Source: Frankia alni ACN14a | GTDB taxonomy: Bacteria > Actinomycetota > Actinomycetes > Frankiales > Frankiaceae | Assembly: GCF_000058485.1 (NCBI RefSeq) | Contig: NC_008278.1 | Span: 4,582,962 to 4,646,961, forward strand | Reading direction: 5' to 3' | Length of the DNA stretch: 64,000 nucleotides | Part shown: piece by piece, positions 1 through 64,000 of the stretch | Numbering within the stretch: the stretch's first letter is position 1 | How the letters are laid out: every line of letters starts with the position of its first letter | Notes under the pieces: model-generated | The model's input: the letters and a program-made list of their open reading frames with translations, nothing else | The model's database searches: none | What the model was told of the DNA's origin: nothing | Program-made: the position numbers and the translations under genes

Positions 1-1
1 T

Positions 2-523
2 GCCTGCCTCGCCGTGCACGTCCTGCATCTCGTCGGGGATCCCGATCGGGTCCTCGCCGAGGTCGCCCGGGTGCTGCGGCCCGGTGGTCGGCTCGCGGTC
101 GTCGGCGCGGGGCAGCACGAGAGGCACAGCGACGTGACCGCCGTGCTGCGAGACCTCGACGAGGCGCTGCGAGCCGAACGACCCCGCCGAGACCGGCCGG
201 AGCTCCTGCTGCCGGCCGCGCAGCGCAGCGGGCTGCGGCTGGTCGAGGAGTTCTCCTTCGCCCGGGAGGAGCGCGAGACGCTCACCCCGGCCGAGGCCCG
301 CGCGCAGATCGAGAGCCGGGTGTGGTCGACCCTGTGGGACCTCTCGGATCGACAGTGGGCGACGATCGTCGAGCCGGCCGTGGCCGCGCTGCGCCGGCTG
401 CCCGACCCCGACCGGCCTCGGCCCGGCGGCCGTAGTTTCCACGCGATGATCCTGCGACTCGCGGACGGCGGCGGCCGGACGGCGGAAGGCGGATCAGGTG
501 CCGAGCGGGCCCGCGGACAGTGA
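2..523 (+). CDS. SAM-dependent methyltransferase, C-terminal part (cut by window start)
   Basis: The reading frame is open to the left edge, so the start and probably the SAM-binding glycine loop lie outside the window. The visible part begins with a hydrophobic strand, then LAEVARVLRPGGRLAVV, the post-motif III signature of class I methyltransferases of the UbiE/type-11 group, followed by an alpha-helical C-terminal region. The last 30 bases overlap the convergent kinase gene. The substrate cannot be told. The GTG at 14 is an internal valine rather than a likely start, because homologues carry about 100 residues before this point. Confidence 0.75.
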   Translation, partial: ACLAVHVLHLVGDPDRVLAEVARVLRPGGRLAVVGAGQHERHSDVTAVLRDLDEALRAERPRRDRPELLLPAAQRSGLRLVEEFSFAREERETLTPAEARAQIESRVWSTLWDLSDRQWATIVEPAVAALRRLPDPDRPRPGGRSFHAMILRLADGGGRTAEGGSGAERARGQ

Positions 524-1063
524 CCGCACCATCGGCAGGCTCGGGGCGGCCACCGCCCCGAGCCACAGCCGCACCTCCCGGGCGGTGCACAACCGCACCA
601 CCCGGGCCGCGGCACCGTGCGTGTCGAGGGCCCGCAGCAGGCGGACCCGGCTGTCGCGCGGGTAGTTCCACAGCCAGCGCAGGAACGCCAGGTCCAGCTT
701 CTCCGGGCACCCGGGGGCGGCGTCGGGACGGTTGCGCCCACGCCACCGGGCCCACCGGCGCAGTACCCGGGTGATCGTGATTCGCCGCGGCAGGTCGAGG
801 AAGACGATGAGCTCGGCGGCGGGGATGCGCAGGTCCAGCGTGCCGCTGTAGTTGCCGTCCATCACCCACGCGGGCTTCGCGACGAGGCTGGCGACGATCG
901 CGCGCCACTCGTCCACCGGCGTCGCCACCCAGCCGGGCCGCCAGAAGTGCCGGTCGAGGTGCACCGCCGGCAGGCCCGCCTGGCGCGCGAGCTCGCGGGC
1001 GAGGGTGCTCTTGCCGGCGCCGCCGCTACCGACGACGAGGACCCGCTGGACGTCGGAGGTCAT
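494..1063 (-). CDS. P-loop kinase of the adenylate kinase/FlaR-like family
   Basis: A 189-residue protein with Walker A GSGGAGKSTLAREL near residues 11-24, then an HLDRHFWRPGW segment typical of the small 'topology modulation'/FlaR-like ATPases, and a hydrophobic Walker B-like strand (IVFLDLP). The family resembles adenylate kinases but its phosphate acceptor is mostly unknown. The ATG at 1063 was chosen because it sits ten residues before the P-loop, as in the family; an open frame continues 53 codons upstream but is low-complexity. It converges on the methyltransferase to its left. Confidence 0.8.
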   Translation of the reverse strand: MTSDVQRVLVVGSGGAGKSTLARELARQAGLPAVHLDRHFWRPGWVATPVDEWRAIVASLVAKPAWVMDGNYSGTLDLRIPAAELIVFLDLPRRITITRVLRRWARWRGRNRPDAAPGCPEKLDLAFLRWLWNYPRDSRVRLLRALDTHGAAARVVRLCTAREVRLWLGAVAAPSLPMVRSLSAGPLGT

Positions 1064-1243
1064 CGACGGCGGGCCCTGCCTGCCCGTCCCGAGCGCATTC
1101 ACGACGCCATTGTCCCACCGAGGCGATCGTTCCGCGTGCGGAACGTGCCGCTTCGACCCACCCGTGCCCACCCGGACGGCAGGGCCGCCGACGGTGCAGG
1201 AGAGGGAACCGGAGGTGGTCACGGTGAGTGCCGCCCGGACGGT

Positions 1244-2161
1244 TCAGCCGAGGCCGCGGGAATCCTGCTTGAGCGCCGTGTCGATGGTGAGGGCGGCGGC
1301 GACGACCATGCTGTGCAGCGGCTGCGGCAGCGGCCGGTGAAGCTGGACGACGTAGTTGTCGGCCGTGGTGAACATCGCCCGCGCGAGGCCCTCCCAGGTC
1401 TTGGTGACCCGGGCGACCTCGACGTCGTTCTGGTCGACGATCGAGAAGTTCCACGCCCGCCAGTTCTCGGCCTTGATCGCGCCGATCGTCGTGCCGCCCG
1501 CCTGCAGGTCGAACCGGATCTTGCCGAAGACGTTCTGCTGCGCGATGACGCCGAGCTCGGACCCGTCCGGCAACGAGACGATCACCTTGGACTTGAACAC
1601 CTTCGCCGGGCGGTGCAGGAGCAGCTGGACGGTACCGGCGGCGTCGCGGACCTCCAGGCGGTGGGAGAAGAACTGGTCCCACGAGGTGAGCACCCGGGCA
1701 GCCTTCTTCAGCGCGCTCTGGCCGACCTCGACGACCGAGCCGATCTGTTTGCCGCCCTGGTCGAAGACGGCGTACTCGTTGGTCACTTCAATGATCTTGG
1801 ACTTCTGGTTGACCACGAGCACGGGCTCGCTGAACAGCGTCCCCCCACCCGGGCCCGCCGGTTGCACCCCGGCCTGCTCCTGGACCTGCCGCTGCACCTG
1901 CTCGGCGCTGTGCTTCGTGTACACCGCGCCCGGCTGCACTCCCAGTGGCGCGCCCCACGCCTGCCCCGGAACGGCCGCGGCCTGGTCCTGCCCGTACTGG
2001 CCGATCTGCCCGCCGGGGCCGTACTCCCCGCCCTGGCCGTACCCCCCGCCCTGGCCGGGGGGCGGCTGGGTGTGCTCGGTCCACTGGCTTCCGTCCCACC
2101 ATCGGGATCCGTGCTGCCCGCTCGGATCGGCGTACCAGCCGGGCGGGATGGTTTGCGTCAT
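1244..2161 (-). CDS. DUF2510 and scramblase-like (LURP-one) domain protein
   Basis: A 305-residue protein. Residues about 5-30 form a DUF2510 module (PPGWYADPSG...RWWDGSQWTEH), common at the N-terminus of actinobacterial membrane-associated proteins. A Gly/Gln/Tyr-rich linker follows to about residue 75. The rest is a tubby/LURP-one type beta-barrel of the phospholipid-scramblase family, with the repeating pattern LVVNQKSKIIEVTNEY and later WNFSIVDQN. Enzymatic scrambling is not established for bacterial members; a lipid- or membrane-binding role is the family expectation. The start at 2161 puts DUF2510 at the extreme N-terminus as usual. Confidence 0.8.
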   Translation of the reverse strand: MTQTIPPGWYADPSGQHGSRWWDGSQWTEHTQPPPGQGGGYGQGGEYGPGGQIGQYGQDQAAAVPGQAWGAPLGVQPGAVYTKHSAEQVQRQVQEQAGVQPAGPGGGTLFSEPVLVVNQKSKIIEVTNEYAVFDQGGKQIGSVVEVGQSALKKAARVLTSWDQFFSHRLEVRDAAGTVQLLLHRPAKVFKSKVIVSLPDGSELGVIAQQNVFGKIRFDLQAGGTTIGAIKAENWRAWNFSIVDQNDVEVARVTKTWEGLARAMFTTADNYVVQLHRPLPQPLHSMVVAAALTIDTALKQDSRGLG

Positions 2162-2274
2162 GGGGTCACTCTGGCATCCTCGGCCGGCGACGGGCCAGGC
2201 CCGTGCCGATGTCGGCATCCCGACTGCTCAGGGGCCACGTCGCCGCGGCGCGTCGTCGTCCCACGCCTACCGGG

Positions 2275-3918
2275 TCACAGCGGCTTCTCGGTGACCAGAC
2301 CGCCGTCGACATGCAGACGGCGGGTGACCGCGACGGTGTCGAGCATGCGGCGGTCGTGGGTGACGAGCAGCAGCGTGCCGGTGTAGCCGGCGAGCGCCTG
2401 TTCGAGCTGTTCGATGGCGGGCAGGTCGAGGTGGTTGGTGGGCTCGTCGAGGACCAGGCAGTTCACTCCGACGGCCTGCAGCAGCGCGAGACCGGCCCGG
2501 GTCCGCTCCCCCGGCGACAGCGAGTCGGCGGGGCGGGTCACCTGGTCCGGCCCGAGGCCGAACTTGGCGAACAGGGTGCGGACCTCGGCCGCGGGCCAGG
2601 TCGTCGCCCGTTCGGCGACGGCGAGGGCGGTGGTCTCGCCGCGGAACAGGCCCCTGGCCTGGTCGATCTCACCGAGTCGCACACCGGCGCCGAGGGACTG
2701 GTTGCCCGCGTCGAGCGGGAGCCTGCCGAGCAGGGCCGAGAGCAGGGTCGTCTTGCCGGCGCCGTTCGGCCCGGTGATGACGATCCTGTCGGCCCAGGCG
2801 ACGGTGAGGTCGATCGGGCCGACGGTGAAGGTGGGCCGGTGCACGACCGCACCGGTGAGGGTCGCCACGACGTCGCCGGAGCGGGGAGCGGCCGCGATCG
2901 ACATGCGAAGCTGCCACTCCTTGCGCGGCTCCTCGACCTCCTCCAACCGGTCGAGGCGGGACTCGATCGACCGGACCCGCGCGGCGCTCTTCGTCGCCGC
3001 CTCGATGCGCGCGCCCCGGGCGGCCCGGTCGTTGTCGGACATCCGCCGCTTGGCCCGCACAGAGCCTCGCACGGACTGCTCCCGCTGGCGCTGCGCCTGC
3101 GCGGTAAGACCGTCACGCTGGTCGGCGTAGTCCTCGTAACGCTCGCGGGCCTGCCGCCGGGAGACCTCGCGGGCCTGCAGGTAGGCTGCCCACCCGCCGG
3201 CGAACAGGGCGAGGCCGTGCTTGTGCGGGTCGATCTCGGCGACGCTGTCGATGGTGCGGTCCAGGAACTCGCGGTCGTGGCTGACGACGACGAGCGCACC
3301 GGACACGCCGCGGACGAAGCGTTCGAGCCGGTCCAGCCCGTCGAAATCAAGATCGTTGGTGGGCTCGTCGAGCAAGGTGATGTCGAACCGGGACAGCAGG
3401 ACGCTGGCAAGCGAGCCGCGGGCGGCCTGCCCGCCGGACAGGGCGGTCGTCGGGCTGTCGAGGGCGTCGGCGGGCAGGCCCAGCTCGGCGCAGACCTCCT
3501 CGGCGCGGACGTCGAGGTCGGCGGCGCCGAGGGCGAGCCAACGCTCCAACGCGATGCTGTACCGGTCGTCGGCGCCGGGGGCGCCCGCCGACAGCGCCTC
3601 CCCGGCGGCGTCGAGTTCCCGCTGCGCGGCGCCGACCCCGGTGCGGCGGGCGAGGAACGCCCGCAGGGTCTCGCCGGGCAGCCGGTCGGGTTCCTGGGGC
3701 AGCAGGCCGACGCCCGCGGTCGGCGGCGCGAGATCGACTCGCCCCTCGTCGAAGGGGACCAGGCCGGCAAGGGCTCGCAACAACGTCGACTTTCCGACGC
3801 CATTCGGCCCCACCACCCCGAGCCGGTCACCGGGTGCGACGGTGAGCGAGACGCCATCGAGAACGGTCGCCCCACCGCGGGTGACGGTGAGGCCGGAGGC
3901 GACGAGAGTTGCAGACAC
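2275..3918 (-). CDS. ABC-F family ATP-binding protein
   Basis: About 547 residues with two ABC ATPase domains on one chain and no membrane segments, the ABC-F arrangement acting on ribosomes (translation factor or antibiotic-target protection). First Walker A is GPNGVGKSTLL near residue 37, with signature LSGGQ and Walker B LLDEPTNDLD. The second domain has GPNGAGKTTLL, signature LSPGE and LVLDEPTNHLD. The Arg/Glu/Lys-rich linker between them is the interdomain P-site tip region. The start is probably GTG at 3918; an ATG at 3936 in the same frame would add six residues. No neighbour suggests a particular drug. Confidence 0.9.
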   Translation of the reverse strand: MSATLVASGLTVTRGGATVLDGVSLTVAPGDRLGVVGPNGVGKSTLLRALAGLVPFDEGRVDLAPPTAGVGLLPQEPDRLPGETLRAFLARRTGVGAAQRELDAAGEALSAGAPGADDRYSIALERWLALGAADLDVRAEEVCAELGLPADALDSPTTALSGGQAARGSLASVLLSRFDITLLDEPTNDLDFDGLDRLERFVRGVSGALVVVSHDREFLDRTIDSVAEIDPHKHGLALFAGGWAAYLQAREVSRRQARERYEDYADQRDGLTAQAQRQREQSVRGSVRAKRRMSDNDRAARGARIEAATKSAARVRSIESRLDRLEEVEEPRKEWQLRMSIAAAPRSGDVVATLTGAVVHRPTFTVGPIDLTVAWADRIVITGPNGAGKTTLLSALLGRLPLDAGNQSLGAGVRLGEIDQARGLFRGETTALAVAERATTWPAAEVRTLFAKFGLGPDQVTRPADSLSPGERTRAGLALLQAVGVNCLVLDEPTNHLDLPAIEQLEQALAGYTGTLLLVTHDRRMLDTVAVTRRLHVDGGLVTEKPL

Positions 3919-4003
3919 CCGGCCAGTCTCGCGCATAACCGGTGCGCATCGGCCGCCCGCCCGCGCACCGCGGCCACGAGGGCAGCCAGGCCGCGCATCG
4001 TCA

Positions 4004-5101
4004 TCACCCGAACCCGGGCAGGGCGAGCTGCTCGTCATGGCAGCTCGGCCCGGCAGGCTCGGCCGGCGCCGCCGGCCCGGCCACCCCGTCAGGCTGCGGC
4101 GCGGACCCCGCGAAGTGCCGAACCGGACGCGGCACCGCGGCTCCGATACGGGCCCGCTCGGCGAGCTCCCGCACCTGCGCCGCGATCCGATCCCGGTAGG
4201 CTCGCGGCGCGTACGCCCCGGACCCGTAGAGGCGGCGGTACGGGCCAACCAGCGCGGGATGGTGCTCGGCAAGCCAGGCCAGATACCACTCCCGCGCACC
4301 GGGCCGCAGGTGCAGCACCAGCGGCGTAACCGACGACGCCCCCGCCTGCGCGATCTGCTCCACCGCCCGGGCGAGCGCCGCCGGGGAGTCCGTGAGATAC
4401 GGCAGGATCGGCGCCATGAGGACGCCGGTGGGGATCCCGCGCTCGCCCAGCGCCGCGCACGCCTCCAGCCGCCGCCGGGGATGCGGGGTCCCGGGCTCGA
4501 CGAGCCGCCACAGCTCGTCGTCGACGAAGCCGACGGACAGTGCGACGCCGACCTGGGTCACCTCCGCGGCGGAAGCGAGCAGGTCGAGATCACGCACGAT
4601 GAGCGAGCCCTTCGTAAGCACCGAGAAGGGGGTGCGCGCGTCACGCAGGGCGGCGAGGACACCCGGCATGAGCCGGTAGCGACCTTCAGCCCGCTGGTAG
4701 GGATCGACGTTGGTGCCCATCGCGACGTGCTCACCGCGCCACCGGGGTGCGGCGAGCTCCGCACGCAGCCGCTCGGCGACGTTGACCTTGACGACGATCT
4801 GGGTGTCGAAGTCGCGCCCGGTGTCGAGATCGAGGTAGGCGTGGGTGCCCCGGGCGAAGCAGTACCGGCAGGCATGGGAGCAGCCCCGATAGGGGTTCAC
4901 CGTCCAGCGGAACGCCATCCGCGATGCCGGCGCAACCCGGTTGAGCACGGACCGGGCGTGGATCTCGTGAAAGGTCAGACCGGCGAAGCCGGGGGTGTCG
5001 AACGTGCGGGTGACGGCACCCCGGGCGAGCAGCGACGGCGCGCTCGCACCAGCCGCGACGGGCTGCTCGGTGGCGGCGAGCCGGAGGTTGTCCCAACGCA
5101 T
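4004..5101 (-). CDS. Rv2578c-type radical SAM protein
   Basis: A 365-residue protein with the iron-sulfur signature CSHACRYC (C-x3-C-x2-C) near residues 74-81, preceded by TVNPYRGC, and later GTNVDPYQ and VLTKGSLIVRDLDLL. This is the layout of the Rv2578c/SPL-like radical SAM family conserved in actinobacteria. It binds a 4Fe-4S cluster and SAM; the substrate of this branch is unknown. The C-terminal 40 residues are Ala/Pro-rich and likely disordered. ATG at 5101 begins a conserved MRWDNLRL N-terminus. Confidence 0.88.
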   Translation of the reverse strand: MRWDNLRLAATEQPVAAGASAPSLLARGAVTRTFDTPGFAGLTFHEIHARSVLNRVAPASRMAFRWTVNPYRGCSHACRYCFARGTHAYLDLDTGRDFDTQIVVKVNVAERLRAELAAPRWRGEHVAMGTNVDPYQRAEGRYRLMPGVLAALRDARTPFSVLTKGSLIVRDLDLLASAAEVTQVGVALSVGFVDDELWRLVEPGTPHPRRRLEACAALGERGIPTGVLMAPILPYLTDSPAALARAVEQIAQAGASSVTPLVLHLRPGAREWYLAWLAEHHPALVGPYRRLYGSGAYAPRAYRDRIAAQVRELAERARIGAAVPRPVRHFAGSAPQPDGVAGPAAPAEPAGPSCHDEQLALPGFG

Positions 5102-5664
5102 GCCTCATGGGAACATGCGTTCGACAGAATGTCCAGTCCGGGAGACGTCCCGCCCGCGAGAGGGCTGCGGACCGAGTGGGCTGCGACCCTTGGGCCGCGT
5201 ATGCGGTTGCGATCAGGCCGGTTTGTCTGCGCTGCTTGATCCGGATCGTCGAGGCATGGACGTGGGGACACACCAAGGCCATGGAGGTCGGGGTCGCCTC
5301 CGGCGGCGCGGCGCGGCGCGGTTCCGCGGAACACCATGATCACAATGAGTCGGGCTCGGACCGGCCATCCCCGCACCCAACCGATCACACACAGATATGA
5401 AGATCGGCCCGTGACAGTCCCGGCCACACGGCGGCCAGCAGATGCTGGAGATTAATCACCGTTCGCCCGGCCCACAACCGTCATCAACCTCCAGCAGTTT
5501 CCGACGCAACCGACAGGCACCGGCCATCACGCAGCTCCCCCACATCACCCCTTGATCACAAACAGATACGCGCCCCAGGGCCGGCGGCCCGCACGAGGGC
5601 GCCGACCTCGGGCGGGCGGACCTGGGGAAGGCGAGCTCGGGGAGGCTGCGGGGATAGTGAACGG
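5102..5664. other. Intergenic region, no gene seen
   Basis: About 560 bases between divergent genes. Short frames exist on both strands but none has family character. The stretch 5380-5570 is visibly less GC-rich than its surroundings. It carries an inverted repeat TGCTGGAG/CTCCAGCA about 50 bases apart and two imperfect copies of GATCACA-ACAGATA (near 5382 and 5554). It probably holds two divergent promoters and perhaps a decayed mobile sequence; nothing firm can be assigned. Confidence 0.5.
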
Positions 5665-6207
5665 ATGCGGCTCAGCGGCCTCGAGGCCCGGAAGCGGTTC
5701 GCGGCAGCCCGGGTGGCCCGGCTGGCCACCGCCGGCGCGGACGGTCAGCCGCTCGTGGTTCCCGTGACCTTCGCCGTCGAAGCGGGAAGCACGCCTGACG
5801 AAGCGGGAAGCACGCCTGCCGAAGCGGGGGGCGAGCCCCGCGAGCTGGGAAGCGCCGGCGGCGACCGCGGCGGTGCGGGGCCGCCCGCGACGATCGTGAC
5901 CGTCGTCGACCACAAGCCGAAGAGCACTCGGACCGGGCTGCGACGCCTGCGCGACATCCACGCCAATCCGCTGGTCAGCTTGCTGGTCGACCACTATGAC
6001 GACGACTGGGCGCGGCTGTGGTGGACCCGGGCCGACGGGCTGGCCAGCATCGTCGAGGTCGGGGATCCGCGGCACGCCGCGGCCGTCGCGGCCCTGTCCG
6101 TGCGCTACCGTCAGTATCGACAGGTCCCGCCGACCGGTCCGGCCATCATCGTGGCCGTGACCCGCTGGTCCGGCTGGTCCTATTCCGTGTCTCCCCCGCC
6201 CACGTGA
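5665..6207 (+). CDS. PPOX-class F420-dependent enzyme, Rv0121-like
   Basis: A 180-residue split-barrel flavin/deazaflavin-binding protein of the pyridoxamine 5'-phosphate oxidase-like group. RFAAARVARLATAGADGQP starts the barrel, and VSLLVDHYDDDWARLWWTRADG is the typical mid-barrel motif of the Rv0121-like subfamily (TIGR03668 type). These proteins usually bind F420; the reaction is unknown. A low-complexity loop of about 30 residues is inserted after residue 38, encoded by tandem 21-base repeats at 5779-5820. ATG at 5665 matches the family N-terminus. Confidence 0.85.
   Translation: MRLSGLEARKRFAAARVARLATAGADGQPLVVPVTFAVEAGSTPDEAGSTPAEAGGEPRELGSAGGDRGGAGPPATIVTVVDHKPKSTRTGLRRLRDIHANPLVSLLVDHYDDDWARLWWTRADGLASIVEVGDPRHAAAVAALSVRYRQYRQVPPTGPAIIVAVTRWSGWSYSVSPPPT
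5779..5835 (+). repeat. 21-base tandem repeat inside the PPOX gene
   Basis: Two near-identical 21-base units (5779-5799 and 5800-5820) followed by a degenerate third keep the reading frame. They encode repeats of E-A-G-S-T-P in a surface loop of the barrel. Length variation between strains is expected and would leave the fold intact. Confidence 0.75.
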
Positions 6208-6259
6208 ACCGCGCCGGGTCCGTCCGTCCCCGCTCCCAGGCCCCGGGAACTCGCCGGCA

Positions 6260-7054
6260 TCAGGCGCGGGGGCGGTCCCAGCCGGCGGGCAGCGCGTCGG
6301 GAGTCTGCCAGGACGGGTCCGGGCGGAAGTCGGTCCAGGTGCCGTCGAAGGGGAACGCGCCGGCCTCCACCAGCCGCAGCAGCCGCTCCCCCTCGGACCG
6401 CACCGCGTCCGGGTCGGGCACCCAGTAGTGCTCGGGGAAGGCAAGACGCTCCTCCAGCTCGTGTTCGTCCTTCCACTCCCAGGTCCGCTCCGGCGTCACC
6501 CACAGGTCGAGGTCATGATCGGTGGTGTCGACGCCGACGAGACCGTCGTGGCGCCAGGCGACGGCGGGCTCCTCCAGGTTGATGTACCAGCGGACGAACC
6601 TGCCCTGCCAGTCCCAGAACCACCACACCGAATTGGCTCCCTGCGGCGGGACCAGCATGAAGATGTTCGGCCCGCGCCAGACGGTCGTCGTCATCACCGT
6701 CGGCTGGCGGATCCACTCGGCGAAGGGCATGTCCCGCAGCCCGCGGCCGTCCGCGCTGAGTTCGACTGCCATCGGGCAGCCGTGCGGGATCCACAGCCGC
6801 AGGCCGCGCTCGTCATGGCCGACAACGTGGCCGGTACGGACGAACACCAGCCGCTTCGTGGTGAACGACCGGTGCACGACCACCTCACCCGGGCGGTACG
6901 GCCCGGCCGCCGTCAGGCTCCGGGCGGCCCCCTGTGTTGCCGGGTCCGCAGCGAGGCGGGAGGCCGGGTCGGTCGGAGACCTCCCCGCGGACGAGGCCCC
7001 CGCCGGCAGGGGCGGCGGCGAGGCGGGACCGTTGACCGCTGGGCTCTCCGGCAT
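6260..7054 (-). CDS. DUF402 domain protein (predicted nucleotide phosphatase-like)
   Basis: A 264-residue protein. The first 55 residues are Pro/Ala-rich and probably disordered. From about residue 60 it follows the DUF402 (FomD/Ntdp-like barrel) plan, with VWWFWDWQGRFVRWYINLEEP and later DLDLWVTPERTWEWKDEHELEE carrying the conserved acidic residues that bind divalent metal in characterised nucleoside di/triphosphatases of this fold. The exact substrate is unknown. ATG at 7054 is the best start; upstream codons to 7135 are low-complexity. It converges on the PPOX gene. Confidence 0.8.
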   Translation of the reverse strand: MPESPAVNGPASPPPLPAGASSAGRSPTDPASRLAADPATQGAARSLTAAGPYRPGEVVVHRSFTTKRLVFVRTGHVVGHDERGLRLWIPHGCPMAVELSADGRGLRDMPFAEWIRQPTVMTTTVWRGPNIFMLVPPQGANSVWWFWDWQGRFVRWYINLEEPAVAWRHDGLVGVDTTDHDLDLWVTPERTWEWKDEHELEERLAFPEHYWVPDPDAVRSEGERLLRLVEAGAFPFDGTWTDFRPDPSWQTPDALPAGWDRPRA

Positions 7055-7214
7055 CGTCACCGCCTGACTGTACGGCGAAGGCACGTGCGGGCCGCGACGT
7101 GCCGCCCGCCCGCCCGTTCCCGCCGGCGCCACCACGTGCCACGAGCCGCCGCGACGCCCACGCCCGCTCCGACCCCGGTGTTCTGGCGATCCGCCGGTTC
7201 TGGACCGGATCTGG

Positions 7215-7835
7215 TCACCCGCCGCTGGCCCCCCGCCTGGTAGCCGACCCGTCTGCGACGGGCGCGCCGTTCACGAGGAGGTCGGCCCGCCCGGCGACGT
7301 CCTCGGCGGCGAAATACCGGTCCTCGTGGCGCGCCCAGCGATCCCAGTGCGGGGCGAAGGTGTGCCCGTCCCGGGCAAGCGCGCGCCGCCGCCGCACCGG
7401 CCCCGGCGCCGCGACGCACACCAGCCCGCTGAGCAGGGGTGATGCAGCCCGCGCACCGGCACCGACGCCCTCGACGACGAGAATCGCGGTCGCCGGGTCC
7501 AGCGTCTGTCGGGGGCCGTATCGTCCCTCGTGCCAGTCGTAGCGGTGCCAGCATGCCCGCTCCCCGCGGGCAAGCGGGCGCAGGATCCGCGCGACGAGCT
7601 GGTCGATGCCGGCGTCGAGCCCGTCCCAGCCGTCGTACAGGTCGTCCATGCGCAGCACGGGCGCGTCAAGGCGCTCGGCGACGGCCCGCGCGAGCGTCGT
7701 CTTACCCGCGCCGGAGCGCCCGTCGACGGCGAGCACCCGCGCCTGCCCTGCCCGCGCCCGCCGGCCGACCATCCACTGCGCGATCTGCACCGCCGGGCCC
7801 GTCCCGACGCTCCCGTCAGCGCCACCGTCCGCCAC
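7215..7835 (-). CDS. Uridine kinase-like P-loop nucleoside kinase
   Basis: A protein of about 206 residues with Walker A DGRSGAGKTTLARA around residue 38, then VLRMDDLYDGWDGLDAG, the acidic substrate-binding segment of uridine/cytidine kinase-like proteins. HRYDWHEGRYGPRQTLDP and a hydrophobic Walker B-like strand (AILVVEGVGAG) follow. It probably phosphorylates a nucleoside or similar small hydroxyl compound. The GTG at 7835 is preceded by a purine-rich GGGAGGGGAGG about 8-10 bases upstream, which decides the start. Confidence 0.8.
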   Translation of the reverse strand: MADGGADGSVGTGPAVQIAQWMVGRRARAGQARVLAVDGRSGAGKTTLARAVAERLDAPVLRMDDLYDGWDGLDAGIDQLVARILRPLARGERACWHRYDWHEGRYGPRQTLDPATAILVVEGVGAGARAASPLLSGLVCVAAPGPVRRRRALARDGHTFAPHWDRWARHEDRYFAAEDVAGRADLLVNGAPVADGSATRRGASGG

Positions 7836-8009
7836 GCCGCGCCTCCCCTCCCCGACCGCCTCCCCGCCGGCCCGGGTCGCGTCAGGGGGAAGAGGTTCTC
7901 CGGCGGACCGGTGTCCCAGCCGGTATCCCGACCGTCGAGCACAACGTGCACAGAGCACCGCCGTGCGGCCATCCCCGGAGTGTCGATGTGACCGTACCGG
8001 CCGGCGGGG

Positions 8010-8549
8010 TCACGAGCCGGCGTCCGGCCGGCCCGACCAGTCCTCGCGGCTGACGGCGTAGATGGTGTGCGTCTCCTCGTGCAGGTACTCGGCACCCGTC
8101 CGGCGCATCCCGAGGCGCTGCGCGACCCGGACCGAACGGAGGTTCGCCGGGACGATGGCCGCGCACACCCGCTCGAGTTCGGGCCGTAGCCGGAGCACCC
8201 AGGTGATCGCCGCGGCAGCCGCCTCCACCGCGTATCCACGTCCCCACCAGGGCCGACCGATGTACCAGAGCGCCTCCACGCCCGGCCAGCCCGGCTCGTC
8301 CCACAAGCCCGCCCGCCCGACGAGGGTCCCGCTCGCCCGCTCCACCACCGACCAGGGCCCGACCCCGGTGAGCAGCCAGCACCCGAGGCAGCCGGCCATC
8401 TGGTGCCACACCGCATCCGGCGACGTGACCGGCCCGCCGACGTGGCGAGCGAACTCGGGGTCGGACCAGATCCGGGTGAACCCGTCGACGTCACCGTTCT
8501 CGATCGGCCGCAGAATCAGCCGCGACGTCGTCAGCGTCGGAATGGTCAC
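8010..8549 (-). CDS. GNAT-family N-acetyltransferase (RimJ/RimL-like)
   Basis: A 179-residue single GNAT domain. It opens with TSRLILRPIENGDVDGFTRIW, the RimJ/RimL-type start. The acetyl-CoA pyrophosphate loop is represented by GRPWWGRGYAVEAAAA, followed by IVPANLRSVRVAQRLGMRR, the conserved asparagine-Ser-Arg segment. It transfers an acetyl group to an amine, possibly an N-terminal amino group or a small molecule. The start is GTG at 8549. Confidence 0.88.
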   Translation of the reverse strand: MTIPTLTTSRLILRPIENGDVDGFTRIWSDPEFARHVGGPVTSPDAVWHQMAGCLGCWLLTGVGPWSVVERASGTLVGRAGLWDEPGWPGVEALWYIGRPWWGRGYAVEAAAAAITWVLRLRPELERVCAAIVPANLRSVRVAQRLGMRRTGAEYLHEETHTIYAVSREDWSGRPDAGS

Positions 8550-8663
8550 AGCGGGGTCGTTACGCTCACGGCGTTGATCTGGAACGCCCCTCTGATGTCA
8601 GCTTGGGAGTATCGGCACTCCGAGCAATCGACCCGACTCGGACCGCCCTGTGGATAGACGCCG

Positions 8664-9062
8664 TCACGAACGGCGAAGCGCATCCAGGACCTCGTACGCC
8701 GCGTCCAGCTCGTCGTCCGTTGCATCGTGCGGTTCGTAACTCTGACCGCGGATGTAGTCGACAAATTCCGGCTCAGGCGCGATCCCGTACGCGTCAAGGT
8801 AGTAGGCGATCCCGTCCGACCAGACCCACGAACCATCGGAACGATAGCTCATCGGCATGACCTCCCCTTTCGAGAGATCGAGCGGATCCGTGGCGAGAGC
8901 GGTAGTACGCAGTAGAAACCGAGCACTCCGCAGGAAATGGAGAATGCCTTCCTTCTCCGCCTGGTCGGACACAAGCGCGCGTTGCGAAAAATCAACAGCG
9001 CCGTCTACATAGGAGTCATACAGCCGGGCTACGCGCGGACTCCGTCCACGGACTTCAGACAT
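8664..9062 (-). CDS. Putative immunity protein of the adjacent effector
   Basis: A 132-residue soluble acidic protein with no signal or membrane segment. The C-terminal half (YRSDGSWVWSDGIAYYL, then IAPEPEFVDYI) looks like a compact helical domain seen next to polymorphic-toxin genes in actinomycetes; this is recalled resemblance, not a database result. It begins two bases after the stop of the effector gene, so the two are translated together. That order and spacing is standard for toxin then immunity. ATG at 9062 was chosen because the frame upstream overlaps the effector and is low-complexity. Confidence 0.5.
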   Translation of the reverse strand: MSEVRGRSPRVARLYDSYVDGAVDFSQRALVSDQAEKEGILHFLRSARFLLRTTALATDPLDLSKGEVMPMSYRSDGSWVWSDGIAYYLDAYGIAPEPEFVDYIRGQSYEPHDATDDELDAAYEVLDALRRS

Positions 9063-9064
9063 GG

Positions 9065-9991
9065 TCACTTCCCTGGCCGATCCGGATCGAAGCTGCGCCA
9101 GCTGCCCTCTTCGGTGGCCTTCGCACCATACCAGCTTCGTGTCTCGACACTGTCGACCACAGGCACCCCGCGATGGTTGACCCAGACCGGGCCCGTCGGT
9201 GCCTCGACCCGCACGCCCAGCTCGTTGGCCAGACCCTGGGCGATCGGCCTTCTTCCCGCTCCCGTGGAGCACGACAGCAGCCGCACGGAGCGGCTCTGCC
9301 AGGTTTCGTCGACCCGGATGAGATCGGCGAGATCCGCTGCACCGAGCTTCTCCTCGCCCACCCGGAATCCGGCCGAATTGCCGTGTAGATCTGCCGTATA
9401 GAAATCCGGCCGTGGCCTTGTGGTGAGCGCCGATTGGCGCAGCCGCTCGTCGGTCACCTCGAAGAAGGCACGGCCGGCGGGGGTCGGCAGACTCTCGTCG
9501 TAGATCTTCCCGAGTCTGCCCTCGAGCCTGGGAGCCTCGCCAGGACTTCTCGCGTCCCGGCTACTCGCACCGTCCGACAGTCCCAGTCCCAGTCCCCTTG
9601 GACTTTCCGCGGCTGCCGCCGCAGCACCCCCACGATCGGAGGTCGGACCTACCGGCAACATCCGATCAACCGCTTGATCGAGTTTTGCAAGTTTCTCCTC
9701 GATCGCGGAGGCGGCACCCGCCGACCTTGAGGAGGGCGGCTCCGGTGAACCGGCACGTACATCTCTTTGCCGGGCCGGGTGCTCACGTGCATCCAGCCTG
9801 GAGTCGATCCGTGCTCGGTCACCTGACGGGGCCGCCGGCGAGCCAGGGCCTCCTTCACCGCCAGCCCGCGCCGCCGAACTGTCCAGCAGGCCGAGTTTCC
9901 TCTCGATCTCGGCCGCCGACGATGGTGAATGGCCGGAGTCCCTCCGGCCTGCCGGCGCCCCGACGTCCAGTAACCCTTCATCACGGGCCAT
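9065..9991 (-). CDS. Predicted polymorphic-toxin-like effector with caspase/CHAT-like C-terminus
   Basis: A 308-residue protein. Residues 1-160 are low-complexity with two short helical repeats (EIERKLGLLD and AIEEKLAKLD). The C-terminal 140 residues are compact. A strand ending in DLHGN (His203), a helical stretch, then VRLLSCSTGAG (Cys241), IAQGLANELGV and APTGPVWV follow. Strand-His-Gly, about 38 residues, strand-LLSC is the order of the His/Cys dyad in CHAT and caspase-like peptidases, so a cysteine-peptidase effector is inferred. No WXG100, LXG, RHS or signal sequence is seen, so delivery is unclear and the N-terminus may be truncated. A GTG at 9997 would add two residues. Confidence 0.55.
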   Translation of the reverse strand: MARDEGLLDVGAPAGRRDSGHSPSSAAEIERKLGLLDSSAARAGGEGGPGSPAAPSGDRARIDSRLDAREHPARQRDVRAGSPEPPSSRSAGAASAIEEKLAKLDQAVDRMLPVGPTSDRGGAAAAAAESPRGLGLGLSDGASSRDARSPGEAPRLEGRLGKIYDESLPTPAGRAFFEVTDERLRQSALTTRPRPDFYTADLHGNSAGFRVGEEKLGAADLADLIRVDETWQSRSVRLLSCSTGAGRRPIAQGLANELGVRVEAPTGPVWVNHRGVPVVDSVETRSWYGAKATEEGSWRSFDPDRPGK

Positions 9992-10240
9992 CGGCACTCA
10001 CCGCACCAGTATTGCCGCTCGTGCCCTTCCACTGCCAGGCAGATCGGATGGGAAGGCCAGGGCTACTTGCGGAGGACAAGCCGCCCACAGTGCCGTGCCG
10101 CGGCTGGCCAGCCCGACGAGGGTGGATCCCGCGACACGGCACAGTCTTGCCTGATCACTACTTCGTCCCCCGGCCCCACCGTCCCTCGCAGCCGCCGGCG
10201 ATCACGCCGGTGTCCTCAGTACAGGAACAAGGGCGGACTG

Positions 10241-10663
10241 TCAGCCGGCGGGCTGGAGGGACCAGCCGCGGTCCTCCTCGAAGTTCGGCGACAGGGCTAC
10301 CAGCGGCGGGAAGATCAGTGCCGGGTGTAGTCCGAGGGTGAGGTCGTTCTCGACGACGCCGATGGTCACCGTGCCCGGCCGCGGGCCGTCGACGATCCGC
10401 CATTCACGGGCCTCCGGGAGGGGGCGGACCCGCTCGAAGACGTCCGGGGAGCCGTCGAAGCCGACGAAGAGCGGCGCGGAGGTCTGCCGGATCGTGTAGG
10501 TGTTGTTGCCGTTGCTGCCGTTTCCGGTCTGCTGGATCTCCCATTCCTGCCCGGGGCCCTCGCCCGGCAGGAGGAAGATGTTGTTGCGGTCGGGCGCGCT
10601 CAGAGTCAGGTTCTCCCGGCCGTCGATGCGGATCCGGTACACGCCGTCAGCGATCTTTCCCAC
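10241..10663 (-). CDS. Peptidase-inhibitor-like beta-trefoil protein (I66 type), copy 1
   Basis: A 140-residue single-domain protein of short beta strands: GVYRIRIDGRENLTL, then EWEIQQTGN, TIRQTSAPLFVGFDG, and a conserved end with PALIFPPLVALSPNFEEDRGW. The pattern resembles the I66 (cospin-type) inhibitor family, fungal trypsin inhibitors with bacterial relatives; inhibition is inferred. It is paralogous to the gene at 11307. GTG at 10663 was chosen because both copies have CCCCGTTTC (plus strand) exactly six bases upstream of the start and align from there; a TTG two codons earlier is not shared. Confidence 0.7.
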   Translation of the reverse strand: MGKIADGVYRIRIDGRENLTLSAPDRNNIFLLPGEGPGQEWEIQQTGNGSNGNNTYTIRQTSAPLFVGFDGSPDVFERVRPLPEAREWRIVDGPRPGTVTIGVVENDLTLGLHPALIFPPLVALSPNFEEDRGWSLQPAG

Positions 10664-11306
10664 GGTCAACCCCGTTTCTGGTCGTCAAACAGCCGGACGT
10701 GACACGGCCGGCTTCGGGCGAGATGATGCCACGCCGCGGCGGGATCTCCCCTTTCGCGGCCGATACCGGCATGGTGCCGGTGTGGCGGGTGCTGCGACGC
10801 GCTCGGGCAGGTGGATGCGCGGTGAAACAGGAGGTTCGGAGGTGAGGTGCGCGGCCCGTGGCGCCGGCCACCATCATGCCCGTGCACGGTCCGGCAGGTC
10901 GTGCGCGCCACACCCGGATTCCGCGAGTACGCGAATTGACCACGACCGGGTTTTCTCGTCGCTCTCGTACTGGCCCGTCCCCCGATCCCGCCGCTTCCCG
11001 TCCTTGCGGGGAAGATCGATGATGAGGTCGAGGCCGTCCGTTGAGCCACACGACGAGATCACGCATGGGCGATGAGGTATTTCCACCGGGCTCGCGGAGG
11101 GAAAACCACCAGGCGAAGGCGGTGAATGCGCCGCAAGACACTCTGGCCGACTACGCCGCGGACGACCAGGGCGGGTCATCCACGGCGCGGGCGGCCGGTC
11201 CGCAGCAGCCGGCCGCACGTCCGGTCGGTCGGTCGGTCGGTCGGCCGGTCAGTCAGTCAGTCAGTCAGTCAGAACTCCCGAGGGGCCCCGGGTGGGACGG
11301 TCGTGG
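10664..11306. other. Intergenic region between the two I66-like copies
   Basis: About 640 bases. Frames longer than 100 codons exist on both strands but are compositionally unlike the neighbours and show no family signature. It holds the leader of copy 1 next to 10664 and a tetranucleotide microsatellite at 11223-11272. It may contain decayed coding sequence. Confidence 0.5.
11223..11272. repeat. Tetranucleotide microsatellite (GGTC)n-(AGTC)n
   Basis: Five GGTC units, one GGCC, one GGTC, then five AGTC units and a half unit, about 50 bases without interruption, ending 34 bases before the stop codon of the convergent-side I66-like gene. Such tracts slip during replication. Because it lies outside the coding sequence it could at most alter the 3' end of the transcript. 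Confidence 0.9.
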
Positions 11307-11708
11307 CTAGTCGATTTTCTCGAAGCTCCAGCCCTTGTCCTCGCCGAAGGACGGCGAGAGCGCGATCAGCGGCGGGAAGACGAGCGCCGGGTGCAGCCCC
11401 AGCGTCAGCCCACTGTCCGGCGCGCCGATGGTGAAGGTTCCGGACTGCGGGCCGTCGATGATCCGCCATTCGCTCGGCTGGCCGGACACCCGAACGCGTT
11501 CGAAGGTCTCCGGCTCGCCGTCGAAGCCGAGAAAGTGCGACGAGTCCGCCGGACGGATCACCCAGGTCTCCTTCTCCGTCTTCTGGACGTGCCATGCCTG
11601 CCGGTCGGTACGCTCCGGCAGAAGAACGGCATCACCGCCACCGAAGGCGGTCAGGATCTGCCGCCCGTCAAGCGTGATGCGATAAACACCGTCGCCGACA
11701 CCTGCCAT
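11307..11708 (-). CDS. Peptidase-inhibitor-like beta-trefoil protein (I66 type), copy 2
   Basis: A 133-residue paralogue of the gene at 10241, with the same strand order: GVYRITLDGRQILTAF, HVQKTEKETWVIRPADS, FLGFDGEPETFERVRV, EWRIIDGPQSGTFTIG, and the shared tail ALVFPPLIALSPSFGEDKGW. The two copies match across the whole length and in the short 5' leader, so they come from a duplication. No signal peptide is visible, so any inhibited protease would be cytoplasmic or met after lysis or export. ATG at 11708. Confidence 0.7.
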   Translation of the reverse strand: MAGVGDGVYRITLDGRQILTAFGGGDAVLLPERTDRQAWHVQKTEKETWVIRPADSSHFLGFDGEPETFERVRVSGQPSEWRIIDGPQSGTFTIGAPDSGLTLGLHPALVFPPLIALSPSFGEDKGWSFEKID

Positions 11709-11985
11709 GCTCCACCCCGTTTCCTGGTGCGCGGACAAACCAACCGACAAGCGTCGAGGTTCCTCGCGAGAATCACCATTGATGTCAAATCGATTGTTCG
11801 TGGGTGGGATCCCGCCGTCAACCTGAATGAGGATTTCAGATCGGATCCGTGACGGACACGTCGAGATCCTTCACGAACACCAGGGATAACCCGGGCGAAA
11901 AAGCTCCACACTTCCTGCCCGACGGCGGCAGAACATGGCAGGTGCGCCGAGCAGGTGACGAATTCCCCCAAACACCCCGTCGCCG

Positions 11986-12267
11986 TCAGCCGGGCGGATC
12001 CTGGGCTCGGTCGTCGAACGGACCGGGCGGGTAGATCGCTCGCAACCGCCCGTCGAAGTCCTCGGCAGGGTTCCAGCGGTGCAGGAAGGGTCCGAGATCG
12101 CGGGCGAGAAGGTTCCGGCGGGCGTCGCCCGGCGTCGGTAGCACGCAGGCGGCGAGCGCCCGGGGCCGGAACTGACAACGTGTGCCGGCGCGGACGAGCA
12201 GCTGCCAGAGTTCCTCGCCGAGCAGGGCCCGCATTCCCCGCCGGACAGGTCGGATGACATCGGACAT
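11986..12267 (-). CDS. Hypothetical 93-residue protein
   Basis: A frame with plausible protein character (ELWQLLVRAGTRCQFRP, then HRWNPAEDFDGRLRAIYPPG) but no family I recognise. It may belong to the accessory stretch that includes the I66-like genes, since it lies on the same strand 277 bases upstream of copy 2. The ribosome-binding site before ATG 12267 is weak. It could also be a remnant. Confidence 0.35.
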   Translation of the reverse strand: MSDVIRPVRRGMRALLGEELWQLLVRAGTRCQFRPRALAACVLPTPGDARRNLLARDLGPFLHRWNPAEDFDGRLRAIYPPGPFDDRAQDPPG

Positions 12268-12430
12268 TCCGCAGGGTTATCGCAGCCGACGAGACCGACG
12301 CCGAACCGAGAACGGATTCGGGTGACTGCCGTGACGCATTGCACCGGTATGAGACGAAGATCCTCATTGACGTCGCTGTCGCGCCGTCTGAGCGCCGTCG
12401 CGGCGGCCGTTGGCGAGGATGTGCCGCAGC

Positions 12431-13522
12431 TCAGTGGCGGTTCGCCGGCCTCGGAAACGCCGTCAGCCGCCAGCAGTGCGCCGCGCGAGCACGAGCCATC
12501 CAGCGCCTCGGGCGCTGCCACGGCAGGGACGAGCTCAGGGACTCGACCGGCAACCGGTGTCCCGCCGGTGACGGGGGCTCGGTCGGCGACATGGACCCCG
12601 CCGGCGACGCGAACCCGGGCGGCGACGGGGACCCGGGCGAGGTCGCCGACTGCGATGCGGACAGCGCGTGAGCGGGTGCCGGTGCGGGTGCGGGTGCGTG
12701 CATGGGCGCCGGTGCCGCTGCGGCGCGGGCGGCGCGGCGGCGCAGGGCGGGGATGACGGCGGCGAGTGCGCCGAGAGCGAGGGCGGCGGTGTGGCCGATC
12801 CCGTCGAGCTCGCCGTCGGTCACCCCGTACATCATCGCGGGGGCGACGGCGACGAGCGTGGCGCCGGCGACCGTGCGCAGCCGGCGGGGGGTGGGCAGCG
12901 CGACCAGGGCGGCCAGCGCCGCACCGGCGGCGTAGCTCGGGCCGACGTCGAGCACGTGCAGCGCGCTGGACGGCAGGTCACCGGTGACGACCCGAAGCCC
13001 CAGGATCCCCTCGGAGATCAGCGTCGCCGCGGTGTGGCCGCCGAACGCGACCGCGAGCGCCGCGACGCTTCCGACCGTCGCCTCCAACCCGCCGACGGCC
13101 AGGGCGGCGAACGCCAGCCACGGCGCCACCGGCCCGTCGGTCACCCAGGGGATGCTGCCGACGAGGACTCCGACAGGATGGTGCAGCATCTGGTGCAACG
13201 TCGTGCTCGTCGCCCACTGCCAGCGGGTGGCACGATGCGGGTCGACTCCGCGCAGCACCCTCGCCGCGAGGAGCAGGGTGAGCAGGGCGGTCGTCACCGG
13301 GAAGCGCCGCGGCGAAGCGTGCAGCCACGACAGCGCCGCCCTCGCCGCAGTCCGGTGGTCGGCCGAACCCTCGCGCGACGACGCCTTGCGCGACGACGAC
13401 GCCTTGCGCGACGGCAGGGCGGCGGCGCGCGGCGAGGCGGTGGTCAGGTACGCGGCGTCGCGGCGCCCACCCGGCAGCATCACCGAACACCCCCGCCCCA
13501 CGAGGATCACTGTCACCGTCAT
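12431..13522 (-). CDS. Rhomboid-like multi-pass membrane protein
   Basis: About 363 residues. After a charged N-terminus comes a rhomboid-like core with several hydrophobic helices (TTALLTLLLAARVL; WLAFAALAVGGLEATVGSV; LAALVALPTPRRL; ALALGALAAVIPAL). The segment with a conserved H (ALAVAFGGHTAATLI) is present but no clear GxSG serine motif, so proteolysis is doubtful. The C-terminal 90 residues are Pro/Ala/Ser-rich. It is the last gene of an operon with the esterase and the MprF-like gene. ATG at 13522 follows a GGGAGG ten bases upstream; ATGs at 13594 and 13582 are alternatives. Confidence 0.65.
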   Translation of the reverse strand: MTVTVILVGRGCSVMLPGGRRDAAYLTTASPRAAALPSRKASSSRKASSREGSADHRTAARAALSWLHASPRRFPVTTALLTLLLAARVLRGVDPHRATRWQWATSTTLHQMLHHPVGVLVGSIPWVTDGPVAPWLAFAALAVGGLEATVGSVAALAVAFGGHTAATLISEGILGLRVVTGDLPSSALHVLDVGPSYAAGAALAALVALPTPRRLRTVAGATLVAVAPAMMYGVTDGELDGIGHTAALALGALAAVIPALRRRAARAAAAPAPMHAPAPAPAPAHALSASQSATSPGSPSPPGFASPAGSMSPTEPPSPAGHRLPVESLSSSLPWQRPRRWMARARAAHCWRLTAFPRPANRH

Positions 13523-13609
13523 GACATCGTGACCTCCCGGGGCATTCCCTGCCACCCGTCGCGGCAGCGTGGATGTGCCCATCGCCACATCCACCCGCGG
13601 CGGGCCGGG

Positions 13610-14737
13610 TCAGGCCGCCGCGGGGACCCCGGTGCCCGGGCGGAGTGCCGCACGCGCCGCCGGCAGCCCGACGGGGACGCCGGACGCCGGCGCGAGCGCC
13701 CAGGCCAGGCCGTCGCGCAGCGCCGGGCGCCAGACGCCGAAATCGTGCGCGCCGGGGCGAAGCCGCAGGCGGACGGTGAATCCCGGCCGCGCGCCCAGGA
13801 TCGACGCCATCGCCCGGGTGTCCCCCAGCGCCTCGTGGTCGCCGAGGCCGCAGTCGAACCAGATGCGCATCGGCGGGTCCGGCGCCAGGGTGGCGGCGTA
13901 GCGGGCGGGGGTGTTCGCCTCGACGACCTGGGCGAGGTCGAGACGGTGGCCGAACAGCCCGACCATGCCCCCGTCGTGGGTGGGCCGGTCCATGCCGGAC
14001 ATGTCGACGATCGTTCCGACCAGGTCACGATGGCGCAGGCCGAGGTTCAACGCGCAGAAGCCGCCGGCGGACATGCCGGCGAAGACCCGGTCGGCGCGGT
14101 CGGGCAGGGCACGCAGCCGGGCGTCGACCGTCGGGATCACGTCGTCGACGACGTAGGTCTCGATGTGCTCGCCGGGCCGGTCGACGCATTCGCTGTCGTC
14201 GAGCCAGCCGTGGCTCAGCCGCGGGGCGACGAGGATCACCGGCCGGTGGTCGTCCGCGAGCCAGGCGCCGGTCTGCGCGGCCCGGTTCGCCCGGTACCAG
14301 TCGACCGGCACCCCCGGCGAACCGTGCAGCAGGTAGACCACCGGAAAGCGGGCGTGCGGCTCGGTGAAGTACTGCGGCGGCAGGTAGACCAGCGCCTGCT
14401 GGACCCCGAAGCCGCTACGGACCCCGGGCACCGGCAGGTCGACGACCGAACCGTGCGGATGGGTCCGCGCCGGTGTGGCGGTGACCGCGTCGTGGGTCGA
14501 CGCGGTCGGCCAGGACCTGACCCCGATCACGTCGTCGACCCGCGGCAGGTACCCGTAGTGGGCGTTGACGAGGTCCGCGGCGGTGGCGAGGGTGAGCACG
14601 ACGGCGACCCCCGCCATCCCGGCCGTGACGGCCCGCCGTCCGCGCCGCGCGAACCGCAGGCAGCCCACCCAGGCCGCCAGCGTCGCGCCCGCGAACGCCA
14701 ACAGGAACCACTTCCCAATGATGACCAAGGAGCCCAC
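13610..14737 (-). CDS. Membrane-anchored alpha/beta-hydrolase esterase
   Basis: A 375-residue protein. Two or three N-terminal hydrophobic helices (residues about 5-60) anchor an esterase-D/antigen-85-like domain. The oxyanion region is PVVYLLHGSPG, the nucleophile elbow is FAGMSAGGFCAL (GxSxG), and the C-terminal catalytic histidine is in RLRPGAHDFGVW. It lies 66 bases after the MprF-like gene. Hydrolases paired with aminoacyl-phosphatidylglycerol synthases are known in actinobacteria, so a role in trimming modified membrane lipids is inferred. ATG at 14737. Confidence 0.82.
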   Translation of the reverse strand: MGSLVIIGKWFLLAFAGATLAAWVGCLRFARRGRRAVTAGMAGVAVVLTLATAADLVNAHYGYLPRVDDVIGVRSWPTASTHDAVTATPARTHPHGSVVDLPVPGVRSGFGVQQALVYLPPQYFTEPHARFPVVYLLHGSPGVPVDWYRANRAAQTGAWLADDHRPVILVAPRLSHGWLDDSECVDRPGEHIETYVVDDVIPTVDARLRALPDRADRVFAGMSAGGFCALNLGLRHRDLVGTIVDMSGMDRPTHDGGMVGLFGHRLDLAQVVEANTPARYAATLAPDPPMRIWFDCGLGDHEALGDTRAMASILGARPGFTVRLRLRPGAHDFGVWRPALRDGLAWALAPASGVPVGLPAARAALRPGTGVPAAA

Positions 14738-14803
14738 ACCACACCCCCGCAGCGCCGTCCGAGTCCGCCCGCAGTCCGTGTCCGAGTCCGCTCACCGGCG
14801 GGG

Positions 14804-16867
14804 TCAGGGGGCGCCCGACGCCTGCGTCGGTTCCTCCTCGGGCAGGTGGGGCTCGCGGCCGGGGCGGCGGGCGGCGGCGAGCAGCGCGCCGGGGCGAGGA
14901 AGGTGGTCGCGCCAGCGGGGCCAGACGAGGAACGCCTCGGCCTCGAGCATCGCCAGGGCGATCCGCGGCAGTTCGGCGGTCGACGGATAGCACACGAACC
15001 GGGGCTGCCAGGTGGGCTGGAACTTGGCGTTGAACCGGTAGAGGCTGTCGATCTGGAACCAGCGCGACAGGAACATCAGCGTGCCGCGCCAGGAGCGGAC
15101 CACCGGCCCGGCGCCGAGGCGCTCGCCGCGTTCGAGGGCAGAGCGGAAGAACGCAAAGTTCAACGACACCCGCGCCACGCCGAGCTGCGGCGCCTGGCGC
15201 AGGGTGCTGACGATGAGGAACTCGTTCAGGCCGTTGTCGGCCGCACGGTCGCGCCGCATGGCGTCGAGGGACAGCCCGTCACGCCCCCACGGCACGAAGT
15301 GCAGCAGCGCGCGCAGCCGCGGCTCGGCGTCGGACGAAATCCCTGCGGCGGACGGAATCCCTACGGCGGACGCCGATCCGTCGGGCGCGGCCCCGGTGCC
15401 GGCGTCCCGCGCCGGGCTCTCGTAGGCGAGGACGACGACGCAGTCGCCGTCCTCGCCGTCGCCCAGGCGGCCGAGTGCCATCGAGAAGCCGCGTTCGGTC
15501 TCGCTGCCGCGCCATGCCGCCGCCTGGGCCTTCAGCCGCGCGACGTCGGGCGGCGCGAGATCGCGAACCCGACGGGCGACGGCCGTGTACCCGGCGCGTT
15601 CCACCCGCGCGACGGCCTGGCGGACGTTGCGCATCGCCCGACCGTCCAGAGTGAACGTGGCGGCGTCGACCACAGCCTCGTCGCCGAACTCCAGCGCGGT
15701 CAGTCCGGCGCGGGTCCACGCCGTGCCGCCGGCCTCCGAGCAGCCGATCACCGCCGGGGTCCAGGCGTGGTCGGCAGCCTCGCGCAGGAACTCGCGGATC
15801 GCCCCCGGCCATGCCTCCCGGTCCCCGAGCGGATCGCCGCTGGCGAGCATCACGCCGGAGACCACCCGATAGGCCACGCACGCCTTGCCGGACGGCGACC
15901 AGATCACCGACTTGTCGGAACGCAGCACGAAGTAGCCGAGCGAGTCGGCGTCACCGTGCCGAGCGAGCAACGCCCGCACCCGCGCCCGGTCCTCCTCGGT
16001 CAGCCGCGGCCGCGGCTGGGGTGGACGCAGCGCCAGGTAGCCGGTGGTGCCGATGGTCACCACGCCCAGGGTGAGCAGCACCCGGTCGGCGAGGTCGGCG
16101 AACCGGTCGGAGGTGAAGTGCAGGGGGCCGGGGACCCCGACGAGCCCGAGCACGATCTGTTCTAGCTGGGCCGACCAGGCGTGCGGGCCGGCGATGCGGT
16201 GCTCGCGCAGGTGCAGCAGCAGGAAGCCGATCACGATCGAGACGGCGGTGAGCAGCAGGCCGACACCAAGGGCCCGCCAGCGGGTCGTCGGGTCGCCCTT
16301 GGCCCGAAACTCCCCGCGCACCAGCACGAGCGCGCCGAACAGGGCCGCCGACGCCGACGCCTCGTCGTAGTCGAGCCCCTTGGCGACGTGCAGCAGGACG
16401 CTCAACCCGAGCAGGACGACGACGGCCCGCCACGCCCGCCGCTTGCGCCGACGCAACCCGGCGGCGAGCAGGACCAGCAGCATGCCGACGACGACGGTGA
16501 AGGCCGCCGCCTGCCGGGACGCAGCCGCCGGCAGCAGAACCCGCAGGTCCGCCAGGCGGGACCGCCATTCGGGGGTCAGCGCGGACACCACGTCGGCCAG
16601 CCCGACGGCCAGGGTGAGCAGCGCCGCGACCCGCGGCACCCACGGCCGACCCCACGCTGGCAGGCCCGGACGCCGGCGCCCGCGGGCGTCGCGCGGACCC
16701 GGCCGGAGGGCGCCGGGCCCGCCGCCGGTCTCGCCGGCGGCGTCCGGGCCCGGGTGGACCCCACGGGCCACGACCGACCCGGGCACTCGGGCGGTGAAGG
16801 GCGCGCGCCCCCGCGCACGCCGCCGACCGAGTTCCGTGCCGGGTCCGGCCCCGCTGGAGCTACTCAT
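14804..16867 (-). CDS. MprF-like aminoacyl-lipid synthase (DUF2156)
   Basis: A 687-residue membrane protein. The first 65 residues are basic and disordered, then about six transmembrane helices (residues 70-330), then a large soluble DUF2156 double-GNAT domain beginning RVRALLARHGDADSLGYF and containing SPSGKACVAYRVVSGVMLASGDP and a conserved LRQAPQLGVARVSLNFAFF. This is the plan of phosphatidylglycerol lysyl/alanyltransferases, which move an amino acid from aminoacyl-tRNA to membrane lipid and raise resistance to cationic peptides. Which amino acid is used is not visible. It heads an operon with the esterase and the rhomboid-like gene. ATG 16867 or 16876. Confidence 0.85.
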   Translation of the reverse strand: MSSSSGAGPGTELGRRRARGRAPFTARVPGSVVARGVHPGPDAAGETGGGPGALRPGPRDARGRRRPGLPAWGRPWVPRVAALLTLAVGLADVVSALTPEWRSRLADLRVLLPAAASRQAAAFTVVVGMLLVLLAAGLRRRKRRAWRAVVVLLGLSVLLHVAKGLDYDEASASAALFGALVLVRGEFRAKGDPTTRWRALGVGLLLTAVSIVIGFLLLHLREHRIAGPHAWSAQLEQIVLGLVGVPGPLHFTSDRFADLADRVLLTLGVVTIGTTGYLALRPPQPRPRLTEEDRARVRALLARHGDADSLGYFVLRSDKSVIWSPSGKACVAYRVVSGVMLASGDPLGDREAWPGAIREFLREAADHAWTPAVIGCSEAGGTAWTRAGLTALEFGDEAVVDAATFTLDGRAMRNVRQAVARVERAGYTAVARRVRDLAPPDVARLKAQAAAWRGSETERGFSMALGRLGDGEDGDCVVVLAYESPARDAGTGAAPDGSASAVGIPSAAGISSDAEPRLRALLHFVPWGRDGLSLDAMRRDRAADNGLNEFLIVSTLRQAPQLGVARVSLNFAFFRSALERGERLGAGPVVRSWRGTLMFLSRWFQIDSLYRFNAKFQPTWQPRFVCYPSTAELPRIALAMLEAEAFLVWPRWRDHLPRPGALLAAARRPGREPHLPEEEPTQASGAP

Positions 16868-17282
16868 GTATGGCATCGTCCCCCGAGGTCACGACAGCGA
16901 TGGCAGATGGTCCGCCGAGACGATAAACCGCCGCTCGATCGCTCCCGCGACGAACCACCCGAACGTGACCGTCCGGTACGCAAAAGCCGGCAGGACGGCG
17001 TCGCAGACCTGCGGCTCCCGCGACCGGGGTAGCGCCGACATCACCCACCGTGCCCCCAATACGGGGTGGAACGCACCACTACCGACCAAGGTGCACGCAT
17101 CGCGGTCACCCGGCACGGATCCGCACTCCTGCCGCCCGGGTGTCCCGTGGTGTGCTGTTCGGCACCCCGCCGGCACGGGTCACGCAGGGCGCGGGAACGG
17201 GGGGCACCGCAGCGACGCCGGAGACGGAGCGACGGGGGAGACGGATGGCCCGGTCAACGACGGAGCACGGGAGCGGATCGCC
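16868..17282. other. Divergent promoter region
   Basis: 415 bases between the MprF-like operon (leftward) and the parA operon (rightward). No credible gene on either strand. The centre, about 16900-17000, is less GC-rich. Both promoters must lie here but no confident -35/-10 pair is claimed. Confidence 0.5.
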
Positions 17283-18218
17283 GTGCGGGTGATCTCGATC
17301 GTGAACTACAAGGGCGGTGTCGGGAAGACCACGCTGACCGCGAACATCGGCGCCCAGATCGCCGCCTGGGGGAAGCGGGTCCTGCTCCTCGACCTGGATC
17401 CGCAGGCCAGCCTGACCTTTTCGTTCTACCGACCCGAGCAGTGGCGGGCGGCCCTCGCCGACAACCGGACGATCAAGCAGTGGTTCGAGGCGTGGCGGAT
17501 GGACGGCCCGGTACCGCCGTTCGCCCCACTGATCACGTCGCCGGCGGTGGTGAACTCCCGCATCGCGCAGGGCAGCGGGGCGCTCGACCTGATCGCCTCT
17601 CATCTCTCCCTCGGCGACGTCGAGATGAACCTCGCCGCGCGCCTCGGGGGCGCGCAGGCGCATCGCTCGACCCGCCACTACTTCGACGTCTACCTGCGCC
17701 TCGCCGCCGGGCTGGCGACTCTGCCCTCAACCGCCTACGACCTGGTCCTGCTGGACTGCCCGCCGAACTTCGGTGTCATCACCCGCGCGGCGGTCGCGGC
17801 CAGCGACCAGCTGCTGATCCCCGCACGCCCGGACGAGCTGTCGACCCTGGGCATCGAACACCTGCAGTCCCGGCTGCGCCGGTTCATCTGGGAGTTCAAC
17901 CGGATCGTCGACCTGCAGTCGGACCTGCATCCGGCGGTGAAGAAGCTGGAGCCGATCATCCTCGGGGTCGTCTTCACGATGGTGCAGTACTACTCGGGCA
18001 AGCCGATCGCGGCCCTGCGCCCCTACATCGCGCAGACCCGGCAGCTCGGGCTGCCGGTCTTCGAGGCGATGGTCCGCGAGAGCAACCACCACTTCGCCGG
18101 GGCGGCGCGCACCCAGCTTCCCGTCATCCTCTCCGACCAGGTCACCCCCGCTCTCGCCTGGGAGCTGCACCGCCTCGTCGAGGAGTTCCTCAAGCGAATC
18201 AGGACGCCTGCGCCGTGA
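17283..18218 (+). CDS. ParA/Soj-family ATPase
   Basis: A 311-residue protein with the deviant Walker A NYKGGVGKTT at residues 8-17 including the signature lysine, LLDLDPQASLT near residue 40 (Walker A') and LLDCPPNFG near residue 158 (Walker B). These define the ParA superfamily that positions cargo such as plasmids, chromosomes or protein complexes. The chain is slightly longer than Soj and has an extra YYSGKPIAALRPYI segment seen in orphan ParAs. There is no ParB beside it; the partner is the overlapping downstream gene. GTG at 17283, with a second GTG two codons on. Confidence 0.85.
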   Translation: MRVISIVNYKGGVGKTTLTANIGAQIAAWGKRVLLLDLDPQASLTFSFYRPEQWRAALADNRTIKQWFEAWRMDGPVPPFAPLITSPAVVNSRIAQGSGALDLIASHLSLGDVEMNLAARLGGAQAHRSTRHYFDVYLRLAAGLATLPSTAYDLVLLDCPPNFGVITRAAVAASDQLLIPARPDELSTLGIEHLQSRLRRFIWEFNRIVDLQSDLHPAVKKLEPIILGVVFTMVQYYSGKPIAALRPYIAQTRQLGLPVFEAMVRESNHHFAGAARTQLPVILSDQVTPALAWELHRLVEEFLKRIRTPAP

Positions 18219-18868
18219 CCAACATCCGCAACGCCCCCGGATCAGCCGGAGCAGCCGGAGCAGCCCCCGAAGCCCTGAACGCCCTCGGGTCCGTCGGGAT
18301 CCCGGAAGCCGCCCGGCTGAGCACGCTGCTCCTGCGCCAGCTCGCCGACCTGGTGGCCGGACTCGACGACCACCAGGTCGGCGCGCTGCTGGCCGGCCGG
18401 GCGCGGCTGACCATCGTGGCCGCGCCCGGCCCCCGGGCGGCGGATCCCGCCGCCGACCCGGCCGTGTCCTCTCCCGCGGCGCTCCGCGACACCGCTGCGC
18501 GGCGCACCGCCGCACCGTTGTCCGCCGCACCGTTGTCCGTCCCCCCGGCGAAGGCGAAGACCGGCCCAACAGCCAGGACCGGCCCGAAGACGAGGACCGG
18601 CCCGAAGACCGAGGCGCCGGTCTCGGTGGACGTCGAGGCGCTGCGGGCGGCGCTGCTCGGCGCGGCGAGCCGGGAGGAGGCCGCCGAGCACCTGGCCGCC
18701 CTCGGCCGGGTGTCGGTGCCGCAGCTTCGGGCGCTGGCCGGCGCCCTCGGCGTCGACGGGGTCGGCGGAAAGGACCCGAAGACAACCGTCATCCGCAAGA
18801 TCGTCGACGGCACCGTCGGCTTCCGGCTCAGCTCACAGGCGATGCGGAGCGAGGAGGCCGACCTCTAG
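18215..18868 (+). CDS. Partner of the ParA ATPase, function unknown
   Basis: A 217-residue protein that starts with GTG overlapping the parA stop (GTGA), so it is translationally coupled. The N-terminal 70 residues are helical (LLLRQLADLVAGLDDHQVGALLAG), the middle is an Ala/Thr/Pro/Lys linker with short repeats (RTGPKTRTGPKTE), and the C-terminal 75 residues contain SREEAAEHLAALGRVSVPQL followed by a Lys-rich end, similar in look to small DNA- or protein-binding SAP-like helices. It is not a recognisable ParB. A cargo adaptor is inferred from position only. Confidence 0.65.
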   Translation: MTNIRNAPGSAGAAGAAPEALNALGSVGIPEAARLSTLLLRQLADLVAGLDDHQVGALLAGRARLTIVAAPGPRAADPAADPAVSSPAALRDTAARRTAAPLSAAPLSVPPAKAKTGPTARTGPKTRTGPKTEAPVSVDVEALRAALLGAASREEAAEHLAALGRVSVPQLRALAGALGVDGVGGKDPKTTVIRKIVDGTVGFRLSSQAMRSEEADL

Positions 18869-19006
18869 CACGGCGGCCGGCGCCTGAGCAGGGAGACCGA
18901 CCTCCCCCGAGCGAGGGGGCCGACCCCTGGCCAAGGAAGGCGGCCTCGGAGACCCACGCCGGGCCGGTACGGACCCGTTCGGGGCCCGCACCGGCGACCG
19001 GCAGGG

Positions 19007-20506
19007 TCAGCCGACGTGCGCCGGGGCACCCTCCACGTTCGCCGCGGACTCCCGCCCGGCACGGATGAACACGAAGATCACCACCGCGGCGATCGCGATG
19101 AGGATCGCGCCCCAGAGGAACGCCGTGGTGTAGCCCTCGATCTGCGACTGCGCGAGGGCGGCCGGACCGTGGCCGTGGCCGTCGAGGTAGCTGCCGACGG
19201 CGGTCGCGTAGACCGTGTTGAGCAGAGCGGTTCCCAGCGAGCCACCGATCTGCTGGGTGGTGTTGACCAGGGCGCTTGCGACCCCGGCGTCGTGTGCGGC
19301 GACGCCGACGAGCGCCAGGCTCGACAGCGGGACGAACGAGAAACCCATGCCGAAGCTGATGAGCAGTTCCGACGGCAGCACGTGGGCGACGTAGCTGGAG
19401 TCGACCCCGATGGACAGCAGCAGCGCCATGCCGACCGCGGCCATCGTCGTCCCGACGCCGGCGAGCACCCGCGGACCGACCCGCGGCAACAGCTGGCTGG
19501 CCGCGCCCGCGGAGACGATGATTCCCGCGCTGAACGGCAGGAAGGCGAACCCGGTCTTCAGGGCGCTGTAACGCAGCGTCTGCTGGAAGTAGTAGGTCAG
19601 GAACAGGAACATCGCGAACAGTCCGGCGCCGATCAGCAGCGAGGCCAGGAACGACCCACCGCGGTTACGTTCCCACGCGACCCGCAGCGGCAGCAGCGGA
19701 GCGGCGGAGCGCGCCTCGATGACGACGAACGCGGCAAGCAGCGCCACCGAGCCGATGAGCAGCCCGAGGGTGCGGGCGTCGCTCCAGCCGTCCTCGGCGG
19801 CCACCGTGAAGCCGTAGACGAGGGCGACGAGGCCAGCGGTGACCGTCACCGCGCCGGGCAGGTCGTAGCGGGCCTCGCCCTCGGCGCGGCTCTCCCGCAC
19901 CACGGGCACCGCGAAGAACGCGGTGACGAGCGCGATCGGCACGTTCACGAGCAGGCACCACCGCCAGGAGGCGTACTCGGTGAGCAGGCCGCCGACGATG
20001 AGCCCGATCGCGGCGCCACCACCGGAGATCGCGCCGTACACCCCGAACGCCTTGGCCCGCTCGCGGCTCTCGGTGAACGCGACGGTGATCAACGACAGCG
20101 CCGCAGGCGCGAGCAGCGCGGCGAACGCGCCCTGCAGGGCCCTGGCGGCGAACAGCAGGGCGGCGTTGGGCGCCAAACCGCCGAGCGCCGAGGCAAGCGC
20201 GAAGCCGATCAGCCCCCAGACGAAGGCCCGCTTGCGGCCCAGGTAGTCGGCGATGCGGCCGCCCAGCAGCAGCAGACCGCCGAAGGCGAGGGTGTAGGCG
20301 GTGACCATCCACTGCCGGTTGGCGGTGGAGATGCCCAGGTCAGCCTGGGCGTGCGGCATCGCGATGTTCACGATCGAGGCGTCGAGCACGACCATGAGCT
20401 GCGCGACGGCGATGATGCACAGCGCCAGCCACCGCCGGGGATCGGGCTCGCCGTCGGCCACGCTCACCCGGGGATCCCCGGCCTTGCGGTCGACAGTTGT
20501 GGTCAC
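19007..20506 (-). CDS. MFS drug exporter, DHA2 (EmrB/QacA) family, 14 helices
   Basis: A 499-residue protein with about 14 hydrophobic helices. It starts with ALCIIAVAQLMVVLDASIVNIA (helix 1), where the conserved D in LDASIVNIA marks the DHA2 family. GGRIADYLGRKRAF is the loop 2-3 motif A, and GPRVLAGVGTT is the mid-chain repeat. Proton-driven efflux of hydrophobic drugs is the expected role. GTG at 20506 has AAGGAG six bases upstream; the ATG at 20545 does not. It lies downstream of the tetR gene on the same strand, which probably represses it. Confidence 0.88.
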   Translation of the reverse strand: MTTTVDRKAGDPRVSVADGEPDPRRWLALCIIAVAQLMVVLDASIVNIAMPHAQADLGISTANRQWMVTAYTLAFGGLLLLGGRIADYLGRKRAFVWGLIGFALASALGGLAPNAALLFAARALQGAFAALLAPAALSLITVAFTESRERAKAFGVYGAISGGGAAIGLIVGGLLTEYASWRWCLLVNVPIALVTAFFAVPVVRESRAEGEARYDLPGAVTVTAGLVALVYGFTVAAEDGWSDARTLGLLIGSVALLAAFVVIEARSAAPLLPLRVAWERNRGGSFLASLLIGAGLFAMFLFLTYYFQQTLRYSALKTGFAFLPFSAGIIVSAGAASQLLPRVGPRVLAGVGTTMAAVGMALLLSIGVDSSYVAHVLPSELLISFGMGFSFVPLSSLALVGVAAHDAGVASALVNTTQQIGGSLGTALLNTVYATAVGSYLDGHGHGPAALAQSQIEGYTTAFLWGAILIAIAAVVIFVFIRAGRESAANVEGAPAHVG

Positions 20507-20849
20507 AGGAGGCTCCTTGCCGGAGAGGACGAGCTGCTGGGACATCGAGCGGACGTTCACATCAAGCGGGACGTTGCACATCAGGCGGAAGGCCGTCCCG
20601 CGCAGGCAGCGGTGACCGGCGCACGGGACAGCGACGCGCGGCGGCACACGGAAGCGGATGCCGGCCACTCACGTCGGGCTGGCGTCAGGTGGTGGAACCG
20701 CGCGGGTGGGACGCGGCGGGGTGGGTGTGACACACGGGCTGGGTCGGCGCCATCATCGCCGCCCCCTGGTTGCCCTCTCCACTCGTTTTCAGGTCAGCTG
20801 GGCGGCATGCCAGGACCAACCCGCCGTCGCGCGGGTGTTCGAATCCATA
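20507..20849. other. Gap between tetR and the MFS gene
   Basis: 343 bases with no gene. It contains the leader of the exporter. I found no second copy of the palindrome that lies upstream of tetR, so the exporter is either read through from the tetR promoter or has its own promoter here. Confidence 0.45.
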
Positions 20850-21479
20850 TTAGCTCAGGTGTTCGATCCCCATCGCGGGTGGGGCCGATCGACCGGCGAG
20901 CAGCGGAAGCACCACGTCATCGACGACGTGGTCGGCGAACGCCTCGTCCAGCGGCTCCCCCGTGACGAGCAGGCGAGTAAAGATCATCGCGAGGATGACC
21001 TCGACAAGCACCGCGGGTTCGGTCTTCGCGAGCAGTTCCCCCCGCTGCGCCGCCCGCTCGAGCAGGCAGCGACCGAGCTCCACCTTGCGTTGCAGGATGT
21101 TGGCCTGGATCACCGCAGCCAGCCGGGGAGACTCGCTGGCCGCCCGCAGGACGCCGACGAGCAGCGCCCCGCCCGGACCCGAGGCGGTATCGATCATGAG
21201 GCGGACCTCGGCGGCCACGTCGTCCCGCAGGCAGCCGGTATCCGCGGGGACGTGATCGGCGGGACCGTGCCGACGCAGCGCCTCCACGACCATCTCGTCC
21301 TTGCAGGACCATCGACGGTAGATCGTCGCCTTGCTGGCCCGGGCCCGGGCCGCGACGGCGACCATGCTCATCCGCTCGTAGCCGACCTCGACGAGCAGAT
21401 CCAGCGCCGCGTCCAGGATCGCCTGCTCGCGGGACTCGTCCCGGGGCCGACCCCGGCCGGTGGCGGCCGGTGGCGAAAT
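20850..21479 (-). CDS. TetR-family repressor with a probable ATT start
   Basis: The N-terminal helix-turn-helix reads GRGRPRDESREQAILDAAL, then LLVEVGYERMSMVAVAARA and ASKATIYRRW, a complete TetR DNA-binding domain. The ligand domain of about 140 residues follows. The first ATG (21371) is in the middle of this domain, so it cannot be the real start. Upstream to the in-frame stop near 21502 there is no ATG, GTG or TTG. ATT at 21479, nine bases after GAGGGAAGGGGG, is the best candidate and gives 209 residues; a CTG at about 21424 is the next alternative and would lose helix 1. A sequencing error is possible. Confidence 0.75.
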   Translation of the reverse strand: MSPPAATGRGRPRDESREQAILDAALDLLVEVGYERMSMVAVAARARASKATIYRRWSCKDEMVVEALRRHGPADHVPADTGCLRDDVAAEVRLMIDTASGPGGALLVGVLRAASESPRLAAVIQANILQRKVELGRCLLERAAQRGELLAKTEPAVLVEVILAMIFTRLLVTGEPLDEAFADHVVDDVVLPLLAGRSAPPAMGIEHLS

Positions 21480-21571
21480 GGCCTGCCACCCCCTTCCCTC
21501 GGATCAACGCCCGGCGGACAACTCCGGGGCGGGTCACCGGCTCCCCCGACGGGTTCCGCGCGACCATGAAA

Positions 21572-21586
21572 ACAGTACCGTACTGT
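21572..21586. promoter_or_regulatory. Perfect palindromic operator ACAGTAC-C-GTACTGT
   Basis: A 15-base perfect palindrome (seven-base arms and one central base) in an otherwise AT-richer patch between tetR and the divergent esterase. The size, symmetry and position 90-110 bases from both starts are typical of TetR-family operators, so autorepression and control of both directions are inferred. Confidence 0.75.
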
Positions 21587-21697
21587 ACCGAAAAAACTGC
21601 CCCGTGGATCCGCATGGCGTCGGTCACATCCCGCCGACGCCTCGACCCGCCATCCGGCGCCGGACTGGCGGCAATCCTCCCTATCCGGGCAGGCATG

Positions 21698-22831
21698 ATG
21701 GCACGCGACCCGCCCGTCGCCCGGACCGCCAGCCGCCGCCCGGCCCCCGAGAGGACCGCCGCCATCCACCACGTCCCGCACCGCCTTGTGGCTGCGGCCA
21801 CGGGCGGCCTGCTCGCCCTGGGCCTCGCCGTCGCCGCCTGCTCCCGGCACGACTCCGCCCAACCCGTAACGCCGACGCCGACCGGCGGTCCCGGCCGGGT
21901 TGGTGGCCCGGCCGGGACACGCGACCAGGTCGACGGGATGTGGGTGCTGCGGGACGTGCCCTACGCGCGGGTGTCGCCCGCCCAGCGGCTGGACCTCTAC
22001 CTCCCCGAGGCACCCACCGCCGCCGGCGCACCGACCGCCGCCGCGACACCGTCCGCCGCCGGCGCACCTCGCGCCGAAGCGGGGCTGCCGGTGGTCATCA
22101 CCATCCACGGCGGCGCGTTCGCGCTCGGCGACAAGCACGACGACCTGCCCGTGGTCCGATCCCTGGTGCGCGCCGGCTATGCCGTCGCCAGCCTGAACTA
22201 CCGGCTCTCCGGTGAGGCCCGCTTCCCCGCCGCGGTCCAGGATGTCAAGGCCGCGGTGCGCTGGGTGCGCGCGCACGCCGCCGACCACGGTCTCGACCCG
22301 GACCGGATCGCGGCGAGCGGGGCGTCGGCCGGGGCGTACCTCGCGGTCATGCTGGGGACGACGCCGGGGGTCACGATGTACGACGACCCGGCGCTGGGCA
22401 ACCCCGGCGTCTCCAGCGCCGTGCAGGCCGTCGTCGACTTCTACGGCCCGGTCAACTTCGGTTCCATGGACGACCAGCTTCGCGCGAACGAGCGCTGCGC
22501 CGCGTCCGACGCCGGGCACGACCGCCCCGACTCGCCGGAGTCCCGCTTCCTCGGCCGCACGGTGGCCGCCGCGCCCCAGCTCGTCCGGGTGGCGAGCCCC
22601 CTGAACTACCTCGGCCGCGCCCCCCTGCCGCCGTTCCTCATCGAGCATGGCGACGCCGACTGCACCGTGCCGCACCGCCAGTCCCTCGAGCTCGCCGGGG
22701 CGCTACGGGCCGCCGGCGCGCCGGCCGTCGAGGTCACGATCGTCCCCGGCGCCGGTCACGGTGGCGCGTTCCCGACCGCCGAGCGGATGCCCACCGTCCT
22801 CGCCTTCCTCTCCCGCACGCTCGGTCACTGA
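21698..22831 (+). CDS. Lipoprotein alpha/beta-hydrolase (BD-FAE/HSL-like esterase)
   Basis: A 377-residue protein with a basic N-terminus, a hydrophobic stretch and the lipobox LAVAAC (Cys48), so it is predicted to be a lipid-anchored exported enzyme. The catalytic domain shows the oxyanion HGG (TIHGGAFALGD), the nucleophile in AASGASAGAYLAV, the acid in EHGDADCTVP and the histidine in PGAGHGGAFP. Carboxylesterase activity is the family expectation. It is divergent from tetR and shares the operator. Starts at 21695, 21614 and 21566 are open; 21698 gives a normal signal length. Confidence 0.8.
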   Translation: MARDPPVARTASRRPAPERTAAIHHVPHRLVAAATGGLLALGLAVAACSRHDSAQPVTPTPTGGPGRVGGPAGTRDQVDGMWVLRDVPYARVSPAQRLDLYLPEAPTAAGAPTAAATPSAAGAPRAEAGLPVVITIHGGAFALGDKHDDLPVVRSLVRAGYAVASLNYRLSGEARFPAAVQDVKAAVRWVRAHAADHGLDPDRIAASGASAGAYLAVMLGTTPGVTMYDDPALGNPGVSSAVQAVVDFYGPVNFGSMDDQLRANERCAASDAGHDRPDSPESRFLGRTVAAAPQLVRVASPLNYLGRAPLPPFLIEHGDADCTVPHRQSLELAGALRAAGAPAVEVTIVPGAGHGGAFPTAERMPTVLAFLSRTLGH

Positions 22832-23051
22832 CCCCCCCGCCACCCCCGCACCCACGTCACCGGCCAGCGCCGCTGGTGACCGCCACCCCTCCTCGCGCAG
22901 CAAGAACCACGATCGGGATCAAGGGTCCTCCGGCCCTGCCCGGCCCGGCCACCCGGCCTTCCCACGAGTGGCGTTCGGCGCGTCACCGCAGGTCACAGCA
23001 CGGGCATGGTGGACGGTGTCGGGGATCACGGTGGCGAGAAGGGTGGCAACG

Positions 23052-24131
23052 ATGGCGCAGACCGCAGGCCGCACGGACGGGGCAGGCCAGCCGAACGCTG
23101 ACGGTCGGTCGGACGTCGTTCAGCCGGAGGCAGTTCAGCCAGATGCGGACGGCACGGGCGGCACAGGCGGCACAGGCGGCACAGGCGGCACAGGCGGCAC
23201 GGACGGCACAGGCGGCACGGACGGCATCGTGGTGGGGGTCGACGGCTCGCCGGGGTCCGCCGCCGCCCTGCGCTGGGCCGTCGACGAGGGTGCGCGGCGC
23301 CACCTGCCGGTGACGGCGGCACTGGTCTGGGACGCCGTGGGGGAGCCGCGCGCGGTCTTCGACACCGCGGGCGTCGCCGACCGTGCGGGGCTGGCGCAGG
23401 CCGCGCGGCGGGTTCTGGCGGACACGGTGGCGGCGGTGCGCGTCCCCGACCCGGCGGTCACGGTGACCGAACGCGTCGAGGAGGGCAGCCCGGTGCCGGA
23501 GCTGCTGCGGATCGCGACCGGAGCGCGGCTCGTCGTCGTCGGCGAGCGCGGGCCCGGCGCGCTGCACCGGCTGGTGGCGGGGTCGGTGTGCCAGGGGGTC
23601 GTCCACCACGCACCGCTGCCCGTCGTCGTGGTACGCGGCGGCGCCGACCGGTCCAGCGCGGCGGCGGGCGCGGCCGACACGGCCGCTGCGGCGGCGACGT
23701 CGGTGGACGAACGTCCGGTGGTCGTCGGCGTCGACGGGTCTGCCGGTTCGCTGCGGGCGCTGCGCTGGGCGGTGCAGGCCGCCGCCGTGCGTAAGACCGC
23801 CCTGCGCGCCGTACATGCCTGGTATCTCGACGTGCCGGCGTACCTGGGGATCTACACGGACTTCGGCTCCGCGCTCGCCGAGCAGGCGCAGCACACCCTC
23901 GACGACGCCGTGAACACGATCATCGCCGAGCAGGGAGGCCGCCTGCCGGTCCAGGTGGTCAAGGAGACCGTCGCCGACAGCGCCGCCCGGGCCCTGCTGC
24001 GCGCCGCCGCCGACGCGCAGGTGCTCGTCGTCGGCAGCCGCGGCCACGGCGGGTTCGCGGAGCTGCTGCTGGGCTCGGTCAGCCACCAGTGCGTGGCGCA
24101 CGCCCCCTGCCCGGTCGCCGTGATCCGCTAG
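23052..24131 (+). CDS. Tandem universal stress protein (two UspA domains)
   Basis: A 359-residue protein. Residues 1-60 are disordered and include a (TGG)n linker. Domain 1 starts IVVGVDGSPGSAAALRWAV and ends VVVGERGPGALHRLVAGSV; domain 2 starts VVVGVDGSAGSLRALRWAV and ends VVGSRGHGGFAELLLGSVS. Each ends in the G-2x-G-9x-G(S/T) ATP-binding signature, so ATP binding is likely in both. Two-domain UspA proteins in actinobacteria respond to hypoxia or starvation. ATG at 23052 has AGAAGGG upstream. It precedes the TauE operon on the same strand. Confidence 0.9.
   Translation: MAQTAGRTDGAGQPNADGRSDVVQPEAVQPDADGTGGTGGTGGTGGTGGTDGTGGTDGIVVGVDGSPGSAAALRWAVDEGARRHLPVTAALVWDAVGEPRAVFDTAGVADRAGLAQAARRVLADTVAAVRVPDPAVTVTERVEEGSPVPELLRIATGARLVVVGERGPGALHRLVAGSVCQGVVHHAPLPVVVVRGGADRSSAAAGAADTAAAAATSVDERPVVVGVDGSAGSLRALRWAVQAAAVRKTALRAVHAWYLDVPAYLGIYTDFGSALAEQAQHTLDDAVNTIIAEQGGRLPVQVVKETVADSAARALLRAAADAQVLVVGSRGHGGFAELLLGSVSHQCVAHAPCPVAVIR
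23149..23226 (+). repeat. Nine-base tandem repeat encoding a Gly-Thr linker
   Basis: About eight copies of a nine-base unit (GGCACAGGC with some GGCACGGAC) in frame, encoding G-T-G repeats near the N-terminus of the stress protein. Copy-number change would only lengthen or shorten a flexible tail. Confidence 0.8.
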
Positions 24132-24161
24132 GAGCGGGATGCGTCACTCGCGCCAGCGGGA

Positions 24162-24196
24162 TAGTTCTGGTACAGATATTCTCTGTACCAGAACTA
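24162..24196. promoter_or_regulatory. 35-base perfect inverted repeat upstream of the TauE-like gene
   Basis: Arms TAGTTCTGGTACAGA and TCTGTACCAGAACTA are fully complementary over 15 bases around a five-base centre, in an AT-rich patch. It ends 23 bases before the TauE start and begins 30 bases after the stress-protein stop. There is no T-run, so an operator is more likely than a terminator. No regulator gene is adjacent. Confidence 0.7.
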
Positions 24197-24219
24197 ATCT
24201 TCTGACCTGGTGAGGCGCC

Positions 24220-25125
24220 ATGAGCCCGTTGGCCGAGATCGTCGCCATCACCGCCGTCTGCGTGGCGTCCGGCTGCCTCGGCAGCCTGCTGGGACTCGGC
24301 GGCGGCACCTTCGTCGTGCCGATCCTGACGCTGGCCTTCGGCCTCGACGTGCGCCTGGCGATCGGCGCCTCGGTGATCTCCGTGGTCGCCGGCAGCGCCG
24401 CGGCGTCACCGCGCTACCTCGACGAGGGCTTCGCGAACCTGCGCGTCGCGGTCACCCTGGAGGTGGCGACGGTGAGCGGCGCCGTCGCCGGTGCGCTGCT
24501 CGCCGGGCATCTCGGCGCCCGCACGCTGTACACGGTGTTCGGGGTCGTGCTGGCCTTCAGCGCGGTGCAGATGCTGCGCAACCGGCAGGACCGCGCCGGC
24601 GCGGCCGTGCCGGACGACCGCATCGCCGACGCCCTGAGCCTGCACGGCACCGGAACCGGAACCGGTGCAACCAGCACCAGCACCGGCACCAGCAGCGGCA
24701 GCGGCGCCGGCACCCGAACGGCCGCCGGTACGGTCGTTCGCGACGTCCGTCCCTACCGGGTCACTCGCACCGCGACCGGCCTGACCATGATGACCGCCGC
24801 CGGAGCGGTCAGCGGCCTGCTCGGCATCGGCTCGGGGGCGATGAAGGTGCCGGCCATGGACCTCGCGATGCGGCTACCGCTCAAGGTCTCGACGGCGACG
24901 AGCAACCTCATGATCGGGGTGACCGGCGCGGCGAGCGCCGTGGTCTACCTGCAGCGGGGCGACGTCGTGCCGGCCCTGGCCGGCGCGGTGGCGCTCGGGA
25001 CCGTCGTGGGCGCGCACCTCGGGTCGCGGCTGCTGGCGGTGGTACCCGTCGGGGCGTTGCGAGTGATCTTCCTCGTTGTCCTGCTCGTCATCAGCGTCCA
25101 GATGCTGCTGCGGGGCCTCGCGTGA
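24220..25125 (+). CDS. TauE/SafE-family anion exporter
   Basis: A 301-residue membrane protein with two homologous halves of hydrophobic helices. Each opens with the glycine-rich family motif: GCLGSLLGLGGGTFVVPIL at the start and AGAVSGLLGIGSGAMKVPAM at about residue 190. The central loop is a Gly/Thr/Ser-rich stretch of about 30 residues. Family members move sulfite, sulfoacetate or other organic sulfur anions; the substrate here is not known. The downstream DUF1634 gene overlaps by four bases. ATG at 24220. Confidence 0.87.
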   Translation: MSPLAEIVAITAVCVASGCLGSLLGLGGGTFVVPILTLAFGLDVRLAIGASVISVVAGSAAASPRYLDEGFANLRVAVTLEVATVSGAVAGALLAGHLGARTLYTVFGVVLAFSAVQMLRNRQDRAGAAVPDDRIADALSLHGTGTGTGATSTSTGTSSGSGAGTRTAAGTVVRDVRPYRVTRTATGLTMMTAAGAVSGLLGIGSGAMKVPAMDLAMRLPLKVSTATSNLMIGVTGAASAVVYLQRGDVVPALAGAVALGTVVGAHLGSRLLAVVPVGALRVIFLVVLLVISVQMLLRGLA

Positions 25126-25562
25126 GGGCGCTCCAATCGCCTGACCGGCGGTCCACCGGCCGGGCGTCGGAGCCGACGTCGCCGGCGGGGGCACCCGAGG
25201 CGGGTGCCCGTCAGGTCGCGCTGGTGCTGCGGATCGGTGGGGCGCTCGGAGCCGCGCTGGTGCTCGCCGGGCTCACACTCGCCGTCGCCCAGGGCGGCGC
25301 GAGCTGGCTGCACGGCCCGGGCGGGGATCCCCTCGGCGCCGACGCGGCGATGCGGCTGACCGACCTCAGTGGCGGGCTGCGCCACGGGCGGGCCGGCGCG
25401 GTCATCCTGCTCGGCACGATCGTCCTGGCGGCGACGCCGGCCGCCGGCGTGATCGCGGCCGGACTCGCCTGGTTGCGGGCGCGCCGGGGGTGGCTGGTCG
25501 GCGCAGCCGTCGTCGTGCTGCTACTGCTCGTCCTCGCCGGTGCCCTCGGCGCCGCCGAGTAG
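25122..25562 (+). CDS. DUF1634 membrane protein
   Basis: A 146-residue protein that begins with GTG overlapping the TauE stop (GTGA). It has three hydrophobic segments (VALVLRIGGALGAALVLAGL; GAVILLGTIVLAATPAAGVI; VGAAVVVLLLLVLAGAL), the DUF1634 pattern. DUF1634 genes commonly follow TauE/SafE exporters and probably act with them in the membrane. The first 30 residues are hydrophilic and may be dispensable. Confidence 0.8.
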   Translation: MRALQSPDRRSTGRASEPTSPAGAPEAGARQVALVLRIGGALGAALVLAGLTLAVAQGGASWLHGPGGDPLGADAAMRLTDLSGGLRHGRAGAVILLGTIVLAATPAAGVIAAGLAWLRARRGWLVGAAVVVLLLLVLAGALGAAE

Positions 25563-25635
25563 CGCGGCGGACGCTCAGCCGGCGCCGCTGGAGCGTCGGC
25601 GACGCGATGTGCGCGTGTCTGAGGGACAGTCCACG

Positions 25636-25682
25636 CGGCTGGACGCGGCCGCGTCCAGCCGGCAGGCCGATGCGCCTGCCGG
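25636..25682. terminator. Two strong hairpins after the TauE-DUF1634 operon
   Basis: Positions 25636-25661 are a perfect 26-base palindrome (13-base arms centred on GCGGCCGC). Immediately after, CCGGCAGG and CCTGCCGG (25659-25682) form a second stem with an eight-base loop. There is no T-tract, as is usual for actinobacterial terminators. They start 73 bases past the operon end and 79 bases before the next gene. Confidence 0.55.
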
Positions 25683-25760
25683 CCGACCGGATGTCCATCG
25701 CCGATCCTCCCGCGCGGCGACGGCGAAATTCCATCGACAGCCGCGGGTGGGACGAGCATC

Positions 25761-26033
25761 GTGATCGCCGTGACCGACGAAGGCCCCGCGGCGACCCGCG
25801 GCGTGGTGCGCACCTACGACGCCGAGCGGGGCTGGGGCGTGATCGACGCGCCGGAAGTCCCGGGCGGCTGCTGGGTCCACTACTCGATGATCGAGATGGA
25901 CGGCTACCGGGACCTCGTCGCGGGCAGGCAGGTGACGTTCCGCTGGGAGCCGGTTGCCAACCAGGACGGCTACCGGTTCCGGGCGCTCACCGTGTGGCCC
26001 GGGACGGGGTCGCAGGCCGCCGAGAAGGCGTGA
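25761..26033 (+). CDS. Cold-shock-domain-like protein
   Basis: A 90-residue protein made almost wholly of one OB-fold cold-shock domain. GVVRTYDAERGWGVIDAPE replaces the usual KWFNAEKGFGFI (RNP1-like), followed by CWVHYSMIEMDGYRDL in place of DVFVHFS. The aromatic residues of RNP1 are partly changed (GWGVI), so nucleic-acid binding may be weaker than in CspA. GTG at 25761. It stands alone and could have its own promoter after the hairpins. Confidence 0.82.
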   Translation: MIAVTDEGPAATRGVVRTYDAERGWGVIDAPEVPGGCWVHYSMIEMDGYRDLVAGRQVTFRWEPVANQDGYRFRALTVWPGTGSQAAEKA

Positions 26034-26240
26034 CCGTGCACGACGCGCCGCGAACCGCCCCCTGAAACGGACCTGGTTGTCTGGCCCGGCCTTACGTGGG
26101 GGTCGCGGGCCTTCAGCGGCCTACGCGCTCGTGGTGGGCACGCCGCAATACTCACCGCCTTTCGCCAGCAGACGCACCGCCGCGACGGCAGCGCCGCGGA
26201 CGCCCACGTGATTCCGAGCTTTGCTAAGGTTTCTCCCACG

Positions 26241-26358
26241 TCTTGAGTGCCAGCGTTCAGCCCCGGCTTGCTGGCCGGCAACCCTCCTTATGCAGCGGGG
26301 TGCCCCGGGTGGTGACGAGGCCGCGGCAACCCCGCCGACGGCAAGTGCCGACCCTGTG
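26241..26358 (+). ncRNA. SAM-IV riboswitch
   Basis: The stretch reads GAGTGCCAGCG, then CCCCGGCTTGCTGGCCGGCAACCCTCC, then GGGGTGCCCCGGGTGGTGACGAGGCC and GGCAAGTGCC in order, which is the conserved core of the actinobacterial SAM-IV riboswitch as I recall it. It ends about 20 bases before the start of a sulfur-type aminotransferase gene. SAM binding would shut the gene down; in this position translation control or premature termination are both possible. Confidence 0.85.
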
Positions 26359-26379
26359 AGGGTCCTACCAGGAGCGATG

Positions 26380-27969
26380 ATGACGTCGATCATCTCTGCC
26401 GTGTCCCCGTCCCCTGCCCGGCAGGCCTGCCCCGACCAGCCGACCGGGCAGCGGATCGGCCGGGCACCCACCGGCGGCGAGCCCGCGGGTCACGAGCCCG
26501 CGGGTCACGAGCTCAAGGATCACGAGCTCACGGGCGCCGCCGAACTTTCGGACGCCCATCGGGTGCAGGGTGACCCGCCCGGTGCGCTGCTGGCGGTGCA
26601 GGGAGCGGGGCTGGGCGTGCCGCTGGTGGGCGGCGGCTGGGCGGAGTACGTCAACCTCGACCACGCGGCGAGCGCGCCGTGCCTGACCACGGTGGCCGAG
26701 CACGTCGCCCGGCTGCTGCCCTACTCGGCGAGCGTGCACCGCGGCGCCGGCTTCGCCTCCCAGGTGTGCACGACCCTCTACGAGGGCGCCCGGCGCGACG
26801 TCGCCCAGTTCGTCGGCGCCCGCGACGGTGACCTCACCGTGTTCACCCGCAACACCACCGATGCCGTGAACCTGCTCGCCCGGTGCCTGCCCGCCGCCGA
26901 CGTGGCCGGCGGGGTCGTCGTGTTCGACGTGGAGCATCACGCGAACCTGCTGCCCTGGCGCGCCCGCGCGGGCTACCGGACCGTTGCCGCCCGGTCGACC
27001 CTGGCCGAGAGCCTCGCCGCGCTCGAGGCCGAGCTGAGGGCCGCGCCGACGGCCCTGCTCGCGGTGACCGGTGCCTCCAACGTCACCGGGGAGACGCCCC
27101 CGCTGGCCCGGCTCGCCCGCCTGGCCCACCGCGCCGGCGCACGCATCTTCGTCGACGCCGCCCAGCTCGCCCCGCACCGGCGCCTCGACATGGCCGCTGA
27201 CGACGTCGACTACCTGGCGTTCTCCGGGCACAAGCTGTACGCGCCGTTCGGCGCAGGAGTGCTGGTTGGGCGGGCCGACTGGCTCGACGCCGCGCCCCCC
27301 TACCTGGCCGGCGGCGGCGCCGTCCGCGAGGTGAGCACCGACGCCGTCGACTGGGCCACCGGCGCGGCCCGGCACGAGGCCGGCACCCCCAACCTCGCCG
27401 GCGCGACCGCGATCGCCGCCGCGTGCCGCACGCTCGCCGCGCTCCCCCCGGGCGCCTGGGAACGCCACGAGGCGGGCCTGCGCGCGCGGCTGCTCGACGG
27501 GCTCGACGGGCTCGACGGTGTCGTGATCCACCGCATCTGGTCCGACCCCGAGACCATCCCGAACAGCACTGGCGGCCGGCGTACCGGTGACGGCGCCTGG
27601 CAGGACGCGGTCGGCGTCGTCACGTTCTCGTTGCCCGGGCACGACCCGGCCCGGGTGTCGGCGTACCTGTCGGCCGAGCACGGCATCGGGGTGCGCGCCG
27701 GCCGATTCTGCGCGCACCCGCTGCTGGCTCGGCTGGGTGCGCCGGGCGGGGCGCTGCGCGCCAGCATCGGCGTGGGCACGACCGCCCACCACATCGATCG
27801 ACTGATCGCCGCGGTGGCACGGTACCTGCGGGTCGGGCCCGGCTGGGGCTACGCCCTGCGCGACGGGCAGTGGCAGCCGACCCCGGACGATCGGCGGCTG
27901 CCGGACTGGGCCGAGGAGTACGCGGCCGCGGCCGTCCACGACCTCCCGGCCGCGCCCTGCGGGACCTGA
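26380..27969 (+). CDS. Cysteine-desulfurase-like class V aminotransferase under SAM control
   Basis: A 529-residue PLP enzyme. The first 65 residues are disordered with a short repeat (PAGHEPAGHELKDHEL). The catalytic part starts YVNLDHAASAPCLT. The PLP-binding lysine is Lys285 in FSGHKLYAPFG, and substrate-site residues lie in TRNTTDAVNLL, DVEHHANLLPW and the C-terminal GIGVRAGRFCAHPLL. The Cys in that last motif is at the place of the persulfide cysteine of NifS/CsdA-type desulfurases. Together with the SAM-IV riboswitch this points to sulfur transfer or methionine-related metabolism. AGGAG precedes the paired ATGs at 26377/26380; 26380 has the better spacing. Confidence 0.85.
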   Translation: MTSIISAVSPSPARQACPDQPTGQRIGRAPTGGEPAGHEPAGHELKDHELTGAAELSDAHRVQGDPPGALLAVQGAGLGVPLVGGGWAEYVNLDHAASAPCLTTVAEHVARLLPYSASVHRGAGFASQVCTTLYEGARRDVAQFVGARDGDLTVFTRNTTDAVNLLARCLPAADVAGGVVVFDVEHHANLLPWRARAGYRTVAARSTLAESLAALEAELRAAPTALLAVTGASNVTGETPPLARLARLAHRAGARIFVDAAQLAPHRRLDMAADDVDYLAFSGHKLYAPFGAGVLVGRADWLDAAPPYLAGGGAVREVSTDAVDWATGAARHEAGTPNLAGATAIAAACRTLAALPPGAWERHEAGLRARLLDGLDGLDGVVIHRIWSDPETIPNSTGGRRTGDGAWQDAVGVVTFSLPGHDPARVSAYLSAEHGIGVRAGRFCAHPLLARLGAPGGALRASIGVGTTAHHIDRLIAAVARYLRVGPGWGYALRDGQWQPTPDDRRLPDWAEEYAAAAVHDLPAAPCGT

Positions 27970-28092
27970 CGACCTCGGCGACCCGGCGCCGGCCGGCTCC
28001 GGGCGGTCAGGGCCACCGTCCGTCCGGGGCCTGGCGGACGCTCCCGGTCGGACGCTCCCGGGCGGTTGGCGGCTCGCCCACCATGCGCCGGG

Positions 28093-28989
28093 TCACGCCG
28101 AGGCCCGGGCCTCCGGGTCGGGCTCCTGGGTGACCGCCACCAGCAGCTCCTCGGCGCTGGACGGGACGAGTCCGTCCGACCTGCCGGCGAAGTAGCGGCG
28201 GGCGAGGCTCGCCGCCGACACGTGCCGTGCGCCGCTCAGGCCGGCGTCGCGGGCCAGCGCCAGCATCTCCTCCGGAACGAAGAAGCTGATGAAGGGCGTG
28301 CCGGCGGCACGCGCGGCGCGCTCGGTCGCCTCCCGCACGGGACGTTCCGCCGGTTCGACGAGCTCCAGCGGCAGCATGAACGACATGGCCAGGGTGGAGC
28401 CGGGGGCAAGGGCCGCGACCTGGCGCAGCGTGGCCGCGGTCGCGTCCCTGGTGAGGTACATGACGACGCCGGCGGAGGCGACCACCGCCGGGCGACCCGC
28501 GTCGAAACCGGCGCCCACCAGGCCCTGCCACCACGACTCGCCCGCCTCGAAGTCCACGGGCACGAACCGCAACCAGGGCGGGACGCCGAAACCGAGCTCG
28601 GTCAGCCGCCGCCGCTTCCACTCCTGCGGACCCGGCCGGTCGACCTCGAACACCCGCATGCCGGCGGCGAGCTGCGGCCGACGTTGGGCGAAGGTGTCCA
28701 GGCCGGCACCGAGGATGACGTACTGGTCGACGCCGAGGCCGGCCTGCTCGACGACCAGATCCTCGATGACACGTGCCCGCGCCACGATGGAGGCCCGGGT
28801 GCGGCGGGTGGTGGAGGGGTCCATGTCCGGGCGGCGCGGCCATCCGTCGGCCGGGGCCGCCAGCCGCAGGCCGAGCTCGTCCTCGAACACGTGCGGCGGC
28901 GGGTCGGCCTGGACGTGGACAGCCCGCCACAACGCGACCCGCACCGCCGTGCTGTCCGGCTCCGCGGTTCGCAGCCCGTTGGTCATCAT
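28093..28989 (-). CDS. Class I methyltransferase, TIGR00027/LCM-like family
   Basis: A 298-residue protein of the putative-S-adenosylmethionine methyltransferase family expanded in mycobacteria and Frankia. Recognisable parts are RAVHVQADPPPHVFED near the N-terminus, TRASIVARARVIEDLVVEQ, YVILGAGLDTFAQRRP (SAM-binding glycine loop), FEVDRPGPQEWKRRRL and VYMYLTRD-like VVMYLTRDATAATLRQ. Some members methylate polyketide or mycolic-type products; no substrate is known here. AGGAG lies five bases before ATG 28989, with another ATG next to it. Confidence 0.88.
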   Translation of the reverse strand: MMTNGLRTAEPDSTAVRVALWRAVHVQADPPPHVFEDELGLRLAAPADGWPRRPDMDPSTTRRTRASIVARARVIEDLVVEQAGLGVDQYVILGAGLDTFAQRRPQLAAGMRVFEVDRPGPQEWKRRRLTELGFGVPPWLRFVPVDFEAGESWWQGLVGAGFDAGRPAVVASAGVVMYLTRDATAATLRQVAALAPGSTLAMSFMLPLELVEPAERPVREATERAARAAGTPFISFFVPEEMLALARDAGLSGARHVSAASLARRYFAGRSDGLVPSSAEELLVAVTQEPDPEARASA

Positions 28990-29374
28990 GCCGCTCCTCT
29001 CGACGATCCGTCTGCGGCGGCGCCCGGTGTAGTGCTTCACCGCGCGGATGGGCCTCAGCGCGCGAGCGCACGTCGATCGATTCGGGTGGCCGCTTGGTAG
29101 GATGCTAGCATTCTAAGATGTACCGAGCTCGCCCAGAGACGCACAATGTTCCCGGCCGAGGAGGCGACCCATCGCCGGAGGGAACGCCCGAGGCGCGCGC
29201 CGAACCCGGCACGGGGTGCTCCTCCGACGACGGGACGTAGAGAGCACCGGCGCCACACGGCCCGATCACGACCCAGGGTTACAGCTTTCCGCACCCATGG
29301 TCACCGTGGTCGAAACTCACCTTTTATCGACCCGAAACCCCCCGTCGACCGCCGAGCTGGACAGTGTTGGCGTG
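28990..29374. other. Divergent promoter region of the catabolic operon
   Basis: About 385 bases between the methyltransferase and the MTHFR-like gene. A distinct AT-rich patch at 29095-29125 contains the ten-base palindrome ATGCTAGCAT (29102-29111), a candidate regulator site. The remainder is GC-rich without a recognisable gene or riboswitch; no TPP element was found. The MTHFR-like gene could start inside it at 29297. Confidence 0.5.
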
Positions 29375-30568
29375 ATGAACATCGGAACGTCCGCGGACGC
29401 CACCTGGCGTGGCGCGGTCGCCCGGTGCCCCAAGACGATGGAGCACGGCCCCTGCGGAGGGGTCCGGTCCGACGGTCGCTGCGAGGTCCCGGATTTCGGT
29501 CGGTGCCCCTTCCTGGACGCCCTCGCCGCCTGGCCGTACCCCGCCCCGCCCGCCGTCGCCCCGTCGCTCGTCGCCCCGCCAGTGGCCGCCGGATCCGTCG
29601 CGGCCTTGTCCCCGGCCGTTCCTGCGTCCGACGCGCCGGACGCCGCGAGCCGACCGGCCCTCTCCGCACCGGCCCGGCCCGCACCGGCCCGCGCCGCCGC
29701 GGCGGCGGCGTTCGTCGCGGCCGCGGCGGTGCGACCGGTGATCGTGGCCGACCTGCCGGCGGCGGCGCTGTCCGCGGACAGCCTGCGCGCGTGCGGCGCC
29801 CAGCTCGCACCGGTGGCCGACGCCTGCCTCATCGGCGATCACGGCGATGCCCGCGTCCAGTTCCCACCGTCCTACCGGGCCCGGCTGCTGACCGACGCCG
29901 GCGTGCCCGTCTGGGCCGGGATCAACTGCCGGGACCGCAACCGGGTGGCGATCGAGGGGGAGATCGCCGCCTGCGTCGACGCCGGCGTGACCGGACTGCA
30001 CTGCGTGACCGGCGATCATCCGGCGCTCGGTCACCGCGCCGACGCGGTCGGCGTGTTCGAGCTGGACAGCGTGGACGTCGTCGGCCTGGCCCGGGACCGC
30101 GGGGCGCTGGTCTCGGTGGCACACGCGCCGGCCGCACCGCCCGTCTCCCGCCGGACCTCCCGCCTGCTCGCCAAGGCCGACGCCGGAGCCGAGGTGGTGT
30201 TCGTCGACCACTGCGGCGGCCCGGCGGCGGTCGGCGACGCGGTGGCCGAGCTGCGCGCGGCCGGGTTCGGCGGCCTCGCGCTGGCCTGCGTGCCGGTCGT
30301 GACGAGTGCCGCGACCGCCACCGTCGTCGCGTCGTTCGCCGGCGGCCGCCTGCCGGCCGGCTACCTGGAGGAGATCATGGCCGCGGACGATCCGCACGCC
30401 GCCGGTACGCGCGCCGCCACGAAGCTCGCCGGCCGGCTGCTCGACCTGCCCGGCGTCGACGGGATCAATCTCTCCGGTGGCGCGCAGCCGGGCCACGAAC
30501 CGGCGGCGGCCCGCGCGACCGCCGAGATCGCCCGCCGCATCGTCGGCACCCGGGCACGGACGTCATGA
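29375..30568 (+). CDS. MTHFR-like protein with N-terminal zinc-binding module
   Basis: A 397-residue protein. Residues about 12-50 hold RCPKTMEHGPCGGVRSDG and a further two cysteines (CEVPDFGRCPF), the cysteine cluster usually found at the C-terminal end of methylenetetrahydrofolate reductases (MTHFR_C zinc module). An Ala/Pro linker follows, then a divergent TIM-barrel of the MTHFR fold (VWAGINCRDRNRVAIEGEI; GLHCVTGDHPALGH; INLSGGAQP). Order of modules is inverted relative to the common fusion. It overlaps the amidohydrolase by four bases. Flavin- or folate-dependent handling of a one-carbon unit is inferred. The start is uncertain (29375, 29372 or 29297). Confidence 0.75.
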   Translation: MNIGTSADATWRGAVARCPKTMEHGPCGGVRSDGRCEVPDFGRCPFLDALAAWPYPAPPAVAPSLVAPPVAAGSVAALSPAVPASDAPDAASRPALSAPARPAPARAAAAAAFVAAAAVRPVIVADLPAAALSADSLRACGAQLAPVADACLIGDHGDARVQFPPSYRARLLTDAGVPVWAGINCRDRNRVAIEGEIAACVDAGVTGLHCVTGDHPALGHRADAVGVFELDSVDVVGLARDRGALVSVAHAPAAPPVSRRTSRLLAKADAGAEVVFVDHCGGPAAVGDAVAELRAAGFGGLALACVPVVTSAATATVVASFAGGRLPAGYLEEIMAADDPHAAGTRAATKLAGRLLDLPGVDGINLSGGAQPGHEPAAARATAEIARRIVGTRARTS

Positions 30569-31869
30569 GCTGGCTTCGCGGCGCGATGACCGCGCACGGC
30601 GGCGTCGTGGACGTCGAGCTGTCGGGCGGCGTCATCGGGCGGGTCGTCCCGAGCGGCGCGGGCGCCGAGGTCGTCCGGGTCGGCCCGGGTGACGTCGACC
30701 TGACCGGCCAGGTGCTGCTGGCGTCGTTCGTGGAGCCGCATGCGCATCTGGACAAGGCGCTCACCGCGTCGCTGGCCCGCAACGTCACCGGTGATCTCGC
30801 CGGCGCGATCGCGGCGATCCAGACCCTGCTGCCCGCCTCCACGGTCGAGGACTTCACGACCCGGGCCGAGGCGGCGCTGCGCATCCAGCTCGCGATGGGC
30901 ACCACCCACGTCCGCACGCATGTCAACGTCGGGGTGCAGTCGGGCATGCGGGCGCTGGAGGCGCTCGTCGACGTGCGGGAACGCTGGCGCGGCCTGGTCG
31001 ACCTGCAGCTCGTCGCTCTCGTGTCCAACCCGCTGGACGGCCAGCCCGGCCGCGACCTGCGCCGCGCGCTGGCCGAGGGAGCCGACGTGGCCGGCGGCTG
31101 TCCGCACCTCGACCCGGAGCCGCACCGCGCGGTCGCGATCTGCCTGGACGCGGCCGGTGAGGCCGGCCGACCACTGGACCTGCACACCGACGAGACCCTC
31201 GACCCGCGACTGCTCACCCTCGCCACGCTCGCCGACCTGGTCGGCCGCACCGGTTTCCCGCACGGCGTGACGGCGAGCCACTGCGTCAGCCTCGCGATGC
31301 AGCCCCCGGACGTGCAGGTCCGGGTCGCCGAGCAGGTCGCCGCCGCCGGCATCGCCGTCGTCGCGCTGCCCCAGACCAACCTGTTTCTGCAGGGCCGCAA
31401 CCACGCGGTCGGCACCCCGCGCGGGCTGACCGCCGTCGCGCCGCTGCGCCGCGCCGGGGTGACCGTGGCGGCGGGCGGCGACAACCTGCGCGACCCGTTC
31501 AACCTCGTCGGCCGCGGCGACGCGCTGGAAACCGCGTCGCTGATGGTCACCTGCGGGCATCTCACCCCGGACGAGGCGCTGGCATCGGTGAGCGACGCGC
31601 CGCGGCGCGCCCTCGGCCTGCCGGCCGTCTCGCTCGCGCCGGGCAGCCCGGCCGACCTGGTCGCGCTGCCCGCGGCGAACGCCCTCGAGGCGCTGGCCGC
31701 GGCCGGCGAGCAGCGAACCGTCTGGCGGGCCGGCCGGATCGTGGCCCGCACCACCGTGCACGCCGAACTCGCCGAACCACAGCGACCGGCCCCGCGCGCC
31801 GAGCCGGTCCGGCGCCCCGGGACCGAGCCGTACGACGCCCAACCGGACCAGTGGGAGGCCGCATCATGA
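30565..31869 (+). CDS. Cytosine-deaminase-like metal-dependent amidohydrolase
   Basis: A 434-residue enzyme. Metal ligands are visible as FVEPHAHLDKAL (His59, His61), a mid-barrel LDLHTDETLDP and GVTASHCVS, and the C-terminal aspartate in GGDNLRDPFNLV, which matches the cytosine deaminase/isoguanine deaminase branch. The reaction is hydrolytic deamination of a cyclic amidine; cytosine, creatinine and related rings are all handled by this branch. It starts with ATG overlapping the MTHFR-like stop and ends overlapping the ABC ATPase start, so it is co-translated with both. Confidence 0.87.
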   Translation: MSWLRGAMTAHGGVVDVELSGGVIGRVVPSGAGAEVVRVGPGDVDLTGQVLLASFVEPHAHLDKALTASLARNVTGDLAGAIAAIQTLLPASTVEDFTTRAEAALRIQLAMGTTHVRTHVNVGVQSGMRALEALVDVRERWRGLVDLQLVALVSNPLDGQPGRDLRRALAEGADVAGGCPHLDPEPHRAVAICLDAAGEAGRPLDLHTDETLDPRLLTLATLADLVGRTGFPHGVTASHCVSLAMQPPDVQVRVAEQVAAAGIAVVALPQTNLFLQGRNHAVGTPRGLTAVAPLRRAGVTVAAGGDNLRDPFNLVGRGDALETASLMVTCGHLTPDEALASVSDAPRRALGLPAVSLAPGSPADLVALPAANALEALAAAGEQRTVWRAGRIVARTTVHAELAEPQRPAPRAEPVRRPGTEPYDAQPDQWEAAS

Positions 31870-32672
31870 CGATCGCCGACACCACCGCCGCCGACACCAC
31901 CCCCGCCGACGCCACCACCGCAGCCAACTCCGCCGGAGCCGACGCACCGGCCCTGCACTTCGCGGGGGTACGCAAGCGGTTCCGGGACGGCACCGTCGCG
32001 CTCACCGACACCGACCTGACGATCCACCCCGGCGAGTTCGTCTCGATCGTCGGACCGTCGGGGTGCGGCAAGAGCACCCTGCTGCGCATCGCCAGCGGAC
32101 TGGACGAGGCCACCGCCGGAACCGTCGACGTGGCCTCGACGAACGTCGGCTACGTCTTCCAGGACGCCACCCTGCTGCCGTGGCGCACCGTGCACGACAA
32201 CGTGCGGCTGTTCGCCGAGCTGGAGCATCTCGACAAGGCCGAACGCGAACGCCGGGTCGCCGACGCGATCAGCCTCGTCGGCCTCACCGGCTTCGAGAAG
32301 CACCTGCCCCACGAACTGTCCGGCGGCATGCGGATGCGCACGTCGCTGGCCCGCTCGCTCGTGCTCGACCCCTCGATCTTCCTGTTCGACGAGCCGTTCG
32401 GCGCGCTGGACGAGATCAGCCGCGAACGCCTCAACGACGAGCTGCTGCGGATGTTCCAGCTGCGCCGGTTCGCCGCGCTGTTCATCACCCACTCGGTGGC
32501 GGAGGCGGTGTTCCTGTCCACCCGGGTGGTGGTGATGAGCGGCCGGCCGGGACGGGTGAAGGCCGATCTTGCCATCCCGTTCGACTACCCGCGCTCGCCG
32601 CACCTGCGCTACAGCGCCGAGTTCGCCGCCCTGTGCGGCGAGGTCTCGCAACACCTCAGGAGCGATTCATGA
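31866..32672 (+). CDS. ABC importer ATPase (nitrate/sulfonate/pyrimidine type)
   Basis: A 268-residue ATPase with Walker A VGPSGCGKSTLL near residues 59-71, Q-loop in GYVFQDATLLPW, signature HELSGGMRMRTSLARSL and Walker B FLFDEPFGALDE. The sequence belongs with the SsuB/TauB/ThiZ group that powers uptake of sulfonates, nitrate, taurine or HMP-type pyrimidines. The first 30 residues are a Thr/Ala-rich tail. ATGA overlaps join it to both neighbours. Confidence 0.9.
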   Translation: MTIADTTAADTTPADATTAANSAGADAPALHFAGVRKRFRDGTVALTDTDLTIHPGEFVSIVGPSGCGKSTLLRIASGLDEATAGTVDVASTNVGYVFQDATLLPWRTVHDNVRLFAELEHLDKAERERRVADAISLVGLTGFEKHLPHELSGGMRMRTSLARSLVLDPSIFLFDEPFGALDEISRERLNDELLRMFQLRRFAALFITHSVAEAVFLSTRVVVMSGRPGRVKADLAIPFDYPRSPHLRYSAEFAALCGEVSQHLRSDS

Positions 32673-33562
32673 GCGTGACGGTGCCTTCCGTGGTCGAGAC
32701 GGACGCGACCGGCGACGCGGCCACGGCGACGCCGGCGACCGACGTGACACCCGCCCGCCCACGGTCTCGCCGGCGTGGCGCCGGGCTGGTCAGCTTCGTG
32801 CTGCTGCCCGGGGCGGTGTTCGCGGTGTTCATCGGCCTCTGGTACGCGGTGTCCGACGGCGTGCTCAACGACCAGCAGCGGTTCATGCTGCCGCCGCCGC
32901 ACGAGGTCGTCCGGGTCGGCTTCCTCGACTGGTCGAACTTCACGACGATGATGAGCGCGCTGCGGCTGACCTGCGAAGTCACCTTCTCGGGGCTGGCCAT
33001 CTCGATTGTCATCGGGGTCGCCGTCGCGGTGGCGATGAGCCAGGCCAAGTGGGTCGAGAACTCGCTGTACCCGTGGGCCGTCGTGATCCAGACGGTGCCG
33101 ATCCTCGCGCTCACCCCGGTGCTGAGCTTCTTCTTCGGGTTCGCGCTGACCAGCCGGATCATCGTCTGCGTCATCATCGCGTTCTTCCCCATCGTGTCGA
33201 ACACGCTGTTCGGGCTGCAGTCGGTCGACCGGGGCATGCACGAGTTGTTCAGCCTGCACCACACCGGCAGGCTGACTCGGCTGTGGAAGCTGCAGCTGCC
33301 GGCGGCGCTGCCGTCGATGTTCACCGGATTCCGCAACGCCGCCGGCCTGTCGGTCATCGGCGCGATCGTCGGCGAGTTCTTCTTCAAGCAGGGCGAGCCG
33401 GGGCTCGGCACGAACCTGTCGGTGTTCACCTCCCGGTTGGAGGGCGAGCGCCTGTGGGCGACCACGCTCACCGCGAGCCTGCTCGGCGTCGCGGTCTTCG
33501 TCTTCTTCGGCTGGCTGGCGCGGCGCGTGGTCGGCCGCTGGTACCAGCCGAAGCGCGGCTGA
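32669..33562 (+). CDS. ABC importer permease
   Basis: A 297-residue membrane protein with about six helices after a basic N-terminus. LVSFVLLPGAVFAVFIGLWY is the first helix. The cytoplasmic EAA-type loop for ATPase contact is FSLHHTGRLTRLWKLQLPAA. It belongs to the SsuC/ThiX-type permease family. Its start overlaps the ATPase stop, and the binding protein follows 119 bases later. Confidence 0.9.
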   Translation: MSVTVPSVVETDATGDAATATPATDVTPARPRSRRRGAGLVSFVLLPGAVFAVFIGLWYAVSDGVLNDQQRFMLPPPHEVVRVGFLDWSNFTTMMSALRLTCEVTFSGLAISIVIGVAVAVAMSQAKWVENSLYPWAVVIQTVPILALTPVLSFFFGFALTSRIIVCVIIAFFPIVSNTLFGLQSVDRGMHELFSLHHTGRLTRLWKLQLPAALPSMFTGFRNAAGLSVIGAIVGEFFFKQGEPGLGTNLSVFTSRLEGERLWATTLTASLLGVAVFVFFGWLARRVVGRWYQPKRG

Positions 33563-33681
33563 CCCACTTGGCGCGACCCACGCGACGGCGGCGCGCCCTG
33601 CGCGCCGCCGCTGCCCGCCGCCGCGCCCCCACCGCACCACACTCACCGGCCCGAACGGCCTATGAACTCGGGGAGACCTAG

Positions 33682-34887
33682 TTGACCAGATCTCGGCGAC
33701 GGCCCGCGCGGCTCGTCGCGCTGACCGCGACCGCGACCGCGCTCGCCCTCACCGCCGCCGCGTGCGGCAGCGGCGGCAGCGACGGGGGGTCCACCGGCGC
33801 CGCGGCCCCGTCCGCGGCGGGCGCGGCACCGGCGGCGCTCGACCTCAAGGCCGCCGGCTGCCCGTCGACGATCGTGCTGCAGACCGACTGGAACCCGGAG
33901 TCCGAGCACGGCGGCCAGTACCAGCTCCTCGGGCCGAACCCGAAGATCGACGCGGGCAAGAAGTCCGTCACCGGTGAGCTGACGGCCCACGGCGGCGTCG
34001 ACACCGGGGTGAAGCTGGAGATCCGCGCCGGTGGCCCGGCGATCGGCTTCCAGACGGTGACCTCCCAGCTCTACAAGGACTCCGGGATCACGCTGGGCTA
34101 CCTGGGCACCGACGAGCAGATCGCCCTGTCCAAGACCCAGCCGACCGTGGCGGTGCTGGCGGGTCTGGAGAAGAGCCCGCAGGTCATCCAGTGGTCGCCG
34201 GACAAGCACCCGGACTGGAAGACGATCGCCGACATCGGCAGGACCGACACGAAGGTCCTGTACTTCCAGGGCGCGTCCTACATGGACTACTTCACCGGCT
34301 CCGGCATCCTGAAGAAGGGGCAGGTCGACGGCAGCTACGACGGCACGCCGACGAACTTCGTGGCCTCCGGCGGCGCCGACGCGGTTCAGGGCTTCGCGAC
34401 GTCGGAGCCCTACACCTGGTCCCACGAGGTGCGCTCCTGGGACAAGCCACTGAAGTACCAGCTGATCGCGGATGCGGGCTTCAACTTCTACCAGCAGGCG
34501 ATCGGCGTCCGCAAGGACAAGCTCGACGCGCTCAAGCCCTGCCTGAGCAAGCTCGTCCCGATCATGCAGCAGGGCATCGTCGACTTCATGGCCGCCCCGG
34601 CAGCGACGAACAAGCTGATCCTCGACCTCGTCGACAAGTACAACAACGGCTGGGTCTACTCCCAGGGCGTCGCGGACTACGCGGTGCAGACCATGAAGTC
34701 GCTGGGCATCGTCGGCAACGGGGCCGACAGCACCCTCGGGGACTTCGAGGACGCGCGGCTGCAGAAGCTCATCGAGATCCTCGACCCGATCTACCAGTCG
34801 CAGGGCAAGCCGATCCTGTCCGGGCTCAAGCCGGCGAACCTCGTCGACAACAGCTTCCTCGACACCAAGATCGGACTTGGTACCTGA
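33682..34887 (+). CDS. ABC importer lipoprotein binding subunit (NMT1/THI5-like)
   Basis: A 401-residue exported lipoprotein. Basic residues, a hydrophobic core and the lipobox LTAAAC place the lipid cysteine at Cys28. The mature part has two alpha/beta lobes in the NMT1/SsuA style (GCPSTIVLQTDWNPESEHGG; TDEQIALSKTQPTVAVLAG), a class that binds nitrate, sulfonates or pyrimidine precursors. TTG at 33682, eight bases after GGGGAG, is the start; no ATG is suitably placed. It completes a full importer. Confidence 0.87.
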   Translation: MTRSRRRPARLVALTATATALALTAAACGSGGSDGGSTGAAAPSAAGAAPAALDLKAAGCPSTIVLQTDWNPESEHGGQYQLLGPNPKIDAGKKSVTGELTAHGGVDTGVKLEIRAGGPAIGFQTVTSQLYKDSGITLGYLGTDEQIALSKTQPTVAVLAGLEKSPQVIQWSPDKHPDWKTIADIGRTDTKVLYFQGASYMDYFTGSGILKKGQVDGSYDGTPTNFVASGGADAVQGFATSEPYTWSHEVRSWDKPLKYQLIADAGFNFYQQAIGVRKDKLDALKPCLSKLVPIMQQGIVDFMAAPAATNKLILDLVDKYNNGWVYSQGVADYAVQTMKSLGIVGNGADSTLGDFEDARLQKLIEILDPIYQSQGKPILSGLKPANLVDNSFLDTKIGLGT

Positions 34888-34890
34888 GCG

Positions 34891-36303
34891 ATGTCGGATT
34901 CGACCCTCGCGGCGTCGCGCGGCCGGGCCGGGGAGCGCGCGCTCCCCGGCTTCGGCCGGGCGGCGCTGCCCGCCGTGACCCCCCTGGACCCCGGTGTGCT
35001 CGACGCGCTGGCCGCCGAGCTCGCCACCGTGGTCGGCGCCGACGCCGTGCTGCGCGACGAACCGGCCCGCCTGTCGGCCTCGACGGACTGGGCGCACATG
35101 AGCCCGGTGCTGGCGCCGCTGCTGCCCGGCGGTGTCGCCGACGTGGTGGTCCGCCCGCCCGACGTCGCCGGGATCGCGGCGGCGGTCGGGGCCGCGCACC
35201 GCCACCGGGTGCCGGTGACCGTGCGCGGCCAGGGCACCGGCAACTACGGGCAGGGCATCCCGCTGTTCGGCGGGCTCGTCATCGACACCACGGCAGCCGC
35301 CCGGATCCTCGCGGTCGAGGACGGCTGGCTGACCGCGGAGGCCGGCGCGTCGTTCGTGCTGATGGAGAAGGCCGCCCTGGCCACCGGGCAGGAGCTGGCG
35401 ATCCTGCCCTCGACCGTGGGAAGCACGGTCGCCGGATTCATCGCCGGCGGCTCCGGCGGCACCGGCTCGATCGCCAACGGCGCGATCTGGGACGGCTACC
35501 TGCGCTCGCTGCTCGTCGTGCCGTGCACCGACGACGCCGTCCCGGTGGAGGTGCCCTTCCCGGACAACACCGCGATGGCGCACGCGTTCGGCGTCAACGG
35601 GGTGATCGCGCAGGCGACCGTGGCGCTGCGTCCCGCGCGCCGCTGGACCGGACTGTTCGCGTCCTTCCCGGAGCTGGCCGGCGCCGTCGCCGCCGGCGAG
35701 GAGCTGTTCGACCTGGCGCCCACGCCGCGGCTGCTCTCGCTCGACGAGGCCGGGATCATCGCGACCTACCGGCCGGTGGACCCGGCGATGCCCGCCGACC
35801 GGGTCAGCCTGCGCGGGATCGTCACCGAGGACAGCGTCGCCGCGGCGAGGGCCGTCGTCGAGCAGCACGGCGGGCGGGTCGACGCCGTGCGCCCCAAGGG
35901 CCCGGCGCACATCGCCTCGCTGTCTTACAACCACACCACCTACCGCGTCCGCAAGGTCCGCCCGGAACTCACCCACCTGCAGTGCATGGGCCCCGGTCTC
36001 ACCCGACGCCGCGCGGAGGTCGCCGCGCTCGCCCCCGAGTCGCTCATCCACCTGGAGGGCTTCCTCACCGCGAACGGCCGCGACTGGGTCTCGATGCTGT
36101 TCCTGCGCTACGACGGGCCCGACGACCTGTACGAGCGGATGGCCCGGCTGGCCGACGTCGAGGTGTACGTCGACGACCCGCACACCTGGGAGCTGCACCA
36201 CGGGCGCCTGGACCTGGTCCGTGAGGCCGCCGCCCGGTTCGACCCGGACGGCCTGCTCAACCCCGGCAAGCTCCCCGCCCCCACCCCCGCCACACCGTCC
36301 TGA
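34891..36303 (+). CDS. FAD-linked oxidase (GlcD/PCMH type)
   Basis: A 470-residue flavoenzyme. The FAD-binding PCMH fold is seen in VTVRGQGTGNYGQGIPLFGG and AILPSTVGSTVAGFIAGGSGG. The C-terminal half carries a substrate-cap region ending FDPDGLLNPGKLP, the classical end of glycolate/lactate/alkyl-glycerol oxidase relatives. It follows the binding protein by three bases, so it is the last gene of the importer operon. It probably oxidises a C-N or C-OH bond of the imported compound or its product. Confidence 0.87.
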   Translation: MSDSTLAASRGRAGERALPGFGRAALPAVTPLDPGVLDALAAELATVVGADAVLRDEPARLSASTDWAHMSPVLAPLLPGGVADVVVRPPDVAGIAAAVGAAHRHRVPVTVRGQGTGNYGQGIPLFGGLVIDTTAAARILAVEDGWLTAEAGASFVLMEKAALATGQELAILPSTVGSTVAGFIAGGSGGTGSIANGAIWDGYLRSLLVVPCTDDAVPVEVPFPDNTAMAHAFGVNGVIAQATVALRPARRWTGLFASFPELAGAVAAGEELFDLAPTPRLLSLDEAGIIATYRPVDPAMPADRVSLRGIVTEDSVAAARAVVEQHGGRVDAVRPKGPAHIASLSYNHTTYRVRKVRPELTHLQCMGPGLTRRRAEVAALAPESLIHLEGFLTANGRDWVSMLFLRYDGPDDLYERMARLADVEVYVDDPHTWELHHGRLDLVREAAARFDPDGLLNPGKLPAPTPATPS

Positions 36304-36460
36304 ACCGTCGCGTCGACGCACGGCGACCAGCGCGAGGGCGAACAGCCACCATGCGAGCGGCGACCGAGGACGGGTGGCGAAGGTCATGCGTCAACGCTAG
36401 GACTTACCCGGCCCCGATGTCGAACAGATGTTCGGATCCGTGACCGAGTGGGCCGCGGGC

Positions 36461-36859
36461 TCAGCCGAAAGTGTTGACCTTCGTCGGGGTCACGGCGATG
36501 CTGTAGCGGTGCTCGCCGGGCGGGGTGAGCTTGCGGATGTCATCGGCCGTGCGGCCGCGGCTCTCGGCGATCTTCGCGGCCCAGGTGTAGTCGTCGTCGA
36601 GGATGACCTCGGCGGTGCCGCGGACCTCCACCGTGCGGTAGACGTTGGTGATGTCCAGCAGGAACAGCGAGCACTGCGGCGTGCGCTGCAGGTTCTTCAG
36701 CTTCTGCTTGTCCGAGCTGACCGAGATGCGGAAGACGCCGTCGTCGAGCAGGTAGCCCACGGCCGTGGTCTGCGGAGCGCCGTCGGGGCCGAGGGTGGTG
36801 AGGATCGCGACCTCGGCGTTCTGGGCGAGGTCGCGGTGGGTCTCTGGGATGAGGGTCAC
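36461..36859 (-). CDS. PPOX-class F420-dependent protein, Rv1155-like
   Basis: A 132-residue split barrel. VAILTTLGPDGAPQTTAVGY and ISVSSDKQKLKNLQRTPQ are the F420/FMN-binding motifs of the TIGR03618-type (Rv1155-like) family, and VEVRGTAEVILDDDY closes the barrel. Such proteins reduce quinones, biliverdin or mycotoxins, or simply store F420. GTG at 36859. It lies alone between the importer operon and the CrtI-like operon; the link to them is only positional. Confidence 0.87.
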   Translation of the reverse strand: MTLIPETHRDLAQNAEVAILTTLGPDGAPQTTAVGYLLDDGVFRISVSSDKQKLKNLQRTPQCSLFLLDITNVYRTVEVRGTAEVILDDDYTWAAKIAESRGRTADDIRKLTPPGEHRYSIAVTPTKVNTFG

Positions 36860-36970
36860 CGGAAAATCGTACGCACACCGCGCTTTAACGGGATGACGGC
36901 GGTCCGGGCATGAATGTCGGGACCACTGGAGCGGTCTCGGTCTCCGGTCGGCCGGTCGCGCCGGCTCGGC

Positions 36971-38587
36971 TCAACGGTCCCGGCGACGGGAGGCGAGGAC
37001 GACCTCGGCGGTGTTGCGGCCGCTGGCGCCCCACACACCGGCGCCGGGGAAGGTCCCGGCGCCGGTGAGGTAGAGCCCGGCCACCGGCGTGCGGTAGCGG
37101 CTGAGCTCGCGTTGGCGGCCGAGCAGCGCGGCGACGACGCCGCCCGGGAAGGACGGGGCGTACCCGCGGGGCAGGGAGAACTCGCGCTCGTAGTCCGGCG
37201 GGGTCATCGCGCGCCAGTCCCGCACGGATGCCACCAGCCCCGGGTCACCCAACGAGGCCAGCCGGCGCAGCCAGGACCACGGCTGGGTCGAGTCGGTCCA
37301 GCCGCCGCGCAGCGTGTACGGCGTCCACAGGACCTCCAGGCTCAGCAGGTGCGCGTCAGCGGCCGGCCGCAACGACGGGTCGAGCACCGACGGCGTGTTG
37401 ACGAGGAACATGGGCGGGTCGCTGACCAGCCCGCGCCCGCGCGCCGCCGCGGCGGCGACCTGCTGGGAGACGGTGGGGCTGACGATCGTCGTCGGCACCT
37501 GCCGGGCCTCGGCGGGCAGCACGTCCGCACCGATCCGCGCCACCGCGCGCAGCGCCGGCAGGGCGGTGACGACCGCGTCAACCTTGGACTCGTAGCCGTC
37601 GACCGCGGGCGCCGCGGCCCAGCGGGCATGCAGCCGGGCGGCGGCCGGCACGCCGTCGAGCCAGTCGACGAGCAGCGTGCGCGGATCGGTCGCCGTGACC
37701 ACCGTCGGGGCGCTGACCTCGCGGCCGTCGTCGAGACGCACGCCGCGTACCCGACCGTCGCGGACCAGGACACCGCCCACCCGGGCCCCGGTGACCAGCA
37801 GGCCGCCGTGGGCGCGCACGCAGGCGGCGAGCGCCGCGGGCAGGGCGCCGCTGCCGCCCACCGGGCGGCCGACGCCGACGAGGTGGCGCATCGCGAAGCC
37901 GAGGGCGCCCAGCCCACTGCCGGGCGCGTCCGGCGCCAGGCCCCACACGGCCGGTCCGTTCGTGCCGGCTGCGGCGATGAGCCACGGCGGCAGACCGAAC
38001 GAGGTCAGCACGTCGAGCAGGCTGCGCCGGGCCCAGTCCAGCACCGCGGCGCTGCCGCGCAGGCGGCGCCGCGCGGCGGTCGCCGCGATCGCCGCGGTGC
38101 TCGGGCGGGTGCCCTGCACGGACTGCACGAGCCGGGCGGCGGGCAGGGCCACGTCCAGGTAGCGCCGGTAGGCGGCCGCCGCCGCGGGGTCCGTGCGGGC
38201 CAGCCCGTCGATGGTCCGTTCGACGCTGCGCCAGTGGACGAACGCCGGCTCGTCGCCCCAGCCGACGGCGATGCCCATCGGGTCGACGTCGAGGTAGCGC
38301 AGCCCGTACGCGCCGAGTTCGAGGTCGTCGACGATCCCGCTGGCCAGGACCATCGTGTGGTCGCAGTTGCAGATGTTCACCCGGGCACCGATCGCGTCGA
38401 CGGTCGCGGCGCAGCCGCCGAACTCGCCGCGGGCCTCGACGACGACGACCGACCAGCCCGCCCGGGCCAGATAGGCGGCGCAGGTCAGCCCGTTGTGACC
38501 ACCCCCGACGACGACCACGTCCGCCTTCGCGGGCAGGTCGTCGGCGGAGGACAGCCCGGACGGGGGGCACTGGGCGGTGCGGGTCAC
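36971..38587 (-). CDS. FAD-dependent oxidoreductase, phytoene-desaturase-like
   Basis: A 538-residue flavoprotein. The Rossmann dinucleotide motif VVVVGGGHNGLTCAAYLARA lies at residues about 24-43, followed by VVVVEARGEFGGCAATV. A C-terminal FAD motif LYLTGAGTFPGAGVWGA closes the fold. It belongs to the CrtI-like amine/carotene oxidoreductase clan, but no carotenoid genes are near. The GTG start overlaps the creatininase stop (GTGA), so the three genes LLM, creatininase and this one form one operon. It could oxidise an amine or saturated ring. Confidence 0.85.
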   Translation of the reverse strand: MTRTAQCPPSGLSSADDLPAKADVVVVGGGHNGLTCAAYLARAGWSVVVVEARGEFGGCAATVDAIGARVNICNCDHTMVLASGIVDDLELGAYGLRYLDVDPMGIAVGWGDEPAFVHWRSVERTIDGLARTDPAAAAAYRRYLDVALPAARLVQSVQGTRPSTAAIAATAARRRLRGSAAVLDWARRSLLDVLTSFGLPPWLIAAAGTNGPAVWGLAPDAPGSGLGALGFAMRHLVGVGRPVGGSGALPAALAACVRAHGGLLVTGARVGGVLVRDGRVRGVRLDDGREVSAPTVVTATDPRTLLVDWLDGVPAAARLHARWAAAPAVDGYESKVDAVVTALPALRAVARIGADVLPAEARQVPTTIVSPTVSQQVAAAAARGRGLVSDPPMFLVNTPSVLDPSLRPAADAHLLSLEVLWTPYTLRGGWTDSTQPWSWLRRLASLGDPGLVASVRDWRAMTPPDYEREFSLPRGYAPSFPGGVVAALLGRQRELSRYRTPVAGLYLTGAGTFPGAGVWGASGRNTAEVVLASRRRDR

Positions 38588-39357
38588 CGCGTCGGTCGCG
38601 GGTCGAACCGGGCGATCTCGGCGAGCGACTGGCCCGCCGCGACCACCATCGCCTCGTAGAGCCGTTTGCCGCGCTCCGCGGTGGCCCCGGTCGGGTCGCC
38701 GATCGTTCCGTCGGTGCCGAAGTCGTCACTGAGCCACCCGAACGAGACCGCACCGCCGAAACGGACCCGGTCGAACGACGCGAGCTGCTCGGGGACGCTG
38801 CGCACCCCCAGATCGAGGCGGACCAGGTCGGGACGCAGGTGCAGCAGCAGCGAGGTCTCGTCGATGCCGGCGTGGATGCCCATGCCGAGCTCGGCGGCCG
38901 GCGAGGTGCCGCCGTGGTCCGCCGGCAGGGACGGGTGCATGACGAACGTGCGCAGCCCGTGCGCGAGGCGGACGTCGCGGCTGGCGACCTGCAGCAGCGC
39001 GCTGTTGCCGCCGTGGCCGTTGAGGAACACGAGCCGGCGCACCGGGGTGGTCGCGAGGCAGCGGGCCAGGTCGTCGAGGACCGCGAGCAGCGTCGTCGCC
39101 GACAACCACATCGTGCCAGGCGACCAGGCGTGCTCGTTGGACTTCGAGTAGGCCAGCGCCGGCAGCAGCCACAGGTCACAGGCATCACCGAAAGCGTCGA
39201 CGGCATCCCGGGCGAGCGACTCGGCGACGACCAGATCGGTCGACAGCGGCAGGTGGGGGCCGTGCTGCTCGATCGACCCGACGGGCAGCACGGCGACCGC
39301 GTCCGGCGAGAGCCCGGCGGCCTCGGGTGCACGTAGATCGGCGAAGTGGCGGCTCAT
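38584..39357 (-). CDS. Creatininase-family amidohydrolase
   Basis: A 257-residue enzyme. Metal-site motifs are PVGSIEQHGPHLPLSTD (residues 25-41: Glu30, His32, Asp41) and VFLNGHGGNSAL, with MGIHAGIDETSLLLHL near residue 165. The family includes creatinine amidohydrolase, the mycofactocin peptidase MftE and riboflavin-related FAPy deformylase ArfB; substrate assignment by sequence alone is unsafe. No mycofactocin genes are present. It overlaps both neighbours by four bases, which argues for a shared pathway. Confidence 0.87.
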   Translation of the reverse strand: MSRHFADLRAPEAAGLSPDAVAVLPVGSIEQHGPHLPLSTDLVVAESLARDAVDAFGDACDLWLLPALAYSKSNEHAWSPGTMWLSATTLLAVLDDLARCLATTPVRRLVFLNGHGGNSALLQVASRDVRLAHGLRTFVMHPSLPADHGGTSPAAELGMGIHAGIDETSLLLHLRPDLVRLDLGVRSVPEQLASFDRVRFGGAVSFGWLSDDFGTDGTIGDPTGATAERGKRLYEAMVVAAGQSLAEIARFDPRPTR

Positions 39358-40580
39358 GCAGGCTCCTCGGACGGGGACGGGCCAGGCCGGCCCGAAGCGG
39401 GGGTGCGTGCCGGGGCCGCGGTCGGCAGCCGGGGGGCCACGTCGCGGGCGAAGCGCTCCATCTGCTCCCGGACCCGGTCGTAGGGATCACCGGGCATGCC
39501 CGGAAAGATCACCAGGTCGGTCAGGCCGAGCAGGTCGTCGAGGGCGACGATGTGCGCGGCGACGTCGTCGGCGGTGCCGACCGCCCACGGCCCCTGCGCC
39601 ATCGAGTCCTCCAGAGTGGGGACGAACGAGCCGTCGGCGGGCCGCCCGTCCGGGCCCACATAGCCCCGACCCCAGCCGTAGGGGGCCAGAAAGCGCCAGA
39701 ACTCGTCATGGCCCGCGCGGACGGTGGCCATCGCCTGCGCGCGGGTGTCGCCGACGGCGACGTTGAGCACGAGCATCCGCCGTTCCCCGCGTTCGAGCGG
39801 CCGACCGTGGACCTGCTCGAACGTCTCGGCGAACGCCCGCCAGTCGGCGGCGAGGCGGTGTCGTTCGCGCAGCCAGAAGACGCCGCCGAAGCCGCGGGTC
39901 GGCGCGGCGCGCAGCGTCGGCGGGCTGGTCACCGCCTGCCAGGTCTGGAACGGATAGCGCGGACGGGGCACCAGGGTGAGCTCGCGGACCTCCCCGCCGC
40001 GGTCCGGGATCCCCGGCGGCGGCACGCAGAAGTGCCTGCCCGAGTAGCTGAACCGCTCGTGGGTGAACGCGGCGTGCAGGACGTCGAGGCTCTCCTCCGT
40101 GATCTCCCGGTTGAGCCGGTCGGCCGCCGCCGCCGACGGGTTGTCGTAGGAGCCGACGGACACCGCTCCCGCCGTCAGCGGCAGCATCTCGCGGGGCACG
40201 GTCCCGCGGCCGACGCCGAGGATTCCCCGCCCGCCGCTGAGGTTGTGCAGCAGCGCGAAGTCCTCGGCCAGGCGCAACGGATGCCACTGGCCGACCACGT
40301 TGAACATCGTCCCGATCCGGATCCGGCCGGTGCGGGCGGCGAGGAAGGCGGCGAACATCAGGCCGTTCGGCACGACCTCGTAGCCCTCGTGCTGGAAGTG
40401 GTGCTCGGTCAGCCAGAAGCTGTCGTAGCCGAGCCGCTCGGCCAGCTCCCCGCAGGACAGCAGCTCCCGGTGGGCGTGCTCGATCGCCGCCTGGTCGTAG
40501 CGGCGCTCGGTGGGCTCGGTGCCACCGAGCCCGGCGTCGGCCATCTCGACGCCGCCGAAGAGGAACACGCCGATCCGCAC
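39354..40580 (-). CDS. LLM-class flavin-dependent monooxygenase
   Basis: A 408-residue luciferase-like TIM barrel. FWLTEHHFQHEGYEV, IGTMFNVVGQWHPLRLAED and GILGVGRGTVPREM are its FMN-site and substrate-side segments. Family members hydroxylate or open rings using FMNH2 or F420H2 and oxygen. GTG at 40580 with GGAGG four bases upstream decides the start; the ATG at 40610 would place the start inside a palindromic site. Its stop overlaps the creatininase start. Confidence 0.87.
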   Translation of the reverse strand: MRIGVFLFGGVEMADAGLGGTEPTERRYDQAAIEHAHRELLSCGELAERLGYDSFWLTEHHFQHEGYEVVPNGLMFAAFLAARTGRIRIGTMFNVVGQWHPLRLAEDFALLHNLSGGRGILGVGRGTVPREMLPLTAGAVSVGSYDNPSAAAADRLNREITEESLDVLHAAFTHERFSYSGRHFCVPPPGIPDRGGEVRELTLVPRPRYPFQTWQAVTSPPTLRAAPTRGFGGVFWLRERHRLAADWRAFAETFEQVHGRPLERGERRMLVLNVAVGDTRAQAMATVRAGHDEFWRFLAPYGWGRGYVGPDGRPADGSFVPTLEDSMAQGPWAVGTADDVAAHIVALDDLLGLTDLVIFPGMPGDPYDRVREQMERFARDVAPRLPTAAPARTPASGRPGPSPSEEPA

Positions 40581-40591
40581 GCTGCCTCCGA

Positions 40592-40610
40592 ATGTTGACG
40601 GGATCAACAT
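40592..40610. promoter_or_regulatory. 19-base palindromic operator ATGTTGA-N5-TCAACAT
   Basis: Perfect seven-base arms around five bases, just upstream of the GGAGG of the LLM gene. The site lies 79 bases from the stop of the XRE-cupin regulator gene, which makes that protein a candidate binder. Half-site spacing of 12 bases between centres fits a dimeric helix-turn-helix repressor. Confidence 0.7.
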
Positions 40611-40688
40611 CGTCGCGCGGGTGCGTGACGGGGCCGTCAGCTCCGAATTTCGGCGGCGCTAAACGTATGGCCGCCCAGGTGGTGGGGG

Positions 40689-41249
40689 TCAGGCGTTCTG
40701 CTGGACGACGACGAGGCGCACCTGCTCGCCGTCCAGGCCGCGCCAGCGGTGGCGCACTCCCCCGGCGTAGTAGACGCTCTCGCCGGCGGCCACGGTGTGC
40801 AGCACGCCGTCGACGTCGACCTCGATGCGGCCGGAGACGACGTAGACGAACTCCTCGCCGTCGTGCTGGAAGTAGTCGTGGAACGACGCCGGGGCGCCGG
40901 TGTACTCCGAGGGCAGCATCGCCCGGGCGCCGCGCACGAGGCTGCGGACCGACCCGCCGGGCGAGTCCACGGCGACGGTGTCGTGGCGCACCACGCTGAC
41001 CGGTTCGACGAGGGGGACGTTCGCCTCCGCCGCGGCCATCAGGGCCTGGGCGCTGGTCCCGAGCGCGGAGGCGATCGCGGTCAGCGACCGCATGCTCGGC
41101 CGGGCCAGCCCCCGCTCGAGCTGGCTGAGGAAGGGATGGCTGAGGCCGGCCCGGCCCGCCACGTCGACGAGGGTGAGGCCGAGTGCGTGCCGCTGCGCGC
41201 GGACCGCCCCGCCGAGCCGGACGCCCACATCCTCCGCGAAAGCGGTCAC
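40689..41249 (-). CDS. XRE-family regulator with C-terminal cupin sensor
   Basis: A 186-residue protein. Residues 10-70 form a helix-turn-helix (LGLTLVDVAGRAGLSHPFL, then SQLERGLARPSMRSL). Residues 105-183 form a cupin barrel (HDGEEFVYVVSGRIEVDVDG; VYYAGGVRHRWRG) that usually senses a small molecule. PuuR-like regulators of amine and nitrogen catabolism share this plan. The GTG start overlaps the amidase stop, so it is the last gene of the isochorismatase operon and probably controls this cluster. Confidence 0.88.
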   Translation of the reverse strand: MTAFAEDVGVRLGGAVRAQRHALGLTLVDVAGRAGLSHPFLSQLERGLARPSMRSLTAIASALGTSAQALMAAAEANVPLVEPVSVVRHDTVAVDSPGGSVRSLVRGARAMLPSEYTGAPASFHDYFQHDGEEFVYVVSGRIEVDVDGVLHTVAAGESVYYAGGVRHRWRGLDGEQVRLVVVQQNA

Positions 41250-42412
41250 GACGCGGCCGCGGCGGCGGCCACCACCGCGTCGAGCAGCCCCCGGTCCGCG
41301 CCGGGCGGGCCGACCAGGGCTAGTCCCACCGGTCCGCCCTGGGTCCTGGGGGTCGGCAGGACGCAGCTCGGCAGGCCGTACGCACTAGCCACAACGGTGC
41401 AGCCTAGCGTCGCCTGGCGCCAGGCGTCCCGATCACGCGCGCCGCTGCCGCGAAGATGGCCGGGACCGCCGGCGGCGGGCAGCACGAGCCAGGTGTCGGC
41501 GCCGAGCCGGTCCAGCAGCCGCGCCCGCCCGGCGGCGATCTGGCGTCGGGCGACGCGTTCGGCGCCCGCGTCGACCCCGGCGCCGAACCGGAATCGCTCC
41601 TCGACGTCGGCACCCAGCGCGCGGGGGTGCGCGGTGATCCAGGCACCGTGCAGCCGCCACGCCTCGGCGGCCTGCACCACGCGGAACGCCGCGACCAGTC
41701 CCGGGATGTCGCCGAGCTCGTGGACTCCCCCGGTGCGGACGTCCGCTCCCAGCGCGTCGGTGAGCGTGCCGACGGCCGCGGCCGGCAGCGGCCCCGCCAC
41801 GAACAGCCGCGCCGCCGGCCGGGGGGCACCTGCCGGCGGCGGCAGCAGGACGTTGCCGACCGCGCGCAGCAGGCCCGGATCGGCGGTGAGCCAGCCGACC
41901 GCGTCGAAGGACGGGGCGAGCCCCAGCACGCCGCCTGCCCCGACCGTGCCATGCGTCGGCCGCAGCCCGTACAGCCCGCAGACGGAGGCGGGCACCCGGA
42001 TCGACCCGGCCGTGTCGGTCCCCAGCCCGACGTCGGCCTGCCCGGCGGCGACCGCCGAGGCGGGCCCGCTGGTCGACCCGCCGGGCACCCGGTCGGGGGC
42101 CGCCGGATTGGGCGGGGTGCCGTAGTGCACGTTCGCCCCGGACAGGGAGAAGGCGAGCTCGTCGGTCTGCGCGATCCCGGCGATCGCCGCGCCCGCGGCC
42201 CGCAGCGCCCGGACGGCCTGCGCGTCAACCGGCTCCACCGGCGCCTCGGCGAGCCATCGGGGGTTGCCCGCGCCGATCCGGTACCCGCCGACGGCGAAGA
42301 GGTCCTTCACGGCAACCCGCAGCCCGTCCAGCGGGCCGCAGCCGGTCGGCGCCAGCAGCGGGTCACCGTGTTCCCGCCACACAGCCCGCGGCCACCCGTC
42401 GTCCAGGCTCAC
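41246..42412 (-). CDS. Amidase signature hydrolase
   Basis: A 388-residue amidase. The Ser-cisSer-Lys triad is Lys36 (LRVAVKDLFAV), Ser113 (VPGGSTSGPASA) and Ser137 (GLGTDTAGSIRVPAS), with the 24-residue spacing of the two serines as in known members. The cluster context (AtzH-like domain and isochorismatase-family gene) resembles carboxybiuret or ureido-amide hydrolysis, but relatives also act on indole-acetamide and mandelamide. GTG 42412 overlaps the preceding stop (GTGA), giving a compact N-terminus. Confidence 0.87.
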   Translation of the reverse strand: MSLDDGWPRAVWREHGDPLLAPTGCGPLDGLRVAVKDLFAVGGYRIGAGNPRWLAEAPVEPVDAQAVRALRAAGAAIAGIAQTDELAFSLSGANVHYGTPPNPAAPDRVPGGSTSGPASAVAAGQADVGLGTDTAGSIRVPASVCGLYGLRPTHGTVGAGGVLGLAPSFDAVGWLTADPGLLRAVGNVLLPPPAGAPRPAARLFVAGPLPAAAVGTLTDALGADVRTGGVHELGDIPGLVAAFRVVQAAEAWRLHGAWITAHPRALGADVEERFRFGAGVDAGAERVARRQIAAGRARLLDRLGADTWLVLPAAGGPGHLRGSGARDRDAWRQATLGCTVVASAYGLPSCVLPTPRTQGGPVGLALVGPPGADRGLLDAVVAAAAAAS

Positions 42413-43854
42413 CGACGCCCCTCCGGCGGTTCCATCCCCGGCGGGTCCGCCGACGGGACGCCGGCCCACGAGGCGCCGGCCACCGGAGCACCGGAGAGGT
42501 TCCCGTCACTCATCGGGGAGACGCAGGCGGCGATCACCCGCCAGCCGTCGTCGGTGCGGGCCCACACCTGGGTCTGGGTGCTGAGGCCGACGATCCGGCC
42601 GTCAGGTCCCAGCCGCTCGTTCGTCGACACGGTGACGACGGTCTCCCCGGGGCTGCGCACCACGTGCAGGGCGCGCAGCCGGCGCGGGCCGGGGGTGGGC
42701 CGGGCTGCCCGGTAGGCCGCGAGCGCCGACGGCCCCACCAGTGGCCCGTCCCCGTCGACGCGCACCACGTCCGCACCGGTGGAGAAGGACGCCTGCTGGG
42801 TTGCCACGTCCCCGGCCATGAGGGCCCGTTCGTAGGCCGCGAAGGCGGCGCCGAGTGCCGGGTCGATGGCGGCCAGCTCCGCCGGCGCCCCCTCTTCCGC
42901 CTGCGCCCCCTCCTCCGCCGAGACGGCCGCCGCCGCCGACGCGGCCGCCGCCGTCTCAACGCCGAGGGGACGCAGAATGCTGAAGTCGGCGAAGTCGTGG
43001 CGCAGCGCCGGACGGCGCAGCAGGTCGGTGCCGGGGCGGCCGGGCGCCTTGCCGGCGGCGACCGCCTCGAACGCGTCCGCGGTGCGGCGCAGGAAGTCCG
43101 GGCCGACCCGGTACCGCAGCGTGTGCGCGGGGTAGATGTCCCGCACCGAGCCGGCCAGCCGCGACGCGAGGCTGCGCAGGGTCGCGGCGAACACGTCGAC
43201 CTCGGCGTCGGGCATGTGCACCCAGAAGTCGCCGGTGATGAGCGTGTCGCCGGCGAACAGCTGGCCGTCGCGCTCGTCGAACAGGCACAGCGAGTCCGGC
43301 GAATGGCCGGGGGTGTGCAGCACGGTGAGCTCCCGGCCGCCCAGGTCGATGCGCTCGCCGTCGGCCAGCGCGACCGGCGCGGGCCCCGCGGGCACGGTCC
43401 AGGCGTCGGCGGACGGTGGCAGCGGGCGCGGCGTCGTCTCCTCGGTGAGCAGGTGGAAGAACCGCTCGTCGTCGGCGCGCAGCCGGGCGTAGGCGGCGTA
43501 CTGCTCGCGGGCGACGGTGAGGTAGGCGGTCAGCCGCTCGGCGGGCACCGGTGCGGTCACCGCCGGTGTCGCCAGCGGGTGCGCCGCGACGTCGCGGAAC
43601 AGCCAGTTGCCGCCGCGATGGTCGTCATGACCGTGGGAGTTGACGGCAAGGATCGGCCGGTCGGTCAACGACCGGGCCGCCGCGTGCACGTCGGCGAGCC
43701 CCAGCCCGGTGTCGACGAGCACCGCCCGCTCGTCGCCCTCGACCAGAAAGCAGTTGACGTGGCCGGGCTCGGCGACCAGCCAGGTCCGGGCCGCGACGGG
43801 CCGCAGCGCGAACCAGTCCGCCGCAGCAACCGCCACCGCGTCGACGCCGGTCAT
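42409..43854 (-). CDS. Metallo-beta-lactamase hydrolase fused to an AtzH-like domain
   Basis: A 481-residue protein of two parts. Residues 1-310 are a metallo-beta-lactamase domain with the dinuclear metal motif NSHGHDDHRGG (His74, His76, Asp78, His79), further ligands in VLHTPGHSPDSL and FAGDTLITGDFW and IYPAHTLRYRVG. An Ala/Glu linker leads to residues about 335-465, a SnoaL/NTF2-like domain of the AtzH (DUF3225) kind, with ALMAGDVATQQASFS and DDGWRVIAACVS. AtzH proteins normally stand alone beside an amidase in cyanuric-acid-type pathways, so this fusion is unusual. It overlaps both neighbours by four bases. Confidence 0.82.
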   Translation of the reverse strand: MTGVDAVAVAAADWFALRPVAARTWLVAEPGHVNCFLVEGDERAVLVDTGLGLADVHAAARSLTDRPILAVNSHGHDDHRGGNWLFRDVAAHPLATPAVTAPVPAERLTAYLTVAREQYAAYARLRADDERFFHLLTEETTPRPLPPSADAWTVPAGPAPVALADGERIDLGGRELTVLHTPGHSPDSLCLFDERDGQLFAGDTLITGDFWVHMPDAEVDVFAATLRSLASRLAGSVRDIYPAHTLRYRVGPDFLRRTADAFEAVAAGKAPGRPGTDLLRRPALRHDFADFSILRPLGVETAAAASAAAAVSAEEGAQAEEGAPAELAAIDPALGAAFAAYERALMAGDVATQQASFSTGADVVRVDGDGPLVGPSALAAYRAARPTPGPRRLRALHVVRSPGETVVTVSTNERLGPDGRIVGLSTQTQVWARTDDGWRVIAACVSPMSDGNLSGAPVAGASWAGVPSADPPGMEPPEGRR

Positions 43855-44321
43855 GGCGCGGTGGACGGCACGGTCGACGGCCTGGTGGACGGCACGGTGG
43901 ACGGCACGGCGGCCAGGACGGCGCGGTCCTCGTCGTCGGTACCGGCGAGGGGCCCGCGGCGCACCATCGCCGCGAACCCGTCGTCCGGGCTCATCAGGGT
44001 CAGCGCATACAACCGGCCCGGTCCCGTGTTGGTGATGTGGTGCAGGGACGTGGGCGGAAGCACCAGCGTGCCGCCGGCGGCGACGGCGACCTCGGTGCCG
44101 TCGCAGACGGCCACCCCGTGCCCGCGCAGGAACACGAACAGCTCGGTGGACGCCGGATGACTGTTGGGCGGCTGCGCCCCGCCGACGTCCCAGGACTCCA
44201 GGATGACGGTGACCGGCGAGACCTCCGGCCCGGCGAGCACGCCGAGGCGCACGGTGTCCCCGGCGCTGATGTGGTGCATCTCCAGGGCGTCCGGGGTGAT
44301 CAGGATCGGGGTGGTCGGCAC
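43851..44321 (-). CDS. Small cupin-domain protein
   Basis: A 156-residue single cupin. VILESWDVGGAQPPNSHPAS, ELFVFLRGHGVAVCDG and LPPTSLHHITNTGPG are the two cupin motifs, with the histidines kept (His in NSHP and HH). It may be a metal-dependent isomerase, dioxygenase or sensor in the pathway. The C-terminal 18 residues are a short (VPST)n tail from a repeated DNA unit. GTG at 44321 lies four bases after the isochorismatase stop. Confidence 0.82.
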   Translation of the reverse strand: MPTTPILITPDALEMHHISAGDTVRLGVLAGPEVSPVTVILESWDVGGAQPPNSHPASTELFVFLRGHGVAVCDGTEVAVAAGGTLVLPPTSLHHITNTGPGRLYALTLMSPDDGFAAMVRRGPLAGTDDEDRAVLAAVPSTVPSTRPSTVPSTAP

Positions 44322-44325
44322 GGCT

Positions 44326-45132
44326 TCACCCCTGCCCGGCGGACTCGGCGAAAGCGACGGGATCGACGGGATCAGCGAGGGAGTCGGTGAACGACGCCGA
44401 GGAGGCGACGAACCCGAAGCACTGGGCGACGTTGTAGACGGTGGCGTCGTGGCAGAACGGCGGTGACGTGGTCGCTGCACAGTCCTCGAGCAGCACGACG
44501 TCGTAGCCGAGGCAGGCCGCGTCGGTCAGGGTGGCCAGCACGCACTGGTCGGAGTTCACTCCGGCGAACAGCAGCGTCGTCACCATGAGGTTGCGCAGCA
44601 CGGCGTCCAGCGGCGTGTCGAAGAAGCCGCTCATCCGGTACTTGTCGACGTGCACGTCGCCGGGCTGCGCCGCGAGCTCGTCGACGATCGCCGCCGACCA
44701 GCTACCGGCCTGCAGCGTCGGGCTGCCGCCGGGGCGGGCCGGCGCGCCGATGCCGCCGCTGGCCCCGTCCGGGTTGTAGACGTGCAGCACGCCGGGCGGC
44801 AGGTTCGCCGCGTCCGGCCGGTTGCCCCAGTTCAGCCAGACGACGGCGACGCCGGCGGCGCGCAGCACCGGCAGGACCCGGCGTAGCGGTGCGATGGGCC
44901 GGCGCGCCGGGGTGATGTCGACGCCGATCGAGGCGAGCCAGCCGTCGGGATGGCAGAAGTCGTTCTGCATGTCGACGACGACGACGGCGGTGCGGGTCAG
45001 GTCGAGGGTGAGCCGCTGCGGGCGGGCGTCGACGGTGACCGGCAGCGGCGCGACCGGGGCGCGGCGCAGATCGACGTGTTCGGACGACACCGCCCACGAG
45101 TTCCGGGGGCCACCCAGCCGGATGTTGACCAC
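44326..45132 (-). CDS. Isochorismatase-family cysteine amidohydrolase
   Basis: A 268-residue enzyme with the full catalytic triad: Asp54 in VVVVDMQNDFC, Lys164 in HVDKYRMSGF and Cys197 in AGVNSDQCVLATL. This branch contains N-carbamoylsarcosine amidase, biuret hydrolase and ureidoacrylate hydrolase RutB, all of which release carbamate or ammonia from a ureido group. GTG at 45132 was chosen; upstream codons come from a repetitive intergenic stretch. It is the first gene of the five-gene leftward operon. Confidence 0.85.
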   Translation of the reverse strand: MVNIRLGGPRNSWAVSSEHVDLRRAPVAPLPVTVDARPQRLTLDLTRTAVVVVDMQNDFCHPDGWLASIGVDITPARRPIAPLRRVLPVLRAAGVAVVWLNWGNRPDAANLPPGVLHVYNPDGASGGIGAPARPGGSPTLQAGSWSAAIVDELAAQPGDVHVDKYRMSGFFDTPLDAVLRNLMVTTLLFAGVNSDQCVLATLTDAACLGYDVVLLEDCAATTSPPFCHDATVYNVAQCFGFVASSASFTDSLADPVDPVAFAESAGQG

Positions 45133-45401
45133 GCGAACATCCTGCGGCCGGCCGTTTGCCGCGGCATTACCGAGCCGTTGCGGCCCGGTGGCGACCGCCC
45201 TGGGCGCCGACCCGATCGCGATGCTTGCCCGGGATGCCAGCTCGGGATGCCAGCCCGGCAGCTCGGGAGGCCAGCCAGCGACGCCCGCCCACGACGCCCG
45301 CCCGCGATGCCGGTGGGCGTCGCGGCTACCCGATGCGGCCAGGGATGCGCTGGTCACGACGGTAACGACGCCGACATCGGGGCGTGGCAGGGTTCCGGCC
45401 C
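45133..45401. other. Repeat-containing divergent promoter region
   Basis: 269 bases between the isochorismatase operon and the formamidase operon. It contains direct repeats of CGGGATGCCAGC (45230-45255) with a related GGAGGCCAGCC and two copies of ACGCCCGCC, so part of it looks tandemly expanded. Both promoters must lie here. No gene. Confidence 0.55.
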
Positions 45402-46553
45402 GTGACTGTCTTGCACAGCGGCATCGGGGTCCCGGCGGGCGAGCCCTACCTGCCGTCCCGGCCGGACGAGGTCTGGTGGGGGCTGCTGCCGAACGCGGCG
45501 AGCCGACCGGTGCTGACCGTGCCCTCCGGGCAGGCCGTCCGCATCGACACGATCAGCCACGAGGGCCTGCTCGCCGACCAGGGCGGCGATCCGCGGGCCT
45601 TCTTCGGCGCCGCGGGCATTCCGGCCGACGCGCTGCTCGACGACGTACTGGCGCTGGCGGGCAGCGGCCGACGCCACCAGCCCGACGTCGCCGGCCCGCA
45701 CGTGGTCACCGGCCCGGTGGCCGTGGCCGGGGCCCGGCCGGGGGACGTCCTGGAGGTCGAGGTGCTCGACCTGGTCCGCCGGGCCCCCTACGGGGTGATC
45801 AGCAACCGGCACGGACGGGGGGCGCTGCCCGGCGAGATGCCGATCGCGCCGCCGGGCCTGCCGCCCGGGGCCGCGGTGCCGCCGGTGTGCCTGGTCGCGC
45901 ACACCCGCGGCGAGGCCGGGGTGCTGCCCGTGGGCGACGGCCGCGAGATCCGTTTCCCGCTGCGCCCCTTCCTCGGGATCATGGGGGTCGCGGTCGCGAC
46001 GACCGGACCGGTCCACTCGGTGCCGCCCGGGCCGCACGGCGGCAACCTCGACATCCGCCACCTCGGCGTCGGCGCCCGTCTCTACCTGCCCGTCCAGGTC
46101 CCGGACGCGCTGTTCTACGCCGGGGATCCGCACTTCGCCCAGGGCGACGGCGAGGTGGCGCTCACCGCGTTCGAGGCACCGCTGCGCGCCCTGCTGCGCC
46201 TGACCGTGCACTCCGACGAGTCCGTGCGCCGCACCGCCGGAGCCCTGAGCGCGCCGTGGGCGCAGACCGACGCGCTGCACATCGTCGCCGGGCTCGACCC
46301 GGACCTCGGCGAGGCGATGCGCGCGGCCACCCGCAACGCCGTGGCGTTCCTGCGTGAACGGTTCGCGCTGCCGCCGCAGGTCGCCCTGGCCTACCTGTCC
46401 GCCGCCGGCGACTTCGCGGTGAGCCAGGTCGTCGACCAGGTCGTCGGCGTGCACTGCTGCATCCGCCGTGACGACCTGCGCGGACTGGACGGATCCAAGG
46501 GGCCGGGCGGGCGGGACGGATTGGACGGACCGGACGGCGACATCAGCGGATGA
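45402..46553 (+). CDS. Acetamidase/formamidase-family protein
   Basis: A 383-residue protein of the FmdA/AmdA family. RPDEVWWGLLP, VTGPVAVAGARPGDVLEVEVLD, GGNLDIRHLGVGARLYLPV and YAGDPHFAQGDGEVALTAFE are the conserved metal-site segments. It hydrolyses short amides such as formamide to acid and ammonia. The C-terminal 25 residues are Gly/Asp-rich. GTG at 45402 has AGGG upstream; GTG at 45384 is an alternative. It heads a rightward operon divergent from the isochorismatase operon. Confidence 0.87.
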   Translation: MTVLHSGIGVPAGEPYLPSRPDEVWWGLLPNAASRPVLTVPSGQAVRIDTISHEGLLADQGGDPRAFFGAAGIPADALLDDVLALAGSGRRHQPDVAGPHVVTGPVAVAGARPGDVLEVEVLDLVRRAPYGVISNRHGRGALPGEMPIAPPGLPPGAAVPPVCLVAHTRGEAGVLPVGDGREIRFPLRPFLGIMGVAVATTGPVHSVPPGPHGGNLDIRHLGVGARLYLPVQVPDALFYAGDPHFAQGDGEVALTAFEAPLRALLRLTVHSDESVRRTAGALSAPWAQTDALHIVAGLDPDLGEAMRAATRNAVAFLRERFALPPQVALAYLSAAGDFAVSQVVDQVVGVHCCIRRDDLRGLDGSKGPGGRDGLDGPDGDISG

Positions 46554-46617
46554 GACGACGCGGCAGCGGATACCCTCGGCTTCTGAGCGGTTCCGCGGGC
46601 GTCGGAAGGTGGTCCGG

Positions 46618-47349
46618 GTGGCGATGGCCGAGCAGGTCGAGGTGCCGCTGCTGCGCGGGCTGATCGGGCAGGCGCTGCGGCGCCGCCGGCTGGCCCAGCA
46701 ACGCACCCTGCGCGACGTCGCGGCGGCGGCGCTGGTGTCGACGCCCTACCTGTCCGAGATCGAACGGGGCCGCAAGGAGGCCTCCTCGGAGATCCTCGCG
46801 GCGATCTGCCGCGCGCTCGGCGTGCGCCTGACGGACCTGCTCGACGAGGTACGCCTCGAACTCGCCCGCGTCGAGCCCGAGATCGCCCCCGCCGCGCCGC
46901 CCGCCCCGCCGGCCGAGGTCGGCCAGCCGATCACCGCGCAGCTGAGCGTCTCGCGCCCTTCGTGGGCGTCACTCCCGTTCCAACCCCGTGCCGCGGCGGG
47001 CGGCCTGCTCGCGGGGGACGGTCTACTCGCGGGGGACGAGGCGGCGATCTGGGACGGCGACGGCACCGTCACCGGTCCGGGGCTCGCCTCGTCGGCGCAC
47101 CAGCACGGCGTGTCGCCGAACCTGGGGCTCTCGGCCGGGTACGAGGCCGTGCTTGGCGCGGGCCGGGTCGTCGTGCCGGCCGGCGCGCGGGTCGGCCGCC
47201 GTTCCTCCCCCGGGTGCGCCGCCGGAGCAATCCGCGCCGCCCGCCGCGGGCTCCCCGTCTGTGCCGGCCGGCCCGGCGGGCCGACGAACCCACGGCCTGT
47301 GGGCGGGCCGACCGTCCGCCGGTCGGCTTCGGTCGTCCTCGCAGGCTGA
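46618..47349 (+). CDS. XRE-family regulator, ClgR-like
   Basis: A 243-residue protein. Residues 8-75 are an HTH_3 domain (LLRGLIGQALRRRRLAQQR, then LVSTPYLSEIERGRKEASSE and AAICRALGVRLTDLLDE) that closely resembles ClgR, the activator of clp protease genes. ClgR is normally 110-150 residues; the extra 130 residues here are Ala/Gly/Pro-rich with a duplicated LLAGDGLLAGD segment and may be disordered. It may regulate the operon it sits in, or the clpP pair about 2 kb away. GTG at 46618 follows GAAGG; ATG 46624 is the alternative. Confidence 0.75.
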   Translation: MAMAEQVEVPLLRGLIGQALRRRRLAQQRTLRDVAAAALVSTPYLSEIERGRKEASSEILAAICRALGVRLTDLLDEVRLELARVEPEIAPAAPPAPPAEVGQPITAQLSVSRPSWASLPFQPRAAAGGLLAGDGLLAGDEAAIWDGDGTVTGPGLASSAHQHGVSPNLGLSAGYEAVLGAGRVVVPAGARVGRRSSPGCAAGAIRAARRGLPVCAGRPGGPTNPRPVGGPTVRRSASVVLAG

Positions 47350-47374
47350 CCGTCGGACACCCCGGGAGGGCGGC

Positions 47375-48460
47375 ATGCGGTTCCTGGTCATCACCCTGAT
47401 TGTTCATCGGCCGGACCCGGTCACCGGCATCACGCCGTCCGCCCGGGACCGGTTGCGCGAGGTGGTCGACAGCGCGGTGCTCGCCGAGGAGCTGGGTTTC
47501 GACGGGTTCGGCGTCGGTGAGCGGCACGAACGGCCGTTCATCTCCTCCTCGCCGCCGGTCGTGCTCAGCCACCTCGCGGCCCGCACCTCGCGCATCCGGC
47601 TGTTCACCGCGGTGACGACCCTGAGCCTGCTGGACCCGGTGCGCGCGTACGAGGACTACGCCACCCTCGACAACCTCTCCGACGGCCGCCTCGAACTGAT
47701 CATCGGCAAGGGCAACGGCACGGCGCAGCGGGAGCTGTTCAACGTCACCCCCGAGGACCAGTGGGACCGCAACGCCGAGTCCTACGAGCTGTTCCGCCAG
47801 ATCTGGCGGCAGGACACGATCACCGCGCAGCCACGCTACCGGCCCGCGCTGCACGAGGCCGAGGTCTGGCCGCGCCCGTACCAGCAGCCGATCCGGGTCT
47901 GGCACGGCAGCGCCACCAGCCGGGAATCGGTGGACCTCGCCGCCCGCTACGGCGACCCGCTGTTCTCCGCCAACGTCACCAACCCGATCGAGCCCTACGC
48001 CGAGCTGGTCCACTACTACCGGCAGCGCTGGGCGGAGTACGGCCACGACCCGGCGCTGGCCGCGGTCGGCGCCGGCACGGCCGGTTTCCACGTGGCCCCC
48101 CGCTCGCAGGACGCCGTGGCCGCCTACGCGCCTGTGTTCGCCGGGCAGCTCGCCTTCCAACGTTCGATGGGGATGGAGCCGGTGTTCCCGACCCTCGAGG
48201 ACTTCATCGAACGCAGCTCCGCGCTGATCGGCAGCCCCCAGCAGATCATCGACAAGGTCCACCGCTACCACGAGCAGTTCGGCCACAGCGTGCTGCACCT
48301 GCACGCCGAGGCCGGCGGCCTGCCCCCCGCCGAGCACCGCGCGAGCCTCGAGCTTTTCCAGTCCGAGGTCGCCCCGGCACTACGCCGCACCATCCCCGAC
48401 CCGCCGTGGCCCTGGGCGCCGGTCCTGCCCGAGGCAGCCGTGACCGCGGCCGCGGACTGA
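47375..48460 (+). CDS. LLM-class flavin-dependent monooxygenase, second copy
   Basis: A 361-residue luciferase-like barrel. FDGFGVGERHERPFISSS, IRLFTAVTTLSLLDPVRAYED and RLELIIGKGNGTAQRELF are the flavin-site motifs, and RVWHGSATSRESVDLAARYG is the later phosphate-binding region. It differs strongly from the LLM gene at 39354, so the two act on different substrates or steps. GGGAGGG precedes ATG 47375. It is the third gene of the formamidase operon. Confidence 0.87.
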   Translation: MRFLVITLIVHRPDPVTGITPSARDRLREVVDSAVLAEELGFDGFGVGERHERPFISSSPPVVLSHLAARTSRIRLFTAVTTLSLLDPVRAYEDYATLDNLSDGRLELIIGKGNGTAQRELFNVTPEDQWDRNAESYELFRQIWRQDTITAQPRYRPALHEAEVWPRPYQQPIRVWHGSATSRESVDLAARYGDPLFSANVTNPIEPYAELVHYYRQRWAEYGHDPALAAVGAGTAGFHVAPRSQDAVAAYAPVFAGQLAFQRSMGMEPVFPTLEDFIERSSALIGSPQQIIDKVHRYHEQFGHSVLHLHAEAGGLPPAEHRASLELFQSEVAPALRRTIPDPPWPWAPVLPEAAVTAAAD

Positions 48461-48552
48461 CCTGAGCGTCGGCGTCGAACCCTCCACAGCGGCGGTTGGC
48501 GCCGGTGGGGAGTCAGAGGTCTCCGTAGCGCGTTGTCGATCGTCGATGACCT

Positions 48553-48870
48553 TCACAGCCGCCGGACGCGCAGCACGCAGGTCAACATCGGCAGGGCGCT
48601 GCCTGGCAGGGCACGGACGGCCGGCAGTGCGCGGCGCAGTTCGGTCAGCATCGCCGGGTCGGGCTCGACCGCGATGACGTCGGCGCCCAGCGCGAGCAGC
48701 GTGGCGGTCAGCTTGCCGGTTCCAGCGCCGAGATCGAGCACGCGCGGACCGGGCGCGCGCCCGAGCGCCCACCGCACCGCCGCCTGGGCGTAGTCCGGGC
48801 GGTGCTCGGCGTACGCCACCGCCGCGGCGCCGAACGACGAGCCGAGAGGTGGCCGGCCATCCTGGTCCAC
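48553..48870 (-). pseudogene. Fragment of a class I methyltransferase gene
   Basis: The first 95 codons match a type-11 methyltransferase start: FGAAAVAYAEHRPDYA, then VLDLGAGTGKLTATLL and VIAVEPDPAM. After PGSA, where intact relatives continue for another 150 residues, the frame goes into unrelated sequence and stops. The SAM-binding part alone cannot be a working enzyme. This is a truncated gene. Confidence 0.75.
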
Positions 48871-48939
48871 ACGATCACCCTAGCGGTGCTGCCGAATCGA
48901 GGCGCCGAAACTCGGTGGTCCGGGCGCTCGCACTTCATC

Positions 48940-49217
48940 TTCGTGTCCACCGGCAGTGTGCAGCGCGGCTCCAACGCCGCTGCCGCGCCACGCACCTGCC
49001 CAGGCTGGCGAGACACATCCACCGCCGCGTCGAACTCCCCCGGCAGGAGATCGTAGGTGGCCGGATCGCGACGATCACCGCGAACCAGCTGCACACCCTC
49101 GGCGGCCTCACCCGACTCACCACGGGCCAGGCACACCACGTTGTCACCCTCGTCGCGCGCCGCCTCGGCCACAGCCCGACCGAGCCAGGCGGTACCACCC
49201 AGGACGAGCAGTCTCAT
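48940..49217 (-). pseudogene. Fragment of an NAD-dependent epimerase/reductase gene
   Basis: ATG 49217 begins MRLLVLGGTAWLGRAVAEAA, an intact Rossmann start of the extended SDR family, continuing through GDRRDPATYDLL and FDAAVDVSRQPGQVRGA. After about 90 residues homology ends and the frame runs into the head of the neighbouring methyltransferase fragment in another frame. More than two thirds of the gene is missing. Confidence 0.75.
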
Positions 49218-49344
49218 GGCACACATTCCACTGCGCGATGATCCGTGGCATTACCAGATTCCGCGGTCGTCGAACGAACGGTCCTTCTCAAGCGCCTGTC
49301 ACCACAACCTACGATCAATCTGGAAACCTAGATTCAGGACACCG

Positions 49345-49390
49345 CCCGGTGATCCGACCTGACGGGATGATCCGCGGTCGGATCACCGGG
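49345..49390. terminator. Long hairpin at the end of the clpP operon
   Basis: CCCGGTGATCCGACC (49345-49359) and GGTCGGATCACCGGG (49376-49390) are perfect 15-base complements around a 16-base loop, seven bases past the clpP stop on the minus strand. No U-run follows. It is a strong candidate for transcription termination or 3'-end protection. Confidence 0.75.
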
Positions 49391-49396
49391 GTGAGG

Positions 49397-50062
49397 TCAC
49401 GCCGCGCCGGTTACGGGGCGGACCGTGGTCGACTTGCGGCTGGTGATGACGTCGTCGACGAGGCCGTACTCCTTGGCCTCGGCGGCGCTGAAGATCTTGT
49501 CGCGTTCGGTGTCGCGGCGGATCTCGGTCTCGCTGCGGCCGGTGTGCCGGGCGAGCAGGGTCTCCTGCAGGGCGCGGACGCGCAGGATCTCGCGGGCCTG
49601 GATCTCCAGGTCGCTGGACTGGCCCTCCCCCTGCGCCGACGGCTGGTGGATCAGGATCCGGCTGTTCTCCAGCGCGAACCGCTTGCCCGGCGTCCCCGCC
49701 GCCAGCAGCACCGCCGCCGCCGACGCCGCCTGCCCCATGCAGATCGTCGAGATGTCCGGCCGCACGAACTGCATCGTGTCGTAGATCGCCGTCAACGACG
49801 TGAACGACCCACCCGGCGAGTTGATGTAGATCGAGATGTCCCGGTCCGGATCCTCCGACTCCAGGAACAGCAACTGCGCCATCACGTCGTTCGCCGACAC
49901 ATCGTCGACCTGCACGCCGAGGAAGACGATCCGCTCCTTGAGCAGCTTCGAGTACGGGTCCATGCCGTACTCGCCGCGCGACGTCCGCTCCACGATGTTG
50001 GGCAGGACATGGCGGGCGGACGGCGCGCCGCCGCCCGCGTGGATCGGCCGGGCGGCGGTCAT
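49397..50062 (-). CDS. clpP: ClpP protease subunit (second of pair)
   Basis: A 221-residue ClpP with the complete triad: Ser114 ([12 protein letters not shown]), His139 (ILIHQPSAQ) and Asp188 (TERDKIFSA). The handle motif [10 protein letters not shown] and [17 protein letters not shown] are present. ClpP forms a 14-subunit barrel that degrades unfolded proteins fed by ClpX/ClpC. The ATG overlaps the stop of the other clpP gene by four bases. No clpX is beside it, so this is probably an accessory clpP pair and not the main clpP1P2-clpX locus. It could form a mixed barrel with its partner. Confidence 0.92.
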
Positions 50063-50769
50063 CGGGCGCTCCCCGCCGGGCCGAAGCCGGTGCGGCCGGC
50101 CGCGCGGCGCGGGCCGATCCCGGCACCGCCGACGCCGCTGGGCACCTGGTCGGCCCGTTCGACGACGTGGTCGACCAGCCCGTAGTCGCGGGCCTCCTCG
50201 GCGGTGAACCACCGGTCGCGGTCGGAGTCGGCCTCGATCTGCTCGACGGTCTGGCCGCTGTGGAAGGCGATGCGCTGCTGCAGCGTCCGCTTCGTGTACA
50301 GCATCTGCTCGGCCTGGATGGAGATGTCCGCGGCCGTGCCGCCGATGCCCCCGTGCGGCTGGTGCATCATGATCCGGGCGTGCGGGAGGGCGTACCGCTT
50401 GCCGGCGGCACCGGCGCAGAGCAGGAACTGGCCCATCGAACCGGCGAAGCCGAGAGCGACGGTGGCCACGTCGTTGCCGACGTACTGCATCGTGTCGTAG
50501 ATCGCCATGCCGGCGCTCACCGAACCGCCCGGCGAGTTGATGTAGAGGTGGATGTCCGAGGTCGGATCCTCCGCGGCCAGCAGCAGCAGCTTCGCGCTGA
50601 TCGCGTTGGCGACGGCGTCCTCCACCACGGCGCCGAGGAAGACGATGCGGTTCTCCAGCAGGCGACCGAACACCTGGTCGTCGCCGGTGGCGGCGCCGCC
50701 GGCCTGGGCGGCCGGGCCTCGGGCCCGGCCAATGCCGGGCCCCGCGTGCGCCGTCGATGTTTCGATCAT
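50059..50769 (-). CDS. clpP: ClpP protease subunit (first of pair)
   Basis: A 236-residue ClpP with Ser111 ([12 protein letters not shown]), His136 ([10 protein letters not shown]) and Asp185 ([10 protein letters not shown]), so it looks active. The N-terminal 30 residues are an Ala/Gly-rich propeptide-like tail and the C-terminal 30 residues are longer than usual. GGGAGGA lies eight bases before ATG 50769. The gene is translationally coupled to the second clpP, and the MerR-type gene 225 bases upstream on the same strand is a likely regulator. Confidence 0.92.
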
Positions 50770-50993
50770 GAGACGTGTCCTCCCGCCGGCCGGGTCGGGA
50801 CTCGTCGCGCACGACGAGAAGCCGGCCCTTCCAGGGTCACCGGAAAAGCCGCCGCCGGACCGGCGGTCTGCCTGCGGCAGATCTGCTCCTGGCAGACAGG
50901 CCTCAGTGCGGCCCGCACCACGGCCGCCGCATCCCTCACCCAACGTCCCGGGCCGGGCCGGGCCAGCGCCCCGCGCTGACAGCGGCCAGCGCG

Positions 50994-51551
50994 TCAGCGG
51001 TCGTCGCCGCCGAGCGGGTCGTCGAGGAAGTCGAGGAACGAGTCGTCGAGGTCCGGCCGACCGCCGGCGAGTCCCGGGGCCGGACCACTGCGATCGGATC
51101 CGTCCGCGTCGCCGTCGGTCCGCAGGGACCGGGCCGTGTCGTCCCGCAGACCGATCATGAAGTCCTCGGCGAGGCGGACCTGCTCCTGCAGCGAGGCGAG
51201 CTTCTCCTCGGCCAGGGTGACCCAGGTCTGCAGCCGGTCGTGCAGCTCGGCGCGAAGCTGCGGAGGAAGCCCCGGCTGCGCCATCCGCTCACGCAGAGTG
51301 AGCAGCGAACGCATCTCCTCCACCGTGAAACCCAGGGGCTTCATCTTCTTGATCAGAAAGAATCGATCGAGGGCATCGTCGTCATAGAGCGGAAAACCGC
51401 CCTCCGAGCGGCCCACGGCGACGAGGAGGCCAGCCTCCTCGTAGAACCGGGCGGTACGCAGGGACAAGGTCACCAGGGTGGCGACGTCACCGATCTCGTA
51501 GCGCCCGTCGCGGGCGTCGGCGGAAGACCTGGCGCTGCTGGTTGTGGACAA
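50994..51551 (-). CDS. MerR-family regulator next to clpP, TTG start
   Basis: A 185-residue protein. Residues 18-85 are a MerR winged helix: [27 protein letters not shown] and [21 protein letters not shown] dimerisation coiled coil follows ([30 protein letters not shown]). No metal-binding cysteines are present in the C-terminal tail, which is Asp-rich. The TTG start at 51551 (TTG TCC ACA ACC) is supported by AAGGG five bases upstream and by the same arrangement in the paralogue at 51932. Confidence 0.8.
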
Positions 51552-51931
51552 TTCAACCCTTATCAGGTGAGCTTGGCGGCTGGTGTTCAGATATCTAGCG
51601 TCTACGCGTGGGCAATCCGCGGCTACACACAAGCGGTAAAGATCTGGTAATCCCTGCCCCACCGTGCGTCCCCGCCGAGGCCGGCTCCCCGAGGCCCCGC
51701 GCGCGATCTTCCGTAGCCGAGACCGGGGCGGGGCCGCGGCGAGCGTCGGCACACTGTCCGAACCCGTCGGATCCAGCGCCAGCCGGAGTGCACCGGAGCC
51801 CGCTCCGTCGCGCTGTGTAGCCGGAACATCCGGCGGGCCGATGTGCCCCACCGACCTACCGTAGCCGCTGACCTGGCACTACACGCCCAGGCGCGGCCGG
51901 CCGCCGAACCGGAGGGACGCCTAGCGCTGGG
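51552..51931. other. Gap between the two MerR-type genes
   Basis: 380 bases with no credible gene. The first 100 bases (51552-51650) are markedly AT-richer than the surroundings and include CAGATATCTAG, so the promoter of the MerR/clpP genes is probably there. Confidence 0.5.
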
Positions 51932-52366
51932 TCACGCTGATCTGTCGGCGTCGCCGTGCAGGCCGATGACGAAGTCCTCGGCGACGCCGGCCTGCTGGCG
52001 CAGGGTGGCGAGCTTCTCCTCGGCCAGCACGACCCAGGTGCGCAGCAACTCGCGCAGCTCGGCCCGACGGGCGTCGGAGATCTTCGGGTCGGACAGCTCG
52101 TCACGGACGGACAGCAGCGAGCGCATCTCCTCGAGCGTGAATCCGAGGGATTTCATCTTCTTGATGACCAACAGCCGGTCGACGGCCTCGTCGCCGTAAA
52201 GGCGGAAACCGCCCGGCGTACGGCCGGCGGTCGTGAGCAGCCCGGCCTCCTCGTAGTACCGGACCGTGCGCAACGAGAGCCCGACCCGCTCGGCCACCTC
52301 ACCTATCTGATACGTGGTTCCGCGGGCCGCACGGAGCGCGGATGGATCGCGACGCGTCGTGGACAA
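51932..52366 (-). CDS. MerR-family regulator, paralogue, TTG start
   Basis: A 144-residue protein closely related to the one at 50994: YQIGEVAERVGLSLRTVRYY, EEAGLLTTAGR, RLYGDEAVDRLLVIKKMKSL, EEMRSLLSVRDELSDPK and VVLAEEKLATLRQQAGVAED line up without gaps. It lacks the acidic C-terminal tail of its relative. TTG at 52366 follows GAGGG by five bases and is again followed by TCC-ACG-ACG. Two related regulators in a row suggest they act on overlapping sites or form heterodimers. Confidence 0.8.
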   Translation of the reverse strand: MSTTRRDPSALRAARGTTYQIGEVAERVGLSLRTVRYYEEAGLLTTAGRTPGGFRLYGDEAVDRLLVIKKMKSLGFTLEEMRSLLSVRDELSDPKISDARRAELRELLRTWVVLAEEKLATLRQQAGVAEDFVIGLHGDADRSA

Positions 52367-52765
52367 GGTGACCCTCACGTTAGTGGCTCGACGCCGGGAG
52401 CAAGGCTGATAACAGACGACTCTACGACGTTCCGGACAGCGGGCCGATACGGGTCGCTTCGGCCCACCGCGCACCGCCGGACGATCCTCCGTGCACCGGT
52501 GCGGATGGTGCGTCCACGCCGACGCCGCCGACCGGGTGGGCGATCGCGGACCCACCGCGACCGTCATCACCTGCGCCACCTGCCCGGCAACGGTCGACGC
52601 GGGGATCGCGAACGGGCAGGCTCTTCCTCGGGCCGAGCTCTGCGGCGGGGTGGAGCTCTGCGGCGGGGCCGAGCTCCGCCGCGAGGCCGAGCCCGGACGC
52701 CGCCCGTCTCGGGCACCATTATCGGCATGATCCGGCCACCGGGCCGGCGGAGCAGGGAGAGCGTT

Positions 52766-53191
52766 GTGCTGACCAGGATCGACCATGTCGGGATCGCGGT
52801 GGTTTCACTGGCCGAGGCGATTCCGCGCTACGAGGAGGCGTTCGGCCTCAAGGTCGTGCACCAGGAGGACAACGACCGCCAGGGTGTGCGCGAGGCGATG
52901 CTGCTGGTGCACAGCGGCGAGGTCGGCAACTCCTACGTCCAGCTCCTCGAGCCGCTGCGCGAGGACAGCCCGGTGGGTAAGTTCCTGGCCAAGCGGGGCC
53001 CCGGCATCCACCACATCGCCTACGGCGTCGCCGACATCGACAGCGCCCTGGCCGCCCTGACCACCACCGGCTTCGACCTGGTCAACAAGACGCCGGTACA
53101 TGGCACCGCTGGCAGCCGGATCGCCTTCGTCCATCCCAAGGGGCTCGGCGGGGTGCTCACCGAGCTGGTCGAGGCCGCCGAGGGCCACTGA
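52766..53191 (+). CDS. mce: Methylmalonyl-CoA epimerase
   Basis: A 141-residue VOC-fold protein. RIDHVGIAVVSLAEAIPRYE, NSYVQLLEPLREDSPVGKFL and GIHHIAYGVADIDSAL keep the metal ligands (His in DHVGIAV and HHIAYGV, Glu in LLEPL and LTELVEA). It interconverts (2R)- and (2S)-methylmalonyl-CoA in propionate metabolism. GTG at 52766 has GGGAGA upstream. The mutase genes are not in the window. Confidence 0.9.
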   Translation: MLTRIDHVGIAVVSLAEAIPRYEEAFGLKVVHQEDNDRQGVREAMLLVHSGEVGNSYVQLLEPLREDSPVGKFLAKRGPGIHHIAYGVADIDSALAALTTTGFDLVNKTPVHGTAGSRIAFVHPKGLGGVLTELVEAAEGH

Positions 53192-53255
53192 GCGCCATCG
53201 AGGCCAACGAGGCCACCGAAGGGCCGCGGAGCCGAACAGCTGGAAGGAGTAGCGG

Positions 53256-53915
53256 GTGCGGATCGTGATCGCGGGGGCCCACGGCCGGATTGCCCGGGCG
53301 CTGAGCCGCCGGCTGCGCGCGCGGGACGCGACGGTGATCGGGCTGATCCGCAATCCCGACCATCGCGGCGACGTGCGTGCGGCGGGCGCCGAGCCCGTCC
53401 TCGCCGACCTGGAGTCGATCGACGCCGCGGCGTTGGCGAGCCACGTGCGCGGCGCGGACGCCGTCGTCTTCGCGGCCGGCGCGGGACCGGGCAGTGGCGC
53501 GGCCCGCAAGGACACCGTCGACCGCGCCGCGGCGGTGCTGCTCGCCGACGCGGCGCGGCTCGCCGGGGTCCGTCGCTACCTGCTGGTCTCCTCGGTCGGG
53601 GTCGACGGGCCGCCGCCGGCGGGCACGGACGCGGTCTTCGCGGCCTACCTGCGGGCCAAGGCGGCGGCCGAGGAGACGATCCGCGGCCGCGATCTGGACT
53701 GGACCATCGTCCGCCCGGGCCGGCTCACCGACGACGAGCCGACCGGCCGGGTGCACCTCGCCGCCGGGGTGGACCGCGGGGAGATCCCCCGCGAGGACGT
53801 GGCCGCCGTGCTCGCCGCCCTGCTCACCGCCCCCGGCACCGCCGGGATCACCGCCGGGCTGGTCAGTGGCGAGACGCCCGTGGCACAGGCGGTCGCGCAG
53901 CTTTCCTCCGCCTGA
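53256..53915 (+). CDS. NAD(P)-binding atypical SDR reductase
   Basis: A 219-residue single-domain Rossmann protein: RIVIAGAHGRIARALSRRLR carries the GxxGxxG-type loop in modified form (GAHGRIA), followed by GADAVVFAAGAGPGSG and YLRAKAAAEETIRGRDLDWT. It belongs to the atypical SDR group a5-like (YwnB/NmrA-like) without a standard YxxxK tyrosine, so it may be a sensor or a reductase of an unknown compound. GGAAGGAG precedes GTG 53256. It follows mce by 64 bases. Confidence 0.85.
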   Translation: MRIVIAGAHGRIARALSRRLRARDATVIGLIRNPDHRGDVRAAGAEPVLADLESIDAAALASHVRGADAVVFAAGAGPGSGAARKDTVDRAAAVLLADAARLAGVRRYLLVSSVGVDGPPPAGTDAVFAAYLRAKAAAEETIRGRDLDWTIVRPGRLTDDEPTGRVHLAAGVDRGEIPREDVAAVLAALLTAPGTAGITAGLVSGETPVAQAVAQLSSA

Positions 53916-53968
53916 CCCGCACCACGCCGGGAGCGGGTGCCGGCACCGCCGTGCGGCGGAAGTAGCCG

Positions 53969-54062
53969 CTTCCTTCCTTGTCTCCTGCCTCCTTCCTCCT
54001 TCTTCCTTCCTTGCCCTTCCAGAGGGTCTCCTGTCCGATTCGTCCCTCCGGAAGGGCAAGGA
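53969..54062. terminator. Polypyrimidine tract with a 13-base-pair hairpin between convergent genes
   Basis: From 53969 to 54020 there are 52 bases with only three purines on the plus strand. The end of this tract, CCTTGCCCTTCC (54009-54020), pairs perfectly with GGAAGGGCAAGG (54050-54061), extended by one T-A pair, around a 29-base loop. Placed between two convergent genes, it probably terminates both. The polypurine/polypyrimidine run could also form triplex DNA. Confidence 0.65.
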
Positions 54063-54100
54063 GGCCGGGGCTGGTGGTCCGCGGTGCCGGAGCACGGCGG

Positions 54101-54595
54101 TCAGCGGCGGCCTGCCGGGGCGGCGAAGGCGGCGCTCGGGATCGGGTCGAGCGGTGTCACCGAGGAGCCGTTCCACTGGTAACGGACGGTTGCTCCGCCT
54201 GCGGTCGGGCAGCACATCGGATCACCAGGCTTGTACAGGTCGTACTGCAGGGCCACCACCCGGTCGGTGGACCAGATCCAGCGAATCGTCGCGCTCGACT
54301 GCGGCGAGTCGTAGCCGATGAACGTCCCGCGGTGGAAGAAGAACGCCCGCTGCGGGTGCCCGTCCGCGGAGGTCGAGAGCAGCCCGACGATCACGCTGAG
54401 GTCACTGTTCTGGTCGAAGCCGCCCAGCGAGATCGGGGTGTACCCGGCGGCGCGCACGACCGAGGACGCCTTGGCCACGCTGAGCGCGGGTGCTCCCACC
54501 GCACTCGGCGCGGCCGAGGCGCTGCCGGCCATTCCGCCTACCAGAACGAGTACACCGATCATCACTGAAACGGCAAGTCCGCGACGTAGAGTCAT
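54101..54595 (-). CDS. Secreted LppP/LprE-like protein
   Basis: A 164-residue protein with a signal peptide (RRGLAVSVMIGVLVLVGGMA, cut after SASA) and no lipobox cysteine, unlike the mycobacterial lipoproteins of this family. The mature part shows FFFHRGTFIGYDSPQSSA, then VALQYDLYKPGDPMCCPTAG and VRYQWNGSSV, the LppP/LprE signature with a vicinal cysteine pair. Function is unknown; it is probably cell-wall associated or released. GGGGGG precedes ATG 54595. Confidence 0.8.
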   Translation of the reverse strand: MTLRRGLAVSVMIGVLVLVGGMAGSASAAPSAVGAPALSVAKASSVVRAAGYTPISLGGFDQNSDLSVIVGLLSTSADGHPQRAFFFHRGTFIGYDSPQSSATIRWIWSTDRVVALQYDLYKPGDPMCCPTAGGATVRYQWNGSSVTPLDPIPSAAFAAPAGRR

Positions 54596-54822
54596 GAGAC
54601 CCCCCAGGTTCCGTGTTGACCCGACCACGCTAGATGCCCTCTTCGACGGCCGCCGCCCCGGCAGGGTCTATGGGCGTAATGTCGCCCGGTTCGATCGCAA
54701 TCGCCTGGCACTTGCTGCGCGGGTTGTCGCGGGTCGGGGGGCTACGGGTCGCCAGCCGCGAAGCGCGCGGGTCGGGGGGCTACAGGGCCTCGGAGCGCGG
54801 GTCTCGGGGCGCGGGTCTCGGG

Positions 54823-56520
54823 TCAGCGGCTGAGGCGGGCGGACGGGCCGCGGCCGTGGCGGCGGCCCGCGACCCAGCTGACCGCGGCCAGCAGCCCGGG
54901 CGTGCGCTGGAAGCTGGTCAGCGTCGTGCCCGGCAGCGGTAGGCGCAGCGTGGCCACCGAGCGGGGGCGGGCGAACTCGCGCAGCCCCTCGGCGCCGTGC
55001 ACCCGGCCGAAGCCACTCTCCCCGCTGCCACCGAAGGGCAGGGCGGGAATCCCGGCGAAGGCGAGCACGGCGTTGACAGACACCATGCCGGCGTCGAGTC
55101 GGCGGGCGATCTCGTCGCCGTGGCGACGGGAGAACACCGTCGCGCCCAGGGCGTACGGGGTGCCGTTGGCCAGAGCGACGGCCTCGTCGACGTCGGCGAC
55201 GGTGCGGACGGTGACGACGGGACCGAAGGTCTCCTCCTGCACGGCGGGGCTGTCCTCGGGGACGTCGACGAGGACGATCGGGGCGATGAACGTCTCGCCC
55301 ACCGCGTCGACGCCGCCGAGCAGGGCCGTCGCCCCGCGGGCCAGCGCGTCGCCGACGTGGCGGCGCACGACGGCGGCCTGGCCGGGCATCGTCATCGGCC
55401 CGTAGGAGGCGTCGGGACCGCCGCCCGGGCGCACCGTGGCCAGCGCCCGGCGGACCTCGGCGAGGAACTGCTCGGCGACGGCCGCGGTGACGTAGATCCG
55501 CTCGACGCCGGCGCAGGTCTGCCCGGCGTTCGCCATCGCCCCCCAGACGGCCGCCCGGGCGGCGGCGACCACGTCGGCGTCGTCGGCGACGATGCACGGA
55601 TCCTTGCCGCCGCACTCCAGGATGACCGGGGTCAGCGACTGCGCGCAGGTCGCCATGACCGCGCGGCCGCTGGCCGCGGAGCCGGTGAAGGCGATCTTGT
55701 CGACGCCCGCGGCGCAGAGCGCGGCGCCGGTGTCGGCGAACCCGGTCACCACGCCCAGCACGCCGGCGGGGGCGGCCGGGTTCGCCGCGGCGAAGGCCTG
55801 CGCCAGCCAGCTGCCCAGCGCCGGGGTGTACTCGCTGGGCTTGAACACCACCGGGTTGCCGGCGGCGAGGGCGTAGGCGATCGAGCCGACCGGGGTCAGC
55901 AGCGGGTAGTTCCACGGGCCGATCACCCCGACGACCCCGAGCGGGCGGTACTCCACCCGGGCGGTGTGGTTGGCCAGGAACGGACCGGGCAGGACCCGGC
56001 GCGTGCGCAGCACCCGCCCGGCGTGACGGGCCGCCCAGCGGATGTGCTCCAGGGTGAGCAGCAGCTCGATGCGGGCGTCCGCGGCGGTCTTGCCGTTCTC
56101 CGCGTGCAGCAGCTCGACGAGCTCCCGGTCGTGGCGGGCGAGGTGAGCCGCCCAGCGCAGCAGGTGGTCGCGGCGCCCCGCGGCGCCGAGCCCGGCCCAC
56201 CAGGGGGCCGCCGCGCGGGCCGCCGCCACCGCGGCCGAGACCCGCCGCGGGGAGGACATCGGGAAGCGGCCGACGACCGCGCCGGTGACCGGATTCGTCG
56301 AGGCGAACGTCGACTCCGAAGCACTCCCGGCCTCGGCGGCCGGACCAGCCGCGACGGCTGCGGACGCACCGACGCCCAGGACCACGGCGTCCAGAACGGT
56401 CGGGGTGCTGCCCACGGCCGGCTGGTCGGGCACGTGCGCCGCCTCCGCCTCGTGGCCGACCACCTCAGCCGGCGAGGTCGACGCAGACTGTCGCACCGCA
56501 CGCCCCCCGGTGGTCGTCAC
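54823..56520 (-). CDS. Aldehyde dehydrogenase (succinate-semialdehyde type)
   Basis: A 565-residue enzyme. The N-terminal 70 residues are an extra disordered Ala/Gly/Val tail. The ALDH fold follows: Asn204 in GPWNYPLLTP, Lys227 in VVFKPSEYTP, Glu302 in VILECGGKDP and Cys336 in NAGQTCAGVE make the complete active site, and FGPVVTVRTV is near the C-terminus. It oxidises an aldehyde to acid with NAD(P). GTG at 56520 gives the long tail; no better start lies closer to the fold. It is 62 bases downstream of the E1-alpha gene. Confidence 0.87.
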   Translation of the reverse strand: MTTTGGRAVRQSASTSPAEVVGHEAEAAHVPDQPAVGSTPTVLDAVVLGVGASAAVAAGPAAEAGSASESTFASTNPVTGAVVGRFPMSSPRRVSAAVAAARAAAPWWAGLGAAGRRDHLLRWAAHLARHDRELVELLHAENGKTAADARIELLLTLEHIRWAARHAGRVLRTRRVLPGPFLANHTARVEYRPLGVVGVIGPWNYPLLTPVGSIAYALAAGNPVVFKPSEYTPALGSWLAQAFAAANPAAPAGVLGVVTGFADTGAALCAAGVDKIAFTGSAASGRAVMATCAQSLTPVILECGGKDPCIVADDADVVAAARAAVWGAMANAGQTCAGVERIYVTAAVAEQFLAEVRRALATVRPGGGPDASYGPMTMPGQAAVVRRHVGDALARGATALLGGVDAVGETFIAPIVLVDVPEDSPAVQEETFGPVVTVRTVADVDEAVALANGTPYALGATVFSRRHGDEIARRLDAGMVSVNAVLAFAGIPALPFGGSGESGFGRVHGAEGLREFARPRSVATLRLPLPGTTLTSFQRTPGLLAAVSWVAGRRHGRGPSARLSR

Positions 56521-56582
56521 GGACCTTCCCTGCCGGGAAACCCCTCCGGACCAAGCATAGGTCGCCCGCGGGCCGAGGTCGA

Positions 56583-57773
56583 CTACAGGAAGGAGTCGCG
56601 GTAGGCGGTGAACCACTCCCGCTGGGCCCGCTGGTCGGCCGTCTCGTCCGCGCTGACGTTGCCGAACATGGTCACCGGGGCCGGCGGGTCCATGGCGAGG
56701 CAGGCGCGGCGCAGGTCCCCGGCGGCGTCGTCGGCGTGCTCGCGAACCTCGTCGAACCAGCCTGCGCTCACCTCGGCGGCCAGCAGCAGCCGCAGTCGCT
56801 CGATGGGGTCCCGCGCCCGCCAGACGGCGAGCTCCTCGGCGGGCTGGTACCGGGTCGCGTCGTCCGACGTGGTGTGCGGCGCCATCCGGTAGGTGTTGGC
56901 CTCGATGAGCACCGGACCGCCGCCGCCGCGGGCGTGCTCGAGCGCCCAGGTGGTGACGGCGTGCATGGCGAGCACGTCGTTGCCGTCGACGCGCACACCG
57001 GGGAAGCCGAACCCGTCGGCGCGCCGGGCCAGCTGCATCGTCGACTGCCGCCGGGTCGGAGTGGAGATCGCCCACTGGTTGTTCTGGCAGAGGAACACCA
57101 CCGGGGCGCCGAAGCTCGCCGCCCACACGAACGCCTCGTTGGCGTCGCCCTGGCTCATCGCGCCGTCACCGAGGTAGACCAGCACGGCGCCGTCGCGGTC
57201 CGGATCGCCGGTGCCGACCGCGCCGTCGAGCACCATGCCCATGCCGTAGCCGACGGCATGCAGGGTCTGCGAGGCGAGAACGATCGTGTAGTTGGCCATG
57301 TTGTGCTCCGCCGTGTCCCAGCCGTCGTGGCTCACCCCGCGCAGCAGGCGGATGACCTCGGCGGCCGGCACCCCACGGTGCCAGGCGACGGCGTGCTCTC
57401 GGTAGCTGGGGAAGATGAAGTCGCGCGGCCTGACCGCCGCCGCGGAACCGACCTGCGCCGCCTCCTGCCCACGCAGCGGAATCCAGAGCACCAGCTCACC
57501 CTGCCGTTGCAGGGCCGTGGCCTCCTCGTCCAGACGGCGTGCCAGCACCATCGACGAGTAGAACTCCCGGCACAGGTCGTGGTCGGCGAGGACGGCGAAG
57601 CGGGGGTCGGTGACCCGGGTGCCGTCCGGCGCGAGCAGCCGGACGCCGGAGTCGGCCGGCTCCGGCGGTGGCGACGGCACCGCCGCAGGCGCGGCGGCGG
57701 CCGCCGCTTCCGGTGGCCGGGCGGGCCGCGCCGGCCGCTCCGCGGTCAGCCCCGGCCCGCGTACGACATTCAT
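56583..57773 (-). CDS. 2-oxoacid dehydrogenase E1 component, alpha subunit
   Basis: A 396-residue thiamine diphosphate enzyme subunit. The TPP motif is GDGAMSQGDANEAFVWAAS at residue 202 ending with the NN pair at 231-232. RGQEAAQVGSA and FPSYREHAVAWHRG are the typical E1-alpha segments, and the phosphorylation-loop region YRMAPHTTSDD is near residue 280. It belongs to the pyruvate/branched-chain oxoacid dehydrogenase group. An E1-beta and an E2 gene normally follow, but here an aldehyde dehydrogenase does, so the partner must be encoded elsewhere. Confidence 0.87.
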   Translation of the reverse strand: MNVVRGPGLTAERPARPARPPEAAAAAAPAAVPSPPPEPADSGVRLLAPDGTRVTDPRFAVLADHDLCREFYSSMVLARRLDEEATALQRQGELVLWIPLRGQEAAQVGSAAAVRPRDFIFPSYREHAVAWHRGVPAAEVIRLLRGVSHDGWDTAEHNMANYTIVLASQTLHAVGYGMGMVLDGAVGTGDPDRDGAVLVYLGDGAMSQGDANEAFVWAASFGAPVVFLCQNNQWAISTPTRRQSTMQLARRADGFGFPGVRVDGNDVLAMHAVTTWALEHARGGGGPVLIEANTYRMAPHTTSDDATRYQPAEELAVWRARDPIERLRLLLAAEVSAGWFDEVREHADDAAGDLRRACLAMDPPAPVTMFGNVSADETADQRAQREWFTAYRDSFL

Positions 57774-57804
57774 ACCGAGTACCTCATCCCCACCGGAAGA
57801 TCGC

Positions 57805-57832
57805 AGGACGTCCTACGATCGGAGACCATCGA
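57805..57832. repeat. 28-base direct repeat, copy A
   Basis: It begins with the palindrome AGGACGTCCT followed by ACGATCGG and ends ACCATCGA. It matches copy B (57944-57971) at 27 of 28 positions. It lies 31 bases upstream of the E1-alpha start, where a regulator or a transcript-level element would act. Confidence 0.85.
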
Positions 57833-57838
57833 AAAAAG

Positions 57839-57852
57839 ACCGGTATACCGGT
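57839..57852. promoter_or_regulatory. 14-base perfect palindrome ACCGGTATACCGGT
   Basis: A fully symmetrical 14-base site six bases after repeat copy A. It resembles a dimer operator. No regulator gene is adjacent, so the binding protein is unknown. Confidence 0.6.
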
Positions 57853-57943
57853 AAGAGAGTACGCGGTCCGGGTTGGACGAGAACGCCGGATCCCCTTGTT
57901 CATTCACGTTGTACTCCTACCCAGCCGGCCGCCCGGGATTCCA

Positions 57944-57971
57944 AGGACGTCCTACGATCGGAAACCATCGA
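57944..57971. repeat. 28-base direct repeat, copy B
   Basis: Same orientation as copy A, 139 bases apart, with a single base difference. The bases after the repeat (GAGGGAAAC) are unlike those after copy A, so only the 28-base unit is shared. Confidence 0.85.
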
Positions 57972-58204
57972 GAGGGAAACGGTCACAGTTGTGAACTCGC
58001 TCGAAACTCGAGTGGCCGTTACGTCGCCCGCAGGTAAGGAGCACATTTCGGCCGCAGCCCGAGCTCCTCCCGCCGGCGGTCCACCAAGGGCCGTCCGACC
58101 AGTCGGAAAGAGGACCGGCGGTCGGCCTGATCGGCGCGTCGGATCGGACCGACGGACGCCCGGCACACGGTGTTCGCCGGCCCACACCGGCGCACAATGG
58201 CCCC

Positions 58205-58702
58205 ATGGCTGGCAGGACGGGACGTGTCCGTGTGGTGTTGGAACGGTCCGGCGGGCTGCTGGGGCGGCCGGTACGGCGGGGGCTCGACAGCGCCGATCTG
58301 CCCGAGCCGGAAGCCGCCCAGCTGTGCGCGCTGGTGCGAGGTGCGGTCCCACCGGGCCAGGCACCAGCCCGGCGGGCCGGGGGGGCAGAGGGGGCAGCGC
58401 GGCGGGGCGGGCCGACCGGCAGCGGGCGGGGCGGGGGCGCGGACCGCTTTGTCTACACCCTGGAGGTCGACTACACCCCCGAGATCGACCACGCCCACGA
58501 CATCGACCACGCCCACGACATCGACCACGCCCCCGACGTCGACCACGCCCCCGACGTCGAGCACCCGCCGCGGGTCGGCCAGCAGGGCGAACGCGTCGTG
58601 CGGACCTTCTCCGAGCCGGTCCCCGAGGACCTGCGGCCGCTGCTGGCCCTGCTGCGGACCGCCCCCCTGCTTCCGGCCGGTGGCCGCGACACGCCACGCT
58701 GA
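58205..58702 (+). CDS. Emfourin-like protease inhibitor with Asp/His repeat
   Basis: A 165-residue protein. VRVVLERSGGLLGRPVRRGL, SADLPEPEAAQLCALVRGA and, near the end, TFSEPVPEDLRPLLALL form the plan of the emfourin family, inhibitors of thermolysin-like (M4) protealysins. The domain is split by a hydrophilic stretch, then FVYTLEVDYTPEIDHAHDI starts an Asp/His repeat encoded by 18-base units (58481-58570). No M4 protease gene is next to it, whereas emfourin genes usually accompany one. The repeat could bind metal. Confidence 0.65.
   Translation: MAGRTGRVRVVLERSGGLLGRPVRRGLDSADLPEPEAAQLCALVRGAVPPGQAPARRAGGAEGAARRGGPTGSGRGGGADRFVYTLEVDYTPEIDHAHDIDHAHDIDHAPDVDHAPDVEHPPRVGQQGERVVRTFSEPVPEDLRPLLALLRTAPLLPAGGRDTPR
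58481..58570 (+). repeat. 18-base tandem repeat encoding (D/E)-I/V-D-H-A-H/P
   Basis: Four full 18-base units (58481-58552) and a degenerate fifth keep frame inside the emfourin-like gene. Each encodes six residues with Asp, His and Ala. His and Asp spaced like this can coordinate divalent metals, but there is no direct evidence. Confidence 0.85.
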
Positions 58703-59101
58703 CCCGCCGATCCCACCGGACGGAAGCCCGCCCCCGGGAGGAGGGAAATTCATTCGCCGGACGGCCGTGTACCGGGCATCCTGAGCAGGCAGAGCGGAAA
58801 CGACCTCGAGTCGGGCTACCGGACCAGGCCGACACCTTCACTGAAGGCGGCGACAAAGGCGCGACAGGACTGAACAGGGACTGGACAGGACTGGCATGAA
58901 TGCGCAGAGCATGGGCTTCCGTGGCCGGCGTAATGCGCGCGCCGACTGTTCCGGCAGCGGGCAGGACATCGTGATACCGGCGCGACGCCCTGGTGCCGGG
59001 GCGCCCACCAGAATTCCGGGCGACCGGGATGAACGCATTCGTTCGGCCGGACGTGAACAGCATGGACCCACCCCCGTCGAGACGAGAGGAGGAACCACCC
59101 G
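58703..59101. other. Intergenic region, no gene seen
   Basis: 399 bases between two rightward genes. No open frame has family character. A purine-rich GACAGGACTGAACAGGGACTGGACAGGACTGG stretch near 58861-58893 has three short ACAGG(G)ACTG repeats. The rtcB promoter is presumably here. Confidence 0.5.
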
Positions 59102-60316
59102 ATGAGCCCCGTCGCGACGCTCGGCGCAGCGGCGCATCCGATCTGGCTGTGGACCCGGCCCGAGGAGGTCGAGAGCGCCGCGCTGGACCAGCTTCGCAAC
59201 GTCGCGTCCCTGCCCTACATCCATCACCACGTCGCGGTGATGCCCGACGTGCACCTCGGTTACGGCGCCACGGTCGGCTCCGTCATCGCCCTGCGTGACG
59301 CCGTCTCCCCCGCCGCCGTCGGGGTCGACATCGGCTGCGGGATGGCCGCGGCGCGGACCAATCTCACCGCGGCCGACCTGCCCGACGACCTCGGTCCGCT
59401 GCGGGCCGCGCTGGAGGCGGCCGTCCCGGTCGGGATGACCAGCCACCGGGAGCCGACCGCGCGGGCCCGGCGCCAGGACGACCTGTGGAGCACGTTCGGC
59501 GCGCTGCACCCGCGCGTGGCCGGGCGGCTGGCGAGGGCCATGAACCAGCTCGGCACCCTCGGCTCGGGCAACCACTTCCTCGAGGTGTGCCTGGACACCG
59601 ACGACGCAGTCTGGATCATGCTGCACTCCGGTTCGCGCAACGTCGGCAAGGAGCTCGCCGAGGGCCACATCCGCGTCGCCAAGCAGCTCGAACACAACGC
59701 CGGCCTGGCCGACCGCGACCTCGCCGTGTTCCTCGCCGGCACCCCCGAGATGGCCGCCTACCGCCACGACCTGGACTGGGCCCAGACGTACGCCCGGCGC
59801 AACCGGGACCTGATGCTCGCCGCGGCCGTCGAGGCACTGCGCGGCCCGCTGCCCGGGCTGCGCGTGCCCACCCCGCCGGCCGACGGCCCGCACGCCCGCG
59901 ACCGAGACTTCGCCCTCGTCAACTGCCACCACAACTACGTCGCCGAGGAGCACCATTTCGGTGCCGACGTGCTCGTCACCCGCAAGGGCGCCATCTCCGC
60001 CAGGGAAGGGGAATACGGCATCATCCCCGGTTCGATGGGAACCCGGTCCTACCTGGTCCGCGGGCGGGGAAACCCCGACTCGTTCCATTCCGCCAGCCAC
60101 GGTGCCGGCCGCACGATGAGCCGCAACCGGGCGCGGCGGACGTTCACCGTCGACGACCTCGCCGCCCAGACCCGCGGGGTGGAATGCCGCAAGGACGCCG
60201 GCGTCCTCGACGAGATCCCCGCGGCGTACAAGGACATCGACACCGTCCTGGCCCGTCAGAGCGACCTCGTCGAGATCGTCGCTCAGCTGCACGCCGTGCT
60301 CTGCGTGAAGGGCTGA
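59102..60316 (+). CDS. rtcB: RtcB-family RNA ligase
   Basis: A 404-residue protein. Metal and guanylylation residues are in MPDVHLGYGATVGSV, VGVDIGCGMAAARTN (Asp76, Cys79), LGTLGSGNHFLE, LHSGSRNVGKEL, and the guanylylated histidine in SASHGAGRTMSRN (His333). RtcB joins RNA 2',3'-cyclic phosphate or 3'-phosphate ends to 5'-OH using GTP and manganese, in RNA repair or tRNA healing. RtcA and RtcR are not adjacent. GAGGAGG is seen before ATG 59102. Confidence 0.92.
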   Translation: MSPVATLGAAAHPIWLWTRPEEVESAALDQLRNVASLPYIHHHVAVMPDVHLGYGATVGSVIALRDAVSPAAVGVDIGCGMAAARTNLTAADLPDDLGPLRAALEAAVPVGMTSHREPTARARRQDDLWSTFGALHPRVAGRLARAMNQLGTLGSGNHFLEVCLDTDDAVWIMLHSGSRNVGKELAEGHIRVAKQLEHNAGLADRDLAVFLAGTPEMAAYRHDLDWAQTYARRNRDLMLAAAVEALRGPLPGLRVPTPPADGPHARDRDFALVNCHHNYVAEEHHFGADVLVTRKGAISAREGEYGIIPGSMGTRSYLVRGRGNPDSFHSASHGAGRTMSRNRARRTFTVDDLAAQTRGVECRKDAGVLDEIPAAYKDIDTVLARQSDLVEIVAQLHAVLCVKG

Positions 60317-60729
60317 CCTTCACGGCACGTGGACGGGGGCCGTCGCCTCGGACGGCGGCCCCCGCGACCTCGGCCGACGCTCCCCCGGGGCTCCCCGACC
60401 AGCTCGCCCCCGTCCGGCCGGCTCGTCGGCACCGCCGTCACCACCCGGCACGGCCCGCGGCGCTTCAACCGCCGTTTCACCCGCCGGCTCCGCGCCCGGG
60501 GGTGTCCGACGAACGATGGACGTGCCTCGGCGGTCTCGCCGACCGAGGTGGGAGGAAAAGCTTGCATCGGCGCCCATGTCGGTCTTTCGGCCCCCTCCGC
60601 GCGCACGGGTGATTCGACCGCCCCGTCCATACGGATTATCGGTGACTGACGCCGGGTAAAAACAATCCGGCCGATCCCGACGACATCTGACCGGGACGGT
60701 GGCGTCCGCGCACGTCGCTGGGGGGCGTG
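60317..60729. other. Intergenic region, no gene seen
   Basis: 413 bases. The last part, 60625-60680, is AT-richer (ATACGGATTATCGG, then GGGTAAAAACAATCC) and probably holds the promoter of the multicopper oxidase gene. Frames on the minus strand here are low-complexity and are rejected. Confidence 0.5.
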
Positions 60730-62154
60730 ATGCTTTCTCGACACCGAGCCGCACGACTCACGGTTGCGGCACTGATCGGTGCCATTGTGATGGTCGGCGC
60801 CAACCAGCCGGGCATGTCCGTGCCGACGGCGGCGCCCACACCGCCGCAGGGACAGCCGCTTCGGGACCCGCCGCAGTACGTGAGTCAGGACGGCGTCCTG
60901 CGGGTCCGTATCCTCGTGGAGCGCCGCCAGGTCGAGTTGGCCGGCCACCGGCTGTGGGCGCTGACCTACAACGGCCTGTACATGCCGCCGACGCTGCGAT
61001 TCCGGCCGGGCGACCGGCTGGATCTGACGATGGTGAACCGCGTCCGCCCTTACACGAACCTGCATATCCACGGGCTGCACGTGTCGCCAGCCGGAAACTC
61101 CGACAACGTCTTCATCCACATCCATCCGGGCGAGACATATCATTACGTGTACCAGTTCCCTCGGACCCTGACGCCGGGGACCTACTGGTACCATTCCCAT
61201 GGGCATCCGCATGCCGCGTCGCAGGTCGCCGGAGGGATGTCGGGAATCATCATCGTCGACGGCCTGCAGCGGTACCTTCCGCCGGATCTCCGTCACATCA
61301 CCGAGCACGTCGTCGCCCTGAAGGACTTCCAGGTCCAGGGCGACGCGATCCGGACCGAGGACCTGCACATCGGAGCGGCGACGAACCGCACGGTCAACGG
61401 CCAGCGGAACCCGACCATCCAGATCCGGCCGGGCGAGACCCAGCTGTGGCGGCTGGCCAACATCAGCGCCAACATCTACTACCGACTGCGGCTGCCGGGG
61501 CAGCGGTTCCACGTGATCACGCAGGATGCGAGCCCCGTCACCCGGGTCTGGTCCGCGGACACTCTCGTCATTCCGGCCGGCGCCCGCTATGACGTACTCG
61601 TGCAGGGCGGCCCGGCCGGCCCCACCGCACTGGAAACCCTCGCCTACAACACCGGACCGGCAGGCAACAGTTTTCCCCGGCAGGCCCTCGCCACCGTCGT
61701 CTCCAGCGGTCCGGCGATGCGACCGGCGGTGTTGCCCACCACCTTCGACCCGAGACCGCGGACGGACCTGGGCCGCGCTCCCATCGCCGCGCGCCACACC
61801 ATCGTCTTCTCGGAGAACAGCGCCGGAACCCAGTTCTACATCAACGGTCGGACCTTCGACGAAAACCGGGTCGACATCCGGTCCAGGCTCGACACGGTCG
61901 AGGAATGGACCGTCCGCAACGAGTCCGACGAGCAGCACTCCTTCCACGTGCACACCAACCGCTTCCAGGTGATGAGCATCGACGGCGTACCGCATCACGC
62001 ACTGAGCCTGCAGGACACCGTGAACCTCCCCGCGCGGGGAGAGGCGGTCGTGCGGATCCATTTCACCGACTTCACCGGAAAGACGGTCCTGCACTGCCAC
62101 ATCCTCAACCACGAGGACATGGGCATGATGGCCGTCCTCCAGATCGTGAGATAG
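60730..62154 (+). CDS. Multicopper oxidase, secreted
   Basis: A protein of 474 residues with a signal peptide (AARLTVAALIGAIVMVGA). Copper-ligand motifs are in order: NLHIHGLHVS, TYWYHSHGHPHAAS, then HSFHVHTNRFQV and, at the end, HCHILNHEDMGMM, which gives the type 1 and trinuclear sites. The HCH-x3-H-x4-M ending marks a laccase- or CotA/SufI-type oxidase with an axial methionine. It may oxidise copper, iron, manganese or phenolics outside the cell. Start ATG 60730, or GTG 60727 just before. Confidence 0.9.
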   Translation: MLSRHRAARLTVAALIGAIVMVGANQPGMSVPTAAPTPPQGQPLRDPPQYVSQDGVLRVRILVERRQVELAGHRLWALTYNGLYMPPTLRFRPGDRLDLTMVNRVRPYTNLHIHGLHVSPAGNSDNVFIHIHPGETYHYVYQFPRTLTPGTYWYHSHGHPHAASQVAGGMSGIIIVDGLQRYLPPDLRHITEHVVALKDFQVQGDAIRTEDLHIGAATNRTVNGQRNPTIQIRPGETQLWRLANISANIYYRLRLPGQRFHVITQDASPVTRVWSADTLVIPAGARYDVLVQGGPAGPTALETLAYNTGPAGNSFPRQALATVVSSGPAMRPAVLPTTFDPRPRTDLGRAPIAARHTIVFSENSAGTQFYINGRTFDENRVDIRSRLDTVEEWTVRNESDEQHSFHVHTNRFQVMSIDGVPHHALSLQDTVNLPARGEAVVRIHFTDFTGKTVLHCHILNHEDMGMMAVLQIVR

Positions 62155-62227
62155 GCCGCCGCACGATGATCGCCATGACGAAGGAGCGCAGGAATGCGAC
62201 CCTCGGGCGCGTGCCTCCGCCGCAGGC

Positions 62228-62265
62228 ATCAGACATAGGGATCAGACCCAGGGATCAGACGTAGG
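62228..62265. repeat. Three tandem 13-base repeats across a gene end
   Basis: Units ATCAGACATAGGG, ATCAGACCCAGGG and ATCAGACGTAGG stand head to tail. The third overlaps the stop codon of the UBP zinc-finger gene, so that gene's last residues derive from the repeat and the stop is conserved in it. Confidence 0.75.
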
Positions 62266-62518
62266 CCTCGTCGACGTAACACCAGCGCCAGTCCTCGCCC
62301 GGTTCAAACGAGCGGACGATGGGGTGGCCGTGTTCGACGGCGTGGGCGCTGGCGTGCCGCGCCGGCGAGGAGTCGCAGCAGCCGACGTTGCCGCAGGTCA
62401 GGCAGAGCCGCAGGTGTACCCAGCGGCCGCCGGTGCGCAGACATTCGCCGCAGCCCTGGGGCGTCGCCGGCTCGACGTCGCGGATCGCCGACAGGTGAGG
62501 GTCCTGGATGGTGGTCAT
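62255..62518 (-). CDS. UBP-type zinc-finger protein
   Basis: An 87-residue protein that is almost entirely a UBP zinc finger: CGECLRTGGRWVHLRLCLTC, then VGCCDSSPARHASAHAVEHG and the closing PGEDWRWCYVDEAYV supply the Cys/His ligands. In eukaryotes the fold binds the ubiquitin tail; bacterial members are of unknown function and are frequent in actinobacteria. ATG at 62518. It converges on the multicopper oxidase. Confidence 0.88.
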   Translation of the reverse strand: MTTIQDPHLSAIRDVEPATPQGCGECLRTGGRWVHLRLCLTCGNVGCCDSSPARHASAHAVEHGHPIVRSFEPGEDWRWCYVDEAYV

Positions 62519-62619
62519 CGGCCGCTCCGATCCTCGTCTGGCCGGCACGCACGAGCGGTGCGCGCCGATGTCGACTATGCCCGGCGGGGGGCTCTGACAC
62601 CTCCCGGGTGCTCTGCGGG

Positions 62620-62673
62620 CCCTGGGTGCTCGGCGGCCCCTGGGTGCTCGGCGGCCCCTGGGTGGCCGGCGTG
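62620..62673. repeat. 18-base tandem repeat in an intergenic gap
   Basis: The unit CCCTGGGTGCTCGGCGGC occurs about twice, followed by a third copy with GTGGCC in place of GTGCTC. It lies between the zinc-finger and the 2OG-oxygenase genes, outside coding sequence. Confidence 0.7.
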
Positions 62674-62731
62674 CCGCCCTTGGTGGCCGGCTGCGGCCCG
62701 GCTCGTCGCGGACTGCACCTGCGGGGTCCGA

Positions 62732-63466
62732 TCAGGCGGCGTCATGGAAGATCAGGCCGAGGGCGTGGCGGCGGCCCGATCGGACGGTGCTGACCCCGTG
62801 CCGCACGGGCGAGGCGGACCAGCCACGCGCCGAGGGGACCGGCCGATCCCGGGTGGTGAAGATCAGGGCATGCCCGCGCGGGAGGATGTGGGCCGTGCCC
62901 CGAGACTGGGCCCGCATGCGCTGCTCGACGAGCAGAAACTCGCCGCCGGTGTAGTCCGCGCCGGGGGTGTCGAGGCCGATGACGACCTGCAACGGGAAGA
63001 CCAGCTCGCCGTACAGGTCGCGGTGCAGCGCGTTCCAGTCGCCGGCCCGGTAGCGCAGCAGCAGCGGAGCGGGCAGGCGCTGCCCGGCACGGTGGCAGGC
63101 GGCCAGCCAGGCGTCGAGGGTGTCCGGCCAGGGGGCGGCCCGGCCCAGCCGGGCGGCCCATCGCCTGGCGACAGGCAGCAGGAACGGGTAGAACGCCGCG
63201 CGCAGGGACCCGACCGGCGGGGGAAGGGGCTGGTCGAAGTAGCGGTATTCCCCCGACCCGAAGCGGTGGCGGCCCATGTCCACGGTGGATCGAAAGTGGC
63301 CGGGCTCCTCGTACAGACGCACGAGGTCGCGGCACTGCGTCTCGGTGAGCACCGCGGCGGTGAGGGCGCTGCCGGTGGCATCCAGCTGCGCACCGATCTC
63401 CGCCCACTCCAGGGCCCGTACGCGTTGCGCGGCGCCGACGGTCGATGACGGCGGTGATTGCGTCAT
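62732..63466 (-). CDS. 2-oxoglutarate/Fe(II)-dependent oxygenase
   Basis: A 244-residue protein of the 2OG-Fe(II) oxygenase superfamily. The iron facial triad appears as His and Asp in WNALHRDLYGELVFPLQ and a distal His in ASPVRHGVSTV. The 2OG-binding arginine is likely in SGRRHALGLIFHDA. The region QVVIGLDTPGADYTGGEFLL is the conserved core strand. The ATG overlaps the ogt stop by four bases, a pairing that suggests repair of alkylated nucleic acid or related damage. AlkB-like activity is not proven. Confidence 0.8.
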   Translation of the reverse strand: MTQSPPSSTVGAAQRVRALEWAEIGAQLDATGSALTAAVLTETQCRDLVRLYEEPGHFRSTVDMGRHRFGSGEYRYFDQPLPPPVGSLRAAFYPFLLPVARRWAARLGRAAPWPDTLDAWLAACHRAGQRLPAPLLLRYRAGDWNALHRDLYGELVFPLQVVIGLDTPGADYTGGEFLLVEQRMRAQSRGTAHILPRGHALIFTTRDRPVPSARGWSASPVRHGVSTVRSGRRHALGLIFHDAA

Positions 63467-64000
63467 CCGAACTCCCCGGCCGAGCCGGCCGGCACGCTCG
63501 CCGCGGTGGCCCCGCCGGCGAGGTCCAGCGTCGGTGCGAGCGCGCCCTCGTGGCGCAGCAGGAACTCCTTGCGATCCAGTCCGGCGGCGAAGCCGCGCAG
63601 CGTGCCGTCCGCGCCGATCACTCGGTGGCAGGGCCGCACCAGCAGCAGCGGATTGGCGCCGACCGCCGTGCCGACCGCGCGCACCTCCCCACGCCCGGCT
63701 CCGATGCGGGCGGCGAGCTGGCCGTAGCTGATCGTCGTGCCGTAGGGGATCGCCTCCAACGCCCGCCACACCCGCTCCTGGAAGCCGGTGCCGCCGGTCT
63801 GCAGGGTGAGGGTGAATCTGCGCCGTTCGCCCGCGAAGTACTCCTCGATCTCGCCTGCGACGGCGACGAAGGGCTCGGCGGCGCGGCGCCAGTGCGGCGC
63901 GGGAACCGCTGCGCCCCGCTGCCCCGGCAGGGACAGCGAGGCCAGGGTGAGCCCGCCGGGTGCCTGGTCCGTCGCGGTCCCCACCAGCAGCAGCTCGCCC
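63463..64000 (-). CDS. ogt: Methylated-DNA-protein cysteine methyltransferase, N-terminus cut
   Basis: The catalytic core RPCHRVIGADG carries the alkyl-accepting cysteine (PCHRV). FQERVWRALEAIPYGTTISYG and GRGEVRAVGTAVGANPLL are the helix-turn-helix and active-site parts. It repairs O6-alkylguanine by suicidal transfer. The GTG at 63984 is an internal valine, because coding sequence (GELLLVGT) continues to the right edge; the true start lies beyond the window. The stop overlaps the 2OG oxygenase start. Confidence 0.9.
   Translation of the reverse strand, partial: GELLLVGTATDQAPGGLTLASLSLPGQRGAAVPAPHWRRAAEPFVAVAGEIEEYFAGERRRFTLTLQTGGTGFQERVWRALEAIPYGTTISYGQLAARIGAGRGEVRAVGTAVGANPLLLVRPCHRVIGADGTLRGFAAGLDRKEFLLRHEGALAPTLDLAGGATAASVPAGSAGEFG

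Follow-up and report, generated by a model that had tools for sequence, protein, structure and literature searches.

What substrate might be served by the 18 genes that occupy positions 29375..48460 of the 64,000-nucleotide stretch of Frankia alni ACN14a DNA analyzed here (the window)? The first-pass annotation took the locus for an undescribed pathway acting on a nitrogen-rich, possibly N-methylated compound, and the nitrogen-rich part of this view is supported by our analysis. We propose, at a probability of roughly 0.6, that the island lets the cell take up a nitrogen-rich fused heterocycle and break it down as a nitrogen source, the likeliest candidate being a folate-derived pteridine such as pterin, formylpterin, xanthopterin or a similar compound. 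The gene set, which is partly common to unrelated bacteria, probably degrades the pterin-type ring to ammonia by a route that is so far undescribed.

Gene content and organization of the island

All 18 genes are open frames (Table 1), and eight of the 17 neighboring gene pairs overlap, which supports the operon structure that had been proposed. Pfam or NCBIfam backs the class of each listed gene except that of the importer's substrate-binding protein (SBP), which has no Pfam/NCBIfam match at 0.001 and no PDB sequence match at 1, though its fold is predicted to be of the ThiY type. Its AlphaFold2 model (pLDDT 87.9) retrieves 3ix1 (a FAMP-binding protein), 4nmy (a thiamin-binding protein) and Thi5 at the top of the Foldseek results, and aminopyrimidine and thiamin binders are the closest folds to this model. 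The small cupin and the PPOX-class F420-type protein had been left out of the original gene list, the AtzH-like fusion recorded there has a metallo-beta-lactamase-fold hydrolase as its partner, and of the two supposed XRE regulators, one is an XRE-cupin protein and the other is ClgR-like. The flanks (29.0 kb to the left and 15.5 kb to the right) have no query protein match of at least 55 bits.

Table 1. Genes of the island, with coordinates in the window, assignments and supporting matches.
Product	Coordinates	Strand	Basis
MTHFR-like protein, N-terminal Cys motif (DUF5981), auxiliary; first gene of operon 1	29375..30568	+	PF12225 26.8 bits, cut-off 23
'Cytosine deaminase'-type amidohydrolase, NF005759/PRK07583-like; proposed pteridine (pterin) deaminase	30565..31869	+	NF005759 238 bits
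ABC importer ATPase, nitrate/sulfonate/taurine group	31866..32672	+	Pfam/NCBIfam
ABC importer permease	32669..33562	+	PF00528
Substrate-binding protein (SBP), TTG start as listed, ThiY-like predicted fold	33682..34887	+	AlphaFold2 + Foldseek
FAD_binding_4 flavoenzyme (FOX), proposed pteridine oxygenase/oxidase	34891..36303	+	PF01565
PPOX-class F420-type protein, peripheral	36461..36859	-	TIGR03618 111.6 bits, cut-off 79.05
CrtI/CrtO-like FAD oxidoreductase, auxiliary	36971..38587	-	Pfam/NCBIfam
Creatininase-family metal hydrolase, proposed cyclic-amide or N-formyl hydrolase	38584..39357	-	PF02633 217.9 bits
Luciferase-like monooxygenase LLM1	39354..40610	-	PF00296 141.9 bits
XRE-cupin regulator, probable local regulator	40689..41249	-	PF13560, PF07883
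GatA/AtzE/HpxY-type amidase	41246..42469	-	PF01425; PRK08310 356 bits, cut-off 391
Metallo-beta-lactamase-fold hydrolase fused to AtzH/HpxZ domain	42409..43854	-	PF00753, PF11533
Small metal cupin, module B, between AtzH fusion and isochorismatase	43851..44312	-	PF07883
Isochorismatase-family amidohydrolase, D-K-C triad, own subfamily near RutB	44326..45129	-	motifs DMQND, KYRMSGF, NSDQC
FmdA/AmdA-family amidase, formamidase-like	45384..46553	+	PF03069 90.2 bits
XRE regulator, ClgR-like HTH	46624..47349	+	PF01381; NF041677 90 bits, cut-off 170
Luciferase-like monooxygenase LLM2, peripheral	47375..48460	+	PF00296 266 bits

The genes fall into two modules that are linked yet separable: module A comprises the importer, the 'cytosine deaminase' and the FAD oxidase (FOX), and module B the isochorismatase, the cupin, the AtzE-like amidase with AtzH and the formamidase-like enzyme; the creatininase homologue accompanies both alike. 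Across the compared loci (numbered L; genomes G), the CrtI-like gene adjoins the creatininase homologue in L133, L134 and the Klenkia cluster L062, is in pieces in L014/L119 and is unmatched in L118, where the stretch is free of N. L133 and L134 also have a PPOX homologue (38-39%) next to the creatininase homologue, an LLM1 homologue (47%) belongs to the Klenkia cluster, and XRE-cupin homologues are found in the clusters of Kribbella L051 and Occultella L087 and in G163. The ClgR-like XRE gene, matched at six of 80 isochorismatase loci (L013-L015 and L017-L019, Frankia relatives in which it stays next to FmdA) and in L118/L119, is to be set against LLM2, which was matched in just two relatives among the locus stretches compared (L014/L119, from one genome, and L118) and looks peripheral to the theme to which it had been assigned.

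Joint occurrence of the two modules

These genes occur together far more often than chance would allow, although related genomes cannot count as independent observations. Among 216 genomes of the class, FOX is present in 16 and the creatininase homologue in 17, including all 16 with FOX (Fisher p 2.8e-23 for this pair, uncorrected for relatedness), while the isochorismatase is present in 12, of which all 12 have the creatininase homologue and 11 have FOX. In Klenkia, 13 of the 18 genes have homologues, which form a single cluster in changed order; in Streptomyces there are 11, all on one strand. The genes thus travel together, as the first-pass annotation had expected. Genes of both modules share one cluster in these two genera and in Kribbella and Occultella, and one cluster is also found in Bradyrhizobium, Komagataeibacter and Paenibacillus.

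These shared clusters, together with the presence of FOX in nearly all isochorismatase genomes, speak against the view that two separate pathways, module A for one heterocycle and module B for general ureide and amide disposal, became adjacent by chance in the Frankia lineage. We regard this view, which is compatible with the other readings, as unlikely, but the modules do come apart: no gene of module B accompanies the module A operon within the stretches of L110-L112, L116, L124 and L125, the modules lie on different contigs in G021 and ~450 kb apart in G017, and five of the 16 FOX genomes (G024, G030, G122, G163 and G228) have no isochorismatase at 1e-60, module A being present in the last three. 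Conversely, the isochorismatase is found without FOX in G155, L095 and cyanobacterial loci. Among the 80 isochorismatase loci, 33 have none of FOX, Rieske and LLM1 and 23 have no creatininase homologue in the stretch, some stretches being short. Module B may thus serve another substrate, given that the cyanobacterial loci combine the isochorismatase and cupin but show neither importer nor FOX in the stretch, and that on a Streptomyces plasmid stretch the isochorismatase stands by itself.

Candidate substrates

The solved chain nearest to FOX is 6v42/6v43 (4.1e-44, residues 60-463 of 470), a FAD_binding_4 protein that we take to be a flavin oxygenase of folate catabolism; the sequence relation spans the whole enzyme, at about one-third identity to the window FOX group. 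Rhizobium genes 67% identical to 6v42 (L126 and L127, the two examined of 185 matching plasmid records, whose proteins were compared with those of the window) lie in the order creatininase - LysR - SBP - ATPase - permease - 'cytosine deaminase' - FOX - NAD(P)H oxidoreductase - RidA, such that the window and the close 6v42 homologues have in common a neighborhood of importer, deaminase and creatininase homologue. Unlike the window, the Rhizobium cluster features the NAD(P)H oxidoreductase and RidA and has no MTHFR-like, CrtI-like or LLM1 gene annotated; an isochorismatase gene is situated ~40 kb from the FOX cluster on the Rhizobium plasmid. The second link comes from the deaminase, whose nearest solved chain is 4r7w, a 'Cytosine deaminase' (3.8e-47). 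Against the NF005759 cut-off of 403, the Rhizobium homologue scores 703, whereas the window protein and its G228 homologue (202) fall below; NCBI names this model cytosine deaminase. By its sequence, the window deaminase is similar to a set of 'cytosine deaminases' to which Arad3529 of Agrobacterium radiobacter K84, a Rhizobium-like host, may belong, although membership of the window protein in the Arad3529 subgroup is putative. Arad3529, annotated as a cytosine deaminase, is reportedly a pterin deaminase and is said to have been proposed to start a pterin pathway that is itself undescribed. From these two substrate-naming links we infer the substrate itself. The predicted SBP fold, the MTHFR-like neighbor in Frankiaceae, G122, G228 and Klenkia, and the deaminase-like and dehydrogenase-like genes next to module A in G163, G122 and G228 (see below) are also counted in favor of a pteridine.

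The reactions, each of which we likewise infer, might run as follows: a pteridine would be taken up by the ThiY-like importer, and its exocyclic 2-amino group would be removed by the 'cytosine deaminase' to give a lumazine. The FAD oxygenase would then oxygenate and weaken the ring, potentially helped or replaced, depending on the lineage, by luciferase-like, Rieske or xanthine-dehydrogenase-like enzymes. The creatininase homologue would hydrolyze a cyclic amide or N-formyl bond, and module B would strip the resulting ureides and amides, leaving a small acid, CO2 and ammonia. A folate-type substrate might be recognized or reduced by the MTHFR-like protein, which is auxiliary.

Several observations count against a pteridine: the L013 protein, closely homologous to the window FOX, is only 33% identical to 6v42, the NF005759 cut-off is missed, and no folate gene proper is found by Pfam/NCBIfam among the 18 genes. 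The isochorismatase loci without FOX, Rieske or LLM1 and those without a creatininase homologue are counted likewise, as are the cyanobacterial and Streptomyces plasmid stretches, the model match of the L042 enzyme and the position of L060 near PreA (see below).

The predicted SBP fold and the cytosine deaminase nearest to the window deaminase also fit catabolism of a single-ring pyrimidine, such as the thiamin pyrimidine (HMP) or a modified cytosine, which we consider rather unlikely. Here, ThiY-like import and deamination would be followed by FOX oxidation; LLM1 would then open the ring in a Rut-like manner, the RutB-like isochorismatase would remove the ureide, and acetamide or formamide would be hydrolyzed. 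Consistent with this, RutB is nearest to the isochorismatase, in L022, L038 and L056 an LLM1 homologue immediately precedes the isochorismatase, a RutF-like flavin reductase adjoins the Streptomyces cluster, and a PreA-type dihydropyrimidine dehydrogenase is encoded ~6 kb from the isochorismatase in Komagataeibacter L060. However, the flavin reductase scores 86.5 against a RutF cut-off of 254.75, LLM1 has no match to the RutA model TIGR03612 (cut-off 498.3) at 0.001 (LLM2 scores 27.7 bits), and 6v42 is taken to belong to folate catabolism. Moreover, a larger ring is suggested by related loci, where deaminases of two families and a xanthine-dehydrogenase-like gene occur.

TRZ-type amidohydrolases are found near 23 of the 80 loci and are, in most of those scanned, nearest to 5′-deoxyadenosine or 8-oxoguanine deaminase. 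That of Paenibacillus L042 exceeds the cut-off of the 5′-deoxyadenosine deaminase model (683 vs. 522), by name no pterin enzyme. Next to module A lie an 8-oxoguanine-deaminase-like gene in G163, G122 and G228 and an XdhA-like gene in G163, both below their curated cut-offs. Such genes would suit catabolism of a purine or oxidized purine (8-oxoguanine, urate-derived hydantoins or oxalurate) by a non-uricase route, as would the HpxZ/AtzH domain with the AtzE-like amidase, the allantoinase PuuE near L032, the frames of L025 and L042 (Paenibacillus) that we read as PucR-like, the nucleoside-type (BMP) importers of plasmid loci and the gamma-glutamyltransferase-family neighbors of some loci. We hold this to be improbable: the 18 genes include no uricase, HIU hydrolase, urate or allantoin gene by Pfam/NCBIfam, PuuE was identified at a single locus and PucR-like frames at only two, outside any systematic search, and the Frankia SBP is not of the BMP type.

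The first-pass annotation had also suggested a path from creatinine via N-methylhydantoin and N-carbamoylsarcosine to sarcosine, with a folate enzyme as the methyl sink. The family names alone (creatininase, cytosine-deaminase-like, isochorismatase) point that way, and we judge it highly improbable. The creatininase homologue scores 99 bits against the TIGR04448 cut-off of 235 (and 140 against 172 for MftE), and the isochorismatase is far nearer to RutB (4.5e-40) than to N-carbamoylsarcosine amidohydrolase (7.1e-09 and 3.4e-08); the creatinine-to-sarcosine route is not supported. Pfam/NCBIfam find no hydantoinase (whose absence had already been remarked), sarcosine oxidase or folate methyltransferase among the 18 genes, leaving an N-methylated substrate unsupported, and the scheme does not explain FOX, AtzH or the cupin. 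The MTHFR-like protein misses the PF02219 (MTHFR) cut-off (18.2 bits vs. 24), and this domain is weakly present in 11 of 11 MTHFR-like members at E 1 or better (best 3.8e-06). Its gene heads the operon in Frankiaceae and is also seen as a neighbor in G122, G228 and Klenkia. It is in pieces in G003 and G011, though most other island genes are kept there, and is unmatched both in G007 (a 1310-contig assembly that keeps FOX, the creatininase homologue and the isochorismatase) and, at 1e-10, in 19 of the 20 genomes that have other clusters; hence, it is not an essential methyl sink.

Module B and known ureide and triazine routes

The suggested likeness to RutA/RutB and to biuret and cyanuric acid degradation is real for module B, but the family cut-offs are missed: the isochorismatase scores 149.4 bits for RutB (TIGR03614, cut-off 377.95) and 125.5 for BiuH (NF050097, cut-off 370; biuret hydrolase in the PDB, 2.1e-29). 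The Rut pathway, in addition, has no counterparts of the island importer, deaminase, FOX and creatininase homologue. The isochorismatase fold is described as common to BiuH and TrtA of biuret and triuret catabolism (PMC7948467). With the cyanuric acid route the island shares an AtzE-like amidase with an AtzH domain (PF11533, 70.3 bits, cut-off 27), but none of its 18 genes encodes AtzD or AtzF; atzG-atzE-atzH clusters are described as seldom including atzD or atzF and are suggested to be older than the cyanuric acid operon (PMC6219798). The same source describes AtzH as needing a Tyr and an Arg, for which YERAL and VVR of the window domain are candidate counterparts. The HpxZ-type domain and AtzE/HpxY-type amidase also recall the Hpx oxalurate branch, yet the HpxZ score is 58 against a cut-off of 135; a Roseomonas plasmid copy carries the HpxZ annotation.

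The cupin is the commonest neighbor of the isochorismatase (73 of 80 loci), with N49, H51, E56 and H90 invariant across 37 aligned sequences and TM1459 as the fold nearest to its AlphaFold2 model (pLDDT 91.2). The FmdA-family amidase scores 71.6 for the formamidase model NF045496 (cut-off 500), and in Streptomyces L061 and L066 the FmdA and isochorismatase-end matches share four bases on the same strand. More tentatively, and with considerable doubt, we suggest that the island represents a complete, widespread and undescribed pteridine-mineralizing route whose downstream half was the source of enzymes for s-triazine and biuret catabolism. If so, the RutB/BiuH-like isochorismatase, the cupin, the AtzE-like amidase with AtzH and the creatininase homologue would constitute the natural setting of this recruitment. 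AtzH is fused to the metallo-hydrolase in Frankia and, in L061/L066, to the amidase instead, with the metallo-beta-lactamase-fold protein separate; under the same supposition, these two fusions would mark its place in the reaction order.

Gene content and layout of the island

The 18 genes at 29375-48460, where the first-pass annotation had placed its candidate island, are present, with their protein classes upheld (table). They include a FAD_binding_4 flavoenzyme (FOX), two luciferase-like monooxygenases (LLM1 and LLM2) and a homologue of the creatininase family. Eight of the 17 neighboring gene pairs overlap, and the island query proteins, when run against the rest of the window as a control, had no match at 55 bits outside the island. 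Promoter and terminator pattern scans were uninformative in this high-GC DNA. All three family-triad residues (D, K and C) are present in the isochorismatase motifs, and the cupin displays invariant N49, H51, E56 and H90, a residue set that is consistent with a metal enzyme; its model resembles many cupins (e.g., TM1459 and KdgF), a fold that does not indicate the substrate. The AtzH domain has different fusion partners within this one gene set: a metallo-hydrolase in the window, the amidase in Streptomyces. Beyond the island, an aminotransferase and a methyltransferase lie to its left, and a predicted tRNA-Gly(ccc) falls within a long reading frame; either the tRNA or the frame probably has the wrong limits.

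Features of the window and of related stretches (L numbers, fetched DNA of relatives)
Sequence	Feature	Position	Strand	Content or remark
Window	SufS/CsdA-like aminotransferase	26221-27969	+	Long N-terminal extension as listed
Window	TIGR00027 SAM methyltransferase	28093-29040	-	
Window	Operon 1	29375-36303	+	MTHFR-like, 'cytosine deaminase', ATPase, permease, binding protein, FOX
Window	PPOX gene			Between operons 1 and 2
Window	Operon 2	45129 down to 36971	-	Isochorismatase, cupin, metallo-hydrolase-AtzH fusion, amidase, XRE-cupin regulator, LLM1, creatininase homologue, CrtI-like
Window	Metallo-hydrolase-AtzH fusion	42409-43854	-	In operon 2
Window	FmdA, XRE gene, LLM2	45384-48460	+	
Window	Long reading frame	50059-50943	-	
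Window	Predicted tRNA-Gly(ccc)	50653-50739	-	Within the long reading frame
L061, L066 (Streptomyces)	AtzH-amidase fusion	8461-9984		
L021	Ribokinase-type gene	11987-12883		Overlaps cupin gene
L078	Ribokinase-type gene	11948-12799		Overlaps cupin gene
L060 (Komagataeibacter)	Carbamoylase-type hydrolase and dihydropyrimidine dehydrogenase PreA	15073-19020		

Co-occurrence and separable modules

The first-pass annotation had named a lack of joint occurrence of these genes as grounds for refutation; three tests show that they do occur together. We took the best 80 of at least 555 confirmed relatives, ranked by isochorismatase similarity alone (10 of them Frankia or Pseudofrankia loci); the counts are conditional on the isochorismatase. 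Within up to 10 kb of it, these best 80 of at least 555 loci feature the cupin at 73/80, the creatininase homologue at 57/80, the amidase at 37/80 and FOX at 32/80; the FOX-bearing loci additionally show the creatininase homologue in 29/32 and the deaminase in 18/32, and a Rieske oxygenase is found at 16/80, 14 of these with the creatininase homologue. Across the same best 80 of at least 555, some of them short stretches, FOX, Rieske and LLM1 are all absent from 33 and the creatininase homologue from 23. Independent clustering of all reading frames recovered the same main families.

Among 216 genomes of the bacterial class, FOX (1e-40) is present in 16, the creatininase homologue (1e-40) in 17 and the isochorismatase (1e-60) in 12. 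FOX is accompanied by the creatininase homologue in 16/16, and the isochorismatase by the creatininase homologue in 12/12 and by FOX in 11/12 (Fisher p with kinship ignored: 2.8e-23 for FOX/creatininase homologue and 5.5e-14 for isochorismatase/FOX). Since 10 of the FOX genomes are Frankiaceae (the others being G122, G163, G218, G225, G226 and G228), the independent co-occurrence events are fewer than these counts. The third test was of gene order. Two Streptomyces stretches (L061, L066) carry, on one strand, the metallo-hydrolase, deaminase, ATPase, permease, binding protein, FOX, creatininase homologue, cupin, AtzH-amidase fusion, isochorismatase and FmdA. In Klenkia, two stretches that overlap on a 684,238-base contig (L135, L062) hold homologues of 13/18 window genes in one cluster with changed order (FOX, MTHFR-like, deaminase, ATPase, permease, binding protein, LLM1, FmdA, CrtI-like, creatininase homologue, isochorismatase, cupin and amidase), along with one Rieske gene and two TRZ-type amidohydrolases.

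The gene set resolves into module A (importer, 'cytosine deaminase' and FOX) and module B (isochorismatase, cupin, AtzE-like amidase with AtzH, and formamidase-like FmdA), with the creatininase homologue going with both. Several Frankiaceae stretches (L110-L112, L116, L124, L125) show an operon of MTHFR, deaminase, ATPase, permease, binding protein and FOX, and module B genes are absent from these stretches. Module A is contiguous in G163 and G228 (deaminase, ATPase, permease, binding protein, FOX and creatininase homologue), and neither genome has an isochorismatase match at 1e-60. The isochorismatase occurs without FOX in G155, beside the creatininase homologue, cupin, amidase and FmdA, in cyanobacterial loci with the cupin, and by itself in a Streptomyces plasmid stretch. 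Where both modules are present they need not adjoin: isochorismatase and FOX are on separate contigs in G021 and about 450 kb apart in G017, and in these two genomes the creatininase homologue is no more than 10 kb from FOX. Modules A and B are therefore linked but separable.

The MTHFR-like and CrtI-like genes are auxiliary. Both are in pieces in G003 (L119-L120); in G011 (L118) the MTHFR-like gene is cut and the CrtI-like gene unmatched in a stretch that contains no N, and most remaining island genes of these two genomes are >90% identical to those of the window. The MTHFR-like gene is also unmatched in G005 and G007, in 19/20 genomes with other clusters (1e-10) and within 10 kb at all of the best 80 of at least 555 isochorismatase loci. 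Given these broken or missing copies, this protein is rejected as a required methyl acceptor, a role that the first-pass annotation had suggested for a folate enzyme. LLM2, considered as a core gene, was set aside, with only two relatives matched among the stretches examined.

Proposed substrate

Of the routes proposed earlier, that from creatinine to sarcosine is rejected on scores (creatininase 99 against a cut-off of 235) and because enzymes that it needs are missing from the 18 genes. A Rut-type route fails on RutB (149 against 378). In L022, L038 and L056 the isochorismatase is immediately preceded by LLM1, an arrangement reminiscent of RutA before RutB; the excerpted text of PMC7662398 treats RutA and does not contain the words folate or pterin. 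Degradation of biuret, triuret or cyanuric acid is likewise rejected, with BiuH missing its cut-off (125.5 against 370) and AtzD and AtzF not in the island. Window proteins also fall below the curated cut-offs for HpxZ (58 against 135) and formamidase (72 against 500). Regular expressions for nucleoside hydrolase and purine-pathway motifs found almost nothing in the 80 loci.

The best substrate clue is FOX, whose nearest solved chains are 6v42/6v43 (4.1e-44, the next chain being at 1.4e-13), listed as 'FAD/FMN-containing dehydrogenase' and reportedly a flavin oxygenase of folate catabolism. The 6v42 chain as query retrieves 67% identical plasmid genes in Rhizobium, and two of these plasmid records, examined for gene neighborhood, display creatininase, LysR, binding protein, ATPase, permease, 'cytosine deaminase', FOX, NAD(P)H oxidoreductase and RidA. 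This cluster includes the Frankia module A (identities: creatininase 33%, deaminase 35%, FOX 34%, ATPase 47%, permease 34%, binding protein 26%). The Rhizobium deaminase scores 703 bits with NF005759, also the best model for the window deaminase (238, under the cut-off). Arad3529 of A. radiobacter K84, annotated as a cytosine deaminase, reportedly deaminates pterins and has been proposed as the entry enzyme of a pterin route not yet described. For the binding protein, a sequence search of the PDB gave no match; its model (pLDDT 87.9) comes closest to ThiY and a thiamin-binding protein, which bind aminopyrimidine rings of the kind that pterin contains. A folate-type ligand would go well with an MTHFR-like partner. 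The genes beside module A in G163 include an XdhA-like gene (492 bits against a cut-off of 780) and a pair of TRZ-type genes, of which one is closest to 8-oxoguanine deaminase (under the cut-off), and G122 and G228 have 8-oxoguanine-deaminase-like genes (under the cut-off); a TRZ-type gene of Paenibacillus L042 passes the 5'-deoxyadenosine deaminase model (683 against 522). The combined evidence fits a pteridine, and a purine or single pyrimidine less well.

In the proposed reaction order, the pteridine would be imported, deaminated at C2 and oxygenated in a flavin-dependent (or Rieske-dependent) step; the creatininase homologue would then hydrolyze a cyclic amide, and module B would hydrolyze ureides and amides.

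Wider context and related loci

Folate and pterins are found in most cells and, to our knowledge, bacterial breakage of the pteridine ring is poorly described. Among open-licence papers, a scope that makes this weak evidence, we found no description of the gene cluster, and nothing pertinent to folate/pterin catabolism or the PDB codes; PMC12951989 has no bearing on the cluster. If 6v42 and Arad3529 do act in folate and pterin catabolism, part of the early route is already known from Proteobacteria, and the island of Frankia would be a longer actinobacterial version whose lower half is uncharacterized. Parts of the gene set are common to Actinobacteria, Proteobacteria and Paenibacillus; it has a defined core, its enzyme assignments are clear enough to test, and it could assign functions to misleadingly named families (creatininase, cytosine deaminase, isochorismatase, AtzH-like and cupin). 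It might also reveal the origin of triazine- and biuret-catabolism enzymes. Passages of PMC6219798 describe atzG-atzE-atzH clusters from a wide range of contexts, seldom together with atzD or atzF, and raise the possibility that these clusters are older than the cyanuric acid operon. Triuret and biuret routes are described in sections of PMC7948467 and PMC12625717, the latter noting one nitrifier genome with a biuret-hydrolase-like gene near a creatininase-like gene.

Other related loci display further associations. A ribokinase-type gene directly after the cupin in L021 and L078 (the family scan covered the L021 copy) may point to a ribosylated substrate there; both also have a Rieske oxygenase and, by reading of the frames, TonB-receptor-like and MFS-like products. 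The cyanobacterial stretches (L076, L077, L080, L085, L092) pair the isochorismatase with the cupin; some add a TRZ-type amidohydrolase or CocE/NonD hydrolase, and none contains an importer binding protein or FOX. In Komagataeibacter, a carbamoylase-type hydrolase and PreA lie a few kb downstream of the cluster.
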